Notes: a model not told the origin generated them from the sequence alone. 64,000 nucleotides of DNA from Chitinophagales bacterium (GCA_015655125.1 JAATFP010000019.1:1-64000), one strand, 5' to 3'; counted from the stretch's first letter, positions 1 to 64,000 are shown. Program-made: numbers and translations.

Positions 1-46
1 GAAAGTGTTGTATTGTTTTAAAGAAATGTTTTCTTGCTTGGTAATA

Positions 47-179
47 GTTCAAGGTTCAAGGTTCAAGGTTCAAGGTTCAAGGTTCAATGTTCAAGGTTCA
101 AGGTTCAAGGTTCAAGGTTCAAGGTTCAAGGTTCAAGGTTCAAGGTTCAAGGTTCAAGGTTCAAGGTTCAAGATTCAAG
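47..179. repeat. Tandem 7-bp repeat (GTTCAAG)n, about 19 units, with a reverse-complement tail at about 186-213
   Basis: Direct reading: units start every 7 bp from 47 to 173 with two variants (gttcaat, attcaag), followed by attgaacattaaaccttgaacctt. Confidence 0.95.
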
Positions 180-215
180 GTACAACATTGAACATTAAAC
201 CTTGAACCTTAAACA

Positions 216-2693
216 CTACATAGCGTCCACATCCGCAATCACATGTACACTCTTGTACATTTTCTCTGCCAGCATGAGGTTGATATGATTACGGATCACT
301 TTTTTATAGTTCAGGCTCATCCCTGGCTCCTTCGGCAATTTGATCATCACTTCCATCAGGTATAGATTCCGGATCCGACCTATCACCGGCGGTGCCGGCC
401 CTACCACGTAGTCTTTCAAATCCTGCCGTAATAAGGTTACAAGTTTATTCGCCGCTTCCGTAACAACCGTTTTGTCTTTATGTTTCAATGTCAGCATTAC
501 AAGTCGACTAAATGGCGGATAAAAAAACTCCTGCCGGTTAGTGATCTCAAACGCATAAAATTTTTCGTAATCATGTTGCTGCACCAGCTGTAGCACCGGA
601 TGTTTTACATTCATTGCTTGTATCAGCACCTTTCCTTGTTCATGCTTCCGTCCCGCACGGCCACTCACCTGCTCCATCAGTTGAAAAGCACGTTCGTTCG
701 CCCTGAAATCTGCGAAGCTTAATAAACCATCTGCATCCAAAACGCCCACCAGGCTTACCTTTTCAAAGTCGAGTCCTTTTACCACCATCTGAGTTCCTAC
801 CAGAATATCCAGCCGATGTTGTTCAAATAACTGGATCAGATTGTCGTGCGCCGTTTTGCCGCGAACGCTGTCCACATCCATGCGTGCTATTTTAAAAGAA
901 GCAAAATCTTCTTCCAGTTGTTCCTCAATTTTTTCGGTACCAAAATTTTTCTCCAGCCAGCTGTTGCTGCCGCAGGCCGGGCAGGTAACCAATTTCGGAT
1001 AAGTGCTGCCGCAATAATGGCAATGCAATTTATTGCTGAATTTATGAAGCGTAAGCGATACATCGCAATGAACACATTGCGGAATATGCCCGCATGTTCC
1101 GCAGATGAGATACGGATTGTAACCGCGCCGGTTTTGAAACAAGATCACTTGCCGGTCTGCTTCCACCGCTTTTTGTACGGCTTCTTTCAGTTGCGGACTG
1201 ATCATTACCTTGCCTTTCTGCGCAACCTGGCTCGTGTTTACAATTTCGATTGCCGGCAACTTTAAGCCACCATATCTTTCTGCCAGTTTTACCAACCCGT
1301 ATTTATTTTGCAATGCGTTGTGGTAACTTTCCATCGAGGGCGTTGCCGTTCCCAGCAATACTTTTGCATCGAATAAGGACGCGTAGAAAATGGCTGCATC
1401 ACGGGCATTATAGCGCGGTGCCGGATCCTGTTGTTTGTAAGAGGCGTCGTGCTCTTCGTCCGTAATCACGAGGCCCAGGTCCTTGAATGGTAAAAACAAT
1501 GCACTTCTTGCACCGAGTACGATCTTCACTTCACCGGTCCTTATCTTGTTCCATAATTCGATCCGCTCCTGGTTGTTGAACTTTGAATGATAGATCGCAA
1601 TATTTCCGCCGAAATGTTTTTGCAACCGCCGGATGATCTGCGCCGTTAGTGCGATCTCCGGAAGCAGGTACAACACCTGCTTCGCCCGATTGAAATATTC
1701 TTCGATCAGTTTTATATACAACTGTGTTTTGCCGCTGCCGGTGACTCCGTGTAACAAACACACCGCTTTTTCAGAAAATGATTTTCGTATTTCCGCAAGG
1801 CTTTGCTGCTGCGCTTCGCTCAATTCAAAGTCGATGTCGATCTTTTTTGGAAACATGGCAACCCTGTCCACGCTTCGCTTCTCGGTAAAAAGTATCTGTT
1901 TGTCGCAAAGCCTCTTCAATTGCGCAGCAGTGGCGCCTGATTTTTTTAATAAGGCCGTTTGTGTTACATCGCCTTCCGTTTTTTGCAGATGCAAAAACGC
2001 CAGCAACAATTCCATTTGTTTGGGTGCGCCTTTCCAATCGTTTAAAATAGCGCTTAGCGATTCTTCATCCGCCACTTCAGGATTGAGAAGTACATAATTT
2101 TCTTTCCTGACCTTGTATCTTTCGTTCAATTCTTCCCAGATGAAACAAATGTTGTTATCAATCAGCTTTTTTATAACAGGATAAACGTGCGAAACATCCA
2201 GTATTTGCTGCACTTCCGTAAGATGCAGTTGCTTTCTTACAAGCAATGCTTCCGCCACGATAAATTCTTCATCAGACAAATCAGTAAAATTTTCGCCGAT
2301 CTCTTCGTTGTAAATCAAAATGGTTTCGCTGCTCAACTTAAAATTGGCGGGCAACGCTGCGGCCATCACTTCGCCTTCGGAACACATATAATAATCGCTG
2401 ATCCATTTCCATAATTTCAACTGCTCCGGATATAGCAACGGCGCGTCATCGAGAATATTCAGAAGTGCTTTTGTTTTATAAGCCGGTGAACTGGTATGCA
2501 CGGCTTTAATGACACCCGCGTATTTTTTATTTTTTCCAAACACCACTTCTGCCCGGCAGCCGGTGATTGCCCGCGATAACAACTCTGCCGGAACGGCATA
2601 AGTGTACACCATCGGTACGGCCAACGGCAGGATGATCTCTGCCCAGTGGGTGAAATGATCTTCGGTAAAATTGATTTCGGCCGGTTCGTACAT
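216..2693 (-). CDS. priA: Primosomal protein N' (replication restart helicase PriA)
   Basis: 825 aa; LLHGVTGSGKTQLY Walker A, DEEH box, Zn-binding CxxC clusters (CGTCGHIPQCVHCD...CHYCG...CPACGS). Confidence 0.95.
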   Translation of the reverse strand: MYEPAEINFTEDHFTHWAEIILPLAVPMVYTYAVPAELLSRAITGCRAEVVFGKNKKYAGVIKAVHTSSPAYKTKALLNILDDAPLLYPEQLKLWKWISDYYMCSEGEVMAAALPANFKLSSETILIYNEEIGENFTDLSDEEFIVAEALLVRKQLHLTEVQQILDVSHVYPVIKKLIDNNICFIWEELNERYKVRKENYVLLNPEVADEESLSAILNDWKGAPKQMELLLAFLHLQKTEGDVTQTALLKKSGATAAQLKRLCDKQILFTEKRSVDRVAMFPKKIDIDFELSEAQQQSLAEIRKSFSEKAVCLLHGVTGSGKTQLYIKLIEEYFNRAKQVLYLLPEIALTAQIIRRLQKHFGGNIAIYHSKFNNQERIELWNKIRTGEVKIVLGARSALFLPFKDLGLVITDEEHDASYKQQDPAPRYNARDAAIFYASLFDAKVLLGTATPSMESYHNALQNKYGLVKLAERYGGLKLPAIEIVNTSQVAQKGKVMISPQLKEAVQKAVEADRQVILFQNRRGYNPYLICGTCGHIPQCVHCDVSLTLHKFSNKLHCHYCGSTYPKLVTCPACGSNSWLEKNFGTEKIEEQLEEDFASFKIARMDVDSVRGKTAHDNLIQLFEQHRLDILVGTQMVVKGLDFEKVSLVGVLDADGLLSFADFRANERAFQLMEQVSGRAGRKHEQGKVLIQAMNVKHPVLQLVQQHDYEKFYAFEITNRQEFFYPPFSRLVMLTLKHKDKTVVTEAANKLVTLLRQDLKDYVVGPAPPVIGRIRNLYLMEVMIKLPKEPGMSLNYKKVIRNHINLMLAEKMYKSVHVIADVDAM

Positions 2694-2834
2694 CGGTGAA
2701 TAGTCGATAGTGAATCTTCAAAGTTACTGTGAAAATGGCGGTTGGTTTTTATAATCTGAAGCTTCTGTTTTCACCGCAAAGAAAAGAGTAAACAGAGTTT
2801 TCGCAGAAATGAAAAATATACCTTTGCGAAAACC

Positions 2835-3611
2835 CTATTTACTACGGCTCTCTGCGGCTGAAAAAATCCAGGAAGCTTTGTACCTGATCAAAGCATTTTC
2901 CATATTATGATACACTTTCATCTTTAGTTTCTCAACATCGGCCAGGGTATACCCATCCACTTCCACTTCTTCGAGAAATACGGCGCGCGACCTTCCTGGA
3001 TTGAGTGAAAAGATACTTTTATAATTCAGCCGGTCGTACGCATCGAGAAAAATAACGGGCTGCACGGATGTCTGCGTTTCGATTGCCACTCTGAAAGCGC
3101 CGTCGTAAAATTCTTTCAGTGGTTGATGCGTCGTGTTGAAAGTTCCTTCAGGCGCTATGACAACGGAAATATTTTTACGCAGCATGGATTTCAGCTCGTA
3201 AACGCTTTTTGCGCGGGCACCGGCGCTGCTGCGCTGAACGGAAACGACTGCGTTCCTGTAAATATATCCGAAGACGGGAATTTTGCCCAGTTCGGCTTTG
3301 CCGAGAATACGGATCGGCTGGCGACGGAACACTTTAAGCAACAATGGTATATCCATATAAGAGATATGGTTGAAGACAAATACCACGGCGTGATCGGTAC
3401 TTTTAGGTGCATCGTAGTAATTTATATGCCAAATGCCGCAGAAAAAAAGTACGATATCGGCCCAAATGCGACACAGACTATATATTATATTACCACCACG
3501 GATCCTTCCGAAAAAGGAAGCGACGATCACAAATGGAAAAATAAGGAACATCACCGCGAGAAATATGGCAAAAGCGTAAATACTGAAAACTGCCCGGAAA
3601 AATCTGATCAT
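2835..3611 (-). CDS. 1-acyl-sn-glycerol-3-phosphate acyltransferase (PlsC-like)
   Basis: NHISYMDIPLL (NHxxxxD-type motif) and APEGTFN motif, N-terminal TM segment. Confidence 0.85.
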   Translation of the reverse strand: MIRFFRAVFSIYAFAIFLAVMFLIFPFVIVASFFGRIRGGNIIYSLCRIWADIVLFFCGIWHINYYDAPKSTDHAVVFVFNHISYMDIPLLLKVFRRQPIRILGKAELGKIPVFGYIYRNAVVSVQRSSAGARAKSVYELKSMLRKNISVVIAPEGTFNTTHQPLKEFYDGAFRVAIETQTSVQPVIFLDAYDRLNYKSIFSLNPGRSRAVFLEEVEVDGYTLADVEKLKMKVYHNMENALIRYKASWIFSAAESRSK

Positions 3612-3630
3612 AGTCGCAAGTTAAGCGGGG

Positions 3631-3740
3631 AAATGGATAAAATTTGTAATGGATAATGCTTTTAAGCCACGGCTATATATAATAGGATACAATCTTGGAT
3701 CAACAGGATTATCCATTATCCATTTTAAAATTATCCATTA
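3631..3740. repeat. Inverted word repeat: aatggataa (left) / ttatccatt (right)
   Basis: aaatggataaaatttgtaatggataat at 3631-3657 and attatccattatccattttaaaattatccatta at 3708-3740. Confidence 0.75.
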
Positions 3741-3853
3741 AAAACACCTTGATAACCAATACCTTTGACATGACCGAATAGCTTTCAGGAATAAAAATGT
3801 GCCTTTCGGGGCAAATAGTTCAAAAAAAGCTAAAATATTATCTTTAAAACCCC

Positions 3854-3861
3854 TACCTTTG
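3854..3861 (+). promoter_or_regulatory. Putative Bacteroidota -7 box TACCTTTG upstream of rplU
   Basis: Matches TAnnTTTG; about 23 nt upstream of the rplU ATG; -33 box not obvious. Confidence 0.5.
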
Positions 3862-3883
3862 CCGTCCTAAATTTAGGTTCGTT

Positions 3884-4186
3884 ATGTTAGCAATAGTAAA
3901 AATCGCAGGTCAACAATTCAAAGTAAAAGCAGGAGATAGCTTATACGTTCCTCACATCGGGGGAAAAGCAGGAGATTCAGTAGAATTCTCTGATGTACTT
4001 CTTACAAGCAGCGGAAGCGATGTTGTAAGTTCAGGTGTAAAAGCAACTGTAAAAGCTGAGATCATCAGCGACCTGGTTAAAGGCGAAAAAGTGATCGCTT
4101 TTAAAATGAAAAGAAGAAAAGGTTTCCGTAAAAAGCACGGTCACCGTACGCAGTATACTCACATCAAAGTAACTGCAATCGCTTAG
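3884..4186 (+). CDS. rplU: 50S ribosomal protein L21
   Basis: MLAIVKIAGQQFKVKAGD...KMKRRKGFRKKHGHRTQYTHIKV. Confidence 0.97.
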   Translation: MLAIVKIAGQQFKVKAGDSLYVPHIGGKAGDSVEFSDVLLTSSGSDVVSSGVKATVKAEIISDLVKGEKVIAFKMKRRKGFRKKHGHRTQYTHIKVTAIA

Positions 4187-4237
4187 TTAATTTTGAATGT
4201 AAACGTTCAGGATTTTCAACATTTAAAAAAGTAAACA

Positions 4238-4504
4238 ATGGCACACAAAAAAGGTGAAGGCTCGGTAAAAAACGGCCGTGATTCACAAAGCAAAAGATTA
4301 GGTGTAAAAATATTTGGTGGTCAACCTGCGCTTGCCGGAAACATCATTCTTCGTCAGCGTGGTACACAATATCACCCTGGCAAAAATGTTGGTGTTGGCA
4401 GAGATTTTACCATCTTCGCATTAACTGATGGCGTGGTAGAATTCAAAAAAGCAAAAGGAGATAAAACTTTTGTTTCCATCAGCGAAGTAGAAGCAACAGC
4501 ATAA
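4238..4504 (+). CDS. rpmA: 50S ribosomal protein L27
   Basis: [24 protein letters not shown]; adjacent to L21. Confidence 0.97.
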
Positions 4505-4583
4505 TTTTTTATAAATTTTTTTGGTAATATCAAAATAGTATTTATTTTTAAGTATTATTTACTAACCAATTAAATTTAAAAAA

Positions 4584-4784
4584 ATGGCAACAAAGAAAAA
4601 AGCAGCTCCTAAGAAAGCAGCTCCTGCAAAAAAAGCAGCTCCTAAAAAAGCGGCTCCTGCAAAAAAAGCAGCTCCTAAAAAAGCGGCTCCTGCAAAAAAA
4701 GCAGCTCCTAAAAAAGCAGCTCCTGCAAAGAAAGCAGCTCCTAAAAAAGCAGCAGCAAAAAAAGCAGCTCCTAAAAAGAAATAA
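4584..4784 (+). CDS. Small Lys/Ala/Pro-rich histone H1-like protein
   Basis: 66 aa made of four AAPKKAAPAKK (33-bp) repeats plus AAPKKAAAKKAAPKKK tail. Confidence 0.8.
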   Translation: MATKKKAAPKKAAPAKKAAPKKAAPAKKAAPKKAAPAKKAAPKKAAPAKKAAPKKAAAKKAAPKKK

Positions 4785-4812
4785 GCTAAGCTTACTTAAA
4801 GAGCAAAAAATA

Positions 4813-4843
4813 ACAGTCCTGGTTTTAGAGCCGGGACTTTTTT
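4813..4843 (+). terminator. Rho-independent terminator after the histone-like gene
   Basis: agtcctgg-ttttaga-gccgggact followed by a T tract. Confidence 0.8.
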
Positions 4844-4964
4844 ATTAAACCCACTCCTGCAGCGCATTTCAGTATGATCAAAACTATTTTCATTTTATTT
4901 TTTTGCTAAAAAAAAGCCAAAGAGCGCTCTCGCTTTCATTGAGCCATTGTACTAAATTTGGTAC

Positions 4965-6632
4965 ATGGATAATTATCAGATCGCCGACAACTTCACGCTT
5001 CTTTCTAAACTCATGGACATCTATGGAGAAAATAGTTTCAAGTCGAAATCATATTCGGCTGCAGCATTCGCCATAGAAAAATCTCCTGTTCAACTAAGCG
5101 AAATTCCAAAGGAAAATATCGCTTCCATCAAAGGTATCGGCACCTCATCGGCACAAAAAATAATCGAGTTACTGGAAACAGGACAGCTAAAAAGTCTCAA
5201 CGACATCATTTTTATGACACCGCCGGGCGTGGTTGAAATGTTAAATATTAAAGGCCTCGGCCCAAAGAAGATCCATACAATCTGGAAAGAAATGGAGATC
5301 GAAAGTATCGGCGAATTGCTATATGCCTGCAAAGAAAATCGTTTGAAGCTTTACAAAGGCTTCGGTGAAAAAACACAACAGAACGTAATTGAGATCATCG
5401 GGTTTTATCTCAACAACAAAGGCAGTCATTTATATGCGGGCATCGAAAATATCGTTCCGCAAATTGAAGAACATTTACTGAATAGTTTTGCCGGAAAACG
5501 GGTCTTATTGACCGGCAATTTTAAGCGGCAATTACCTACCATCGACGAACTTGAATTTGTAATTGAAGCCAATGAAGAAACCATTGAAAAAATAATGCTT
5601 GGCCAGGAAGGATTTTCGTTAAAAGAAAGAAGAGAAGATTGTATAATTTATAACAACAGTTTGGGCCTGGACGTAAAAATTTACTGGACAGGTGAAAAAG
5701 ATTTCATTCACAAATACATTGTCACTTCTTCGTCTGCAGCATTCAGCGAAGCGCTTTTTTCTATTACCGACAGAGAGAATATAAAAGATGAGATCGCTTG
5801 TTTTACTTCTGCGAAACTACCTTTCATACCGGCACCTATGCGGGAAGATCCGGCACTGATCAATCTGTTAAGCGCCGGACTTTTACCGGAAGTGATACAA
5901 CTGGATGATATTAAAGGAATTATCCACTGTCACAGTAACTGGAGTGATGGCAGCAATACCGTTGAAGAAATGGCCCTGGCCGCTATGGAACGCGGCATGG
6001 AATATCTTGTGATCAGCGACCATAGTAAATCGGCGTTCTATGCACAGGGACTTTTTGAAGAAAAGATCATCGCCCAGCATCAATACGTGGATGAACTCAA
6101 TAAAAAATTGCACCCTTTTAAAATCTTCAAAAGCATTGAAAGCGATATTCTGAATGATGGAAGTCTGGATTACAGCAACGAAGTGCTCGCCACATTCGAT
6201 CTCGTGATCGCATCTGTGCATAGCAATTTAAAAATGAGCAAGGAGAAGGCCATGACTCGTTTATTAAAAGCGATTGAAAATCCATTCACCACCATTCTTG
6301 GTCATATGACCGGCAGATTGTTATTGAGCCGCGAAGGTTATCCGGTGGATCATGAGATCATCATCGATGCCTGCGCGGCAAACAATGTAGTGATAGAACT
6401 AAATGCCAGTCCGAGCCGGCTTGATATGGATTGGAAATACATTCAATATGCACTTCAAAAAAATGTATTGATCTCTATCGATCCGGATGCGCATAGTATT
6501 GATGCGTTGGATTATAATAAATATGGTGTGTTGGTAGCGCAGAAAGCGCTGCTGCCGAAAGAAAGAAACCTGAGTAGTTTTGATTTGGTACAATTTGAAG
6601 AATATCTGAAACAAAGAAAAGCGCGTAGTTAA
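4965..6632 (+). CDS. DNA polymerase X family/PHP-domain protein
   Basis: Helix-hairpin-helix N-terminus (IKGIGTSSAQKI, IKGLGPKKIHTIW), C-terminal PHP motifs (IIHCHSNWSDG, ISDHSK, DPDAHS). Confidence 0.88.
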   Translation: MDNYQIADNFTLLSKLMDIYGENSFKSKSYSAAAFAIEKSPVQLSEIPKENIASIKGIGTSSAQKIIELLETGQLKSLNDIIFMTPPGVVEMLNIKGLGPKKIHTIWKEMEIESIGELLYACKENRLKLYKGFGEKTQQNVIEIIGFYLNNKGSHLYAGIENIVPQIEEHLLNSFAGKRVLLTGNFKRQLPTIDELEFVIEANEETIEKIMLGQEGFSLKERREDCIIYNNSLGLDVKIYWTGEKDFIHKYIVTSSSAAFSEALFSITDRENIKDEIACFTSAKLPFIPAPMREDPALINLLSAGLLPEVIQLDDIKGIIHCHSNWSDGSNTVEEMALAAMERGMEYLVISDHSKSAFYAQGLFEEKIIAQHQYVDELNKKLHPFKIFKSIESDILNDGSLDYSNEVLATFDLVIASVHSNLKMSKEKAMTRLLKAIENPFTTILGHMTGRLLLSREGYPVDHEIIIDACAANNVVIELNASPSRLDMDWKYIQYALQKNVLISIDPDAHSIDALDYNKYGVLVAQKALLPKERNLSSFDLVQFEEYLKQRKARS

Positions 6633-6636
6633 TTTT

Positions 6637-6838
6637 ATCGCAGATTTCTTTTTCCCGCAAGCGGGATTGATTAAGGGATTACGCAGATTGGATTTTGCTG
6701 CGCAAGATGAGTGCGATGATCTAAGCGAAATTGGCTGATTCAGACAACATTTCTCCGAAGGATAAAATCCCGCTCAGGCGGGACAAATCTGCGTAATCCC
6801 TTAATCAATTTGCGAAGCAAAAGAAAAAATCTGCGATC
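6637..6838. repeat. Large interrupted inverted repeat between convergent genes
   Basis: GATTAAGGGATTACGCAGATT / AATCTGCGTAATCCCTTAATC (21-bp exact) plus outer ATCGCAGATTTCTTTT / AAAAGAAAAAATCTGCGAT. Confidence 0.85.
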
Positions 6839-6857
6839 AAAAATTCGCGATCAAAAT

Positions 6858-9800
6858 CTACGCTTCCGATGCCAACGGATACCGCACAAAAAACGTCGTT
6901 CCATCTTCCGCTGATGTTTCGAAATAGATCGTTCCGTTCGATTGCTCCACGATCCTTCTGCACATCGCGAGTCCCAATCCCGTTCCGGAAGATTTGGTGG
7001 TGAAGTTTGGCGTAAATATTTTCGATTGCATGGCCGGATCGATGCCCGAGCCGTTGTCTTTTATTTTTATCAAAACACTGTTCTCATCCGGTTCTTCGCT
7101 GATGACGATGTGCGGCGTCTTATCATCACCTACTGCCTGTAACCCGTTCTGGATAAGGTTTGTAAGCAAACGGTTGATATGCGTTTTGTCGGCAAAAATA
7201 TAAACAGGGTCTTTCGGAATGATCCATTCAAAAGAGGTATTGGTATTTCCTGTGTACAATTGCCGGATAGAACGAATAGATTCATTGAGATCTATGCGCA
7301 TCATCTTTGCATTTTCAATATTTGCAAACTGGCTGAATTCATTGGCTATATTGCTCAGGTGGTCTATCTGCTCCACCAAAGTATTCGCCACCTTTTCCGA
7401 AAGCTCTTTCACATTCGGTGCATTATTTTCAATCGACTTTTGCAGGAACTGCATACTTAGTTTCATCGGAGTAAGCGGATTTTTTATTTCATGCGCCACC
7501 TGCCGCGCCATTTCGCGCCATGCACCTTCCCTTTCCGTTTTGGCCAGGGCCTGCGCACTTTCATCCAGCTTATTTACCATCTTATTGTATTCGTTCACCA
7601 GGTCGCCTATTTCATCACTGCGGTGCCACTCTATGGGTTCATTGTGCGTTCCCAGATTTATTTTCTTCATCTTCTCACCTATCAGCGAAAACGTGTTTGT
7701 GATGCGATTAGTAATAAAAAGCGCAACGATACCTGCAATCAAAAATATGAATGCATTGAGATTGATGATCGTTACGAGGAAGTTTGATATCTCGTCGCGC
7801 AACTTACTTTGCGATGTAAAATAAGGTACATTCAGATAGGCATATGTAACTCCTGCAGAATCCACCACCGGCACATAGCTACTTAAAAATTCCAATTTAC
7901 CAATATGTTCTTTTTGAAAGAACTGTACTTCTTTTTGATTACTCAAATGGAAAAATGCCTCCGGTTCCATCTTTTTACTCACGATGCCTTTAATGTACGG
8001 CAAGGGTAAAGAAGATACGCGCAGGTCGCCATTTGTGGTATAGAGATTTACATCCACGCCATGGATTTCAGAAATACGGTTAATATTATTTTCGATCGTT
8101 TGCTGATTACTTTGCTCGCTCATTTGTACCGTATCGCTTTTCAGCCAACCTGGTGAAAAAGAATTCTTCACTTCTTTTTCCATGATAGTGATGGTGCTAC
8201 TGAGTTTTTCCCGATTGTTACTTTCATAACGATTGATGAAAAATACGATCGTGGCGATACCAATGATGAAGAAAGACGCAACGCTGAAAAATATAATCGT
8301 TCCGTGGATCTGGTTGCGGATACTCAATTGCCAATTACTGGTGATAACACTCCATTTAAAGCGCGAGCCGATGATCACATTTAACAACCACGCAAATGCT
8401 GTGAGCATCAGGAACGAGCAGAACAGGTAAGAAAACAAAGTGAGCGATTCGATGGAAAGGCTGTTCTCCTTAGCTATCACCACATATTTACCACCACCCG
8501 CATTGTACCACATTTCGCTGTGGTTATTGCGGTTGATCATCAGGTATTTGCTGTTTGGATAATATTTTTCTTCGTATCGCGTAGCGAAAGGATAATCGTT
8601 GTGACTTCCCACGAGCCGGCCATTGTCGTAAATAGCAAATGCATAAGTGGAAGAATTTTCGATGGCATTGTTGTGGCCCTTGCTAAAAAGCTCGGGCGAC
8701 AGCGCTTCGTTTTTTGCATATTTCGGACTTACCAGGATAAAAATATATCCGATCAGTGCGCGACTGGTATCAACGATCGTTTTCTTTGTGATGTAATTGA
8801 ATTTATCGTATCCCTCATCATAATAAAACAAACCCTGTATGCCCGTTGGCTTTGCCTGCGTGTTGAGGATCGTATTAAGGTCGTTGAAATTGTTATTGTC
8901 TATGTTAAACAATGGTTGTTCCTTTTCATTGAAACTGAATATCCGTGTATCGTATTTATCAGTGTAACCGGAAAAATTATTGTTTACTAAACTGTCTTTA
9001 AAAAAATGATTGGATATTTCATCATGTAACCGGTAAAAATTATTGGCGAGAAAATCTGCACGAAAGTCTGTCAACATAGTATTGATAAGCGTTTCACTGG
9101 TTGGATTGGACTTACTCACTAATATTTCTGCGTAATGTTGTCGATTGCGGATTTCTTTGTTACTATTTTCCTTGATGATGATAGCGGAAATGGAAACTGA
9201 GAAAAAGAATATCCAGAATACCAGCCTTGATGTAACAACCCGTGAAGCAATCAAATAAAAATGATCCGAATTGAGCAGGAAAAGGAAGATAAGCAGCCAT
9301 GCAAGCACAAAAAATTCGAAGTCACCTGTAATATTGCCAATGCGGAAACTAAGAATGAAAAAGCCAATGACGATCGTTGCCAGGAAAAACGTTAGCATTA
9401 ACCTTTTGTAATGCATTTTCAGCAAAAACAGAATGATCTGGCACAGAAAGAAATAACCAATAGCGATGCAACTGAGCGCTACGAAGCTGATAGCCGTATA
9501 GATATTCAGCGAAAAGAAATTGATCACATCAAATGATATCTGCGAATCGGCGATGATGGAGCGAATGATACTGCTTCCCGTGAAGGTAGTAAGCAGGATA
9601 ACGAAAACCCCTGCAACAAGCGCGATCCATTTGATACGTTCATTTTTAAAACTGAAGCGAAGGTTTCGCTCCTGCAAATGAAAGCGGACAAACAAAATGA
9701 ACCAAAGAAACAGTCCGGCATTGATGAGCAGATCGCCAAGCGATTTTAAAATATAATCAGATCCGTAGATAGCCGGATTAAATAGTTCAAACTGCCGGAA

Positions 9801-10706
9801 ATTAAGCGGAACGGGCAATGTATAGCTGATAAGCCGTAATACTAACATGCCCAAAAAAAGAAAGGCAAAGCCGTAGATAAACCTTGTTTTTTGAATGATA
9901 TAGGAGGCCAATATGTGCAGGAAAATAAGAATGAACATCACTCCAAAAACGCGGCACCAAATGGAAAGTTCATTATTCTTGAAATTTTTTCCATTATAAA
10001 TCTGTTTTAAATGAAAGAGTGTTGTGCCATCGGAAGACTTTATATTACCTTCCCTTGCAACGCCGGATTCCACTTCATATTTGTTGTTGCTCCGGTGATC
10101 GTTGACGAAATTATTTTCAAGATAATCGTTTGTAACGATGTAGTTCCATTTTATGGGAATGAGGGCTATGGCTACGGCTCCTGTTTTGTAAACTTTGTTC
10201 CATACATAAAAGCCATTCGACAACTTTGCAAAACCCGATGCAGCCGGCGATTGCAACATTACACTATCCGGCAACACATATTGCGTGTTCCAATTGCTGA
10301 GCTCATAAGCACCATCGCTGTTTTTTTTGTAAAAGAATAAAAAATAATCCAGCGACGTAAATTCATGAAGTTCTTCCTCCGTATTCTTTTGGGCAATAAA
10401 TTTACCGACGAAGACAGAATCGCCGATCACCTGCTGAAATTCCTTTTCTTTTTGATGAATATATTCGTTGAGGCGTTTCGCCTCTGTATTCATATCATAA
10501 TTGGCCGACCAATAATTATCGCTGATAAACGAGATGGTAAATAACAATGCCGCTACCAGTAATAGATACAGGTTGTCTTTGAAGAAACGAGAAAAATTGA
10601 TTTGAGCACGCAAAATGTTTGATGTATATCTATGATGTGGATCTATGATGTATCTTCTACGCTTCTTTTGCCCTGTCAGCCTGAGCTTGTCGAAGGCCTT
10701 CGACAA
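6858..10706 (-). CDS. Large multi-pass membrane sensor histidine kinase (HAMP, HisKA, HATPase; NtrY-like catalytic core). True start may be near 10613
   Basis: GAWREMARQVAHEIKNPLTPMKLS H-box, NLIQNGLQAV N-box, DNGSGIDP and GTGLGLAMCRRIVEQ; many hydrophobic segments. Confidence 0.88.
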   Translation of the reverse strand: MSKAFDKLRLTGQKKRRRYIIDPHHRYTSNILRAQINFSRFFKDNLYLLLVAALLFTISFISDNYWSANYDMNTEAKRLNEYIHQKEKEFQQVIGDSVFVGKFIAQKNTEEELHEFTSLDYFLFFYKKNSDGAYELSNWNTQYVLPDSVMLQSPAASGFAKLSNGFYVWNKVYKTGAVAIALIPIKWNYIVTNDYLENNFVNDHRSNNKYEVESGVAREGNIKSSDGTTLFHLKQIYNGKNFKNNELSIWCRVFGVMFILIFLHILASYIIQKTRFIYGFAFLFLGMLVLRLISYTLPVPLNFRQFELFNPAIYGSDYILKSLGDLLINAGLFLWFILFVRFHLQERNLRFSFKNERIKWIALVAGVFVILLTTFTGSSIIRSIIADSQISFDVINFFSLNIYTAISFVALSCIAIGYFFLCQIILFLLKMHYKRLMLTFFLATIVIGFFILSFRIGNITGDFEFFVLAWLLIFLFLLNSDHFYLIASRVVTSRLVFWIFFFSVSISAIIIKENSNKEIRNRQHYAEILVSKSNPTSETLINTMLTDFRADFLANNFYRLHDEISNHFFKDSLVNNNFSGYTDKYDTRIFSFNEKEQPLFNIDNNNFNDLNTILNTQAKPTGIQGLFYYDEGYDKFNYITKKTIVDTSRALIGYIFILVSPKYAKNEALSPELFSKGHNNAIENSSTYAFAIYDNGRLVGSHNDYPFATRYEEKYYPNSKYLMINRNNHSEMWYNAGGGKYVVIAKENSLSIESLTLFSYLFCSFLMLTAFAWLLNVIIGSRFKWSVITSNWQLSIRNQIHGTIIFFSVASFFIIGIATIVFFINRYESNNREKLSSTITIMEKEVKNSFSPGWLKSDTVQMSEQSNQQTIENNINRISEIHGVDVNLYTTNGDLRVSSLPLPYIKGIVSKKMEPEAFFHLSNQKEVQFFQKEHIGKLEFLSSYVPVVDSAGVTYAYLNVPYFTSQSKLRDEISNFLVTIINLNAFIFLIAGIVALFITNRITNTFSLIGEKMKKINLGTHNEPIEWHRSDEIGDLVNEYNKMVNKLDESAQALAKTEREGAWREMARQVAHEIKNPLTPMKLSMQFLQKSIENNAPNVKELSEKVANTLVEQIDHLSNIANEFSQFANIENAKMMRIDLNESIRSIRQLYTGNTNTSFEWIIPKDPVYIFADKTHINRLLTNLIQNGLQAVGDDKTPHIVISEEPDENSVLIKIKDNGSGIDPAMQSKIFTPNFTTKSSGTGLGLAMCRRIVEQSNGTIYFETSAEDGTTFFVRYPLASEA

Positions 10707-10718
10707 GCTCAGGCTGAC
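10675..10718. repeat. 44-bp perfect palindrome, REP-like (GTCAGCCTGAGCTTGTCGAAGG/CCTTCGACAAGCTCAGGCTGAC)
   Basis: Direct reading of both arms. Confidence 0.95.
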
Positions 10719-10778
10719 GTTTTTAGATTATTGGCACATTATAAAATTCGTAGTAAATCATACATCGCAGATCATGGA

Positions 10779-11552
10779 TTAGGTGATTGATTCTTTTTTG
10801 ATCCGGTTCCACAGTGCGTCCATTTCTTCCAGCGACATATCGTGTAAATATTTATTTTCTTTTTGAGCGGCTGCTTCCATGCGGGTAAATCTGCTGATGA
10901 ATTTCTTGTTTGTCCGTTCCAGCGCGCTGTCGGCATCTACCTGCAAAAATCTTGCAAAATTTACGAGCGAGAAAAAAACATCGCCCATTTCATCTTCCAT
11001 CTTATCCAACTCACCGGATTTAACGGCCTCCTGCAGTTCACCAATTTCCTCTTCCACCTTTGCCCATACCTGCAGCGTATTGTCCCACTCAAACCCTACC
11101 TGTTTCGATTTTTCCTGGAGCCGGATAGCTTTTACCATCGACGGCAAAGACTTGGGAACGCCACCCAATACAGACTTCTTACCTTCTTTGAGTTTTATTT
11201 TCTCCCAGTTTTGCTTAACGTCTTCTTCATCTTTCACTACTACGTCACCATAAATATGCGGGTGCCTTATAATAAGTTTTTCACAAACACCATCGATCAC
11301 TTCGTCCAATGTAAACTGATTTTGCTCCGCGCCGATCTTTGCATAAAAAACGATGTGCAGCAACAGGTCTCCCAACTCTTCCTTTATGCCTTTCCAGTCA
11401 TTTTCCGTAATGGCATCTGCCAGCTCGTATGTTTCTTCAATCGTCAGATGACGCAGGGTATCGATGGTCTGCTTTTTATCCCACGGACATTTCTCCCGCA
11501 GTTCATCCATTATTTTTATGAGCCTGAGAAATTGATCGGACGTTGCTTGCAT
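10779..11552 (-). CDS. mazG: Nucleoside triphosphate pyrophosphohydrolase MazG
   Basis: LREKCPWDKKQTIDTLRHLTIEETYELADAI ... EELGDLLLHIVFYAKI, two MazG repeats. Confidence 0.95.
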   Translation of the reverse strand: MQATSDQFLRLIKIMDELREKCPWDKKQTIDTLRHLTIEETYELADAITENDWKGIKEELGDLLLHIVFYAKIGAEQNQFTLDEVIDGVCEKLIIRHPHIYGDVVVKDEEDVKQNWEKIKLKEGKKSVLGGVPKSLPSMVKAIRLQEKSKQVGFEWDNTLQVWAKVEEEIGELQEAVKSGELDKMEDEMGDVFFSLVNFARFLQVDADSALERTNKKFISRFTRMEAAAQKENKYLHDMSLEEMDALWNRIKKESIT

Positions 11553-11556
11553 AAAT

Positions 11557-12732
11557 TTATAATTTTAAAAAAGAGAACACCAGGAAAATAAAGAATAGCA
11601 GAATTACAATGAAAGTAAGATAAATATTGAGCAGGAAAAATTTAAGGAAAGTTTTTACCCGCCCCTGGCCATAAAAGTTCCGCATCGCTTTATAAGCATA
11701 ATAAAACATCCATATATATATAAACCCGATGAGATAACCGATCCATCCCCACGAATAGTGACCCTCCAATATATTAAGTCCGATGATGGCCAGCAAAGCA
11801 ATAAATACAAAAATATACAGGTGAATGCTGAAGATAGCGTGACTTACATAATAGAAAGATTTGTGCCGGAAATAGATAAGTTTTAAAAACAACGCAAATA
11901 ACGGCAATGAAACGAACAACATCTGCGGAAAGCTATGTTGGAACGCCGACAGGATATCACTCTGCATTTTGTTACTATCGCCACCATATTTAGCGTTCAA
12001 TTCTATCTTCCGGTAATTTAACTTTTGCATCACCCACCCATCGCTCGCCTTGCCGGATGCCAATGCAGAATCGTATTGTTCCTTGCTGCGATAACTTCCG
12101 ATACCTGTAAAAACCTGTGTACTATCGATGTATGAAACGGCCTCCTCCTTTGTTAATTTCCTGTCCTCATCCAGGTCGTTTACAAATTTGTTGAAATCCG
12201 ACGTATCCATCAACTGAATAATTTTTGATGTTAAAAGCCTGTAAGATATCTCCGACCTTGCCGAGGTACTATCAAGATATTTTTTAAACTGTGGCCTCGT
12301 AAATTTTCTTGTGCTGTCAATATTTCTTATTACATGCACAAAAGTGCTGCTGTCCATATTATTCACTAACGAGGAAGTGGCCGAGCTAAACTGGTTGTTG
12401 AGAAGCTTTTTGTCGAAATGGTAAACAGAAAAAAATATCAGAAAAAAAATGAATGAAGTAAAAACATACATCCGCACGGGATTAAGATAGCTTGCACGAC
12501 GACCCACCTTATATTCATGTGATAAGAAACCGGGCTTGAAGATGAGGTATTTAAGACTGCTAAAAAATTTTCCGTCAAAATGCGTGATATCGTTGAAAAA
12601 ATGCGTGACCAGGTGCCACGCAGATTCCGCCGGTTCGATATTTTCCTGCCCGCAGACACTGCAATATTTTCCACTCACTTCGGCATTACAATTCAGGCAG
12701 TTCTTCTCTTTGCGCTCTTTTAAATGACTCAA
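11557..12732 (-). CDS. DUF3667-type membrane protein
   Basis: N-terminal zinc-ribbon CLNCNAEVSGKYCSVCGQEN, HFFNDITHFDGKFFSSLKYLIFKPGFL, C-terminal TM helices. Confidence 0.75.
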   Translation of the reverse strand: MSHLKERKEKNCLNCNAEVSGKYCSVCGQENIEPAESAWHLVTHFFNDITHFDGKFFSSLKYLIFKPGFLSHEYKVGRRASYLNPVRMYVFTSFIFFLIFFSVYHFDKKLLNNQFSSATSSLVNNMDSSTFVHVIRNIDSTRKFTRPQFKKYLDSTSARSEISYRLLTSKIIQLMDTSDFNKFVNDLDEDRKLTKEEAVSYIDSTQVFTGIGSYRSKEQYDSALASGKASDGWVMQKLNYRKIELNAKYGGDSNKMQSDILSAFQHSFPQMLFVSLPLFALFLKLIYFRHKSFYYVSHAIFSIHLYIFVFIALLAIIGLNILEGHYSWGWIGYLIGFIYIWMFYYAYKAMRNFYGQGRVKTFLKFFLLNIYLTFIVILLFFIFLVFSFLKL

Positions 12733-12829
12733 GGATGATTTTTTTGTTAAAAATAATAAAGTTTGTCGGCATGCGGTAACTTAACATGGGTTTAGCTTGC
12801 TAACTTAGCAACTTCTTATTCTAAAAAAT

Positions 12830-13663
12830 ATGATTAAAAAAATATCGCTGTTTGCGTTTCTGATCGCGTTTTTTCACACAGCTTCATTTGCTCAATATTA
12901 TTACAAGGATATTTTGAGTAATGCAGACCTGCTCAAAACCATGGCGCTTTACAAAGAAAATAAAGTGCGTAGCGTTGCCATCAAAAGTTTTGAAGATGAT
13001 GGCGAAGCAAGTGACGGTTTCTTCTGCGAAAAAAAAATCTCGCGTGATTACAAAAAAGTGGAGTTGTTTACGAGGTCGAATATTTCGGCAAGTTCCGTTT
13101 TCACTTCCATTTTCAAGGATGATGGAAAGTTGCTGACGACGGTTGATAGCTCAGAAATAGCGATCACGAAGAACAGTTATTTTTATGATAGTAAAAACCG
13201 TATCCGGTCGATTCTTTCATCTGTACGCTCCCAGGATGACGATTTCACAAATGCAATTACGGAAGAACATATTTATACCTACAACGACCAGGATCAGCCG
13301 GTGAAGATGGTAAGGGTGAAAAACAACATCGACTCCATCGTTTTTCTTTTTGCAAACGACGAACGGAACATGGTTGCAATTGAAAAAGACACCAAAAGTG
13401 GCGCGAAATATTATTACTATTATGACGCAAAAGGAAGGCTGACAGACATTGTACAGGCCAACGACTTGCGTACCAACTTAAATCCCGATTACATTTTTGA
13501 ATACAACAGCGCCAGCCAGGTAACGCAAATGACGTCAACCGAAGAAGGCGGAAATGATTACTTTGTCTGGAAATACACGTACGACAATGGTTTGCGCGTC
13601 CGCGAAAAATGCTATACCAAAGAAAGGAAGTTGATGGGTAGCGTTGAGTATGAATACAAATAG
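12830..13663 (+). CDS. Secreted protein of unknown function with RHS/YD-like motifs
   Basis: Signal peptide MIKKISLFAFLIAFFHTASFAQ; YTYNDQDQPVKMVRV, YYYDAKGRLTDIVQ. Confidence 0.6.
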   Translation: MIKKISLFAFLIAFFHTASFAQYYYKDILSNADLLKTMALYKENKVRSVAIKSFEDDGEASDGFFCEKKISRDYKKVELFTRSNISASSVFTSIFKDDGKLLTTVDSSEIAITKNSYFYDSKNRIRSILSSVRSQDDDFTNAITEEHIYTYNDQDQPVKMVRVKNNIDSIVFLFANDERNMVAIEKDTKSGAKYYYYYDAKGRLTDIVQANDLRTNLNPDYIFEYNSASQVTQMTSTEEGGNDYFVWKYTYDNGLRVREKCYTKERKLMGSVEYEYK

Positions 13664-13732
13664 TGAAAATCTTCACGGAGCGTTGTTAATCCCTTTCGAC
13701 GTAATCCTCCCTGACAGGATACCCGATATAAA

Positions 13733-13763
13733 AAAGCGCCTGAATTTATTATTCAGGCGCTTT
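13733..13763. terminator. Bidirectional terminator between convergent genes
   Basis: aaagcgcctgaat-ttatt-attcaggcgcttt. Confidence 0.85.
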
Positions 13764-13816
13764 AAATTTTAATCCTATTAAAAAATTGTACTCTTTAAAG
13801 ATTTCATCATTGATCC

Positions 13817-15142
13817 TTAGAAGTTACGAACCGTCATTTCCGTTCTCCTGTTCTTCGCACGCCCTGCGGCTGTTTTATTATCTGCGATTGGCTTGGTTTC
13901 ACCATAACCTGTCGATTTCAAACGGCTGGCGTCGATTCCTTTCGAAATAAGATAGTTTTTAACGGCACCAGCGCGGTTATCGGAAAGAACCTGGTTGCTT
14001 TCGTCGGAACCCTGAGAATCTGTGTGCCCATCGATGTCGATCATCAATGATTCGTCGGTTTTCAATAACGCAGCAACTGCATCCAGCGATTTGTTGGATT
14101 TTGCCAGCAATTTATAACTACCTGTTGCGAAGAATACATTTTTCGCAGCGAAGTTTATTTTTTCAATTACTTCTTTAGCAATTTCCGGGCAACCCTGGTT
14201 GCTTGCAGGCCCTGGACGGGAAGGACATTTATCTTCTTCGTCATTTACTCCGTCGCCATCAGTATCCGGGATAGGACAGCCTTGATAACGCGCGAAACCT
14301 TTTACAGCGGGACATTTATCATCTTCATCATTAATGCCATCGCCATCCGTATCCGGGATCGGGCAACCCTGGTATTTTGCCGGGCCGGCAACATCGGGGC
14401 ATTTGTCGTCGGCGTCTGCAATGCCGTCGCCATCGCGGTCGGGACAGCCCTGCAAAGAAGCTAGTCCTGCTATATCCGGGCATTTATCGTCGGCATCCAA
14501 AACGCCGTCACCATCGCGGTCGGTCACTACCGGAACCTCTACCGCTACGGGTACCTCGGCTTTAGGTTTGGCAAAACTCTTAGCGAAGCCGATGCTATAA
14601 TAAAAATGATATGCGGTCAATTCCGTTACCGGAACACGGTACTGCGCATTTGTAAGGATGAAGGCATCGTCAGCAATTTTAAATTGCAAACCAAGGCCAA
14701 GCGGTAAAAATGCACTGTAATAACCTTTATATTTTGCACCTCCAACACCAGCGGTGACGAAAGGAACAAAGAAATATTTATCACTCATCAACTTAATATT
14801 GGCTGTGGCTGCAGCTTCGAGCAATAAGAATTGTTTGGTATCCACCAACTTATCGGGCACAGGATAGGCCGTATAAGAACCTGTCAATGTTCCGGCAAAG
14901 TCAATATGGCTGCCAAGTCCCTGCAGGTAGCTTACGTACGCGCCGGGTGACATGCGGCTGGTTTTGGACCATTGTTTGTTTTTCAACACGTTTCCGAGTG
15001 TTGTTCTGCGAAGATCGGCGGCCGTCTGAAAATCAGTCAGCGAGAACCCGATGGCAAAAGAAGGTGCTTTTTTGTAATCATTTTGGGCAAAGGCGATCGT
15101 ACATCCGATCATGGTAAGAAAAGTAAGAATATACTTTTTCAT
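13817..15142 (-). CDS. OmpA-family outer-membrane protein with thrombospondin type 3 Ca-binding repeats
   Basis: DRDGDGVLDADDKCP-type repeats; C-terminal OmpA motif DIDGHTDSQGSDESNQVLSDNRAGAVKNYL. Confidence 0.9.
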   Translation of the reverse strand: MKKYILTFLTMIGCTIAFAQNDYKKAPSFAIGFSLTDFQTAADLRRTTLGNVLKNKQWSKTSRMSPGAYVSYLQGLGSHIDFAGTLTGSYTAYPVPDKLVDTKQFLLLEAAATANIKLMSDKYFFVPFVTAGVGGAKYKGYYSAFLPLGLGLQFKIADDAFILTNAQYRVPVTELTAYHFYYSIGFAKSFAKPKAEVPVAVEVPVVTDRDGDGVLDADDKCPDIAGLASLQGCPDRDGDGIADADDKCPDVAGPAKYQGCPIPDTDGDGINDEDDKCPAVKGFARYQGCPIPDTDGDGVNDEEDKCPSRPGPASNQGCPEIAKEVIEKINFAAKNVFFATGSYKLLAKSNKSLDAVAALLKTDESLMIDIDGHTDSQGSDESNQVLSDNRAGAVKNYLISKGIDASRLKSTGYGETKPIADNKTAAGRAKNRRTEMTVRNF

Positions 15143-15257
15143 AATAGTCAGTTTTGTGAACGAAACAAAAATAGCTGCTTAGTTTCACATATTGAAATAA
15201 ATTACGCACTTAATTACCGCATTTTGACGTTAAAAAGGCGTGTTGTATATAAAAAAA

Positions 15258-15692
15258 TCATTTAGCGATTTCCTTCTCCACTACTTCAATTTTTACTCTT
15301 GTAAGACCGGCTTTGATAAAACCAAGTTTCCCGGCGGCTTCTTTTGTAAGGTCGAGTAAACGGCTGGTTTTATTATGCAGCCGGTCATTAATCTTAACGA
15401 ACACTACTTTACCGTTTTTCAGGTTGGTTACTCTTACCAAAGTACCCAATCGTAGCATATTGCAGGCCGCAGTATATTTCGAATGATTAAAAATTTCTCC
15501 ACTGGCCGTTTTCCGGCCATGAAACCTGGCGGCATAGAAACTTGCCTGGCCATATAAAACAATGGTATTCTTTTGGGGCCTTTTTTGCTCCGCAACAGAA
15601 TCGGTGAAATTTCTCACAATGCCCGAAGCTTTAATTGCCGGAAAGACGTAAAGGAGAAGAAAGGTTAATATCATGCAGCGTAACAATTTCAT
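15258..15692 (-). CDS. RlpA-like double-psi beta-barrel septal ring/lytic transglycosylase family protein
   Basis: GQASFYAARFHGRKTASGEIFNHSKYTAACNMLRLGTLVRVTNLKNGKVVFVKINDR; start chosen at MKLLRCM. Confidence 0.85.
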   Translation of the reverse strand: MKLLRCMILTFLLLYVFPAIKASGIVRNFTDSVAEQKRPQKNTIVLYGQASFYAARFHGRKTASGEIFNHSKYTAACNMLRLGTLVRVTNLKNGKVVFVKINDRLHNKTSRLLDLTKEAAGKLGFIKAGLTRVKIEVVEKEIAK

Positions 15693-15769
15693 AAAGTTGT
15701 TTTGAACGGTGAACTGATAATTGTTCAGTTTGTGAAACAATTACCTTTTAAGATGCCTTTCCATCAGGC

Positions 15770-17467
15770 CTATTTTCCTGCAAAATATTTTTGCGTCAGT
15801 GCTTTATCGTCTCCATAAATATCATCATAAAACTTGATCGAACCATTTACGAGTTCGCAGCCGAAATAGCGAATGAACAAAGGCAACCTGTTTTTCACCA
15901 AAATCTTGTGGCGGTCCTTCGCAGCGATCCAGTTTACGATCGAGTCGCTCGTGTACTTCAATGAATCCCTTTGTTTGGATAAAATACTGTCGTTACGCAC
16001 AATATAAAATGCAAGTTTTTGCCATTCCTGAACGCGTACGCAGCCATGACTTAAACTACGCATGCTATTACTGAACAGGTAGCGCTGATTGGTATCGTGC
16101 AGATAGACGGAAAAAGGATTATCGAAATTAAATTTTATCACGCCCAATGCATTATCATCTCCACTGCCTTGTTGCACGCGGTAAGGAATGCCCTTGGAAT
16201 ATTTAGACCAGTTAATACTGTATGGATCTACACGGTCGCCGTTATTGTCGAGCAGGTAAAATCCCTTGCGGGCGAGATAGCCCGGGTCTCTTTTTAACGC
16301 CGGAAGCGTTTCTTTTGTGATGATGCTTGTAGGGATCGTCCATGTAGGATATAGCATGATGTCGGTGATGGCACTTGTAATTAACGGAGTTGGCGTAGCC
16401 GGCCTGCCACAGATGATCTTCGATTCCAAAGCCACAGAATCATTTTCATATAACTTCAGATAGAATGCAGGAAGGTTTACCCATATGTATTTTTCGGGCA
16501 TTTGTTCCGGCAATTGTTTGTAGCGATCAAGCGTAACCGCAATTCTGCGGAAACGTTCTTTATCCGTGGTATTGATTAATTTAATCAGTCCCGCAGAAAT
16601 TTTCCCATCGGCCCTGATGCCTTTCTTTGACTGGTATTTTTTTACGGCATTGCTCAGTTGGGTAGAATCGGGCAATGGATTGCCGCCGGTGCTGATAGCG
16701 CTTTCAAGCAAACGCTTTTGTATTTTTTTGATAAATTGAATAGAATCCGTTGCGCCTTTGTAAGGATAATCAACATAAGTGTATGAGCGGTTGTCCATAC
16801 TGTCGATGAATTTTCTGATTCCCGATTTCAATGATTCGTATCCTTTATGCTTAGGCTGAAGTGCGGCGGTAATGCTGCTGATGGATGTGCCTGAAGCAAG
16901 TTTATCAAGGTTTCCGGCAAAATAAGCTTTGTAAACTGCGGGCTTGTTTTTCCAAGAAAGGCTATCCTGCTGCAACCGTCCCTGCTTCAGATCCTGCACC
17001 ACATGCATGAATGCATCAGTAAAAGCAATCTCTCCTCTTGCCCACAACACCGCATCCGTGCGCCTGACAGAGTCGGCATCCATCGCATTTTTAAAAGCAG
17101 CCAAAGATGCGTACTGATAATCTTCGGGGAAGAGTCCGTCGAGTGCCGCATTTTTCAAATACCAGATAAGGCTGTCTGCAGGCTGTTTCCACTTTTCCGA
17201 ACTGCTCCATACGGGTTCATAGTCATTTTGTTCGTAATAAAATTTTACCACGGGCAAAAACTGCAGCCGCAGGCTGTCATCGATTTCGCCTTTGTTATCT
17301 TCCGCTTTTGCGATGAGTTCTTTAATTGTTTTCCGAACGAATCCATCCATTGATTCCGGATCAGATACGATCTTTATTTCCTTTTCAGCAGCAGGGTTCT
17401 TACAGGCCGAAAACAGCAGCATCGTAACCACAAGAGGCAGCAGCGCACGATTGTTACAGAATTTCAT
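15770..17467 (-). CDS. L,D-transpeptidase (YcbB/ErfK-like) with peptidoglycan-binding domain
   Basis: HGCVRVQEW catalytic motif (SHGCxR), lipoprotein-type signal; start chosen at MKFCNNRALLPL. Confidence 0.88.
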   Translation of the reverse strand: MKFCNNRALLPLVVTMLLFSACKNPAAEKEIKIVSDPESMDGFVRKTIKELIAKAEDNKGEIDDSLRLQFLPVVKFYYEQNDYEPVWSSSEKWKQPADSLIWYLKNAALDGLFPEDYQYASLAAFKNAMDADSVRRTDAVLWARGEIAFTDAFMHVVQDLKQGRLQQDSLSWKNKPAVYKAYFAGNLDKLASGTSISSITAALQPKHKGYESLKSGIRKFIDSMDNRSYTYVDYPYKGATDSIQFIKKIQKRLLESAISTGGNPLPDSTQLSNAVKKYQSKKGIRADGKISAGLIKLINTTDKERFRRIAVTLDRYKQLPEQMPEKYIWVNLPAFYLKLYENDSVALESKIICGRPATPTPLITSAITDIMLYPTWTIPTSIITKETLPALKRDPGYLARKGFYLLDNNGDRVDPYSINWSKYSKGIPYRVQQGSGDDNALGVIKFNFDNPFSVYLHDTNQRYLFSNSMRSLSHGCVRVQEWQKLAFYIVRNDSILSKQRDSLKYTSDSIVNWIAAKDRHKILVKNRLPLFIRYFGCELVNGSIKFYDDIYGDDKALTQKYFAGK

Positions 17468-17511
17468 GATAGGGAAATTGATTAACTTGAAGTAATATTT
17501 ATATAGAAAAT

Positions 17512-18237
17512 ATGACTCTCCATTACAAGATAATAATTCGTTTGAGATATGCAGCATTTTGGGCGATCCTTTTTTCGTTAAGTTTCCCACCGGCATACTC
17601 GCAGGATACCATCGTTAATAAATACGGGCTATCAGTGATCAATTCTGTTACGCACTTTGCGCAAACGGTGAAATCCGATCCTAAAAAGAAGATGATTGAT
17701 GTGCGAAGGCTCGCACCTGCAATTGCAGTTGATCTTAAATACGCCGGCGACCAGAATTTCATGCATCGCAAGCTTTACACGGGTAAAGCCGTACCACTGC
17801 TGCGATTGCCGGCTGCCACCAGCCTCGCCGCAGTACAACGGGAGTTAAATAAAAAAGGTATAGGAATAAAGATATGGGACGCTTACCGCCCCTATAGCGT
17901 TACCGAAAAAATGTGGGAACTGGTAAAAGATGAGCGATATGCCGCCAATCCCAAATTTGGCAGCGGTCACAATCGTGGCGTGGCCGTGGATCTGACGCTG
18001 ATAGACCTTAAAACAAAAAAAGAACTTGACATGGGAACGGGCTTCGATAATTTTTCGGATACCGCACATGGAGATTATGTAAAACTTCCTGTTGCAGTTT
18101 TAGCAAACAGGCAATTGCTCAAAACAACCATGGAAAAACATGGCTTTAAAGTATTGGAAACGGAATGGTGGCATTTTTATTTGCCGGATGCGAAGCAGTA
18201 TGAGTTGCTGGACCTTCGCTTTGAAGAACTTTTTTAA
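17512..18237 (+). CDS. D-alanyl-D-alanine dipeptidase (VanX-like, M15)
   Basis: KIWDAYRPYSVTEKMWELV, GSGHNRGVAVDLTL, ETEWWHFYL. Confidence 0.9.
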   Translation: MTLHYKIIIRLRYAAFWAILFSLSFPPAYSQDTIVNKYGLSVINSVTHFAQTVKSDPKKKMIDVRRLAPAIAVDLKYAGDQNFMHRKLYTGKAVPLLRLPAATSLAAVQRELNKKGIGIKIWDAYRPYSVTEKMWELVKDERYAANPKFGSGHNRGVAVDLTLIDLKTKKELDMGTGFDNFSDTAHGDYVKLPVAVLANRQLLKTTMEKHGFKVLETEWWHFYLPDAKQYELLDLRFEELF

Positions 18238-18278
18238 TTGACCAAGATCTAACCGCTAAACACTAATCTCTAATCTTG

Positions 18279-18286
18279 TACTTTTG
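18279..18286 (+). promoter_or_regulatory. Putative -7 box TACTTTTG immediately upstream of the lpxB ATG
   Basis: TAnnTTTG match ending 5 nt before ATG at 18292. Confidence 0.5.
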
Positions 18287-18291
18287 CATCA

Positions 18292-19410
18292 ATGAAATAC
18301 TACATCATAGCCGGTGAGGCCAGTGGCGATCTTCATGGGAGCAATCTGATAAAGGAATTGCGCAAACTCGACAGCACTGCTGATATCCGATGCTGGGGCG
18401 GCGATAAAATGGAGGTAGCCGGGGCCACATTGGTAAAACATTACCGCGACCTGGCATTTATGGGTTTTGTAGAAGTGATCAAAAATCTGCCAACCATTTT
18501 TCGCAATCTTTCATTTTGCAAAAAAGATATCGAAGTTTTTAAACCAGATGTATTGATATTGATAGACTATCCCGGTTTCAATTTGCGCATCGCCAAATGG
18601 GCGCGGCAACAGGGTTTGAAAATCGTATATTATATTTCACCGCAGGTGTGGGCCTGGAAAGAAAACAGGGTGCATGGTATCAGGAAGAACGTAGATAAGA
18701 TGCTGGTGATCCTTCCGTTTGAAAAAGACTTTTATAAAAAGTGGAATTTTGAAGTAGAATACGTGGGACATCCGCTGGTAGAAGTGATCGATGATTTTAT
18801 TCAACATAGCACGGATTCGCCAGTGCTTGCTACGCAAAAAAATGCGGGCACGATCGCTTTGCTGCCCGGAAGCAGGCAACAGGAAATTTTAAAAAAACTG
18901 CCTGTCATGTTGCAGGTAACAGAACACTTTCCTGAATACAGTTTTGTAGTGGCAAAGGCCCCGGGGCAGGAAGACGCGTTTTACCATGAACTGCTTAAAC
19001 CTTATAAAAATGTTTATGCCGTGTCCGGCAAAACATACGACTTGCTCTACAAGTCAAAAGCCGCGCTGGTTACAAGCGGAACGGCTACCCTGGAAACAGC
19101 GCTCTTTGCTGTGCCGCAAGTAATCTGTTACAAAGGCAGCAGCATTTCCTATGAAATTGCGAAGCGGCTGATCAAGATAAGATTCATCGGGCTTGTAAAC
19201 CTGATCATGGATAAAGAAGTAGTAAAGGAACTGATACAGCATGAATTGACTGTCGAAAATCTTGTACGGGAATTAAATCTTTTATTAAAAGACAATAACC
19301 GGAAAATGCAATTGCAGAAAGATTACTCCGATCTTAAAAAGTTGCTTGGCGCAGGCGGCCATGCGTCTTCCAATGCAGCAAAAAGTATCTACCGTTTTTT
19401 ACGCTCGTGA
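18292..19410 (+). CDS. lpxB: Lipid-A-disaccharide synthase
   Basis: MKYYIIAGEASGDLHGSNLIKEL, ISPQVWAWKENRVHGIRKNVDKMLVILPFEKDFY, LLPGSRQQEI. Confidence 0.95.
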   Translation: MKYYIIAGEASGDLHGSNLIKELRKLDSTADIRCWGGDKMEVAGATLVKHYRDLAFMGFVEVIKNLPTIFRNLSFCKKDIEVFKPDVLILIDYPGFNLRIAKWARQQGLKIVYYISPQVWAWKENRVHGIRKNVDKMLVILPFEKDFYKKWNFEVEYVGHPLVEVIDDFIQHSTDSPVLATQKNAGTIALLPGSRQQEILKKLPVMLQVTEHFPEYSFVVAKAPGQEDAFYHELLKPYKNVYAVSGKTYDLLYKSKAALVTSGTATLETALFAVPQVICYKGSSISYEIAKRLIKIRFIGLVNLIMDKEVVKELIQHELTVENLVRELNLLLKDNNRKMQLQKDYSDLKKLLGAGGHASSNAAKSIYRFLRS

Positions 19411-19575
19411 TTAATGGCGCAACAACTTCACTGCAAGAATGATCAAAGCCAATAAAAAAAGAAAGATCGATAAGCGATTGATGAAATGCATGTAACCTAC
19501 CCATTGTGTGGGCTTTTGATTGGGATCTTTTCTTCTGAGGTAAAGGTATTCACCCACTTGTTTTAGTATGCCCAT
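19411..19575 (-). CDS. Small single-pass membrane protein (DUF6728-like)
   Basis: MGILKQVGEYLYLRRKDPNQKPTQWVGYMHFINRLSIFLFLLALIILAVKLLRH; start trimmed to MGILK. Confidence 0.6.
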   Translation of the reverse strand: MGILKQVGEYLYLRRKDPNQKPTQWVGYMHFINRLSIFLFLLALIILAVKLLRH

Positions 19576-19737
19576 TTTTTTTGCTTTGTGTAAAGGTACA
19601 AAAACAATAAGAAGGCATTCGGTCGGCTCAGGAGTTTTTATCCCGTCCATTGCATCCTTCAGCAAAATGACCCGGAATAGAAAGGAGTTTGAATATTGAA
19701 TTATTAACTTTGCACCATTACAACAGAAGAAAAGTTC

Positions 19738-20190
19738 ATGATGGAAGCCATTCTCCTATCGCAGAAAAGTATTACAAACAACGAGGGCGGACCGTTTGGG
19801 TGCGTGATTGTAAAAGACGGGAAGATCGTGGGACGCGGAAATAACAAAGTTACTTCGAGCAACGATCCAACGGCGCATGCTGAAGTAGTGGCTATCAGGG
19901 ATGCTTGTAAAAAACTCGGCACTTTTCAACTGGATGGCTGTGAAATATATACTTCCTGCGAACCATGCCCGATGTGCCTTGGCGCCATTTACTGGGCCCG
20001 GCCATCGGTTGTTTATTTTGCAAACAACCGCGAAGATGCCGCCAACATTGGCTTCGACGATTCTATGATCTACGAAGAGATGAAAGCGAAAATCGAAGAA
20101 AGAAAGATCCCTATTTATTCTTTAGGAAGAGAAGAAGCGTTGAAAGTGTTTGAGGCGTGGCGGAACAAAGAAGACAGAACTTCTTATTAA
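19738..20190 (+). CDS. guaD: Guanine deaminase-like nucleoside deaminase
   Basis: HAEVVAIRDACKKLG, TSCEPCPMCLGAIYWARP; C-terminal FEAWRNKEDRTSY resembles B. subtilis GuaD. Confidence 0.82.
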   Translation: MMEAILLSQKSITNNEGGPFGCVIVKDGKIVGRGNNKVTSSNDPTAHAEVVAIRDACKKLGTFQLDGCEIYTSCEPCPMCLGAIYWARPSVVYFANNREDAANIGFDDSMIYEEMKAKIEERKIPIYSLGREEALKVFEAWRNKEDRTSY

Positions 20191-20292
20191 TGATAATTGA
20201 TAATTTTTTCCAGGACCGAAAAGTTGGCTGTATGCGCATTTTACTCCAATAAATTAAAGACATTATCCATTCAACAATTATCTGTTAATAAC

Positions 20293-21009
20293 TTAGTATT
20301 TGCGTTCAAAAAACCACCACTTCCTTTTCTCGCGCGGCATCAGTCCAAATGCCTTAATGCTTTTTTCCTGCAAATGATCAATGGCTTCATCAACAGAATC
20401 CGTAAACAAACACAGATCGAGGTCTTCCGGTGAAATCGTTTCTTTTTGCTTCATCAATTCTATATGCGAGATGATGTCTTTATGAAATTCTTTGTCGAAG
20501 ATAATGATGGGGAAGCCGCTCAGTTTTTTTGTCTGGATAAGTGTCAGTGCTTCAAAATATTCATCGAGTGTACCGAAGCCGCCAGGCATTACCACAAACG
20601 CATAAGAATATTTAATCAACAGGTTTTTTCTTACAAAGAAATATTTGATGTCCACCCATTTATCGAGATACTTGTTGTGAAACTGCTCGTGCGGCAATAC
20701 AATATTGCAACCCACGCTCCTTCCACCTACTGCTTTTGCGCCGCGGTTGGCGGCCTCCATGATACCAGGGCCACCGCCGGTCATGATCGTAAAGCCAAGC
20801 TTTGCAATGCGGCCCGCCACCTCCTGCGCCTGCTTGTAATAAGGATGATCTTCCTTGAATCTTGCAGAACCGAAAATGGTTACGCAAGGCCCCGCGAAAT
20901 GCAGCGTACGAAAGCCTTTTATAAATTCAAATAATACACTGAAAGCAAATTTAAAATCCTTCCAACGGTTTTGTGGTCCATCTAAAAACTTGATCTCTTG
21001 TTTGGTCAT
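20293..21009 (-). CDS. LOG (lysine decarboxylase-like) family protein
   Basis: MTGGGPGIMEAANRGA and PGGFGTLDEYFE motifs. Confidence 0.9.
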   Translation of the reverse strand: MTKQEIKFLDGPQNRWKDFKFAFSVLFEFIKGFRTLHFAGPCVTIFGSARFKEDHPYYKQAQEVAGRIAKLGFTIMTGGGPGIMEAANRGAKAVGGRSVGCNIVLPHEQFHNKYLDKWVDIKYFFVRKNLLIKYSYAFVVMPGGFGTLDEYFEALTLIQTKKLSGFPIIIFDKEFHKDIISHIELMKQKETISPEDLDLCLFTDSVDEAIDHLQEKSIKAFGLMPREKRKWWFFERKY

Positions 21010-21125
21010 GCTTGCATTTTTTCAGCTGTCAATTTAGTTCAAATTGACGAAGGTGAAGCAAAGGTGTAACTTTTTTTACAACTGTTTCGTTACTCTGTTT
21101 GGCAACAGAAAATTAGCTTACATCT

Positions 21126-21185
21126 ATATCCGTGTCATCCTGAGCTTGTCGAAAGCCTTCGACAAGCTCAGGATGACACGGATAT
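21126..21185. repeat. REP-like perfect inverted repeat (28-bp arms, 4-nt loop)
   Basis: ATATCCGTGTCATCCTGAGCTTGTCGAA-agcc-TTCGACAAGCTCAGGATGACACGGATAT. Confidence 0.95.
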
Positions 21186-21196
21186 AAAAAATTAGT

Positions 21197-21227
21197 TTTG
21201 ATGGAAATAAAGATGCCGTTATATTTG
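21197..21227 (+). promoter_or_regulatory. Bacteroidota promoter TTTG-N19-TATATTTG for tRNA-Ala
   Basis: TTTG at 21197-21200 and TATATTTG at 21220-21227, 12 nt before the tRNA. Confidence 0.75.
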
Positions 21228-21238
21228 CAGTCCCCGAA

Positions 21239-21311
<73 letters not shown>

Positions 21312-21464
21312 CAAAATACGTCCTGCTTATTGCAGGATTTTCTATTATCCTTGTTATGAAACGTCCTGATCGCATTTGGAAGATTCCGTTGCTAACGCAA
21401 GATCATATAAGTTTTTTCCATCACCATACTTTTAAAAATGAATCTTTATTCCCGATTATTACGA

Positions 21465-22043
21465 TTACTTTGAAAAAGAACGGAGCGCGTCATCGCATTT
21501 AATAAAAACCAATCTGTCTGGATTTCCAGGGCAACACGCCGATGTTTCCAGCAACTCCGGATCTACATATTGTTTAATAGCAGCTTTACCTTTGTAAACC
21601 ATCATTAATTGTTTTCTGTTTGGATGGTAAGGAATGTGGCAATTTGGATATGCTTTAGTTTCCGGACATGATTCATCCATATCTTCAATGTTCCAAAACT
21701 TATTTTGGATAAAAGTTTTCAAAATCATTTCACCACTTTTTTTTGGAAAATCCCGTACAATTAATGAATCTCTGGTCTCATTTCGGGAATAATACGCTTT
21801 TTGAACATAAGAAAGTTGATGCCATACTCCATTTTTTGAAGCAACAATGAAATAGTGTGGGGTATAATTAACCTGGCCGTTGCTGGCCAAAGACGAAGCG
21901 AAAAGGACATCATAATCCTTTTGTATTATTAAGAGTGAGGTATCTTTTAATTGCTGTTTGGTCGTAGAGATCAAAAACTCTTTATGCCATTTTGAAACGG
22001 AACAACCAGTCAACAATACGATAGGCAACAAATATTTAAACAT
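21465..22043 (-). CDS. Hypothetical lipoprotein
   Basis: Lipobox-like MFKYLLPIVLLTGCSVSK; no recognised domain. Confidence 0.5.
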   Translation of the reverse strand: MFKYLLPIVLLTGCSVSKWHKEFLISTTKQQLKDTSLLIIQKDYDVLFASSLASNGQVNYTPHYFIVASKNGVWHQLSYVQKAYYSRNETRDSLIVRDFPKKSGEMILKTFIQNKFWNIEDMDESCPETKAYPNCHIPYHPNRKQLMMVYKGKAAIKQYVDPELLETSACCPGNPDRLVFIKCDDALRSFSK

Positions 22044-22064
22044 AAGTGGTATGTTTTAAAAAAA

Positions 22065-22953
22065 TTATTTACAGGGCATTTTTAATCCCATTGATTGGCT
22101 CGAAAATTTAAACGTATCGAGTGGGTAGCTTGGAATAATAAAAGGACCAACGGAATGTCCTGCCCCAACTGCTGTGTCTCTGGCCGCAATATTTATACCT
22201 ATTAAACTTGCTTGATTGGGTAATGACATAAAAACGTTTGTTTTATAAAGACCGCCCCATGCCAGACTTCTATATATAGAATCCTTCATTGGCGCGCTCA
22301 TAGTCACATTATTTAAGGAGTATAATGAGTTGGAAATTACACTTATCAAGTTAGTGGCCATTATATTATGTGAATTTGTAGGAGTTCCGCCATTTGTATA
22401 TGGACCAGTACTACCCCAGAATATGGGAAATAAGTTTGCAAGGATTTGTTGGGTAACACCTCCCTGCCCTTGAAAATATTGCTGAAATTTAAAGTCGATA
22501 TAGGCGTGAAGCGCCTCGTGTACAATCGTTGCAAGTATGTATTCCTTTGTGGAATTTTTAAGTACCCAGGGATTCAATTTGATAGTTGCAAAAAAGTCTA
22601 ATCCGTCTGTACCATCCGGAAATGTGATCACATTTGCAGTATCAACCTGGGTAGTTGCATCAAGGCGAAAAGTTGTTCGCTTGGATGGCATGACTTGATA
22701 ATACCTTGTTCCAAACAGGCAGTCCATTTTGCCTGGAGAAGTCAAGAAGATATTCCTGAGTTGGATTCAAGTTTTTGATTTTAGAAATTATACGCTTAAC
22801 CTCTGCAGTTGTATTTTGTGGAACCTCGAAAAAATCCCTAATAACTTTTTGAGCGCCATGCGTAATTGGTTGCGATAACGGATCAGATTTTTTGCAGCTG
22901 TAGTAAGGAAATGTTATAAATGCAAATGCGCAGATGTAAAAAATAGTTTTCAT
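22065..22953 (-). pseudogene. Frameshifted putative metallopeptidase-like lipoprotein
   Basis: N-part 22660-22953 (lipobox ITFPYYSCKK) and C-part 22065-22745 (ATIVHEALHAYIDF, HExxH) overlap in different frames and look like one protein. Confidence 0.55.
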
Positions 22954-23265
22954 GAGTTGTCGGTTAAGGATACATAAATATATGAAATAAAATTATTTAA
23001 GAGATTCTCTCTCGATGTAAAAAACATAATAGCACGGACAACAAGATCCACGCAGTGTTGGGGATTTATAAATCAGAAAAAAAATCCAAACCAAATGTTA
23101 GCGGGAAAAATAACAACCTATATCGCAACCGGCTCTCAAAATTCTATTCATTTTATCCATGTTTTTTCGATGGTAGCAAATCTAACGCGCCGGGCCAATC
23201 CGGCATTTCAGGCACAACTATTGGAACATTATCATTACATTATGTTTCCATCAAAATCTCACATC

Positions 23266-23562
23266 ATGACCTTCAACGAAATGATACAATCCGAAAAACC
23301 CGTACTAGTAGATTTTTTCGCCACGTGGTGCGGACCGTGCAAAATGATGGCGCCGATCTTAACCGATGTAAAAAAAGAACTGGGCGATGCAGCGAGCATT
23401 ATCAAAGTAGATATCGATAAAAATCCCGCTGCGGCCAACGCTTTCCAGGTACAAGGTGTGCCGACTTTTATTTTGTTTAAGAAAGGAAAAACATTGTGGC
23501 GGCAAAGTGGTATACTTCCAAAAAGCAGTTTGCTGGAAGTGATCAGAAAGCATGTTGGTTAA
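23266..23562 (+). CDS. Thioredoxin
   Basis: KPVLVDFFATWCGPCKMMAPIL; start may be 23242 or 23266. Confidence 0.9.
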   Translation: MTFNEMIQSEKPVLVDFFATWCGPCKMMAPILTDVKKELGDAASIIKVDIDKNPAAANAFQVQGVPTFILFKKGKTLWRQSGILPKSSLLEVIRKHVG

Positions 23563-23679
23563 TGGTTGAAGGTTACTGTGGCTGAAAACTTTCCTACATT
23601 CGTATCACCAATTATTCCTTAGGGGATTTCTTGTGCGTTCAAAAAAAGTTCAATTCAACCAAACTTTCAACTTAAGAAA

Positions 23680-24762
23680 ATGCAGAAAACATTATTGACT
23701 TTGATAACCGCACTTTGCTGCACGATCGCGGTTGCGCAGGAAAAACCCAACGTTATCATCATCACCATGGACGGCATGCGCTGGCAGGAAATATTCACCG
23801 GCGCTGATACCTCTTTGCTAAACAGTAAAAAATTTACTACGCAGGATTCTCTTTCTCTCGTAAAAAAATATGTGGCGCCTTCGGCGGAAGAAAGACGAAG
23901 ACTGATGATGCCTTTCTTTTGGAAAACCATTGCATCACAAGGCCAGATCTACGGAAATAGAAAATACAACAACTTCGTAAACGTGCGAAACCGTTACTGG
24001 TTCAGCTATCCGGGCTACAACGAAATTTTTACCGGCTATCCGGATACATTGGTAAACAGCAATGATTACAAAGCTAACCCCAACGAAAATGTATTGGAAT
24101 TTATCAACAAGCAGGCGGCTTACAAAAATAAAGTGGCGTCGTTTGGAAGCTGGGATGCATTCAGGCGAATTTTGAACCGCAATCGCAGCGGCATTTTTGT
24201 AAACGATGGATTTGAAGATGTACCTGCCGACAAAAGTTCAGCAGCCATCGATCAATTGAATAAAACACAACACCTGCTCCCGGCATTATTTGGCGGCGAA
24301 GAAAGACTCGATGCCATCACCGGATTTATGGCGCTGGAATATATGAAGGCACATCATCCAAAAGTGCTGCATATTTCATTAGGCGAAACAGATGAGTTTG
24401 CGCACGGCGAAAAATATGATTATTACCTGGAGGCCGCACAACACAATGATGCCATCATTAAAGCGGTCTGGGAACAAATACAACATGATCCGTTTTACAA
24501 GAACAATACTACCCTGCTCATTGCAACCGATCACGGCCGCGGGCAGGGCGAATTGTGGACGAGCCACTGGAGCGATGTTCCCAACAGCGATGAAATATGG
24601 TTCGCTGCAATCGGTAAAAATATTGCCGCCAAAGGCGAAATAAAAACAGCCATGCAATTGTACCAGCAACAGATCGCACAAACGATCGCGTTTCTTACAG
24701 GGAATGTGTTCAAAGCGGAGCATCCCGTGGCGGAAAAGATAACGGTGCTTTTTGACAAGTAA
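23680..24762 (+). CDS. Alkaline phosphatase superfamily/phosphodiesterase-like secreted protein
   Basis: Signal peptide; KPNVIIITMDGMRWQEIF, LIATDHGRG metal-binding motifs. Confidence 0.8.
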   Translation: MQKTLLTLITALCCTIAVAQEKPNVIIITMDGMRWQEIFTGADTSLLNSKKFTTQDSLSLVKKYVAPSAEERRRLMMPFFWKTIASQGQIYGNRKYNNFVNVRNRYWFSYPGYNEIFTGYPDTLVNSNDYKANPNENVLEFINKQAAYKNKVASFGSWDAFRRILNRNRSGIFVNDGFEDVPADKSSAAIDQLNKTQHLLPALFGGEERLDAITGFMALEYMKAHHPKVLHISLGETDEFAHGEKYDYYLEAAQHNDAIIKAVWEQIQHDPFYKNNTTLLIATDHGRGQGELWTSHWSDVPNSDEIWFAAIGKNIAAKGEIKTAMQLYQQQIAQTIAFLTGNVFKAEHPVAEKITVLFDK

Positions 24763-24809
24763 AAAGTTCGACACGTTCAATGTTCAATGTTGAAGGTTTC
24801 AGGTTGGCG

Positions 24810-24858
24810 TTAAATTCAAAGGCTCTTGTAAATGATTTACAAGAGCCTTTGAATTTAA
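24810..24858. terminator. Long bidirectional terminator-like palindrome
   Basis: 23-bp perfect arms TTAAATTCAAAGGCTCTTGTAAA / TTTACAAGAGCCTTTGAATTTAA with 3-nt loop, between convergent genes. Confidence 0.88.
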
Positions 24859-24901
24859 AAACTTTGAACTTTCAACATTGAACCTTCCACGGCCGAAGGC
24901 G

Positions 24902-26227
24902 TTAATCTCCCCAGATCTGATCTTTTCCTTCCAGCCACAACTTTACAAGATCGGTTGTGATCGACTTCGGTCTTTCCAGCGGGAAGCCCAGCGCCCTGTC
25001 CCAGCAAAGACTGGCAAGTACGCCCAATGCGCGGGAAACACCAAACAGCACGGTGTAAAATTCGTATTCTTTCATGCCGTAATGAACAAGCAATGCACCA
25101 CTGTGCGCATCTACATTAGGCCATGGATTTTTAATTTTTGCGATAGAACTTAATATTGGCGGTACTGCTTCGTATACATTCCAGATGGTTTGCACCAGCG
25201 GATCATCGGCCATGTGTTTTTTACCAAATTCCATTTGCGCAGTAAACCGCGGGTCGGTTTTACGCAAAACAGCATGGCCATAACCAGGGACCACTTTTCC
25301 TTCACTCAAGGTTTGTTTTACATATGCTTCGATCTGCTCTTTGGTAGGCGCGTCGCTTCCGATCTGTTCACGCAGTTCGAAGATCCATTTGATTACTTCC
25401 TGGTTTGCCAATCCATGCAGCGGACCCGCAAGTCCGTTCATACCGGCAGCAAAGCTCAGGTATGGATCACTGAGTGCGGAACCCACGAGATGCGTGGTAT
25501 GAGCGCTCACGTTTCCACCTTCATGATCTGCGTGGATGGTCATATACAAACGCATCAATTCTTTAAATCCTTCATCTTCGTACCCCATCATGTGGGCAAA
25601 ATTTCCGGCCCAGTCGAGTAAGCCGTTCGGCTGGATGTGTTCGCCCCACTTGTACTTGCGACGATAGATATATGCGGCGATCCTTGGGAGGCGCGCGATC
25701 AGATCGAGGGCATCATCAAAAGTGGCGTTCCAGTAGTCTTTTTTGTTCATCCCTTTTGCATAGCCTTTGGCAAACTGGCTCTCGGTTTGAAGTGCCATAA
25801 TGGCCACAACAAATTGCGTCATCGGATGTGTGCTGATCGGAAGTGCTTCTATGCTCGCGAATACATGGTTTGGAACATGGCTGCGGCGTTGCAATGTGCT
25901 GCTCAAATGATTTACATCTTCTTCCGTGGGCAATTCGCCGATGAGCATCAGGTAAAACAAACCTTCGGGCAATGGTTCACTGCCACCCGGCGCTTTTGGA
26001 AGTTTTTCCTGCAATTCAGGAATGGAATAACCACGAAAGCGGATACCATCCTGCGCATCCAGCAAAGAGGTTTCGGTAACCAACCCGGTGATGCCGCGCA
26101 TTCCCTGGTATACCTGCGACAGCGTTACTTCGCCGATTTTCTTGTCTCCATGTTCCTTCAGCAGCGCCTTGATCTCAGCCGAAACCACGTCTGCTTTTTC
26201 CTTAAACCTGTCTTTAATAATTCCCAT
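24902..26227 (-). CDS. gltA: Citrate synthase (mitochondrial-like type)
   Basis: HADHEGGNVSAHTTHLVGSALSDPYLSFAAGMNGLAGPLHGLANQEV, VPGYGHAVLRKTDPR. Confidence 0.95.
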   Translation of the reverse strand: MGIIKDRFKEKADVVSAEIKALLKEHGDKKIGEVTLSQVYQGMRGITGLVTETSLLDAQDGIRFRGYSIPELQEKLPKAPGGSEPLPEGLFYLMLIGELPTEEDVNHLSSTLQRRSHVPNHVFASIEALPISTHPMTQFVVAIMALQTESQFAKGYAKGMNKKDYWNATFDDALDLIARLPRIAAYIYRRKYKWGEHIQPNGLLDWAGNFAHMMGYEDEGFKELMRLYMTIHADHEGGNVSAHTTHLVGSALSDPYLSFAAGMNGLAGPLHGLANQEVIKWIFELREQIGSDAPTKEQIEAYVKQTLSEGKVVPGYGHAVLRKTDPRFTAQMEFGKKHMADDPLVQTIWNVYEAVPPILSSIAKIKNPWPNVDAHSGALLVHYGMKEYEFYTVLFGVSRALGVLASLCWDRALGFPLERPKSITTDLVKLWLEGKDQIWGD

Positions 26228-26518
26228 AATATATTATTGAATGTTTAAATTATACAAGGTTGAAAAATTGCTCATTATTTTTATGGTTCCGCCTTTTCAA
26301 ATTGAGTATTGACACAGCATTTGAGAGATCAGCCACACACTTTGTTCTTTGATGAAAATATCGGCAAGAGCAAGAAAAAATAATCCTTAAAATTACAAAA
26401 AATCTATCATGTATGATCTGTGATCTATGATTTCCATCAAATTTTTAGCGCTTTTCGAAAACTATTTTACTTCAATAATTATAAAAGGAGATCATACCCC
26501 AAAGATCATATGAATAGA

Positions 26519-27625
26519 TTATTTGGGTGCCTTTTTATAGAGATACAAAGCAAGTAACCCGAAGATAATATTGGGGAGCCATGCGGCGAGCCAGGGGCTA
26601 AAGTTGCCTTTGGTGGCAAATACCACGCTGAAACGGCTAAACAGAATATATGCCACGCTGAGCAGCACGCCAATTGCAATGTGCGCGCCGCTGCCACCGC
26701 GTACCTTGCGGGATGCGAGCGCTGCGCCGATGACGGTAAGGATGATCACCGAAACCGGTATGGCATCCCGGTTGTAGCGTTCCACCTGCAACGAACTGAG
26801 CGATTCGGAACCGCGCATTTTTTCCATCGCAATGAAGCTGTTGAGTTCCGAGGTCGTCATCTGATCTTTTAGGTATTCATCGGTACGCAGGTTGATTGGC
26901 TTGAAGGCATAATTCATCCTTAAAGTATCCGTTTTACGCACGGTTTCATTCTCAGGATTGAGGGTTCGCTCGAGCACATTCACCAATCGCCATTTTTTAG
27001 CTAAAGTATCCCAGTTCATGGACGTTGCCCGGAGATTATATACAAGCTTGTTGTCTTTAAAACGCTGCACAAAAAAACGGCTCCCTTGTTTTTGCACCGT
27101 GTCATAGCGCTCCATTCCGGCATATGTATCTGCATCTATGCGAAAATAAATATTGGTGCGGGAACTTTGATTTGTATTCAGCATTCCCTTGTTCACATCG
27201 ATATAGGTCTTTTCAAAATCGGCCCATTTACGGTTTGCACGCGGAACAAGATATTGATATCCCAGCCATAGAAGCGAAGCCAGAAAGATCCCACCTACAA
27301 AAAATGGCAATACAAATCTCCTGAAGCTTACACCGCTACTTAAAATGGCGATCACTTCCGACCTCCCGGCCATTTTTGAAGTAAAAAATATTACAGAAAT
27401 GAAAACAAACAACGGGAACAGCATCGCATCGATGCGTGGAACAAAACCGAAATAATAATCGCGGGTAATTTGCCAGGCGGAAAGATTAGCCTTTACGAAA
27501 TCGTCCGTTTTTTCACTGATGTCCACCACCACCACGATTGCAGTAAACAACAAGAGGCAGAAAAAAAAGGAAGTCATGTACTTGCCCAATATGTATCGGT
27601 CGATCTTTTTCATGCAATGCGGCAA
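26519..27625 (-). CDS. LptF/LptG family permease
   Basis: MKKIDRYILGKYMTSFFFCLLLFTAIVVVVDISEK; six TM pattern. Confidence 0.88.
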   Translation of the reverse strand: MPHCMKKIDRYILGKYMTSFFFCLLLFTAIVVVVDISEKTDDFVKANLSAWQITRDYYFGFVPRIDAMLFPLFVFISVIFFTSKMAGRSEVIAILSSGVSFRRFVLPFFVGGIFLASLLWLGYQYLVPRANRKWADFEKTYIDVNKGMLNTNQSSRTNIYFRIDADTYAGMERYDTVQKQGSRFFVQRFKDNKLVYNLRATSMNWDTLAKKWRLVNVLERTLNPENETVRKTDTLRMNYAFKPINLRTDEYLKDQMTTSELNSFIAMEKMRGSESLSSLQVERYNRDAIPVSVIILTVIGAALASRKVRGGSGAHIAIGVLLSVAYILFSRFSVVFATKGNFSPWLAAWLPNIIFGLLALYLYKKAPK

Positions 27626-27799
27626 GATAAATCAATCTGGTCAATAGTGAATAGTCAACGGCCAAATCTTCACAAGAGATTAGCGGTAACAGACATTCTT
27701 TTAATGAATAATCCCTTCGATTAAAATAGATTTCGAAATAAAAATTTCTCCGAACCTTTAAAAATGCCCATTTCAACAGCAATTTGCTCTGCAAACCGT

Positions 27800-27821
27800 C
27801 TTCGACAAGCTCAGACTGACA
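27800..27821. repeat. Half-copy of REP-like element
   Basis: cttcgacaagctcagactgaca. Confidence 0.8.
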
Positions 27822-27845
27822 GTAGTTGAAAACATTGGCTCGCCA

Positions 27846-27921
27846 AAACATAGGTAGCATGCAGGTTATTTCACCGATTGCTTTCTATCATGTTGAGCCT
27901 GTCTAAACATAGGTAGCATGC
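27846..27921. repeat. Two direct copies of AAACATAGGTAGCATGC
   Basis: 27846-27862 and 27905-27921, identical 17-mers. Confidence 0.9.
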
Positions 27922-27980
27922 GAATTTTCATTCAGATTATTTCAATGGTACAACAGTTATAAACTATATAGATTTTGTTA

Positions 27981-29210
27981 TTAACTATTCAGCATTGCCC
28001 TTGCCGCTATCCATCCCGTTGTCCAGGCATTTTGAAAGTTAAAACCGCCTGTGATGCCATCCACATCAATCACTTCTCCGGCGAAGAATAATCCCGGTAC
28101 GCGGCGGCTCTGCATTGTAGACGAATCGATTTCTTCAAGATGGATGCCCCCGGCAGTTACAAATTCTTCTTTAAAAGTTGTTTTCCCTTTCACGTCAAAC
28201 TCATGTGCGCAAAGGATCTTCACCAATTTATTTTGTTCCTTCGCTGGAAGATCGGCCCAACGCGTATCATTGTTGATGCCGCATTCGGCCAGAAAATATT
28301 CCCACAACCTTGAAGGCAATGCAAACGGATTGCGGTTGCTGATCTTTTGTGCCGCCATATCAAAACGCGTTCGTAAAATTTTTTCTTTCAACGATTGTTC
28401 GTTGTATTGCGGCAGCCAGTTTACCTGGATCCTATACTCGTAATTTTTTTCAGCCAGCATGCGTGCGCCCCAGGCAGATGTTTTTAAAATGGCCGGGCCA
28501 CTCATGCCCCAATGCGTAATAAGCAGCGGGCCGGTTTGCTGCAACTTTGTACCAATGATCTTCACAGTTGCTTCCGGAACAGAAACACCCATGAGCGCAG
28601 TAATGCCGTTGCCTGGCATATTGAAAGTAAATAAGGAAGGCACCGGCGGCTGAATCGTATGCCCGGTATTGATCAACCACTCAAATTGTGCGCTCTTCGG
28701 ATAGCCACCGCTGGCGATGCACACAGCATCGGCCTTTATTGTTTTACTGCCGGCGATGGAAATAACGAACACGCCGTTTATCTTTTCCAATGCTTCCACC
28801 GCAGCATTCATCCTGATCTCTACTTGGTATCTGTTGGCTTCTTTGATCAAACAATTGACGATCGTTTCCGAATTGTTGGTAATGGGAAACATGCGGCCGT
28901 CGGGTTCCGTTTTGAGCAATACGTTGCGCTCTTTGAACCACTCAATGGTATCGGTGGTAAAAAAATGATGAAATGCTTTCTTGAGGAAATTTTCTCCGCG
29001 CGGATATTTTCTGATCATTTCGGAGATACTGAAACAACTGTGCGTAACATTACAACGACCGCCACCGCTTACACGCACTTTGCTTAACAGTTTCGATGAT
29101 TTTTCCAGCACGATCACGGTGGCATCCGGATGTAACCGCGCCGCATTAACAGCACAGAAGAAACCGGCCGCGCCGCCACCGATCACCACAAGAGTTTTGG
29201 GAGTGTTCAA
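27981..29210 (-). CDS. NAD(P)/FAD-dependent oxidoreductase (HI0933/YhiN/BaiN-like)
   Basis: VIGGGAAGFFCAVNAARLHP, SGGGRCNVTHS, FAGEVIDVDGITGGFNFQNAWTTGWIA. Confidence 0.9.
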   Translation of the reverse strand: MNTPKTLVVIGGGAAGFFCAVNAARLHPDATVIVLEKSSKLLSKVRVSGGGRCNVTHSCFSISEMIRKYPRGENFLKKAFHHFFTTDTIEWFKERNVLLKTEPDGRMFPITNNSETIVNCLIKEANRYQVEIRMNAAVEALEKINGVFVISIAGSKTIKADAVCIASGGYPKSAQFEWLINTGHTIQPPVPSLFTFNMPGNGITALMGVSVPEATVKIIGTKLQQTGPLLITHWGMSGPAILKTSAWGARMLAEKNYEYRIQVNWLPQYNEQSLKEKILRTRFDMAAQKISNRNPFALPSRLWEYFLAECGINNDTRWADLPAKEQNKLVKILCAHEFDVKGKTTFKEEFVTAGGIHLEEIDSSTMQSRRVPGLFFAGEVIDVDGITGGFNFQNAWTTGWIAARAMLNS

Positions 29211-29253
29211 AGATTGAGGGCTGATAATTGAAAATTAAAAGTTGATCGCTAAA

Positions 29254-30066
29254 CTATGAATGGCTCCACGTAAGGTTACTGTTCGCTTTCTCCGCTGCTT
29301 CAATTTCTGCAAATGAAGACAAGATATCCGGCTCTCCTTTGGTGATGCACACATCGTGTTCAAAATGCGCCGACGTTTTACGGTCCCTTGTCAATATCGT
29401 CCATCCATCGTCAAGATGGCTTACTTCTTTTACACCAAGATTAACCATTGGTTCTATGGCGAGTACCATTCCTTCTTTCAACTTCTGCAATGTTCCTTTC
29501 TTGCCATAATTGGGCACCTGCGGCGCTTCATGCATATTTCTTCCCAGACCATGGCCAACAAGTTCACGCACTACACCGTAGCCGTGTTTCTTCTCGGTAT
29601 ATTCCTGGATGGCGTTGGCAATATCGCCTATGCGATTGCCGGCACGCGCTTTTTTGATTCCTTCATACAGGGATTGTTTGGTAACGCGCAACAGTTGCTT
29701 CACTTCATCGGAAATTTCGCCGAACGCATAAGTATAAGCGCTGTCGCCATGGAAGCCATTTTTGTAAACCCCGATATCCAGTGAAATAACATCGCCCGAC
29801 TTCAATACATGCGACCCCGGGAAGCCGTGTACAACGGCTTCGTTCATTGAAATACAGGTGGCGTAAGGATAACCATTGTAATTTTTAAAACTCGGTGTTC
29901 CGCCATTATCGAGGATAAATGTTTCAACAATATTGTTGAGTTCCATGGTGGTAATACCTTCCCGCATTATTTTGATCGCTTCCACGTGCGCCTTACCTAC
30001 GAGCAGGCAACTGTGGCGCATCACTTCTATTTCTTCTTTCGATTTGTATTGTATCTGTTCTCTCAT
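29254..30066 (-). CDS. map: Type I methionine aminopeptidase
   Basis: YKSKEEIEVMRHSCLLVG, SLDIGVYKNGFHGDSAYTY, GHGLGRNMHEAPQVPNYG; start at MREQIQYK. Confidence 0.95.
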   Translation of the reverse strand: MREQIQYKSKEEIEVMRHSCLLVGKAHVEAIKIMREGITTMELNNIVETFILDNGGTPSFKNYNGYPYATCISMNEAVVHGFPGSHVLKSGDVISLDIGVYKNGFHGDSAYTYAFGEISDEVKQLLRVTKQSLYEGIKKARAGNRIGDIANAIQEYTEKKHGYGVVRELVGHGLGRNMHEAPQVPNYGKKGTLQKLKEGMVLAIEPMVNLGVKEVSHLDDGWTILTRDRKTSAHFEHDVCITKGEPDILSSFAEIEAAEKANSNLTWSHS

Positions 30067-30081
30067 GTTATAAAAAATAAG

Positions 30082-30108
30082 CCCCAACGATTTTGGCGTC
30101 AGGGCTAT
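30082..30108 (-). terminator. Terminator/attenuator-like hairpin between secY and map
   Basis: Minus strand AGCCCTGACG-ccaaaat-CGTTGGGGCT followed by TATTTTTTATAACATG. Confidence 0.6.
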
Positions 30109-30137
30109 ATAGAGTTTAAGTGATTATTGTTTAAAGC

Positions 30138-31475
30138 TTACATGCCAGACGCTACAGCTTGTCTGCCCTGCACTCTTCCACTACTCATCAACCCGTCGTA
30201 TTGGCGCATCAACAATTGTGTTTCGATCTGCTGCAACGTATCCAGGATTACACCTACCATGATCAGCAATGAAGTACCGCCGAAGAAAGTTGAAAAACCT
30301 TGCTGGATGCCAAGTACCAGTTGAATAAGCCCCGGAAGAATACCTACTGCCGCCAGTAGAATAGCTCCTGGTAAAGTGATCCTGTCCATGATGGTACCTA
30401 TATAATCAGCTGTAGGCTGACCAGGTTTAACACCCGGAATGAAACCATTATTGCGTTTCAACTCATCAGCCATTTGCTTGGGATTGAAGATAAGCGCCGT
30501 ATATAAGAACGTAAAGGCAATTACACAAACGGAATATACAATCATGTAAACAAGGTTCGTATGATCGGTAAAATATCTTGCCCAGCCATCACCTTTGAAA
30601 CCGGTAAAGATAGTAGGCAAGAAAAGGATCGCCTGTGCAAAGATAATCGGCATTACACCTGCAGCATTTACTTTCAATGGCAGGAAGTTTCTTGCACCAC
30701 CAAACTGGCGGTTGCCTACAATCTGTTTAGCATAATTAACCGGAACTTTTCTTGTACCCTGAACGAGCATGATCAGTCCCATAATGATAGCGATGAGAAG
30801 CAGTATTTCAACAAGGATGTAGAGCAAACCACCCGCACCGCCTTTGGCAGTACGTGCCGCCCATTCCTGGCCGATAGCTTCCGGGAAACGTGCAAGGATA
30901 CCGATCATGATGATGAGTGAGGTACCATTTCCCAAACCTTTATCCGTGATCTTTTCGCCGAGCCACATCACGAACAATGTACCTACGGTCAATACGATTA
31001 CGGTGGAGGGCCAGAACAAACTGCTGTAAGATTCAATCAAAGCAGCTTTATTAGCATCGCTGTTGAGGTAACCGATGTATGCAGAAGCCTGTGCAGCAGT
31101 AACGATTACGGTGAGATAACGTGTCCATTGATTAATTTTCTTTCTGCCGCTTTCGCCTTCTTTCTGGATCTTGGCCATCTGCGGAACAAGGATGGTAACC
31201 AATTGCATGAAGATGGAAGCGGAGATATATGGCATGATACCCAATGCAAAGATGGATGCTTTAGAAAACGCACCGCCTACGAAAGCATCGAGCAAGCCAA
31301 GCATACCTGTCTGGCTACTGTTGTGCAGGTTAGCTAATTTATTAGGATCAATTCCCGGAAGGATGATGTAAGAACCGAGGCGATAGATAAATAACAATAT
31401 TAGTGTGAAAACTATCTTGTTTCGCAGTTCTTCGATGCTCCAGATATTCTTTAATGTTGTGACAAACTTCTTCAC
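30138..31475 (-). CDS. secY: Protein translocase subunit SecY
   Basis: 10-TM protein, MKKFVTTLKNIWSIEELRNKIVFTLILLFIYRLGSYIILPGID. Confidence 0.97.
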   Translation of the reverse strand: MKKFVTTLKNIWSIEELRNKIVFTLILLFIYRLGSYIILPGIDPNKLANLHNSSQTGMLGLLDAFVGGAFSKASIFALGIMPYISASIFMQLVTILVPQMAKIQKEGESGRKKINQWTRYLTVIVTAAQASAYIGYLNSDANKAALIESYSSLFWPSTVIVLTVGTLFVMWLGEKITDKGLGNGTSLIIMIGILARFPEAIGQEWAARTAKGGAGGLLYILVEILLLIAIIMGLIMLVQGTRKVPVNYAKQIVGNRQFGGARNFLPLKVNAAGVMPIIFAQAILFLPTIFTGFKGDGWARYFTDHTNLVYMIVYSVCVIAFTFLYTALIFNPKQMADELKRNNGFIPGVKPGQPTADYIGTIMDRITLPGAILLAAVGILPGLIQLVLGIQQGFSTFFGGTSLLIMVGVILDTLQQIETQLLMRQYDGLMSSGRVQGRQAVASGM

Positions 31476-31512
31476 GAATTATAATCGGTTTAATATTGTT
31501 CTAAATGTAAAA

Positions 31513-31533
31513 AGCCCCCGCTACTTGCGGGGC
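31513..31533 (-). terminator. Terminator-like hairpin between rplO and secY
   Basis: Minus strand GCCCCGC-aagta-GCGGGGGC followed by TTTTTAC. Confidence 0.65.
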
Positions 31534-31549
31534 AACAAATATCGTGAAA

Positions 31550-31999
31550 TTATTTCACTATTTCCACAGAACCACCGGCTGCTTCGATAGCGGCTTTCGC
31601 TTTTTCGCTGATAGCGTTCACTTTGAAAGCGAACTTACCTTTGATCTCGCCATTGCCCAATACTTTCAACAGGTCGGTCTGGCTAAGCAGGCTGTTGATG
31701 TATAGTGTTTCCGGACTGATCTCTGTGAAGCCGTATTTTTCTGCAAGCTGATCTACCTGGCCGATGTTGATCACTTTATAATCTACACGGTTGATATTAG
31801 TGAAACCACGTTTTGGAATACGACGCTGAATTGGCATCTGTCCACCTTCGTGAGCTTTTTTGCTTTTATAACCTGCACGGCTCTGACCACCTTTGTTACC
31901 TTTTGTAGAGGTTCCACCTTTACCACTTGCCTCGCCACGGCCGATACGTTTTTCTTTATGCGTTGCGCCTTTTGCCGGCTTAAGAGAATGTAAATTCAT
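31550..31999 (-). CDS. rplO: 50S ribosomal protein L15
   Basis: MNLHSLKPAKGATHKEKRIGRGEASGKGGTSTKGNKGGQSRAGYKS. Confidence 0.97.
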   Translation of the reverse strand: MNLHSLKPAKGATHKEKRIGRGEASGKGGTSTKGNKGGQSRAGYKSKKAHEGGQMPIQRRIPKRGFTNINRVDYKVINIGQVDQLAEKYGFTEISPETLYINSLLSQTDLLKVLGNGEIKGKFAFKVNAISEKAKAAIEAAGGSVEIVK

Positions 32000-32126
32000 T
32001 TTGCTTTTATTTTAAACTTACGCCCCGAAAGCATTCGGGGCTCGCGTTATTAATTAATAATTAAGAATTAATAATTAAGAATTTTCTCAGCGATTGCCGT
32101 TCAATTATTAACTATCAGTTGTTCAT

Positions 32127-32309
32127 TTACTTAACTTCCTCAACCTTTACCAGGTGGTTCACTTTTGTAACCATACCCAATATCTGCGGAGTAGCTTCTA
32201 CTTCTACGGTAGCGTTGATCTTTTTCAAACCTAAAGCTACCATTGTTCTTTTCTGGCGCTCTGATCTGTCGATCACGCTTTTTACCTGAGTTACTTTAAT
32301 CTTTGCCAT
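32127..32309 (-). CDS. rpmD: 50S ribosomal protein L30
   Basis: 60 aa, MAKIKVTQVKSVIDRSERQKRTMVALGLKKINA. Confidence 0.96.
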   Translation of the reverse strand: MAKIKVTQVKSVIDRSERQKRTMVALGLKKINATVEVEATPQILGMVTKVNHLVKVEEVK

Positions 32310-32320
32310 TGTTATTAATT

Positions 32321-32395
32321 TATGATCTATGATCTGAGATCTATGACCTTTGAGAAATATGACAGTTCATAGATCTCAGATCATACATCATAGAT
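32321..32395. repeat. ATGATCT-word inverted repeat in the rpsE-rpmD gap
   Basis: ATGATCTGAGATCTATGA (32329-32346) pairs exactly with TCATAGATCTCAGATCAT (32367-32384). Confidence 0.9.
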
Positions 32396-32399
32396 GATA

Positions 32400-32918
32400 T
32401 TATCCGTTAAATACTTTCTTTAATGAAATATTGCGTGTTTTTGCCACAGCGATTGGTTCACGTAAAGTAGCCAAAGCTTTTACAGTTGCTTTTACCACGT
32501 TAGCAGGATTAGCAGAACCAAGGTTCTTTGCCAGAACGTCGGTGATACCAGCGCTTTCCAATACGGCACGCATGCTGCCTCCCGCGATCACACCAGTACC
32601 ATGAGCGGCTGGTTTGATCAATACCTTGGCGGCACCTTCTTTGGTAAACTGTTCGTGAGGAATAGTACCATGCATTACCGGAACTTTGATCAGGTTCTTT
32701 TTTGCATCTTCTATACCTTTTGTAATAGCTTCCTGTACCTCTTTAGCTTTGCCGAGGCCATGACCTACAACACCAGCTTCGTTGCCAACAACCACAAGAG
32801 CAGAAAAGCTGAATGCACGTCCGCCTTTTGTTGTTTTCACAACACGATTGATTGCCACCACCTTTTCTTTTAACTCAAGGTCGCCGGCTTTCATTTTATT
32901 TGATACTACGTTTGACAT
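32400..32918 (-). CDS. rpsE: 30S ribosomal protein S5
   Basis: [46 protein letters not shown]. Confidence 0.97.
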
Positions 32919-32946
32919 TTAAACCTATTTAATTTTTTCTATTTAA

Positions 32947-33303
32947 TTAAAATTCTAAACCAGCTTCTCTTGCACCTTCAGCTACGGCTTTAACGCGGCC
33001 ATGGTAGATATAACCGCTACGGTCGAATACTACTTTCTTAACGCCCAGTTCCTGTGCTTTTCTCCCAATCGCTTCGCCCACCAGTTTGCTTTTTTCGATC
33101 TTCGGCGCTTTCTGTGCGCTGATGTCTTTCTGACGGGAAGATGCTGCTGCAATCGTTACACCATTAGAATCATCGATCAACTGGGCGTAGATATCGCTGT
33201 TGCTGCGAAAAACTGTTAAGCGTGGAGCAGCTGAAGTTCCGCTGATCTTTTTACGGATGCGATACCGGATCTTTTGTCTTGCGCTTGATTTATTATTACT
33301 CAT
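32947..33303 (-). CDS. rplR: 50S ribosomal protein L18
   Basis: RLTVFRSNSDIYAQLIDD ... KKVVFDRSGYIYHGRVKAVAEGAREAGLEF. Confidence 0.97.
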   Translation of the reverse strand: MSNNKSSARQKIRYRIRKKISGTSAAPRLTVFRSNSDIYAQLIDDSNGVTIAAASSRQKDISAQKAPKIEKSKLVGEAIGRKAQELGVKKVVFDRSGYIYHGRVKAVAEGAREAGLEF

Positions 33304-33356
33304 CTTCTTTTATTTATTTCCCCGATACTGCCGGAGAATGATTTGAAAATTATTTA

Positions 33357-33911
33357 TTACTTACCGGCAGATTTACCAGCTTTTCTTCTCAACACTTCAC
33401 CTACAAATTTAACACCTTTACCTTTGTACGGTTCTGGCTTACGCAAGCTGCGGATCTTTGCACACACCTGGCCAAGCAATTGCTTGTCTATGCTTTCCAA
33501 AGTGATCACCGGATTCTTACCTTTTTCCTGTGCAGTTGCTACAGACAATTCTTTAGGAATTTCCAACACGATGTTGTGAGAATAACCCAAAGCAAGATCC
33601 AACAGGTTACCCTGGTTGGCCGCTTTGTAACCCACACCCACCAGTTCAAGTTCTTTCTTAAACCCTTCCGTAACACCTTTTACCATGTTGCTGATCAATG
33701 AACGATACAAACCGTGCATTGCGCGGTGGCGGATCTGATCGGTAGGACGGGCGAATTCAACTGTTTCGCCTTTCACTTCTACTTTTATATCGCGGTCGAT
33801 CGTTTGTTTCAATTCGCCTTTTGGTCCTTTAACAGTAACCACGTTATCCGGGCTCACAGAGATGGTAACACCTTTTGTGATATCTACCGGCTTCTTTCCA
33901 ATTCTAGACAT
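33357..33911 (-). CDS. rplF: 50S ribosomal protein L6
   Basis: MSRIGKKPVDITKGVTI ... EPYKGKGVKFVGEVLRRKAGKSAGK. Confidence 0.97.
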   Translation of the reverse strand: MSRIGKKPVDITKGVTISVSPDNVVTVKGPKGELKQTIDRDIKVEVKGETVEFARPTDQIRHRAMHGLYRSLISNMVKGVTEGFKKELELVGVGYKAANQGNLLDLALGYSHNIVLEIPKELSVATAQEKGKNPVITLESIDKQLLGQVCAKIRSLRKPEPYKGKGVKFVGEVLRRKAGKSAGK

Positions 33912-33997
33912 AGTCGATTTTTATTTATTTGTTATAAAAGCTGATCCGTGTTCAGCCACGACTAAGAGGCTTAATTATCAGACCAATATATTTAACG

Positions 33998-34020
33998 GTC
34001 CCGCTCTCGCAGCGGGACCA
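33998..34020 (-). other. Hairpin in the rpsH-rplF gap
   Basis: Minus strand GGTCCCGCT-gcgag-AGCGGGACC. Confidence 0.75.
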
Positions 34021-34026
34021 TATTAA

Positions 34027-34425
34027 TTAGTATATGTTGCACAATACTTCACCACCAACGTTCTGTGCTTTCGCTTCTTTATCGGTCATTACACCTTTTG
34101 ACGTAGAAATGATCGCAACTCCCAAACCATTCTTTACGCGTTTGAACTCATCTGGCTTGGCGTAAGTACGCAGACCCGGACGGCTCACTCTTTCGAGGCT
34201 CTGGATGATCGGTAATTTTGTTGTAGGATCGTATTTCAAAGCGATCTTGATCACGCCTTGTTTGCTGTCATCTTCAAATTTATATTTCAAAATGTAGCCT
34301 TTATCGTACAAAATTTCAGTGATGCGTTTCTTCAGATTGCTGGCAGGTATCTCAACGATACGGTGGTTAGCCATCTGGGCATTACGGATTCTTGTTAAAT
34401 AATCTGCTATTGGATCAGTAACCAT
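34027..34425 (-). CDS. rpsH: 30S ribosomal protein S8
   Basis: MVTDPIADYLTRIRNAQMANHRIVEIPAS. Confidence 0.97.
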   Translation of the reverse strand: MVTDPIADYLTRIRNAQMANHRIVEIPASNLKKRITEILYDKGYILKYKFEDDSKQGVIKIALKYDPTTKLPIIQSLERVSRPGLRTYAKPDEFKRVKNGLGVAIISTSKGVMTDKEAKAQNVGGEVLCNIY

Positions 34426-34482
34426 TGTTATTGCTGTTAATTGATTTAAATAATTTTTTTACAATGCGATATCCTCGTGGAC

Positions 34483-34752
34483 CTACCAGCTTGCTTTTGT
34501 TACACCCGGGATTTTACCTTGTACCGCCATATCGCGGAACATGACACGGCTGATACCAAAATGACGCATGTAGCCTCTTGGACGGCCGGTAAGCTGGCAA
34601 CGATTCTTTAAACGAACCGGTGAAGCATTTTTAGGCAACAGGTCTAATGCTGCGTAATCCCCAGCGGCTTTCAACGCTGCTCTTTTTTCAGCGAATTTTG
34701 CAACTGTTCTTGCTCTTTTTACCTGCCTGGCTTGAATTGATTTTTTTGCCAT
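34483..34752 (-). CDS. rpsN: 30S ribosomal protein S14 (zinc-independent form)
   Basis: 89 aa, [27 protein letters not shown]; no CxxC pairs. Confidence 0.97.
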
Positions 34753-34781
34753 AATTGATTTTTATTGTAGCTCGTTGTGAA

Positions 34782-35342
34782 TTATTTTTTTACGTTCTTG
34801 AAAGGCATACCTAATTCTTTCAACAGCTCGTAAGCTTCTTCGTTGGTATTTGCTGTGGTTACGAAAGTAATATCCAGACCAGTGATCTTATTTACTTTAT
34901 CGATATCTATTTCAGGGAAGATGATCTGCTCGGTAACACCCAGTGTGTAATTTCCACGGCCATCAAATGCTTTATCATTGATCCCTTTGAAATCACGTAC
35001 ACGTGGAAGAGAAACAGATACCAGCCTGTCAAGAAACTCGTACATTTTCACACCACGCAAAGTAACACGTGCACCGATCGGCATGTTCTTACGCAATTTG
35101 AAATTGGAGATATCTTTTTTAGACATGGTAGCCACGGCTTTCTGTCCGGTGATGTTTGTCAGCTCGTCGATGGCAACATCAATCAGTTTTTTGTCGGTAA
35201 CAGCGCCGTTCACACCACGATTCAAACAAATCTTGGTCAGCTTCGGAGCCTGCATTACAGTTTTATAACTGAATTTTTTCATTAGAGCAGGTACAACTTC
35301 TTTGGTGTACTTATCTGCTAATCTTGTTGTTGTTGTACTCAT
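34782..35342 (-). CDS. rplE: 50S ribosomal protein L5
   Basis: [54 protein letters not shown]. Confidence 0.97.
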
Positions 35343-35680
35343 TATTTGATTACCTCCCCTGATTTTTTAGCTATACGAACTAGTTTACCATTTTCGCGGC
35401 TGCGTTTGATCTTCGTTGGCGCACCGGCCTTAGCATCCCAAAGCATTACATTGCTGATGGCGATCGGAGCTTCTACTTTCAGGATACCACCTTTGGTATT
35501 CTGTGCAGTTGGTTTTGTGTGCTTGGTAACGATGTTCACGCCTTCTACCAATACACGAGCCTTATCGATAATTACTTCCAACACTTTACGTGGCTTCTTC
35601 AGATCCTTGTCTTCACCCGTGATCACTACAACTGAATCACCTTTTTTAATGTTGAACTTCGGTTTAAATCTTGTACTCAT
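35342..35680 (-). CDS. rplX: 50S ribosomal protein L24
   Basis: [21 protein letters not shown] ... [26 protein letters not shown]. Confidence 0.97.
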
Positions 35681-35692
35681 TTTATTTTCGCT

Positions 35693-35775
35693 TTTAGCTA
35701 TTAGCGGTTAGCTATTAGCTGTTCTTATTAATTTAAAAATTCTCTGGCTAATAGTTTAAACCTACCAGCTAACAA
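35693..35775. repeat. TTAGCTA-word inverted repeat in the rplN-rplX gap
   Basis: ttagctattagcggttagctattagctgtt ... ggctaatagtttaaacctaccagctaac. Confidence 0.75.
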
Positions 35776-35779
35776 CTTT

Positions 35780-36148
35780 TTACAATACTTCAGGGGCAAG
35801 AGAAATGATCTTCATATAGCCTTTATCCCTCAATTCGCGGGCTACCGGGCCGAAGATACGCGTACCTCTTGGTTCGTCTGAGTTGTTCAATAACACTACT
35901 GCGTTGTCGTCAAAACGGATGTAAGAACCATCTTTACGACGCAGTTTGTTTTTTGTTCTAACAATAACAGCTTTACTTACCGTACCTTTTTTAACGCCAC
36001 CTGCAGGCATGGCATCTTTTACAGTTACAACGATCTTGTCGCCGATCTTTGCGTAATCCTGGCCGCTATTACCCAGTACACGGATACATAATACCTCCTT
36101 GGCACCACTGTTGTCCGCTACGTTTAGTCTACTTTCTTGCTGAATCAT
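35780..36148 (-). CDS. rplN: 50S ribosomal protein L14
   Basis: [26 protein letters not shown]. Confidence 0.97.
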
Positions 36149-36159
36149 TTCTTTGTATT

Positions 36160-36267
36160 TATGATCTATGATTTAAGATCTATGATCTTAAAGAGTAAAA
36201 TCTTTTAAAAATCTTTTAAATTTATCAGGGTTTGTCAGATCATAGATCATAGATCATAGATCATACA
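36160..36267. repeat. ATGATCT-word inverted repeat in the rpsQ-rplN gap
   Basis: tatgatctatgatttaagatctatgatctta ... cagatcatagatcatagatcatagatcatacatt. Confidence 0.85.
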
Positions 36268-36274
36268 TTCCATC

Positions 36275-36559
36275 TTATTTCACTTTTTCTACCACTTCTA
36301 CCAATCTCCAGCGTTTTGTTTTGCTCATCGGACGAGCTTCCATGATACGAACGGTATCACCGATGCTGCACTCGTTCTTTTCATCATGAGCGTGAAAACT
36401 GGTGGTCTTTTTTACGAACTTACCATAAAGCGGATGCTTCACTTTCCTTTCCACTTTCACAGTGATGGTCTTATCCATTTTATTGCTGGATACCACACCG
36501 ATCCTGGTCTTTCTTAAATTTCTTTCAACGGTAGTTGTAGTTGCTGTTGCTTCCATCAT
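36275..36559 (-). CDS. rpsQ: 30S ribosomal protein S17
   Basis: [48 protein letters not shown]. Confidence 0.97.
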
Positions 36560-36575
36560 TTATTATTTTATTGGA

Positions 36576-36785
36576 TTAAGCTCCAATTTGTGTTTTGCGT
36601 AATTGAGTTTTTAAACGTGCTATATCCCTTCTCAAAGAACGAATGCTCTGAGGATTTTCAAGCGGAGCGATCGCATGAGCAAAACTTAATTTTTTCATAC
36701 GCAACTCATCTTCCTGGATCTTTGCTATCAGTTCTGCCTCACTCAATCCAGTCAGGCTTTTTTGGAAATCAACTTTTTTAGACAT
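36576..36785 (-). CDS. rpmC: 50S ribosomal protein L29
   Basis: MSKKVDFQKSLTGLSEAELIAKIQEDELRMKKLSFAHAIAPLENP; start trimmed. Confidence 0.95.
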   Translation of the reverse strand: MSKKVDFQKSLTGLSEAELIAKIQEDELRMKKLSFAHAIAPLENPQSIRSLRRDIARLKTQLRKTQIGA

Positions 36786-36860
36786 TTTTTTATTATTTGT
36801 TATTTCTGTAAATGTTGCTGTAAACAATCCGCATGTAGCCAATTGTCTATTGCTGATTCA

Positions 36861-37280
36861 TTACGCTGTGTAATCCCTGCTTACGATGAACTTGGTAAGG
36901 ATCGGCAATTTCTGCGCAGCCAATGCAAACGCATTCTTTGCTACTTCTTCCGTAACACCATCCGCTTCAAACAGGATGCGACCTGGTTGAACGATCGCTG
37001 CCCAACCTTCAGGATTACCCTTACCTTTACCCATACGTACCTCCGCTGGTTTTGCGGTGATAGGCTTATCAGGAAAAACCCTGATCCACACATTACCTTC
37101 TCTTTTCATCGCACGCGTCATTGCCTGACGGGCACTTTCAATTTGTCTGCTGGTAAGCCAAACACTGTCCAGGGCTTTTAAACCAAAGGTTCCAAAAGCT
37201 AAGGTTGCACCGCGTTTAGTGTCTCCTTTCATTCTGCCTTTTTGCGTCTTCCTGTGTTTGGTTCTTTTTGGTGATAACAT
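36861..37280 (-). CDS. rplP: 50S ribosomal protein L16
   Basis: [19 protein letters not shown] ... [25 protein letters not shown]. Confidence 0.97.
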
Positions 37281-37290
37281 CTCTTTTGAT

Positions 37291-37402
37291 TTATGATGTA
37301 TGATCTTCGATCGATGATCTTTGACCGTACATTATTTAAGATTCTTTTTAATTTTTAAACTTTTCGAGATCATAGATCATACATCATAGATCATATATCT
37401 CA
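37291..37402. repeat. ATGATCT-word inverted repeat in the rpsC-rplP gap
   Basis: ttatgatgtatgatcttcgatcgatgatct ... gagatcatagatcatacatcatagatcatatatctcag. Confidence 0.85.
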
Positions 37403-37408
37403 GATTAC

Positions 37409-38221
37409 TTAGCGACGTCCGCCTGGTCCGCCACCACGGTTTCCTCCCTGGCCGCCACCGCCCCTGCGGTCGCCACCACGATCACCGCCCCTGCGGTCAC
37501 CGCCACGGTCATCTCTCCGATCAAATCCACCTGGTCTTTCCGGACCGTCGTTTTTGCCACCGGCCAAAACGTTCGGGTTCAGATCTCTTTTACCGAGTAC
37601 TTCACCTTTACAGATCCATACTTTGATACCGATCTTACCGTAAACAGTCAGCGCAAATACGTTTGCATAATCGATGTCCATACGCAACGTATGCAATGGG
37701 GTACGACCTTGTTTGATTTCTTCGCTACGGGCAATTTCAGCACCACCCAAACGACCGCCCACTTTCACTTTGATACCTTCCGCACCCATACGAAGCGCTG
37801 AAGCGATCGCCATTTTGATGGCACGTTTGTAGTTGATACGATTTTCCAACTGACGGGCAATGGTATCTGCTACGATGTTGGCATCCAATTCCGGACGACG
37901 GATCTCCAAAATGTTGATCTGCACATCTTCTTTACCACACAATTTTTTCAACTCCTCTTTGATACGGTCAACTTCGCCACCGCCTTTACCAATGATGATC
38001 CCTGGTTTGGAAGTGTGAATCGTTACGATCAGTTTGTTAAGCGTACGCTCAATAACGATCTTAGCGATACCGCCTTTGTTGATACGAGCGTTCAGATAAT
38101 TTCTGATCTTATCGTCTTCGATCAATTTGTTGGCGTAGTCTTTTTTGTGAGCATACCAGTTGCTATCCCAACCACGTATGATCCCTAATCTTTGACCTAT
38201 CGGATTTGCTTTCTGACCCAT
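37409..38221 (-). CDS. rpsC: 30S ribosomal protein S3 with Gly/Arg/Asp-rich C-terminal extension
   Basis: [39 protein letters not shown]; tail [42 protein letters not shown]. Confidence 0.97.
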
Positions 38222-38272
38222 AGTATTTATTTAGCTTCCCTGAAATATGATCCGGGGAAATTTATTAGTTTA

Positions 38273-38737
38273 TTATGCTGTTTCTGAATTAGTTTTTTTC
38301 TTAGCAGGAGCTTTTTTCTTAGCCGGTGCTTTTGGAGCCTCAGCAACTTCCGCTTTTACAGTTTCAGTTTTAGAAACCTTCACCGCTTTTTCTGTTGCTA
38401 CACCAGCCGCGTCAACGATCACTGTAACGTGGTTGCTGCGTTTGCGAACCCTGTAACCACGACCTTGTGGTGCCGGGCGCATACGTTTGATAACACGTGC
38501 CCCGTCTACCATGATCGTTTTTACGATCAGTGCATTTTCATCTGCACCTTCGTTCTTTGCCTTCCAGTTGCTGATGGCAGAAAGTACCAGCTTGCGTAAA
38601 GGAACTGAAGAATGTTTTGGATTGAATTCCAAGATCGCCAGTGCTTTTTCCACCTGCATTCCACGGATAAGATCTACCAACAAACGCATCTTACGCGGTG
38701 ATGTGGGATAATTATTCAATTTTGCTACTGCTTCCAT
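38273..38737 (-). CDS. rplV: 50S ribosomal protein L22 with Ala/Lys-rich tail
   Basis: [32 protein letters not shown]; tail [21 protein letters not shown]. Confidence 0.96.
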
Positions 38738-38743
38738 TTTTTG

Positions 38744-38820
38744 ATTAAGTTGTAAGTTTTAAGTGGTAAGTTTTAAGTTAAGCCATTCGACTTATTACTT
38801 AAGACTTATTACTTATCACT
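38744..38820. repeat. TAAGTTTT-word inverted repeat in the rpsS-rplV gap
   Basis: taagttgtaagttttaagtggtaagttttaagttaag ... cttattacttaagacttattacttatcact. Confidence 0.75.
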
Positions 38821-38826
38821 CCATTA

Positions 38827-39096
38827 TTACATTTTTTTACTTGAGTGACCTCTGAAATTTCTCGTTGGTGCAAATTCACCTAACTTATGACCTACCATGA
38901 ACTCTGTAACATAAACAGGGATAAATTTATTCCCGTTGTGTACCGCAAATGTGTGGCCCACGAAATCAGGAGAAATTGTGCTTCTGCGACTCCAGGTCTT
39001 GATAACACCTTTTTTGTTTTTTCCTTCATTGATAGCGAAGATCTTGCCTTCCAGCTTTGCTTCGATGTAAGGACCTTTTTTTAACGAACGACTCAT
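38827..39096 (-). CDS. rpsS: 30S ribosomal protein S19
   Basis: [15 protein letters not shown] ... [20 protein letters not shown]. Confidence 0.97.
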
Positions 39097-39119
39097 AGTA
39101 TGTATTTGTTTGTTGATTC

Positions 39120-39140
39120 TTTCCCGATTGCATCGGGAAA
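39120..39140. other. Hairpin in the rplB-rpsS gap
   Basis: TTCCCGAT-tgc-ATCGGGAA. Confidence 0.75.
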
Positions 39141-39163
39141 TATTTTAACAATGATTAATTATC

Positions 39164-40006
39164 TTATTTGTTTGGCAATTTCTTACCATTACGGCGTGTA
39201 AGGATCATTTTGTCGGAACCTTTACCACGTGTACGGGTGATCTGCCCCTTGGCATATTTACCCTTACGGCTACGTGGGTGACCACCGGAAGCTCTACCTT
39301 CACCACCACCCATCGGGTGATCTACCGGGTTCATCGCTACCGCACGTGTGCGTGGACGAATACCTTTCCAACGGTTACGACCTGCTTTACCCATGCTTTC
39401 CAGGCTATGATCGCTGTTTGATGTAACACCAACGGTTGCATAACAGTTGATCAATACTTTTCTCAACTCACCACTCGGCATTTTAATTACCGCGTATTTG
39501 CCTTCCTTGTTATTCAACTGTGCAGATGTACCGGCACTACGTACCAGGATACCACCCTGACCAGGCTGCATTTCGATATTGTGAACGTTTGTACCAAGCG
39601 GCATGTTTTTCAACATCAACGCATTTCCTAATTCAGGAACAACGTCATCACCACTTTCTACTTTCTGGCCAACCTGCAAACCTTGCGGAGCAAGGATATA
39701 ACGTTTTTCACCATCTGCATAATAAAGCAAAGCGATGAAAGCCGTACGGTTTGGATCGTACTCGATCGTTTTTACAGTCGCAGGGATGTTCTTCTTGTTC
39801 CTCTTAAAATCAATCACACGGTACATTGTTTTGTTACCGCCGCCCATATAGCGCATGGATCTTCTACCCTGTGAGTTTCTACCGGCCGTATTCTTTTGCG
39901 GTTCAAGCAAAGATTTTTCAGGAACGTTGGTGGTGATCTCTGCATAAGCATTACCAATTCTCCAACGAGTACCTGCTGTGACCGGTTTGTATTTTCTAAG
40001 TGCCAT
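39164..40006 (-). CDS. rplB: 50S ribosomal protein L2
   Basis: [24 protein letters not shown] ... [29 protein letters not shown]. Confidence 0.97.
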
Positions 40007-40108
40007 TTTTGATTTTTTTACCCTAAATCCCTGAAGGGATTTTCGGAACTTTTTATTTTAAAAATCTCTGCGTTTTGCGGTAGCAGAATTACCATACTTT
40101 ATAAAATC

Positions 40109-40408
40109 TTAAACTGTAGTGTACAAGTCAATTGTCTCACCTTCAGCAACCGTAACTACTGCTTTTTTCTTTGCTGGCTTGCGGCCAACGATGAAACCAG
40201 CTTTTGTATATTTTGCTTTCAGTTTAGAAGGCATCACCATGGTGTTCACTTCTTCAACCTGCACGCCGTAGAAAGTTTCTACTGCTTTTTTGATTTCCAG
40301 TTTGTTAGCCTTACGGTCAACTACGAAAGTGTAGCGGTTCATTTTTTCTGATTGCTTGTTAGCTTTCTCAGACAAAATCGGCTTTATTAAAACGTCAGAT
40401 GGTTTCAT
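40109..40408 (-). CDS. rplW: 50S ribosomal protein L23
   Basis: IKPILSEKANKQSEKMNRYTFVVDRKANKLEIKKAVE. Confidence 0.96.
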   Translation of the reverse strand: MKPSDVLIKPILSEKANKQSEKMNRYTFVVDRKANKLEIKKAVETFYGVQVEEVNTMVMPSKLKAKYTKAGFIVGRKPAKKKAVVTVAEGETIDLYTTV

Positions 40409-40466
40409 CTTTTCTATTTTGTTAATTTGCTATCAGCTGGGCTGATTGAAATCGGTTTGTTATTTA

Positions 40467-41099
40467 TTAAGCTTCAGCAGCTGCTTCGGAAAACAATTTT
40501 GCTGCGCTTTCTGTCAACACCAGCACGTTTGCGTTCAGGATGTCGTAAGTATTCATATCATTTACAACAGTTCCTTCAACACCGGCTACGTTACGCAGGC
40601 TCAGGTAGAAATTGTCATTATATTCCGGAATCACGAACAAAGTCTTTTTACGACCAACGTTCAGGCTCTTCAAAATACCCGTGAAGGTTTTTGTTTTCGG
40701 AGCGTCCAGGTTCACATCTTCCAAAACAACGATGTTGTTTTCTTTAGCTTTGTAAGACAATGCGCTCATCTTAGCCAGGTCTTTCACTTTACGATTCAGT
40801 TTGATATCGTATTTGTGTGGTTTTGGACCGAAGATGCTACCACCACCTTTATAGATAGGGTTACGCAGGTTACCTTTACGTGCACCACCTGTACCTTTTT
40901 GTTTGTGAAGTTTCTTGGAAGAACCTTTCACTTCCATACGGGTCTTTACTTTGTGCGTACCCTGGCGTTGTGCGCCCTGGTATTGTTTTACTGCAAGGTA
41001 AATAACGTGGTCGTTTGGCTCGATACCGAAAATATCTTCCGGCAGTTCAATCGTCCTTCCGGTTTTTTCGCCTTTTGTATTTATAATATCTAGTTGCAT
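40467..41099 (-). CDS. rplD: 50S ribosomal protein L4
   Basis: KGSSKKLHKQKGTGGARKGNLRNPIYKGGGSIFGPKP. Confidence 0.97.
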   Translation of the reverse strand: MQLDIINTKGEKTGRTIELPEDIFGIEPNDHVIYLAVKQYQGAQRQGTHKVKTRMEVKGSSKKLHKQKGTGGARKGNLRNPIYKGGGSIFGPKPHKYDIKLNRKVKDLAKMSALSYKAKENNIVVLEDVNLDAPKTKTFTGILKSLNVGRKKTLFVIPEYNDNFYLSLRNVAGVEGTVVNDMNTYDILNANVLVLTESAAKLFSEAAAEA

Positions 41100-41152
41100 T
41101 TTCTTTTGTTTATTAAGTTCAATGTTGATGATTTATGATACGGCCTGTTTTA

Positions 41153-41770
41153 TTATTTCTGTATCAAAACGATTGAACCGTTATGGCCCGGAACCGATCC
41201 GCTAACCAGGATGTAATTTTTTTCTGCAAAGATCTTCACTACTTTCAAACCTTTCATCTTCACTCTGTCGCCACCCATGCGACCCGCCATGCGCATGCCT
41301 TTGAATACGCGGCTCGCATCGGATGAGTTACCGATAGAACCCGGTGCACGCTGACGATCATGCTGACCATGGGATTGTTCACCAACACCACTAAAACCGT
41401 GACGTTTAACAACACCCTGGAAGCCTTTACCTTTGGTGGTACCTACCACTTCGATCTTGTCGCCTTCGGCGAAGATGTCAACTGTAATAGTTTCACCAAC
41501 TGCTTTGTCAATTTCGCTATCGCGGATTTCCTGAACGAATTTTTTAGGAGCTGTATTAGCTTTTGCGAAGTGGTTCACTTCGGCTTTGATGGAGTGCTTT
41601 TCTTTCTTGTCGCCGAATGCGATCTGAAGGGCGTTGTAACCGTCTGTTTCTACGGTTTTCTTTTGAGTGACTACACATGGCCCCGCTTCGATGATCGTAA
41701 CCGCAGTCTGCTTGCCGGTTGTATCAAAGATACTGGTCATGCCAATCTTCTTTCCAATAATACTTTTCAT
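41153..41770 (-). CDS. rplC: 50S ribosomal protein L3
   Basis: [16 protein letters not shown] ... [33 protein letters not shown]; start trimmed to 41770. Confidence 0.96.
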
Positions 41771-41803
41771 TGTATCTGTTTTATGCTCAGCGCTCCTTTT
41801 CGA

Positions 41804-41825
41804 CTTCGACATGCTCAGTCTGACA
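41804..41825. repeat. Degenerate half-copy of REP-like element in the rpsJ-rplC gap
   Basis: cttcgacatgctcagtctgaca vs cttcgacaagctcagactgaca at 27800. Confidence 0.65.
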
Positions 41826-41896
41826 AGGAGTTAAGCGTTTCATTTTTTTATTAAGAGCTTACCTGGTGCCTTTCTTCGCCGGAGCGAAGAGGTTCA

Positions 41897-42202
41897 TCAA
41901 GCTTTGATTTCTACATCCACACCACTAGGCAAATCCAGTTTGCTCAGAGCATCAACCGTACGGCTGCTGCTGGTGTAAATGTCTAACAAACGTTTGTGTG
42001 TACACAATTGGAACTGCTCCCGCGCTTTCTTGTTAACGTGAGGAGAACGCAACACGGTAAAGATTTTCTTATGCGTAGGTAAAGGAATTGGACCTGTTAC
42101 TACTGCGCCTGTGCTGCGTACAGTTTTTACGATCTTTTCAGCTGACTTATCTACTAAATTGTGGTCGTAAGACTGTAATTTGATTCTGATTCGTTGTGAC
42201 AT
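41897..42202 (-). CDS. rpsJ: 30S ribosomal protein S10
   Basis: [64 protein letters not shown]. Confidence 0.97.
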
Positions 42203-42244
42203 ATGTAAAGAACTTTAAAAAATACCGTTTTTTAATTTGGAGTG

Positions 42245-42252
42245 CAAAGGTA
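42245..42252 (-). promoter_or_regulatory. Putative -7 box TACCTTTG for the S10 operon
   Basis: CAAAGGTA on plus strand, 43 nt upstream of rpsJ. Confidence 0.55.
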
Positions 42253-42377
42253 AGGGTCTGTTTGTAAATAGAAAAGAAATAAAGAAAGTTTTTTTAGAAA
42301 ATTTCATCATTTGTTTAGGAATGGTCTTTGGTAATACACGGGCAAACACCCATTTTCACCAACCTTCCATTTTTAAT

Positions 42378-43238
42378 ATGAAAAAACTCCTCCCCCTGCT
42401 TGGTATAGCATTATTGCCATACTTCGCTCATTCTCAGGGCCTTCATGCTGATCTTCATTTGGGCGTGGCCAATTATCAGGGCGATCTGCAAACGAAAAAA
42501 TTCACTTTCAAAGGAGCGAAGCCGGCCGTCGGACTCGGACTTTCCTATGACGTTTCTAACCACTTCGTCGTGCGCGGATTGGCCAGTTTCATGACCGTTT
42601 CGGGCGCCGACCGGAACACGAATGGCATCATCAACCCGAGAAACCTCGATTTTACCTCACGGATCTGGGAAGCGCAGCTCGGCGTAGAATACAATATTTT
42701 GGATATCACCGAGCGGAGTTTTACCCCTTATGTTTTTGCCGGCGTAGCAGCTTTTCACTTCAACCCATATTCCCACGACAGCTCGGGAAACAAGTTTTTT
42801 CTGCGCAGCTTGGGTACGGAAGGGCAAGGGCTGGCTCAATATCCCGACAAGAAATTATATAAGAACAACCAGTTGTCAATTCCGTTTGGTGGCGGCGTGA
42901 AGTTCGCTTTCACCGACAAATTACAAGTGGGCATCGAAGTCGGCCTACGCAAATTATTTACCGATTACCTGGACGATGTGAGCGGTACTTACGCCGATTC
43001 CACCATTCTGGCCAATGCACGCGGACCGCAGGCGGTGGCTTTTGCCTACCGTGAAAGTGAGATCCACGGACCGTCCACCTATCCCCGCGAAGGCGCCGTC
43101 CGTGGCAACCCGGATAAAAAGGATTGGTATTACGTAACGGGGCTTCATATAAGTTACCTGCTTGGAAACGGAAATGGCGGTGGCGGCGGCCGCGGCGGTG
43201 GAAAAAATAAGCTGGGTTGTCCGGCGAATGTATTTTGA
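42378..43238 (+). CDS. Outer-membrane beta-barrel protein (PorG/DUF6089-like)
   Basis: MKKLLPLLGIALLPYFAHSQGLHADLHLGVANYQGDLQTKKFTFKGAKPAVGLGLSYDV; C-terminal Gly-rich tail. Confidence 0.75.
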   Translation: MKKLLPLLGIALLPYFAHSQGLHADLHLGVANYQGDLQTKKFTFKGAKPAVGLGLSYDVSNHFVVRGLASFMTVSGADRNTNGIINPRNLDFTSRIWEAQLGVEYNILDITERSFTPYVFAGVAAFHFNPYSHDSSGNKFFLRSLGTEGQGLAQYPDKKLYKNNQLSIPFGGGVKFAFTDKLQVGIEVGLRKLFTDYLDDVSGTYADSTILANARGPQAVAFAYRESEIHGPSTYPREGAVRGNPDKKDWYYVTGLHISYLLGNGNGGGGGRGGGKNKLGCPANVF

Positions 43239-43389
43239 TCATCGTGAGAAATCTCCTGTCATCGAAAAGTTTAAATAAAATTTGTTTAGTTCTTAAAATC
43301 TATTATTTTAGCAGAGATAAATTTTTTCAAGAAAATTTGTTCCGTACCAACCCATTTCTCTAATAGCTTTTGTTATTGAAAGTATATTT

Positions 43390-44402
43390 ATGAAAACTAA
43401 CCGCTGGCTACTACCCGTGCTTTTGCTGCTGGGAAAATTTTGTTTGGCCCAAACTACCTTCACACAATTTTATAGCGTCCCGTTATCATTCAACCCGGCA
43501 AATACGGGGAGATTTAATAAGAGTTACCGCATCGGGGGTGATTCACGCAGGAAAAAAACTCACACAGCGATATTTTTAATAAAAATATCTTATTCGCAGA
43601 TTGCAAAATATTAAACTCCTCAATTCCCGAAAACGATTGCCTTGCAGCCGGAATAAGTGCTTTGAATGAAAATAGTCAGACAGAAGGTATCAACAACAAT
43701 TACGTGTCGTTTTCTTTCGCTTATCAAAAAGGGCTCAATGAAACAGGTACACAACAAATTGGCATAGGTTTTCAAACTACACTTGCCCGTCGCAAACTGG
43801 AAAGGCCAAAAAACATTTTTGAAGATCAGCTTAATCAATTGCTGAGCGCCGGCTATACTAACATCGATTATTCCTTATTTGAAGGCGTTGATATTTCTTA
43901 TACAGATGTTAATGTGGGGCTTATTTATCAGGGGGAAATCAATAGTTCCAATTATCTGTCTGCCGGAATTTCAATGCAACATATTACCACCCCTTACAAG
44001 ACTTTTTCCGGAGGCGAATTGAGTGTTCCACGCGAGGTTTTAAGCCATATTGCGTGGGAAAGACATACAACCTCAGGCAAATCAATATATGTGTCTGCTT
44101 TGACTAATTTTTCCGACAAGCACTTCAACAGTGTGTTGTCTGGTATTTCATACGAAATGCCGCTAAAAAAAAATTACCAGATGCTTTTAGGCGGTTGGTT
44201 AAGAAAGGGCATACGTCAAGATAATAATTCTTTTACTCCATCGCTTGGCTTAAAATGCAAAAACTTTATTATAAACACATCTTACGACATCAACATTTCT
44301 TCAAAACTCGCCAGTCTCAGCAGCGCCAGCGAACTATCATTGATCTATATTAATGCTGTTACCAGAGAGCGGTTTCTTGAAAATAAATTTATCAAGTTCT
44401 GA
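43390..44402 (+). pseudogene. PorP/SprF-family T9SS membrane protein, split by a frameshift at an A7 run (43552-43558)
   Basis: 43390-43614 (TTFTQFYSVPLSFNPANTGRFNKSYRIGG) and 43662-44402; adding one A gives RRKKNSHSDIFNKNILFADCKILNSSIPENDCLAAGISALNENSQTEG, joining the parts. Confidence 0.8.
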
Positions 44403-44431
44403 CATTATTTTTTACGCTTAAAAATACCACT

Positions 44432-46261
44432 ATGAAACTCTTCTTTACGAGCTTTTTTTTATTTTTTTGTTTTCTTACCCGTGCTGACAATATCATCAGC
44501 GGGAATAATAATGTTGTTCCGAATGCGGTTGAAATCTATACCGTCAACTGGGATAGTTGGGGCAGCGTGTATGAGAATTATTCCAACGTACAATGGACTG
44601 TTACAAATGGAACAGTGATATCTTCGGATAAACATACGGTAACGGTGCAATGGGACGACATCCCGAATTGGTTAAACGCCACAGGCTCAATCGACGTATA
44701 TGATGATCTCGGAGGGCAATCGGGGAACATACAGGTGGATATCGTAAATTTTTTGGAAGGGACTTCCGCAGAATGTACAGGGGTACTTGGAGCACCTGCA
44801 GTATTTATTGACTTTTCACACGGGAGCAATCCAGGGCCTCCCTTACCCGCAGGCTCCATTACTTACAATTACAGCTCCAGTTGTATAATCAATTCTGGCA
44901 AATATGCTATTTCGAATAGTACCGTAGGCTGCAACGGGAGTTGGCTTGGACTTACTCAGGACCACACTCCAAATGATGTTAACGGCTATATGCTGATGGT
45001 GGATGGAGATGATCACCGTGGTGAAGTATATCGTTCGCTTGTAAGCGGGTTAACGTCGGCTTTCAAATATGAGATGTCTGTGTATATTGCAAATCTTGCA
45101 GACGGCTATCAGAAGCCGAGAATCAATTTTGAAATACGCGATTTATCAAACAACCTGATTCAAAAAAGCGGTTCTTACACCATTCCGTTCGATGGTGCCG
45201 CACCATGGAAAAAAGTTTCTTTCATGTTTGACCTGCCCCTGGGCTCCAGTTCGGTGTATGTCGTTTTGGTAAACGACCATAATGATGAAAGCGGAAATGA
45301 TTTTGTTGTGGATGACATATCTTTTGCACCCTGTTATCCGCCCATACTGGCCTCGTTTTCCAGCAGTTCGATCGTTGATAAATCCTACATATGCAATAAT
45401 GGCACTGTAAATCTTTATTCAAGATGGCCTACCCCCTCCATTCCTTATACGAACCCCGGTTTCAAATGGCAAAAGAGTTCCAATAATGGGATTACCTGGA
45501 TAGACATCCCTGGGGCAACCACCATGAATTTCACCCAAACGGAAGCAGTAGCCGGTTTATTTCAATACAGGATGTATGCTTACGAAACGGCCGCTCCGAG
45601 TCAATTCGTGGTTTCAAATGCGATTTCTTACTTTGTTCAAAAAATGGTTGTGGAAGCAAAAACGCATAACGTTTTTGCCTGTAATCCTAACCCGGTTCAA
45701 TTGAACCCGACATATTATGTGCAATATGCCGATCCTTACGGCCCGGCACTAACGTATACTTACCTCTGGTCACCCGGCACTTACTTGAGTAGCACTACCA
45801 TTGCCACTCCAAATATTTCATTGCCTGCACTGCCACCGCCGGCCGCGAACCTTCCCCCACCACCCCCTATAAATTACAGTTATTCACTTACAGTTACCAA
45901 CAACAATTTTGCAGGTTGTGTTGCAACGGGCACTCAAACGGTGTCGCATTATAATCCGCGTAAAGTAGCAGTCCCTTCCGCATTTACACCTGACCTCACA
46001 ACCAATAATCTGTTCAGACCAATAAATTTAGATGATTATCCAGGTGGTAAATTCTGGGTCAATAATCGCTGGGGACAAAATGTATTTTATTCGGAGGGTC
46101 CTACGCTGCTCAATTATTCGTGGAACGGCAAGTACCAGGGCATACCCCAGGAACAGGGGAACTATGTATGGATTGTTCAAATTCCGGGGTGCCCCACCAA
46201 TATACTAAACGGCGGCACAGGAACCAATGTGCCTAACGGAAATGTATTATTGATCCGGTAA
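44432..46261 (+). CDS. Secreted protein with T9SS type B (gliding motility-associated) C-terminal domain
   Basis: Signal peptide; C-term VPSAFTPDLTTNNLFRPINLDDYPGGKFWVNNRWGQNVFYSEG...GNYVWIVQIPGC. Confidence 0.82.
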   Translation: MKLFFTSFFLFFCFLTRADNIISGNNNVVPNAVEIYTVNWDSWGSVYENYSNVQWTVTNGTVISSDKHTVTVQWDDIPNWLNATGSIDVYDDLGGQSGNIQVDIVNFLEGTSAECTGVLGAPAVFIDFSHGSNPGPPLPAGSITYNYSSSCIINSGKYAISNSTVGCNGSWLGLTQDHTPNDVNGYMLMVDGDDHRGEVYRSLVSGLTSAFKYEMSVYIANLADGYQKPRINFEIRDLSNNLIQKSGSYTIPFDGAAPWKKVSFMFDLPLGSSSVYVVLVNDHNDESGNDFVVDDISFAPCYPPILASFSSSSIVDKSYICNNGTVNLYSRWPTPSIPYTNPGFKWQKSSNNGITWIDIPGATTMNFTQTEAVAGLFQYRMYAYETAAPSQFVVSNAISYFVQKMVVEAKTHNVFACNPNPVQLNPTYYVQYADPYGPALTYTYLWSPGTYLSSTTIATPNISLPALPPPAANLPPPPPINYSYSLTVTNNNFAGCVATGTQTVSHYNPRKVAVPSAFTPDLTTNNLFRPINLDDYPGGKFWVNNRWGQNVFYSEGPTLLNYSWNGKYQGIPQEQGNYVWIVQIPGCPTNILNGGTGTNVPNGNVLLIR

Positions 46262-46354
46262 AAAGAATCACCGATCCTATTAATAAAAAGTTTCGAATAG
46301 TTCTTAAATTTAAGCGCTATTTGAACACTCGAATGACCACCATCCCGATAGTGT

Positions 46355-47131
46355 ATGAAACTAAAACTTTTTATCATTGCAACGATTTTGTTATTGGGCA
46401 AAAATTCTTTTGGCCAGTCTGCCGATATCGATGCCGACCGGCCCGGGCAAACAATTGGTCCATACGCAGTGCCGGTAAAATCATTTCAAACAGAGATCGG
46501 CCTTCTGCGTCAAACAGATAAAGGCTTCCCGCCTTTTATCGATAGATATTTTCAGCATCCCTCGCTGCTGGCTAAATATGGATTAGTGAAATTTGTGGAG
46601 TTGCGAGTTATTACGGAATATGCGACTATTTCCGAGGAACAGGGTAATATAAAAAACAGCAAATCGGGAATCAACAATCTGCAGGTTGGTGGAAAATTTA
46701 ATTTTGTGAAAGATAAGGGCCTGCGGCCGGCGATCGCACTGATAGCCCATTATAATTTTCGTGGACGGCGCAGCTTGTATAAAGATTCCGTGGACGGCGC
46801 CAATTTCCGCTTTGCCTTCCGGCACAACTTTTCACAGTCGTTTTCACTTGGTTACAATCTTGGAATGGCCTGGGAAAGGTTTGGCTCCAGCCCGGCATTT
46901 ATTTATACACTTTCGCCAAAGTTTACATTTGCCGAAAAGTGGCAGGCTTTTGCGGAGATTTTCGGCTACATCTGGAATGACCGTCCTCCGAACCATAGTG
47001 CCGACGGCGGCATATCCTACTTTCTGAACGATCAATTGAAAATAGACGCATCGGCAGGATTCGGGATAAGCAAACTGAACGCACCGGATAGATTTTATGC
47101 AATAGGGGCTTCTTTCCGATTTGGAAACTGA
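46355..47131 (+). CDS. Putative outer-membrane transporter (MetA-pathway-of-phenol-degradation family-like)
   Basis: DIDADRPGQTIGPYAVPVKSFQTEIGL; beta-barrel pattern ending YAIGASFRFGN. Confidence 0.65.
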   Translation: MKLKLFIIATILLLGKNSFGQSADIDADRPGQTIGPYAVPVKSFQTEIGLLRQTDKGFPPFIDRYFQHPSLLAKYGLVKFVELRVITEYATISEEQGNIKNSKSGINNLQVGGKFNFVKDKGLRPAIALIAHYNFRGRRSLYKDSVDGANFRFAFRHNFSQSFSLGYNLGMAWERFGSSPAFIYTLSPKFTFAEKWQAFAEIFGYIWNDRPPNHSADGGISYFLNDQLKIDASAGFGISKLNAPDRFYAIGASFRFGN

Positions 47132-47179
47132 ACGTTCATTCAGGGGCGATATATTACCTAAGTTTGTTGATATTGGCAT

Positions 47180-47215
47180 AAAAAAACCGGTGACTACCAT
47201 CACCGGTTTTTTTTT
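47180..47215. terminator. Rho-independent terminator
   Basis: AAAAAACCGGTGA-ctacca-TCACCGGTTTTTTTTT. Confidence 0.9.
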
Positions 47216-47262
47216 CTGGATGAAATCCTGTTCACATTAGCCGAAAAACTCTGCATTTCAAG

Positions 47263-47964
47263 TTAGTTTTCTTTGGCTACACTTCCGCCGCTGCTTTCAT
47301 CTTTCTTCACTACCGCCGCTGCGCCTTTATATTTCACTCCGCCGCCACTGCTGGCGCTGCCATCTACAGAAACGCTTGCAAAAACATCCACCTGCGCGCC
47401 ACTGCTTGCATCGGCGGCAGCCGCTTCGCTCAGCAATTCAAATGCATGAACGGATGAGCCGCTTGAGCCGGAAGCTTTCACCGTTTTGGTGCGACCGGTC
47501 ACATTTATCTCAGAGCCGCTGCTGGCATCGGCATCCACGCGGGGCGCATCCACCTTGAAAGTGATCTTGCCCGCGCTCGACGCTTCCAATGTAACCGTTC
47601 CCGTGGAGTTCATCCTTTCTGCCGACATAATTTCTGCCCCGGAAGAAACGTTTACACCCGTCAACTCTTCCGCCGTTACATACACTTTAATATGCACATT
47701 ACTAACACTCGTATGATCTTTCAATCCGATCTGCAGCGTGTTCCCATCCACATCCGTTTCCACAAGATCGATGATGTTGTCGTCTGCTTCCACACTTACA
47801 CCACTGGTGCCTTTACGGATTTCCACTTCACTCCCTTCACTGGCAGTGATTTTTTTGAATGAGCCAACATTGCGCTTCTGCGTAATAACATGTCCACTGC
47901 CCTCTTCGCTGTCGCAACTGCTGAATAAAACTGCCGCCAATACAACCAGTAACAAATTTTTCAT
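47263..47964 (-). CDS. DUF2807/GIN-domain lipoprotein
   Basis: VVLAAVLFSSCDSEEGSG lipobox; repeated ASSGSEI/GSSGSSV segments. Confidence 0.8.
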   Translation of the reverse strand: MKNLLLVVLAAVLFSSCDSEEGSGHVITQKRNVGSFKKITASEGSEVEIRKGTSGVSVEADDNIIDLVETDVDGNTLQIGLKDHTSVSNVHIKVYVTAEELTGVNVSSGAEIMSAERMNSTGTVTLEASSAGKITFKVDAPRVDADASSGSEINVTGRTKTVKASGSSGSSVHAFELLSEAAAADASSGAQVDVFASVSVDGSASSGGGVKYKGAAAVVKKDESSGGSVAKEN

Positions 47965-48164
47965 ATCAATGAATTTAGATTGAGTGCAAATATTTGGAAA
48001 ATAATGTTGCGAAGCAAACCATTTATCAAGTTTGGATGATTTAGAAGTTTAGCGGCTGCGGCCTGTTTTGGTTTAAAGCATGTTGTGATCCCGTCCGTAC
48101 GACGTTCGGCCGGGCGGGCAGCCATTATTGACCATTCCCCCATTGACTCATTCCGCCATTCACC

Positions 48165-48172
48165 TATCTTTG
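48165..48172 (+). promoter_or_regulatory. Putative -7 box TATCTTTG, TTG 19 nt upstream, for guaA
   Basis: TTG at 48143-48145 then 19 nt then TATCTTTG, 8 nt before ATG. Confidence 0.55.
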
Positions 48173-48180
48173 CATCGTTT

Positions 48181-49716
48181 ATGACAGACAAAATCTTAAT
48201 CCTCGATTTCGGTTCCCAGTATACCCAACTGATCGCCCGCGTGGTACGCGAAGCAAACGTTTACTGTGAGATCGTTCCTTTTCAGAAACCCATAGTTTAT
48301 GATCCTTCGCTGAAAGGCATCATCCTTTCCGGCTCGCCGTTTTCGGTAAATGAAGAAAATGCGCCGACAGTAGATATCAAAGCCATGTCGGAAAAATTGC
48401 CGGTGCTTGGTGTTTGCTACGGCGCACAACTGACGGCAAAATTATTTGGCGGCGTCGTGGCCAAAAGCGACAAACGTGAATACGGTCGCGCCAATTTTAC
48501 CGTTGTAAGAGGCGATGAATTGCTGCAGGACGTTTCTATCAATTCGCAGGTTTGGATGAGTCACAGCGACACCATCAAAGAACTGCCGGCGGGCTTTGAA
48601 TTGCTCGGAACAACGGAAAGCATTCCGGTGGCGGCATTTAAAAATGAAGACGGCGCAAAAAATAAAATATACGGGTTGCAATTTCACCCGGAAGTATATC
48701 ATTCCACAGAAGGAAAAACGATCATTAAAAATTTCCTGGTCAATACCTGCGGTTGCTCGCAGGACTGGACGTCGGCGCATTTCATCACTGATTCTGTTGC
48801 CTCTTTGAAAGAAAAATTGGGCAACAGTAAAGTAGTGATGGGATTGAGCGGCGGTGTAGACAGTACCGTCGCGGCCACGCTTATCCATCGCGCCATCGGC
48901 GATAATCTTTTCGGCATTTTTGTAGACAACGGCGTGCTGCGCAAAAACGAATTTGAAGAAGTTTTAAAAATATACAAGCAACTCCGCCTTAATGTAAAAG
49001 GCGTAGATGCGAAAGATCATTTTTATGCAAAACTTGCCGGCAAGACCGATCCGGAAGAAAAGCGCAAAGCGATCGGCAGCGGCTTCATCGAGATCTTCGA
49101 TCAGGAAGCACATAAATTAACCGATATTGAATACCTGGGGCAGGGAACAATTTATCCCGACGTAATTGAATCGGCCGCCGTTCACGGGCCATCGGTTACA
49201 ATCAAGTCGCACCACAATGTGGGCGGTTTGCCAGAAACGATGAAACTCAAGCTGGTGGAGCCTTTGCGGGCACTGTTCAAAGACGAGGTACGGAAGATCG
49301 GGGCTGAATTGGGCATTCCTTCCGAGATGCTTAACAGACACCCATTCCCGGGCCCGGGACTCGGCATCAGAATTTTAGGCGAGATTACACCGGATAAGGT
49401 ACGATTATTGCAAGATGCGGATCTGATATATACCGATTGCCTTAAAAAGTTCGGTCTATACAACAGCGTTTGGCAGGCAGGAACGATCTTATTGCCGGTA
49501 AAAAGTGTGGGCGTGATGGGTGATGAAAGAACATATGAATTTACGGTGGCACTTCGCGCCGTGACTTCAGTTGACGGAATGACTGCGGATTGGGCACATC
49601 TGCCATACGAATTCCTGGGGGCGGTAAGCAACGAGATCATCAATAACGTAAAAGGCATCAACCGCGTAGTGTACGATATCAGCAGCAAGCCACCGGCAAC
49701 AATAGAATGGGAGTAA
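48181..49716 (+). CDS. guaA: GMP synthase (glutamine-hydrolysing)
   Basis: [47 protein letters not shown]; start at 48181. Confidence 0.97.
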
Positions 49717-49870
49717 ATTGGTTTAGGGTTTAGAGGTTAGGGTTGGTTTAGAGGTTTAGCGGACTTCAGCCTGTTTAGACGTGTAGTGTTGAAGATTGAG
49801 AACTTTTAGACCTTGCCAGACAAATCAAACGCTTCAAAGATTTCACTATTGACTATTCACCATTGACTAT

Positions 49871-51052
49871 ATGAATAAAAAAGCCCTCTTTCTTTACCTG
49901 ATCATCATACTGGCTGCCGGAAAATCCTTCGGCCAATCTGCACCGGCAAATTATAAAACTTACAAGGTGGGCATTTTTGCACCATTGTATCTTGATTCTG
50001 TTTTTGATGAAAATGGCTATCGCTATGGAAAGAATTTTCCGAAATTCACTGTACAGGGACTTGATTTCGTTCAGGGTGCGCAGATAGCGCTGGATAGCAT
50101 GCCGTTGTTCAATGGAAATATTCACGCAACTTTTTTTGATTCAAAATCAGGCGAAAAACCTGTGGCGATGCTCATTGACGATAAGGCACTCGACAGCCTT
50201 GACCTCATCATCGGAGCCGTGAAGGACCAGGAATATCTTCAACTGGCCAATTTTGCCCAGAAAAAGAACATTCCGTTCATTTCCGCCATTTATCCGAACG
50301 ATGGGGGCATTACAGCAAACCCCTTCCTTGTAATAGTGAATTCCACCCTTAAAGCACATTGCGAAGCCATTTACAGTTATTTGTTGCAAAACCACGGCAA
50401 CGAACGGATCGTACTTGTACGCCGCCCGGGCGCGCAGGAAGATAAGGTTGCGTCTTATTTCAAAAATATCAATGAACAAGATGGTAAGGCCCTGCTCAAC
50501 ATTCAAACGGTCAACATCACCGATGACAATTTCGATATATTGAAATCAAAACTCGACAGTCTTCATCAGAACGTGATCATCGGTGGCAGCCTGAATGAAG
50601 ATTTTGCGCAGAAACTTGCACTTGAATGTTCTTCTATCACAAAAAAATACAGCAACACGCTGATCGGAATGCCCAACTGGGACGGCTTTAATTTTGTAAG
50701 CAAAAAAAATACTTTAAAAGATTATCCTGTTTATTATACCACCCCTTATTTTAACGGTAAGTGGGATGTACAAAGCAAAATGATCCAGGCGATCTACAAA
50801 AAAAATTACAAATCAGTGCCGTCCGACATGGCCTATCGCGGTTATGAATCCGTGTTTTTGTTTGCACGGCTTCTTACCAGGTACCCCGATGATTATATGA
50901 GTCATCTCAACGATTATCCTTACAAGGTTTTCAATGAATATATCTTCAAACCTGTCTTCATCAATACAAAAAATACCGTTCCGGATTATTTTGAAAACAA
51001 GCGGCTATATTTTATGAAGTCGTTGAATGGAACGGTGTCGAAAGCGTGGTAG
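49871..51052 (+). CDS. Periplasmic ligand-binding (type 1 PBP fold) protein
   Basis: Signal peptide; KVGIFAPLYLDS...VQGAQIALDSMP, LIIGAVKDQEYLQLANFAQKKNIPFIS. Confidence 0.7.
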   Translation: MNKKALFLYLIIILAAGKSFGQSAPANYKTYKVGIFAPLYLDSVFDENGYRYGKNFPKFTVQGLDFVQGAQIALDSMPLFNGNIHATFFDSKSGEKPVAMLIDDKALDSLDLIIGAVKDQEYLQLANFAQKKNIPFISAIYPNDGGITANPFLVIVNSTLKAHCEAIYSYLLQNHGNERIVLVRRPGAQEDKVASYFKNINEQDGKALLNIQTVNITDDNFDILKSKLDSLHQNVIIGGSLNEDFAQKLALECSSITKKYSNTLIGMPNWDGFNFVSKKNTLKDYPVYYTTPYFNGKWDVQSKMIQAIYKKNYKSVPSDMAYRGYESVFLFARLLTRYPDDYMSHLNDYPYKVFNEYIFKPVFINTKNTVPDYFENKRLYFMKSLNGTVSKAW

Positions 51053-51078
51053 ATGAGCCTGGGGTGTGAGATTTCAGG

Positions 51079-51723
51079 TTACCCCAACAGTTTTTGAATA
51101 TGCGGGTTGATCTCAACAGCCTTGTTAAGTATCATAAAATGACCGCCGGACTTTATCACGATATCGGCTTTTACAAATCGCAGCGGAAGGATCTTATCCG
51201 CCGATCCATGGATATGACTCACTCCAGGTAAAACCTCTTCATTTTTCCAGGAAATGATTTCACCCATTGCCCATTTTAAAAATGCGGGATCGGTATCTTT
51301 TAAAATGGCAGCGAGTAATTTTTGCTCTCTCACAGATCGCGCCCCAAAGAACCAGTTAGTGACAAAGTTTGATTGCTTCAAAACCGTTACGGGCAGTAAG
51401 TTGTGCAAACCCAATTTACCTGCAATCCGGTAATACCAGGGAACTTCCTTTTTATCTCTGGCCGAAGATATGATGATCAGTTTCGCCGGCCGGACTATTT
51501 TTCCCACTTCAATGGCCATCATTCCTCCAAAAGACAACCCGATGAATGCGGCTGCGGGAACGGTGATCTGCAATGCAATACGGCTGGCGTATTGTTTCAT
51601 GGATTCTTTCGGCTGCGGCTTCAGCCAGTTTACATGGATCAATTTGAAGCCCGGAATATCGAGATCCTGAAAGACGCGTTGGTCGGCGCCAAGCCCGCTG
51701 AATAAATAGATCCTTGGTTGCAA
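51079..51723 (-). CDS. Alpha/beta hydrolase
   Basis: YLFSGLGADQRVF, FIGLSFGGMMAIEVG nucleophile elbow, HIHGSADKILP. Confidence 0.8.
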   Translation of the reverse strand: MQPRIYLFSGLGADQRVFQDLDIPGFKLIHVNWLKPQPKESMKQYASRIALQITVPAAAFIGLSFGGMMAIEVGKIVRPAKLIIISSARDKKEVPWYYRIAGKLGLHNLLPVTVLKQSNFVTNWFFGARSVREQKLLAAILKDTDPAFLKWAMGEIISWKNEEVLPGVSHIHGSADKILPLRFVKADIVIKSGGHFMILNKAVEINPHIQKLLG

Positions 51724-51777
51724 ATCATTACTTATGATTGGTAAAATTAGCCCGTTTTATTTCTTGCCGGTAAACCG

Positions 51778-51819
51778 ATATAAAAAATCCACCCCGTAAA
51801 CGGGGTGGATTTTTTATAT
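51778..51819. terminator. Bidirectional terminator
   Basis: ATATAAAAAATCCACCCCG-taaa-CGGGGTGGATTTTTTATAT. Confidence 0.92.
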
Positions 51820-51853
51820 TAACCGAAGCCGTAGCTTCAATATATCTATTATC

Positions 51854-54800
51854 TTATCTCACAATCGTTACCTGACCTGTTGCCAGACGTTTGTTGCTTG
51901 CATCAGATACCACCACAAAATAAATACCTGAACCTTCATTGCTGAGGTCAACATCCATTCTTGCGTAAGCACCAGACAAAGCAGAGAAAACTTGTTTTCT
52001 TACCTGTGCACCTTTTGAATCATACACCGTTAAAGTGCGGCTATGTGTTCCACCACCTCTATTGTAATATCTAACCTGGAATTTACCGCTTGTAGGGTTA
52101 GGATAGATGAACAGGATGTTTGAAGCAGAATCAGCCAATACAACTGTTCCTGAAGTATCGGAACAACCGACATTGTTGGTAGCAACAACCTGATAAGAGC
52201 CAAAGTCATCAACCGATACAGGATATACCGGAGTAGTTACGCCACTAACCAAAACATTGTTTTTCAACCATTGGTAAGTGTAAGTTCCCGGAGGGCTAAC
52301 AACTGAAGTGAGGGTCGTTCTAACATACGGAGTAATGTTTGCATAAGATGCAAGTTGCAACTCAACTGTTGGTTTAGGATTAACAGTAAGCGTTGCTGAA
52401 GCAGATGCGACATCACCGCAAGGAACACCATTTACCAATACCCTGTAAGCGGCACCGCTTAACAAAGTTGTTGGATTTGTGATGGTCAATGTATTTGTTG
52501 TGGCGCCTGAATAAGGACCACTGTTTGACACGTTAAGGAACGGACCGCCGCTTACGCTGATCTGCCATTGATAAGTAACGTTAGTACCTGTTGCGGTTAC
52601 TGCGAATATTGCACTTTCGCCAGCACATTTAGAAACACTCACAGGTTGTGCAGTAATCGTTGCCGGAATGTTAACCGTAAGCGTTGCAGCAGATGAATTT
52701 ACAGTTGCACAAGGTGAAGTAACGATCACCCTGTACTGTGTGTTATTAAGTGAACCGGTTGTAGCTGGAGTAGTATACGTAGCCGTAGTTCCGCCAGTAC
52801 CGGTTGAAACGTTGGTCCATGTAGTACCGTCTGTGCTTACCTGCCATTGATAGGTAACATTGGTACCAGTTGCAATCACTGAAAATGTTGCCGCATCACC
52901 CGCGCATTTTGCAATGCTTGCTGGTTGCGTAGTAATTGCCGCAGGAACATTCACTGTAAGTGTTACAGGAGTGGAAGTAGCTTGTGCGCACTGAGAAGAT
53001 GCGATTACCCTGTATTGGTAACCACTCATTGCTACAGTTGTAGCCGGTGTAGTGTAAGAAACAGTAGTTCCACCTGTACCGGTTGAAACGTTTGCCCAAC
53101 TTGTACCGCCATTAGTGCTAACCTGCCATTGGTAACCAGTTGCCGGTGTACCGGAAGTTGCAACGGTAAATGTTGCTGTTAAGCCAACACACACTGCCTG
53201 ATTTGTTGGAGCAGTTGAGATTGTCGGAGGCGTACCAGGGTTGATCGTGAATGAAACCACCTGTGTTTTTGTGATAGTGCCGGAAACACCCGTAACTGTA
53301 ATATTATATGTGCCGGGAGCCAGAGTACTGATACCACCGATGGTAATTACAGAGCTGTTACCCGGAACTACAGTTGCCGGAGCAAAAGTAACAGTTGCAC
53401 CAGTTGGTACACCTGCAGTTGCAGATAAGTTAACCGGAACTACATAACCACCAGTAGATGTCGTAGCCAAAGTGATGGTAGTAGAAGTGGCATTACATGG
53501 AACACTAACTGTAGCAGGGGCCACGAAGTTAAACTCATTTAGCGGAGCAGAAATTACAAAATTGCTATTAGATATATCGAAAAAGATATTACCGATTGAT
53601 TCGATCTTGATCCTTGCAGTTGTAGTGGGAGTAGCAGGGATCGTAAGTAATTCTGAACCGTCATTAGCAGTACTGGCTGCCAATACGGCAGGAAATGTAA
53701 GACCGCCATCTGTAGACAAAGAGATCTTAACGTTCGCGCAATTGATAGGAGAACCTGTAGTTCCTGCAACATCCCATGTAATGGTTTGCTGAGAACCGCC
53801 CGGGTAATCAACGTTTGTGTTAGGTGCTGTAACCATGAAAGGACCGGTACTGGCATCAACAGTTACCACCATATCATCAAAAGCAGTCTGACCAACTTTG
53901 ATTGGTGCAGTAGAACTGTAAAGAACATTATCTCTTACAGTCAGTCTGAAGTTCAATGTTCTTGCAACAGAGCTCAATGCTTCAACATTTGCTATCGCAT
54001 CGCCACCAAGTGTAGGCGTTACAAACAAACCTGCAAGGACAGTTGACAATCTTGGACAGGTTCTTGACGGATTTGTCGTAGGGCTGAATGACAACCAGTT
54101 TGGCCCGGTTGCCTTGGTTGGAATGGCAACGCTGTTGGCGCCGGTTGTAGTGGAGTTATCATTTTGTTCCCAGCAATATGTCAATACATCAGCAGCGTTC
54201 GCATCAGTTGCGGAGCCATTGAGCATGAACGGAGTGCTTTTTGGAATAGTAAAGTCAGCACCTGCATTTGCCACCGGGGTAGCATTATTAGGTGTGATAA
54301 CAGTTGTTACCGGGCAGGTTTTACCCGCCAGGTTCGTCTGGATCTGTTGAATGGACGCTTCATGATAAATATCGATTGAATGCGGAGCAACGTCATAAGA
54401 AGTAATACCGGCATACCCCATGATAGTGATACCGGAGCCAACTTCCTTATTTACACCAGTACCCTCAAGAGACATAGAGAAAGTGTGGTTAGCACCTAAT
54501 TGGTGACCTATTTCATGTACTACGTAATCGATATCGAAGTTGTCGCCTTCAGGATGGCCATCTGCAGGAGAAGTGATACCACTTCCTTTTGATCCGTTCA
54601 CACAAACACAACCTATACAACCGGCATTACCGCCACCACCTGATGCACCAAACATGTGGCCAATATCGTAGTTGGCTTCACCAATGATAGATGTTAATGT
54701 ACTCTGCAACTGCCCGTTCCATGAATTTAAGTTGGTATAGGGATCTGTTGCGGGATCGTAAAATATCACATTAACCGTTTCTGGAATCAGGTTAAGGTGA

Positions 54801-55558
54801 AGTGCCAGATCTTTTTCATAAACGCCATTACAACGTGTAAGCGTAGTATTGTAAGCAGCCAAAACCAGCGCAACGTCAGCTGAACTGAAGGCATTGAAAT
54901 AGTTGGAATATTCACCGTTACAAGACTGGGCAAGGCGCATTGTCTTCAATTCGCCTGATGAACTTTGTGTAAAGCCGGGTGTGTTACCGATATCGCCTCT
55001 CAAAGAAGATTCGATGGCTTTATCTTCCGTAGTACAGGTCCATGGCAACTGGCCGGGAGTTCTGTAAGATTTGTAAGAAGCGTATACAGTGTGATCTGAA
55101 GAATACGGTTCAAGGAACTCATTTACCCTTTCCGTTCTGAAGATCATACCATGAACACCACGCGGAGAGATATCCAGTTTCAGCGACGAGGCTTTGTCGG
55201 TGATGCCTCTGCCGGAAAAGGCCCTGATCTGCGGGAACTGGGCCTGGAGTGCAGGTTCAAAGTTAGAAGCTTCAACGATCTCGAACTGTTCGATACCGCC
55301 GTCAGCATTAGGTAAGGTGATCACAGTTGAATGTTTTGCAGCATTTTTACCTGTGATAGACATAACCTGTTGTCTGAACACATCTATATTCAGTACATTT
55401 AATTTGAATTCTTTAGGGAAAGAAAGTCTTGCAACCGATTTATCGGTTGCTATCTTACTACCGTCCTGCCGGTAGGCCGACCACGATCTGTCTGTTTGTG
55501 CAAACGCGAGAGCCGTAAACGCCGCAAACAATACTGTTAGGAGTAAAGCTTTTCTCAT
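51854..55558 (-). CDS. Secreted reprolysin-like zinc metallopeptidase with Ig-like repeats and T9SS type A sorting domain
   Basis: HEIGHQLGANHTFSM zinc motif; repeated Ig-like modules; C-term FIYPNPTSGKFQVRYYN...GIYFVVVSDASNKRLATGQVTIVR. Confidence 0.9.
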   Translation of the reverse strand: MRKALLLTVLFAAFTALAFAQTDRSWSAYRQDGSKIATDKSVARLSFPKEFKLNVLNIDVFRQQVMSITGKNAAKHSTVITLPNADGGIEQFEIVEASNFEPALQAQFPQIRAFSGRGITDKASSLKLDISPRGVHGMIFRTERVNEFLEPYSSDHTVYASYKSYRTPGQLPWTCTTEDKAIESSLRGDIGNTPGFTQSSSGELKTMRLAQSCNGEYSNYFNAFSSADVALVLAAYNTTLTRCNGVYEKDLALHLNLIPETVNVIFYDPATDPYTNLNSWNGQLQSTLTSIIGEANYDIGHMFGASGGGGNAGCIGCVCVNGSKGSGITSPADGHPEGDNFDIDYVVHEIGHQLGANHTFSMSLEGTGVNKEVGSGITIMGYAGITSYDVAPHSIDIYHEASIQQIQTNLAGKTCPVTTVITPNNATPVANAGADFTIPKSTPFMLNGSATDANAADVLTYCWEQNDNSTTTGANSVAIPTKATGPNWLSFSPTTNPSRTCPRLSTVLAGLFVTPTLGGDAIANVEALSSVARTLNFRLTVRDNVLYSSTAPIKVGQTAFDDMVVTVDASTGPFMVTAPNTNVDYPGGSQQTITWDVAGTTGSPINCANVKISLSTDGGLTFPAVLAASTANDGSELLTIPATPTTTARIKIESIGNIFFDISNSNFVISAPLNEFNFVAPATVSVPCNATSTTITLATTSTGGYVVPVNLSATAGVPTGATVTFAPATVVPGNSSVITIGGISTLAPGTYNITVTGVSGTITKTQVVSFTINPGTPPTISTAPTNQAVCVGLTATFTVATSGTPATGYQWQVSTNGGTSWANVSTGTGGTTVSYTTPATTVAMSGYQYRVIASSQCAQATSTPVTLTVNVPAAITTQPASIAKCAGDAATFSVIATGTNVTYQWQVSTDGTTWTNVSTGTGGTTATYTTPATTGSLNNTQYRVIVTSPCATVNSSAATLTVNIPATITAQPVSVSKCAGESAIFAVTATGTNVTYQWQISVSGGPFLNVSNSGPYSGATTNTLTITNPTTLLSGAAYRVLVNGVPCGDVASASATLTVNPKPTVELQLASYANITPYVRTTLTSVVSPPGTYTYQWLKNNVLVSGVTTPVYPVSVDDFGSYQVVATNNVGCSDTSGTVVLADSASNILFIYPNPTSGKFQVRYYNRGGGTHSRTLTVYDSKGAQVRKQVFSALSGAYARMDVDLSNEGSGIYFVVVSDASNKRLATGQVTIVR

Positions 55559-55621
55559 AATTGTAGTTTAATTTGTCGCTAAATTATTACTTTTTTTTGA
55601 TTTCGGTGAATATCTTGAAAA

Positions 55622-55708
55622 AGTTTAGAGTTTAGCGATTAATGGTTAGATTCTATACCTTGTTAACTGGTTGTAATGAGCTAACCACTAATGGCTAAAC
55701 CCTAAAGT
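55622..55708. repeat. TTTAG-word inverted repeat
   Basis: agtttagagtttagcgattaatggttag ... gagctaaccactaatggctaaaccctaaa. Confidence 0.75.
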
Positions 55709-56526
55709 CATACAGATACATTAAAGTCCCTCAGCGCCTCATTCAGACTCGTTTTCAAGTCGGTACTAGGTTTCCGCTGGCCGATAATGAGCGCGCAAGG
55801 CACTCCATATTCACCCGCCGGGAATTTTTTGTTATAGGTTCCGGGTATCACCACGCTGCGCGCCGGCACCATACCTTTCGTTTCCACAGGCTCCGTTCCG
55901 CTCACATCTATGATTTTTGTGCTCTGCGTAAGAACCACATTGGCTCCCAAAACCGACTCTTTCCCAACCCTAACACCCTCCACTACTATACAACGGCTGC
56001 CTATAAAACAGCCATCTTCAATTATCACCGGACTTGCCTGAACAGGTTCCAGCACGCCACCAATCCCTACACCGCCACTAAGATGTACGTCTTTCCCGAT
56101 CTGGGCGCAACTCCCCACTGTTGCCCAGGTATCCACCATGGTTCCCTCATCCACATACGCACCGATGTTTACATAAGAAGGCATGAGCACCACATTTTTT
56201 GCGAGGAACGCTCCATAACGCGCCACCGCATGCGGAACCGCCCTTACCCCAAGGTCCTTGTAATTGGTTTTCAATTTCATTTTATCGTAAAATTCAAATG
56301 GTGGCAAACTGTATGTCTGCATCTGCTGCACCCCGAAATACAGTAATATCGCCTGTTTCACCCACTCATTCACCTGCCACCCATTACCATCAGCAGCAGG
56401 TTCGGCCGTACGCAATTTGCCTTTATCAACGCTTTCAATCACATCCTTGATTGCCTCGATATAATTTTCTTCTTTTATGAGTTCCCTGTTCGCCCATATT
56501 TCTTCGATCATTTGTTTTGTGTCCAT
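55708..56526 (-). CDS. dapD: 2,3,4,5-tetrahydropyridine-2,6-dicarboxylate N-succinyltransferase
   Basis: PHAVARYGAFLAKNVVLMPSYVNIGAYVDEGTMVDTWATVGSCAQIGKDVHLSGGVGIGGVLEP; start at MDTKQMIEEIW. Confidence 0.95.
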   Translation of the reverse strand: MDTKQMIEEIWANRELIKEENYIEAIKDVIESVDKGKLRTAEPAADGNGWQVNEWVKQAILLYFGVQQMQTYSLPPFEFYDKMKLKTNYKDLGVRAVPHAVARYGAFLAKNVVLMPSYVNIGAYVDEGTMVDTWATVGSCAQIGKDVHLSGGVGIGGVLEPVQASPVIIEDGCFIGSRCIVVEGVRVGKESVLGANVVLTQSTKIIDVSGTEPVETKGMVPARSVVIPGTYNKKFPAGEYGVPCALIIGQRKPSTDLKTSLNEALRDFNVSV

Positions 56527-56555
56527 ATTCTTTAGGTTTATGCAAAAATACCTAA

Positions 56556-56668
56556 AGTTCAAGGTTCAAAGTGCAAGGTTCAAAGTATAACATATGAAAT
56601 GACTGTTTTATAAAAACTTTTAGACCTTTGAACTTTTAAACCTTTGAACCTTGAACTTTGAACTTTCA
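56556..56668. repeat. GTTCAAG-word inverted repeat
   Basis: agttcaaggttcaaagtgcaaggttcaaagt ... acctttgaacttttaaacctttgaaccttgaactttgaactttc. Confidence 0.85.
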
Positions 56669-57677
56669 ACCATCAACTTTGACTCAACCGCAAACGATAC
56701 TAATAAGACTTCCCAACTGGCTCGGTGACGTGGTGATGAGTACAGCTTTGGTAAAAGCAGTGAGGGAAACTTTCCCGGATGCGAAAGTGGACTTTATCAT
56801 AAAGAAAGGCCTCGACTTTTTACTCGATCATTTTCCGGCGCACGAAAACCGGTTTGTTTTTTCAAAAGAGGAATATAAAGGATTGAGCGGTGCGATGAAA
56901 TTCGGCAGAAAAATAAAGTAGCAAAAAAAATACGATCTTTTCATTTGCCTGCCCGATTCCTTTTCTTCTGCAATGATGGCGTATGCAACAGGCGCCAAAA
57001 AACGCATCGGTTTCAAAAACGAGATGCGGTCGTGGCTTCTTACCAATACATTTCTCAAAAAGAAAGGGATTCACCGCGTGGAAGAATATGTGGATCTGCT
57101 ACAGCAATTTTCCGGCACACACATAACATCCCCGGAAGTTGTGCTTTCCCATGCATCCACCCAAAAAAACGACCGGCTGGTGATCAACATTAATTCTGAA
57201 GCTAGTTCCAGGAGGTTGCCTGTAGCAAAAGCGATCAGCATCATAGAAGCGGTACAGGAACGGGTTTCACAGGAAATATTTTTACCCGGAAGCCCCAAAG
57301 AAAAGCCTTTTGTGGATGAAGTATACAATGGCCTTGCCGTCAAAAAAAATATTCATAACATGGCCGGTAAAACAACGCTCCCGCAATTGCTCGAACTCAT
57401 CGGCGGAAGCGCCGTGACCCTCACAACAGACAGCGGACCGGCGCATGTTGCCAACGCGCTTGGAAGTCACAGCATCGTATTGTTTGGTGCCGGAAATGAA
57501 AACAATACTGCACCATACAACAGAAAAAACAGGACGATCATCAGGCTCGGCGAGCTCGGTTGCGAACCGTGTACAAAAAATAGCTGTAAATTGTACGATC
57601 AGCCGAAGTGCCTGACGTTGCTCGATGAAAATTTTATTGCCGGTAATGTGGAAGCACTGCTGAACATGAACAGGTGA
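56658..57677 (+). pseudogene. Glycosyltransferase family 9 (heptosyltransferase-like) interrupted by an in-frame TAG at 56919-56921
   Basis: ILIRLPNWLGDVVMSTALVKAVRETFP ... FGRKIK*QKKYDLFICLPDSFSSAMMAYATGAKKRIGFK ... TDSGPAHVANALG; both halves in the same frame. Confidence 0.8.
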
Positions 57678-57742
57678 TGGTGAATATAACCCAGTAACCG
57701 CACGGCATTCCGAAACTTCTAAACCCCTAAACACTAAACTGA

Positions 57743-58312
57743 ATGATGTTTGAAAACGATATCAAAGCATGTCTTGAGGTATTGGATGCGGGCGGACTTA
57801 TCCTGTATCCGACAGATACGGTTTGGGGAATTGGTTGCGATGCAACGAATGAAAATGCCGTGAACAGGATCTACAAGCTCAAGAACAGGAACGAACAGAA
57901 AAGTATGATTATTTTGCTGGCGGAAGAAGAAGATATCCTGCAATACACCGGCCAGCAGGAGTTAACCGTTTTCGATTATATCAAAGGCATCGACAAGCCA
58001 ACGACAGTAATTTACGAACATGCTAAAAACCTCGCAAAAAATGTGATAGCCGAAGATGGCAGCGTGGGCATGCGCATCGTAAAAGATAAATTCTGCAAAA
58101 AACTGATCTCCGCATTTGGCAAACCGCTCGTCTCCACTTCTTCGAACATCAGCGGCTACCCTGCACCGTTGCTATTTTGCGACATCGATATCAAAATAAA
58201 ACAAGGCGTGGATTATGTTGTACAATATCGCCAGGATGATGATGCGCCAGCAGCGCCAAGCACCGTCATCAGGTTCAACGAAAACGGAAAGATCGTAATA
58301 CTCAGACCGTAA
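57743..58312 (+). CDS. L-threonylcarbamoyladenylate synthase (Sua5/YciO/YrdC family)
   Basis: GGLILYPTDTVWGIGCDATNENAVNRIYKLKNRNEQKSMIILL, PLVSTSSNISG. Confidence 0.9.
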   Translation: MMFENDIKACLEVLDAGGLILYPTDTVWGIGCDATNENAVNRIYKLKNRNEQKSMIILLAEEEDILQYTGQQELTVFDYIKGIDKPTTVIYEHAKNLAKNVIAEDGSVGMRIVKDKFCKKLISAFGKPLVSTSSNISGYPAPLLFCDIDIKIKQGVDYVVQYRQDDDAPAAPSTVIRFNENGKIVILRP

Positions 58313-58332
58313 TGATTACGAATTACTAAATT

Positions 58333-58354
58333 GCTTTACGCTATAGCGTAAAGC
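58333..58354. terminator. Perfect 22-bp palindrome between convergent genes, overlapping the stop of the minus-strand gene
   Basis: GCTTTACGCTATAGCGTAAAGC. Confidence 0.6.
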
Positions 58355-58922
58355 CCGCTCCTACCTGGAAACTCTGGCTCCGCCATTTTTCGCTGCTTTC
58401 TATATCATTGAGATTTGATAACCCAAGTGCATATCGGCCGTATAATCTGAATTTTACGATATTCAACTGTAATCCGCCTACGATGCTGAAATCGCCGTTT
58501 TTAAATGCATTCCTGCCATTGTCAACGATCGTCTTGTTATTGTCGAGCAACACGCCGAATTGAGGCCCGAACTGAACGGAAACAAATTTGTTTGGATTAT
58601 AATTAAGGAGCAAAGGAATTTTCAGATATTTCAATTTCGCATTTGTAAAGCCATTCAATTGATATACATCCTTGAAATTATTTGCAGTATCGAGATTTAC
58701 CTGGCTCAGCAACACTTCCGGCTGAACGCCCCATTTATCTGTAAAATTGATCTGCGCAAAAGCACCCAGCTGATACCAATACGAAAAGCTTTCTTTTAAA
58801 GACTTACCCTTCATCTTGTTGATATCTGCACCGGCCTTCAGGCCAAATTTGGCACTTTGCGCCTGCGAAGTGGCAACCGCAGCCATAAAAAACATTGTAA
58901 TAAAGAGGGGTTTACATTTCAT
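58341..58922 (-). CDS. Outer-membrane beta-barrel protein (PorT-like family)
   Basis: Signal peptide; KFGLKAGADINKMKG ... LGAFAQINFTDKWGVQPEVLLSQ ... FQVGAGFTL. Confidence 0.8.
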   Translation of the reverse strand: MKCKPLFITMFFMAAVATSQAQSAKFGLKAGADINKMKGKSLKESFSYWYQLGAFAQINFTDKWGVQPEVLLSQVNLDTANNFKDVYQLNGFTNAKLKYLKIPLLLNYNPNKFVSVQFGPQFGVLLDNNKTIVDNGRNAFKNGDFSIVGGLQLNIVKFRLYGRYALGLSNLNDIESSEKWRSQSFQVGAGFTL

Positions 58923-59024
58923 TTTGTAACCTTTTGATGCGAAATCTTTTCAAGTTATGTGCCAATCGGGAAAGACAATTTACATAAGTTGTTAATTTAA
59001 ACGCAATTATTAAAAATAAAGTCA

Positions 59025-59032
59025 TACATTTG
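59025..59032 (+). promoter_or_regulatory. Putative -7 box TACATTTG for the DEAD-box helicase transcript
   Basis: TAnnTTTG match; leaves an approximately 230-nt leader. Confidence 0.45.
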
Positions 59033-59270
59033 CGGCGATTTTAGAATTTCTGAGAATTACATGATCATGCTCAGACGCTGTTGATAGCAGGTAGGTTTAA
59101 ATACTACCACCAGGATTACAACATTTTTCCCCAACGGCCAGAAGCATTGCATGTGACCATCAAAAAACTTTTTTTTGACCACATGATTGTGCAGGCTGGC
59201 TTTTCCTTCCGGTTACCGGAACACGACCACAAGGCACACTTCGGTCTATCATTTAAAAAATTATTATTAC

Positions 59271-61019
59271 ATGAGTGCATCTTTTGAAGCATTGGGTCTC
59301 AACGAAAATATCGTACAGGCCATTTCTGACCTGGGTTTTACAGAACCCACCCCTATCCAGCAGCAGGCCATTCCTGTATTGCTTTCCGGAACCACAGATT
59401 TTGTGGGCCTTGCCCAAACCGGTACCGGCAAAACCGCTGCCTTCGGTTTACCATTACTGCAACTGATGAATGCGGCCGACAAATTCCCGCAGGCGCTGAT
59501 CGTTTGCCCTACACGTGAGCTGTGCCTGCAGATCACCAACGATCTCGTTGATTTCATGAAACACAGCAAAGGCATCATGAGTGAAGCAGTATACGGTGGC
59601 GCATCCATCGTGATGCAGATCCGCAACCTCAAACGCGGCGTACAGATCGTTGTAGCAACACCTGGGCGCCTGATCGACCTGATCGAACGCAAGGCCATCG
59701 ATCTTCAAAAAGTGAAATATGTTGTTCTGGATGAAGCCGATGAAATGTTGAACATGGGTTTTCGCGACGACATCGACTTCGTGCTCAAAAATACCGTGAA
59801 CCGCGAAAGCATCTGGTTATTCAGTGCTACCATGCCACCTGAAGTACGCGCGATCGCGAAGAATTTCATGGAAAATCCAAAAGAAATTACTGTTGGTAAA
59901 AAGAACAGCGGTAACGTGAACATCGATCACCAGTTCTATGTTTCTCCCGCCCATAGCCGTTATGAAACTTTAAAACGCCTGATCGATTTCAATCCCGGTA
60001 TGTACGGTATTATCTTCACCAGAACGAAGGCAGATGCACAGGATATTTCTGAGCGTTTGTCGAAATCCGGCTACGAAATTGAGGCGCTTCATGGCGATCT
60101 TACCCAACAGCAGCGTGACCGTGTGATGGCGCGTTTCCGAACCAAAGCATTGCAGTTACTGATCGCTACAGACGTGGCTGCGCGCGGTATTGACGTAGAT
60201 GGCATCACTCACGTTATCAACTACGAACTTCCCGACGATATGGAAGTGTATACGCACAGGAGCGGTCGTACCGGCCGTGCGGGCAAAACAGGCATCTGTT
60301 TGTCCATCTGTCATAGCCGCGAAACTTATAAGATCCGCAGCCTCGAAAAGATGATCAATTCACAGTTCCACAAGCTGGATATACCAAGTGGTAAAGATGT
60401 GTGCAGAAAACAATTTTTTCACTTCATGGATAAATTGATCAGCACCGATATCTCGCACGGCGATTACGAAACTTATCTGCCGGACCTGATGACGAAATTT
60501 GAAAATGTGAGCAAGGAAGAAGTACTGCAACGCGTAGCTGCTTTGGAGTTCGATCATTTTTTGAAATATTATGAAAACGCAGAGGACCTGAATGCAAAGG
60601 ATCAGGGCCGTGGCCGCGAAAGGTTCGACAACCAACGCGACGACAGCAGCCGTAAAGAAAGAACTTCTTTCAATCGCAGGGACAATGGCTATACGCGCCT
60701 GTTTGTTAACCTTGGTACAAAAGACGGTTTTTACAAAGCCAGCTTCCTGCAATTCATCCTGGATGAAAGCAATCTTAAAAAAGAAGTGCTCGGCAAAATA
60801 GATATGCGCGATATGAATACCTGGGTGGAAGTGGATAACAACAATGCTGCCTCTATGATCAAAGCAATCGACGGCAAACGTTACAACAACCGTACGGTTC
60901 GTATGAACGAAGCAGACGGCGGCTTCAGGCGCCCGAATGACGAACGCGGCACGCGCGAAGTGGGCCAGCGATTCGGCGGCGACCGCAGAAGAACATTTGC
61001 ACCGCGCGACAAAAAATAA
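59271..61019 (+). CDS. DEAD-box RNA helicase with DbpA-type RNA-binding C-terminus
   Basis: AQTGTGKTAAFGLP, VLDEADEML, FSATMP, HRSGRTGRAG; C-terminal RLFVNLGTKDGFYKASFLQFILDESNL; start at MSASFEALGL. Confidence 0.95.
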   Translation: MSASFEALGLNENIVQAISDLGFTEPTPIQQQAIPVLLSGTTDFVGLAQTGTGKTAAFGLPLLQLMNAADKFPQALIVCPTRELCLQITNDLVDFMKHSKGIMSEAVYGGASIVMQIRNLKRGVQIVVATPGRLIDLIERKAIDLQKVKYVVLDEADEMLNMGFRDDIDFVLKNTVNRESIWLFSATMPPEVRAIAKNFMENPKEITVGKKNSGNVNIDHQFYVSPAHSRYETLKRLIDFNPGMYGIIFTRTKADAQDISERLSKSGYEIEALHGDLTQQQRDRVMARFRTKALQLLIATDVAARGIDVDGITHVINYELPDDMEVYTHRSGRTGRAGKTGICLSICHSRETYKIRSLEKMINSQFHKLDIPSGKDVCRKQFFHFMDKLISTDISHGDYETYLPDLMTKFENVSKEEVLQRVAALEFDHFLKYYENAEDLNAKDQGRGRERFDNQRDDSSRKERTSFNRRDNGYTRLFVNLGTKDGFYKASFLQFILDESNLKKEVLGKIDMRDMNTWVEVDNNNAASMIKAIDGKRYNNRTVRMNEADGGFRRPNDERGTREVGQRFGGDRRRTFAPRDKK

Positions 61020-61038
61020 AACCGGCAAATTTATAGTA

Positions 61039-61071
61039 AGCAAAGCCCTCATTGATGATGAGGGCTTTGCT
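61039..61071. terminator. Terminator after the DEAD-box helicase
   Basis: AGCAAAGCCCTCAT-tgatg-ATGAGGGCTTTGCT followed by TTT. Confidence 0.9.
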
Positions 61072-61121
61072 TTTAAATGATATAATGACTTTTCATCTTC
61101 TTTTTACAAAATCGCAGTCGG

Positions 61122-64000
61122 TTATCTCAAAATAGTTACCGTTCCCTTCATATCATTAACGGGATTTTGGGTGGGCCGCAAAATATAAATGTAGGAACCT
61201 TGCGGTTGGGGCTTTCCTTTAAAAGTGCCGTCCCACCAGTGGCCACTACCCTTTGATTGAAAAATGATCTGCCCGTATCTGTTAAACACCGTTAGAAGAG
61301 CATCCGGGTAAGCATCCAGCGCCGGAATTTTCCATGTATCATTTCGGCCATCGTTGTTGGGAGTAAAAGCAGACGGCACAAATATTTCCGATACAATCTT
61401 AACCATCATACTATCATAAGCCACACACCTGGTGGTGGTGTTTACTGCCATAACGGTATATATCGTATTAACTGCAGGAGAAGCAGCCGGATCTAAAATC
61501 GTTGCGCTGTTCAGCCCTGTTACGGGTGTCCATAAAAAAGAATGCTGCGAAGGATCGGATATACTTGCCTGAATAATCTTTTGCTGTCCGGGTTCTATCG
61601 TCAGGTTCGGGCCGGCATCGATATTCGGTTTCGCGCCTATCCTGATTACTTTCTTCACAGGTAACGAACCGCAACCTTCCCCGCTATGAACGGTCAGGCT
61701 TATCGTATACTCGTTTGCGCTGTTGTAGCTCCATGTAAAAGGAGGCGCAGCTGTTCCAGATCCGTTACCGAAATCCCAATTCCAGTTTGTGATATCCACG
61801 TTTACAGGGGCATTAAAAATAAGCGGTTTATTTTCGCAAAGAGTGTCACCCACAATATCGAAGGCGGCCACAGGGTTGGCATTAACCACAGGGATGATAA
61901 CTGAAACAGTGTCGCTTGCACAACCGGTTTTTATGGCATGCCGCACAGTAATATTGGTTAGTAAACTAGTATATGCGTGCTGGGCCTGATGGGTTGTGGC
62001 CGTACTGATACTTTGCCCGTCGCCAAAATCCCAGTACCAGGTTACCGGCACACTGCTATTATAAACAACAGAAGATGCAAAACTGTAAACGCTGTCCAGG
62101 CAAGGCTTTCCGGCAGAAGTAAAAGTAACCGATGGTTTGTTTGTTACAATCACCGGCAATCTGAACGAATCGCTTTTACACCCGTTGCCGGCGGTTACCA
62201 CCAACGACACAATAAAATTGCCGGCTATAGCATATGGATGTATAAATGGGGTATGATTATTTTTGATAGCGGTAGTTTGGTCGCCAAAATCCCATGACCA
62301 GGTGGAGATATTTTGGGCAATGTAAGAACTATCGCTGAATGTTACGGATTCATTGACGCAGATATTTTTGTCGATGCCGAATTTTGCAGCAGGTTTCTGC
62401 TTTACAACAAAGGAACGACTTAATGTATCGCTGTGGCAACCTTTATCTGAAGTTACGATCAGCGAAACAGTATATGAACCTGCATTCGGGTAAGAATGAT
62501 AAAACGGGGTCCCGTTGGTATAAGTTGCGATATGGCCGTCGCCAAAATCCCATTTCCAGCTGCTGATACTTCCTGATACGATGCCCGATGTATCTGTGAA
62601 ATACATAGAGTCGCCTGAACACAAATTGCCGGTGATGCCGAACCGGGCAACAGGGCTTTCGGAAATGTTCACAACTTTTGTGGTATCTCCCGTACAACCG
62701 TTGTCGGCAAAAATCCGGTAACGCACATGTTGATCTCCTGCAGTAGAAAATTTCTTCACGGCGTTTAGGGTATTTACAGACGAATTGTCGTCGAAAGACC
62801 AGAGAAAGCTGCTGATGTTGAATCCGGCTGCTGTTGGAATGCCGGTAAAATATATGCTGTCGGTCAAACAATTCTGGGCCGACACTGAAAAATCTGCCGA
62901 GGGGCCGGGTTTTACTACCACCTGTATGCCCGAGTTTTCTGTGTGCGCGCAGTTATCAATATCCGGCGATTGATAACTAACGGGAATAAAATAGGTTCCT
63001 GCAGTGGTAAATGTAAAATCCTGTTGAAGCGTGTAAGTATAATACCGCCTTCCATTGATAAGTTCGGAACCCGTAGGTACGGGATGGGCGATCACCGAGT
63101 CGGTATTGGGAGCCAACCCGCCACCAGACTGACTCAGCTTCCAATGAATGTTGGTTAATAGATACGCTGTTTTGATAAATAGTTTTGATTGTGTTCCCGG
63201 GCAGGTAAAAGAATCCGTCGTACCTGAAGTACTAAATGTATTTTTAATATTGCCGTATGCATTGAGGTTATTTATCAGGCAACCGACATTGTAACCGTAA
63301 CTTTCGTAATTACCCAGGCCGTAAACAGTGGCCGTAAAAGCAGAATCGCATAGGATTCTATGCTGTGCGGCCGGACCGGTAAATCTCACCACAGCCACGG
63401 AATAAGATGGGTAATGTGGATGCGGAACAACATTACCGGCGGGCAACGGATTTCCATCTACACGTAATGACGCTGCAGCGTTTGTTGGAAAATGAATGTT
63501 GGCATATACATAATCAATGGAAGATTTTCTGCTGGCATAAAATAATACCGATTTTTGTCCCTGCTCGATCGGACTCAGATAAAACATTTCCGGATCGCCG
63601 TAAGATGGCGGAGACGGCGTTGTTGTTGGAAAATTCCAGCATTGATTTTTGTTTGTCGTGTATTGTGAAACCAGTATGGGTTTATCCGATTCAATAAAAT
63701 CACCACCGGTTGAATCCATTATTTCGTAGTAAAAATTCTTGATGAGCCCTGTCAATGTTATGCCATTTCTTTTTACAACACTTGATGGGTCCTGCACACA
63801 AACCCGGTAATAATTTCTGTTTGTCTGGGTAATATTTGTTGCGGTGTTATTGATCGTGTGATATGTTAGATATCGCGTACCCCATGCCTGGGCCGGAAAA
63901 ACCTGCTGCTGCATAAACTCTCCGCCATCGCCCCTGCACAGGCGAATACCGCCGGATCCCGAAAAAACTGCCACCGGATGACAGATCCCGTCACCACCGG
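61122..64000 (-). CDS. Large secreted PKD-repeat protein with IgGFc-binding-like N-terminal region and T9SS type B C-terminal domain (truncated by window edge)
   Basis: ORF stays open to the edge (GGDGICHPVAVFSGSGGIRL); repeated WxWDFGDG PKD motifs; C-term VPSAFTPNNDGRNDTWKIPALDAYPDALLTVFNRYGQIIFQSKG. Confidence 0.88.
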   Translation of the reverse strand, partial: GGDGICHPVAVFSGSGGIRLCRGDGGEFMQQQVFPAQAWGTRYLTYHTINNTATNITQTNRNYYRVCVQDPSSVVKRNGITLTGLIKNFYYEIMDSTGGDFIESDKPILVSQYTTNKNQCWNFPTTTPSPPSYGDPEMFYLSPIEQGQKSVLFYASRKSSIDYVYANIHFPTNAAASLRVDGNPLPAGNVVPHPHYPSYSVAVVRFTGPAAQHRILCDSAFTATVYGLGNYESYGYNVGCLINNLNAYGNIKNTFSTSGTTDSFTCPGTQSKLFIKTAYLLTNIHWKLSQSGGGLAPNTDSVIAHPVPTGSELINGRRYYTYTLQQDFTFTTAGTYFIPVSYQSPDIDNCAHTENSGIQVVVKPGPSADFSVSAQNCLTDSIYFTGIPTAAGFNISSFLWSFDDNSSVNTLNAVKKFSTAGDQHVRYRIFADNGCTGDTTKVVNISESPVARFGITGNLCSGDSMYFTDTSGIVSGSISSWKWDFGDGHIATYTNGTPFYHSYPNAGSYTVSLIVTSDKGCHSDTLSRSFVVKQKPAAKFGIDKNICVNESVTFSDSSYIAQNISTWSWDFGDQTTAIKNNHTPFIHPYAIAGNFIVSLVVTAGNGCKSDSFRLPVIVTNKPSVTFTSAGKPCLDSVYSFASSVVYNSSVPVTWYWDFGDGQSISTATTHQAQHAYTSLLTNITVRHAIKTGCASDTVSVIIPVVNANPVAAFDIVGDTLCENKPLIFNAPVNVDITNWNWDFGNGSGTAAPPFTWSYNSANEYTISLTVHSGEGCGSLPVKKVIRIGAKPNIDAGPNLTIEPGQQKIIQASISDPSQHSFLWTPVTGLNSATILDPAASPAVNTIYTVMAVNTTTRCVAYDSMMVKIVSEIFVPSAFTPNNDGRNDTWKIPALDAYPDALLTVFNRYGQIIFQSKGSGHWWDGTFKGKPQPQGSYIYILRPTQNPVNDMKGTVTILR

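What the first reader, a model, noticed from the sequence alone, without database searches (positions are those of the whole stretch)
47..57740. Word-specific intergenic hairpin elements: each gap carries its own repeated short word plus its reverse complement
Many gaps share one architecture. A short, AT-rich, quasi-tandem word forms one arm and its reverse complement forms the other, separated by about 20-60 nt. Examples are GTTCAAG (47-213, 24775-24888, 56556-56668), AATGGATAA/TTATCCATT (3631-3740), ATGATCT (10617-10655 with 10756-10775, 32321-32395, 36160-36267, 37291-37402, fragments near 26405 and 26491), TTAGCTA (35693-35775), TAAGTTTT (38744-38820) and TTTAG (55622-55708, one-armed at 49720-49770). 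The architecture is conserved while the word changes. That is not typical of a REP or MITE family, which share one sequence. It suggests a generating mechanism such as template-switch or slippage synthesis, or a structure-based function such as termination, RNA stability or nucleoid binding. I do not know a named class that matches.
Basis: partly seen in the sequence, partly recalled or inferred. Interest (0 to 1): 0.72.

Follow-up and report, generated by a model that had tools for sequence, protein, structure and literature searches.

The report
Heptamer-armed hairpins tied to S23 genes
The repeated hairpins between this bacterium's genes appear to be gene-less copies of a little-studied element that carries an S23 (four-helix-bundle) gene between two arms of matching 7-9-letter repeats, which links a scattered class of bacterial repeats to the "intervening sequences" known from ribosomal RNA genes.

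Summary
In the gaps, the only repeat periods above background are 7 nt and its multiples, and inverted arms far exceed dinucleotide shuffles (120 vs 1-6). The words are not unique to each gap: they form a few families dispersed through the genome, with a fixed arm orientation. The decisive link is outside the window. The same words flank genes of Pfam PF05635 (23S_rRNA_IVP / S23 / four-helix-bundle protein). Of 93 PF05635 copies in the genus, 66 lie between matching inverted arms of 7-9-nt words, against 3.9% when flanks of different copies are mixed and 2% of ordinary genes. The same holds across the phylum, on cyanobacterial plasmids, and in a classical 23S rRNA intervening sequence. Gene-less arrays share 12-mers with the genome's own S23 elements (32 of 67; random sets mean 2.9), and are missing from samples of two genomes with 0-1 S23 genes. 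Two close genomes differ at 3 of 6 S23 sites, one of them empty. I therefore read the window's hairpins as gene-less members of an intergenic, IVS-like element family. Protein-word binding, RNase III cutting and the means of movement are inferred or unknown. I found no earlier description of this link in the papers I could search.

The parts
47..214 (+). GTTCAAG element: array 47-185, complementary arm 184-214 (best stem 68-98/184-214)
   Evidence: stem score 23.5 (shuffles at most 10), fold z -5.6; same word flanks an S23 gene at C24:23360
3638..3727 (.). AATGGATAA/TTATCCATT element, arms 3638-3669 and 3696-3727
   Evidence: stem score 14.5 (shuffles at most 11), fold z -3.0
10617..10775 (.). 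ATGATCT arms 10617-10655 and 10756-10775 around a nested palindrome 10675-10718 (GTCAGCCTGAGCTTGTCGAA)
   Evidence: the strongest stem is the nested palindrome; the word arms are imperfect
24775..24887 (.). GTTCAA arms 24775-24805 and 24860-24887 around a terminator-like hairpin 24810-24858, convergent gap
26405..26510 (.). degenerate ATGATCT element: arm 26405-26432, weak partner 26487-26510
   Evidence: fold z -0.7, not significant as a hairpin; the left array is a clear family member
32047..32083 (.).
   Evidence: a like word flanks an S23 gene in G083 (L348)
32318..32395 (-). ATGATCT element between ribosomal protein genes, arms 32318-32349 and 32364-32395
   Evidence: stem 24.5 (shuffles at most 11.5), fold z -7.0
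35690..35775 (-). TTAGCTA element in the L14-L24 spacer
   Evidence: fold z -2.4, ungapped stem weak (9); AGCT/TTAGC words recur in this spacer in other genera
36157..36268 (-). ATGATCT element in the S17-L14 spacer, arms 36157-36188 and 36237-36268
   Evidence: stem 24.5 (shuffles at most 9.5), fold z -6.1
37287..37393 (-). ATGATCT element in the S3-L16 spacer, arms 37287-37312 and 37368-37393
   Evidence: stem 18.5 (shuffles at most 11), fold z -3.9
38746..38820 (-). TAAGTNN element in the S19-L22 spacer, arms 38746-38771 and 38790-38815
   Evidence: stem 13.5 (shuffles at most 8.5), fold z -4.3; AATAAGT also lies beside an S23 gene at C109:7783
49720..49759 (+). GGTTTAG array just after a stop codon, no paired partner
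49842..49870 (+). ATTGACTATTCACC array just before a start codon (word GTGAATA/GTCAATA on the other strand)
   Evidence: GTGAATAGT flanks an S23 gene at C36:75064
55624..55706 (-). GTTTAG/GGTTAG element, arms 55624-55649 and 55681-55706
   Evidence: stem 18.5 (shuffles at most 10.5), fold z -7.3
56557..56670 (+). GTTCAAG element, arms 56557-56585 and 56642-56670
   Evidence: stem 21.5 (shuffles at most 10), fold z -6.9

Best explanation
The hairpins are gene-less members of an intergenic element family related to the S23-encoding intervening sequences (IVS) of 23S rRNA. A full element is about 0.5 kb: a G-rich arm of about four quasi-tandem 7-9-nt words, an S23 gene (PF05635) and a C-rich arm that is the reverse complement, so its RNA folds into a long stem with the gene in the loop. 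Each element has its own word. Gene-less copies keep the arms of an S23 element of the same genome and enclose other sequence. They sit between genes because a folded insert is tolerated there, as an IVS is inside rRNA. Shown: the association, the matched and element-specific arms, the fixed orientation, the word match within the genome, gain/loss/replacement as units, and the same anatomy in cyanobacteria and in a true rRNA IVS. Inferred: the S23 protein, a pentamer in its solved relatives, binds its own word, and acts in trans on gene-less copies. Not known: how copies are made. Nothing matches reverse transcriptase family PF00078 in this genome.
For: S23 (PF05635) copies lie between matching word arms: 66/93 in the genus (IR >=12) vs 3.9% with mixed flanks, 17/30 across the phylum vs 1.3%, ordinary genes 2%. 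Arm period is 7 (40), 8 (11) or 9 (11) in 62 of 66, most shuffled arm pairs (45) having none. G>C in the 5' arm in 64/66 S23 elements and in 33/37 gene-less period-7 hairpins of this genome; paired ATGATCT copies always have the same arm order (24/24). Own-genome arrays sharing a 12-mer with the flanks of its own six S23 genes: 32/67; random sets of six from elsewhere mean 2.9, max 14. No period-7/8 arrays in the samples of G027 (0 S23) and G026 (1 S23), 30-69 per 100 kb of gap in genomes with 4-12; rank correlation over 32 genomes 0.49, p 0.005. G016 and G083 differ at 3 of 6 S23 sites, one empty with flanks 92-95% identical, against 1 of 48 ordinary gaps. Fold predictions pair the two arms around the gene. 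Azospirillum L420 is an S23 gene inside 23S rRNA between heptamer arms; the published Coxiella IVS has a 28-bp terminal inverted repeat and tandem heptamers (PMC4990558).
Against: No S23 gene lies in the window. About half of the own-genome arrays share no 12-mer with an own S23 flank, and AATGGATAA and TTAGCTA have no S23 partner found in this genome. 27 of 93 S23 copies lack a matched arm pair at this threshold. S23 pairs of >=70% identity are all at the same locus, so much of the word-protein coupling is joint descent. The S23 samples are the best-scoring matches, not random draws. The empty-site comparison cannot tell insertion from loss and shows no clean target duplication. The seven gene-less arrays compared between the close genomes were all conserved.
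Confidence: 0.8

Rival explanations
1. Selected RNA structure: spacers keep a hairpin for mRNA stability, insulation or termination, and slippage fills the stem with heptamers.
For: Chitinophagaceae ribosomal-protein spacers are 80-130 nt where Pontibacter, Hymenobacter and Bacteroidales have about 0-20. Chitinophaga spacers hold perfect non-periodic hairpins whose stems appear to keep pairing despite sequence change in the L6-L18 gap (read by eye).
Against: Arrays occur equally in convergent, divergent and co-directional gaps (10-12%). It does not explain the S23 association, the 12-mer sharing with own S23 elements, the fixed orientation or the absence from S23-poor genomes.
Confidence: 0.12
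2. A purely mutational generator: slippage gives tandem 7-mers and fold-back template switching copies them into an inverted arm, with no element involved.
For: Heptanucleotides are the most abundant long simple repeats in most bacteria with many such repeats, and slippage has been proposed (Mrazek 2007 as cited in PMC4679880). Pure arrays exist (47-185).
Against: Words form dispersed families sharing arms and inner flanks. No copy-number change between genomes about 97% identical. Fixed orientation and tight S23 association.
Confidence: 0.04
3. A regulatory network: each S23 protein is a word-specific RNA- or DNA-binding regulator, and gene-less hairpins are its operators, for instance in the ribosomal-protein operon.
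For: Word-protein coupling, still seen in 5 of 12 non-syntenic pairs of 60-70% identity. Shared words within a genome. Arrays abut start and stop codons.
Against: Convergent gaps carry arrays as often as others. Element content is lost or replaced at conserved gene neighbours between close genomes. S23 is missing in 32 of 148 genomes of the phylum.
Confidence: 0.15
4. REP- or MITE-type repeats moved by an ordinary transposase.
For: Inverted arms, intergenic position, dispersed copies of ATGATCT and GTTCAAG.
Against: No sequence is shared between word families, no target duplication was seen at the empty site, and the gene inside is S23, not a transposase. RAYT or other transposases were not searched for.
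Confidence: 0.05

Closest known systems
23S rRNA intervening sequences (IVS) encoding S23p, as in Coxiella (PMC4990558)
   Same: Inverted ends forming a stem, S23 ORF in the loop, tandem heptamers in the arm. The same anatomy was seen here in an rRNA-borne Azospirillum copy.
   Different: Here the elements lie between protein genes, in many copies with different words, and most lack the gene. RNase III cutting is untested.
TAACTGA heptamer direct repeats of Beggiatoaceae, cyanobacteria and Bacteroidetes (MacGregor 2015, PMC4679880)
   Same: Heptamers between genes, often just upstream of start codons, also in ribosomal-protein operons; close relatives can lack them at the same gene neighbours.
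   Different: One word, direct repeats almost without inverted partners; no link to S23 was drawn in the passages read.
Heptamer long simple sequence repeats (Mrazek 2007, via PMC4679880) and cyanobacterial short tandemly repeated repetitive (STRR) sequences (own knowledge)
   Same: Seven-nucleotide units between genes. S23 genes on cyanobacterial plasmids are flanked by heptamer arms.
   Different: Described, as far as I know, as simple repeats without partner arms or an associated gene.
Avd accessory protein of diversity-generating retroelements (PMC10053308)
   Same: Four-helix-bundle homologue of PF05635.
   Different: Works with a reverse transcriptase; nothing matches PF00078 in this genome.
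REP/RAYT and MITE elements
   Same: Short dispersed inverted repeats between genes.
   Different: Each such family shares one sequence; here the architecture is shared and the word changes.

Membership tests
23S rRNA IVS (S23p element) | Complementary ends that form a stem | tested here: met
   Window gaps and S23-bearing elements
23S rRNA IVS (S23p element) | S23 ORF (PF05635) in the loop | tested here: not met
   No PF05635 match lies in the window; met for same-word carriers at C95, C36 and C24 of the same genome
23S rRNA IVS (S23p element) | Location inside 23S rRNA | tested here: not met
   Window elements lie between protein genes; only L420 is inside LSU rRNA. Hence IVS-like, not IVS
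23S rRNA IVS (S23p element) | Excision by RNase III | not testable with these tools
   Needs RNA and an enzyme assay
23S rRNA IVS (S23p element) | Heptamer repeats in the arms | tested here: met
   reported for Coxiella. Whether it defines all IVS is unknown
TAACTGA repeats | The word TAACTGA in direct repeats | tested here: not met
   Words in the window differ
MITE | Shared terminal inverted repeat and target-site duplication | tested here: inconclusive
   Shared arms within a word family; no duplication at the one empty site
REP/RAYT | Common REP palindrome with a RAYT transposase in the genome | not tested
   No RAYT search was made; the words share no common sequence
Intrinsic terminator | G+C-rich stem followed by a T run | tested here: not met
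   AT-rich stems with long loops, most often between co-directional genes

The most novel reading that the evidence does not exclude
S23/IVP proteins and heptamer word hairpins form one widespread class of genetic element, found in Bacteroidota, cyanobacteria and rRNA intervening sequences, in which each S23 pentamer recognises its own 7-9-nt word and maintains or spreads both its own element and gene-less copies. This would account for many of the unexplained heptamer repeats of bacteria, with word and protein changing together.
Probability: 0.45. Interest if true: 0.9.

Novelty: new variant of a known kind. Interest (0 to 1): 0.8.

Why it matters
S23/IVP proteins, often annotated only as 'four helix bundle protein', are present in 116 of 148 genomes sampled across the phylum and have no known function (PMC4990558). 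Heptamer repeats between genes have been reported for years without a cause. Tying the two together gives the protein a likely substrate, gives the repeats a likely source, and makes a protein-word recognition code directly testable.

Tried and rejected
Rfam search of the window found only a tRNA. Simple slippage was rejected for lack of unit changes between close genomes. Telomerase-like addition at break ends was considered because the G-rich word points inward on both strands; dropped once the S23 link appeared. Reverse-transcriptase-driven copying by a resident RVT_1 enzyme: no match. A first word-matching test with 7-mers was uninformative because AT-rich arrays match by chance; repeated with 9-12-mers. 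Phage records hold no S23 relative of the query. Literature searches for heptamer hairpins in Chitinophaga found nothing. No relative of the window's species is closer than about 75-79% DNA identity in the long matches, so empty sites were sought in another pair.

Full report
Setting. The window is part of contig C103 of a 3.75-Mb draft genome. Its genus set includes genomes titled Ferruginibacter. The 32-40 kb region is a ribosomal-protein operon on the minus strand.

Observation. The property they share is a repeat period of 7: autocorrelation of the gaps peaks only at lags 7, 14 and 21. Over 805 kb of the genome, period-7 runs are about 28 times denser in gaps than in coding DNA, and no unit period outside the multiples of 7 exceeds 10 per 100 kb of gap. 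Inverted repeats in gaps number 120 against 1-6 in dinucleotide shuffles, and among arms of at least 14 nt periodicity at 7 or 14 stands out (17 and 16 of 104, at most 1 for any other period). Of 57 arrays, 33 have a reverse-complement partner nearby against none after shuffling. Two of the thirteen regions tested, 26402-26510 and 49717-49870, are not significant hairpins, and one, 35690-35775, is weak.

Words are families. A 14-nt ATGATCT pattern has 143 hits in the genome and 0 for the reversed control. All 24 paired copies in the sequence held have the same arm order. About half share an inner stretch, read by eye as TCAAATTTTTAGAG on the left and CTCTAAAAATTT..AAGATC on the right, while the centres differ. 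This is dispersal, not independent invention.

Relatives. The same 7- and 8-nt architecture fills the 80-130-nt spacers of ribosomal-protein operons across Chitinophagaceae. Arms tend to start within about ten bases after the stop codon and to end a few bases before the next start codon. Words can be shared between genera at one spacer, such as AACTTA at S19-L22 and AGCT/TTAGC at L14-L24, or replaced.

The S23 link. One ATGATCT pair (contig C95) encloses a 119-aa ORF that matches Pfam PF05635, 23S_rRNA_IVP (E 2e-14). The genome has six PF05635 loci. Three lie between clear arms of three different words: ATGATCT, GTGAATAGT and GTTCAAG. The others have weaker or partial arrays or a contig end. 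In the genus 66 of 93 copies sit between matching inverted arms, against 3.9% for mixed flanks and 2% for ordinary genes. Arm periods are 7, 8 or 9 in 62 of 66, with a median of four copies. The 5' arm is G-rich in 64 of 66, the same rule as in gene-less hairpins (33 of 37).

Generality. Across the phylum, 116 of 148 genomes have PF05635 and 17 of 30 loci show matched arms against 1.3%. On plasmids, S23 genes of cyanobacteria lie between heptamer arms, some inserted between cas genes. Of the 14 plasmid loci, nine have an arm score of at least 14.5. One of them, Azospirillum L420, lies within 23S rRNA, a classical intervening sequence. The published Coxiella element has a 28-bp terminal repeat, an S23 ORF in the loop and tandem heptamers, and is cut out by RNase III (PMC4990558).

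Within-genome match. With 12-mers, 32 of 67 arrays of this genome match the flanks of its own six S23 genes; 1000 random sets of six from other genomes average 2.9 and never exceed 14. Samples of two genomes with 0 and 1 S23 genes show no arrays in 7.6 and 7.9 kb of gap, while genomes with 4-12 show 30-69 per 100 kb. Over 32 genomes the rank correlation of S23 copies with arrays is 0.49, p 0.005. These samples are small.

Word and protein. Pairs of S23 proteins at 60-80% identity share words (mean 5-mer cosine 0.44 against about 0.05; Mantel p 0.0005). Pairs of 70% or more are all at the same locus, so this is largely joint descent; in 12 non-syntenic pairs of 60-70%, five still share the word.

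Dynamics. Between G016 and G083 (97% identical in the ribosomal region, about 87-96% around S23 sites) three of six S23 sites differ: one is empty in G083, one holds an unrelated hairpin-like filler in G016, one holds different AT-rich sequence in G083. Ordinary gaps have a median identity of 97% and 1 of 48 is replaced. The filled site also differs in the last codons of the upstream gene, with no target duplication. Direction of change is not determined. All gene-less arrays compared were conserved.

Mechanism. The best reading is an IVS-like element with gene-less derivatives. S23 relatives with solved structures have five chains per entry (2gsc, 2rld), and the literature describes the Xanthomonas protein as a homopentamer. 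A pentamer binding four or five tandem words of its own stem is plausible but untested. Movement is unexplained: nothing matches PF00078 in the genome. Even distribution over gap types speaks against a role tied to promoters, translation or termination. ORF calls are heuristic and the S23 samples are the best-scoring matches.

Noticed in passing
window 33304-33356 and the L6-L18 gaps of many loci (for example L011, L021, L045): A conserved hairpin with loop GCAGTATC (CCCGGCAGTATCGGG) lies just upstream of the L18 gene in most Chitinophagaceae examined; no Rfam family matched in the window.
   Followed up: no
S8-L6 gaps of L035, L043, L045, L046 and others: A conserved motif, AAGCTGAACTATACTAAGCTGACCGGT, upstream of the L6 gene.
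   Followed up: no
window 10675-10718 and 21125-21186; L143 12698; L124 8540: A near-perfect palindrome with core CCTGAGCTTGTCGAAGG...CCTTCGACAAGCTCAGG, dispersed in the genome and once nested inside an ATGATCT element.
   Followed up: no
window 6640-6850; L147 2196; L146 17319: Another hairpin repeat with words such as GATTACGCAGATT and its reverse complement, possibly a further word family.
   Followed up: no
L407, L410, L413 (cyanobacterial plasmids): S23 genes with word arms sit inside CRISPR-cas operons, between cas6 and cas4 or between cas10 and a cmr3-family gene.
   Followed up: partly
L269, L273, L274, L275: S23 domains in longer ORFs (285-309 aa) flanked by GTTTG-type 7-mer arrays upstream and 9-mer arrays downstream.
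   Followed up: no
G016:C84 4103-4258 (L351): At the site where G083 has an S23 element, G016 has a C-rich hairpin-like filler (CTCATCCCTACTCTTCTCCC...GGGGAGGATAGGTGGGG), perhaps another word family.
   Followed up: no
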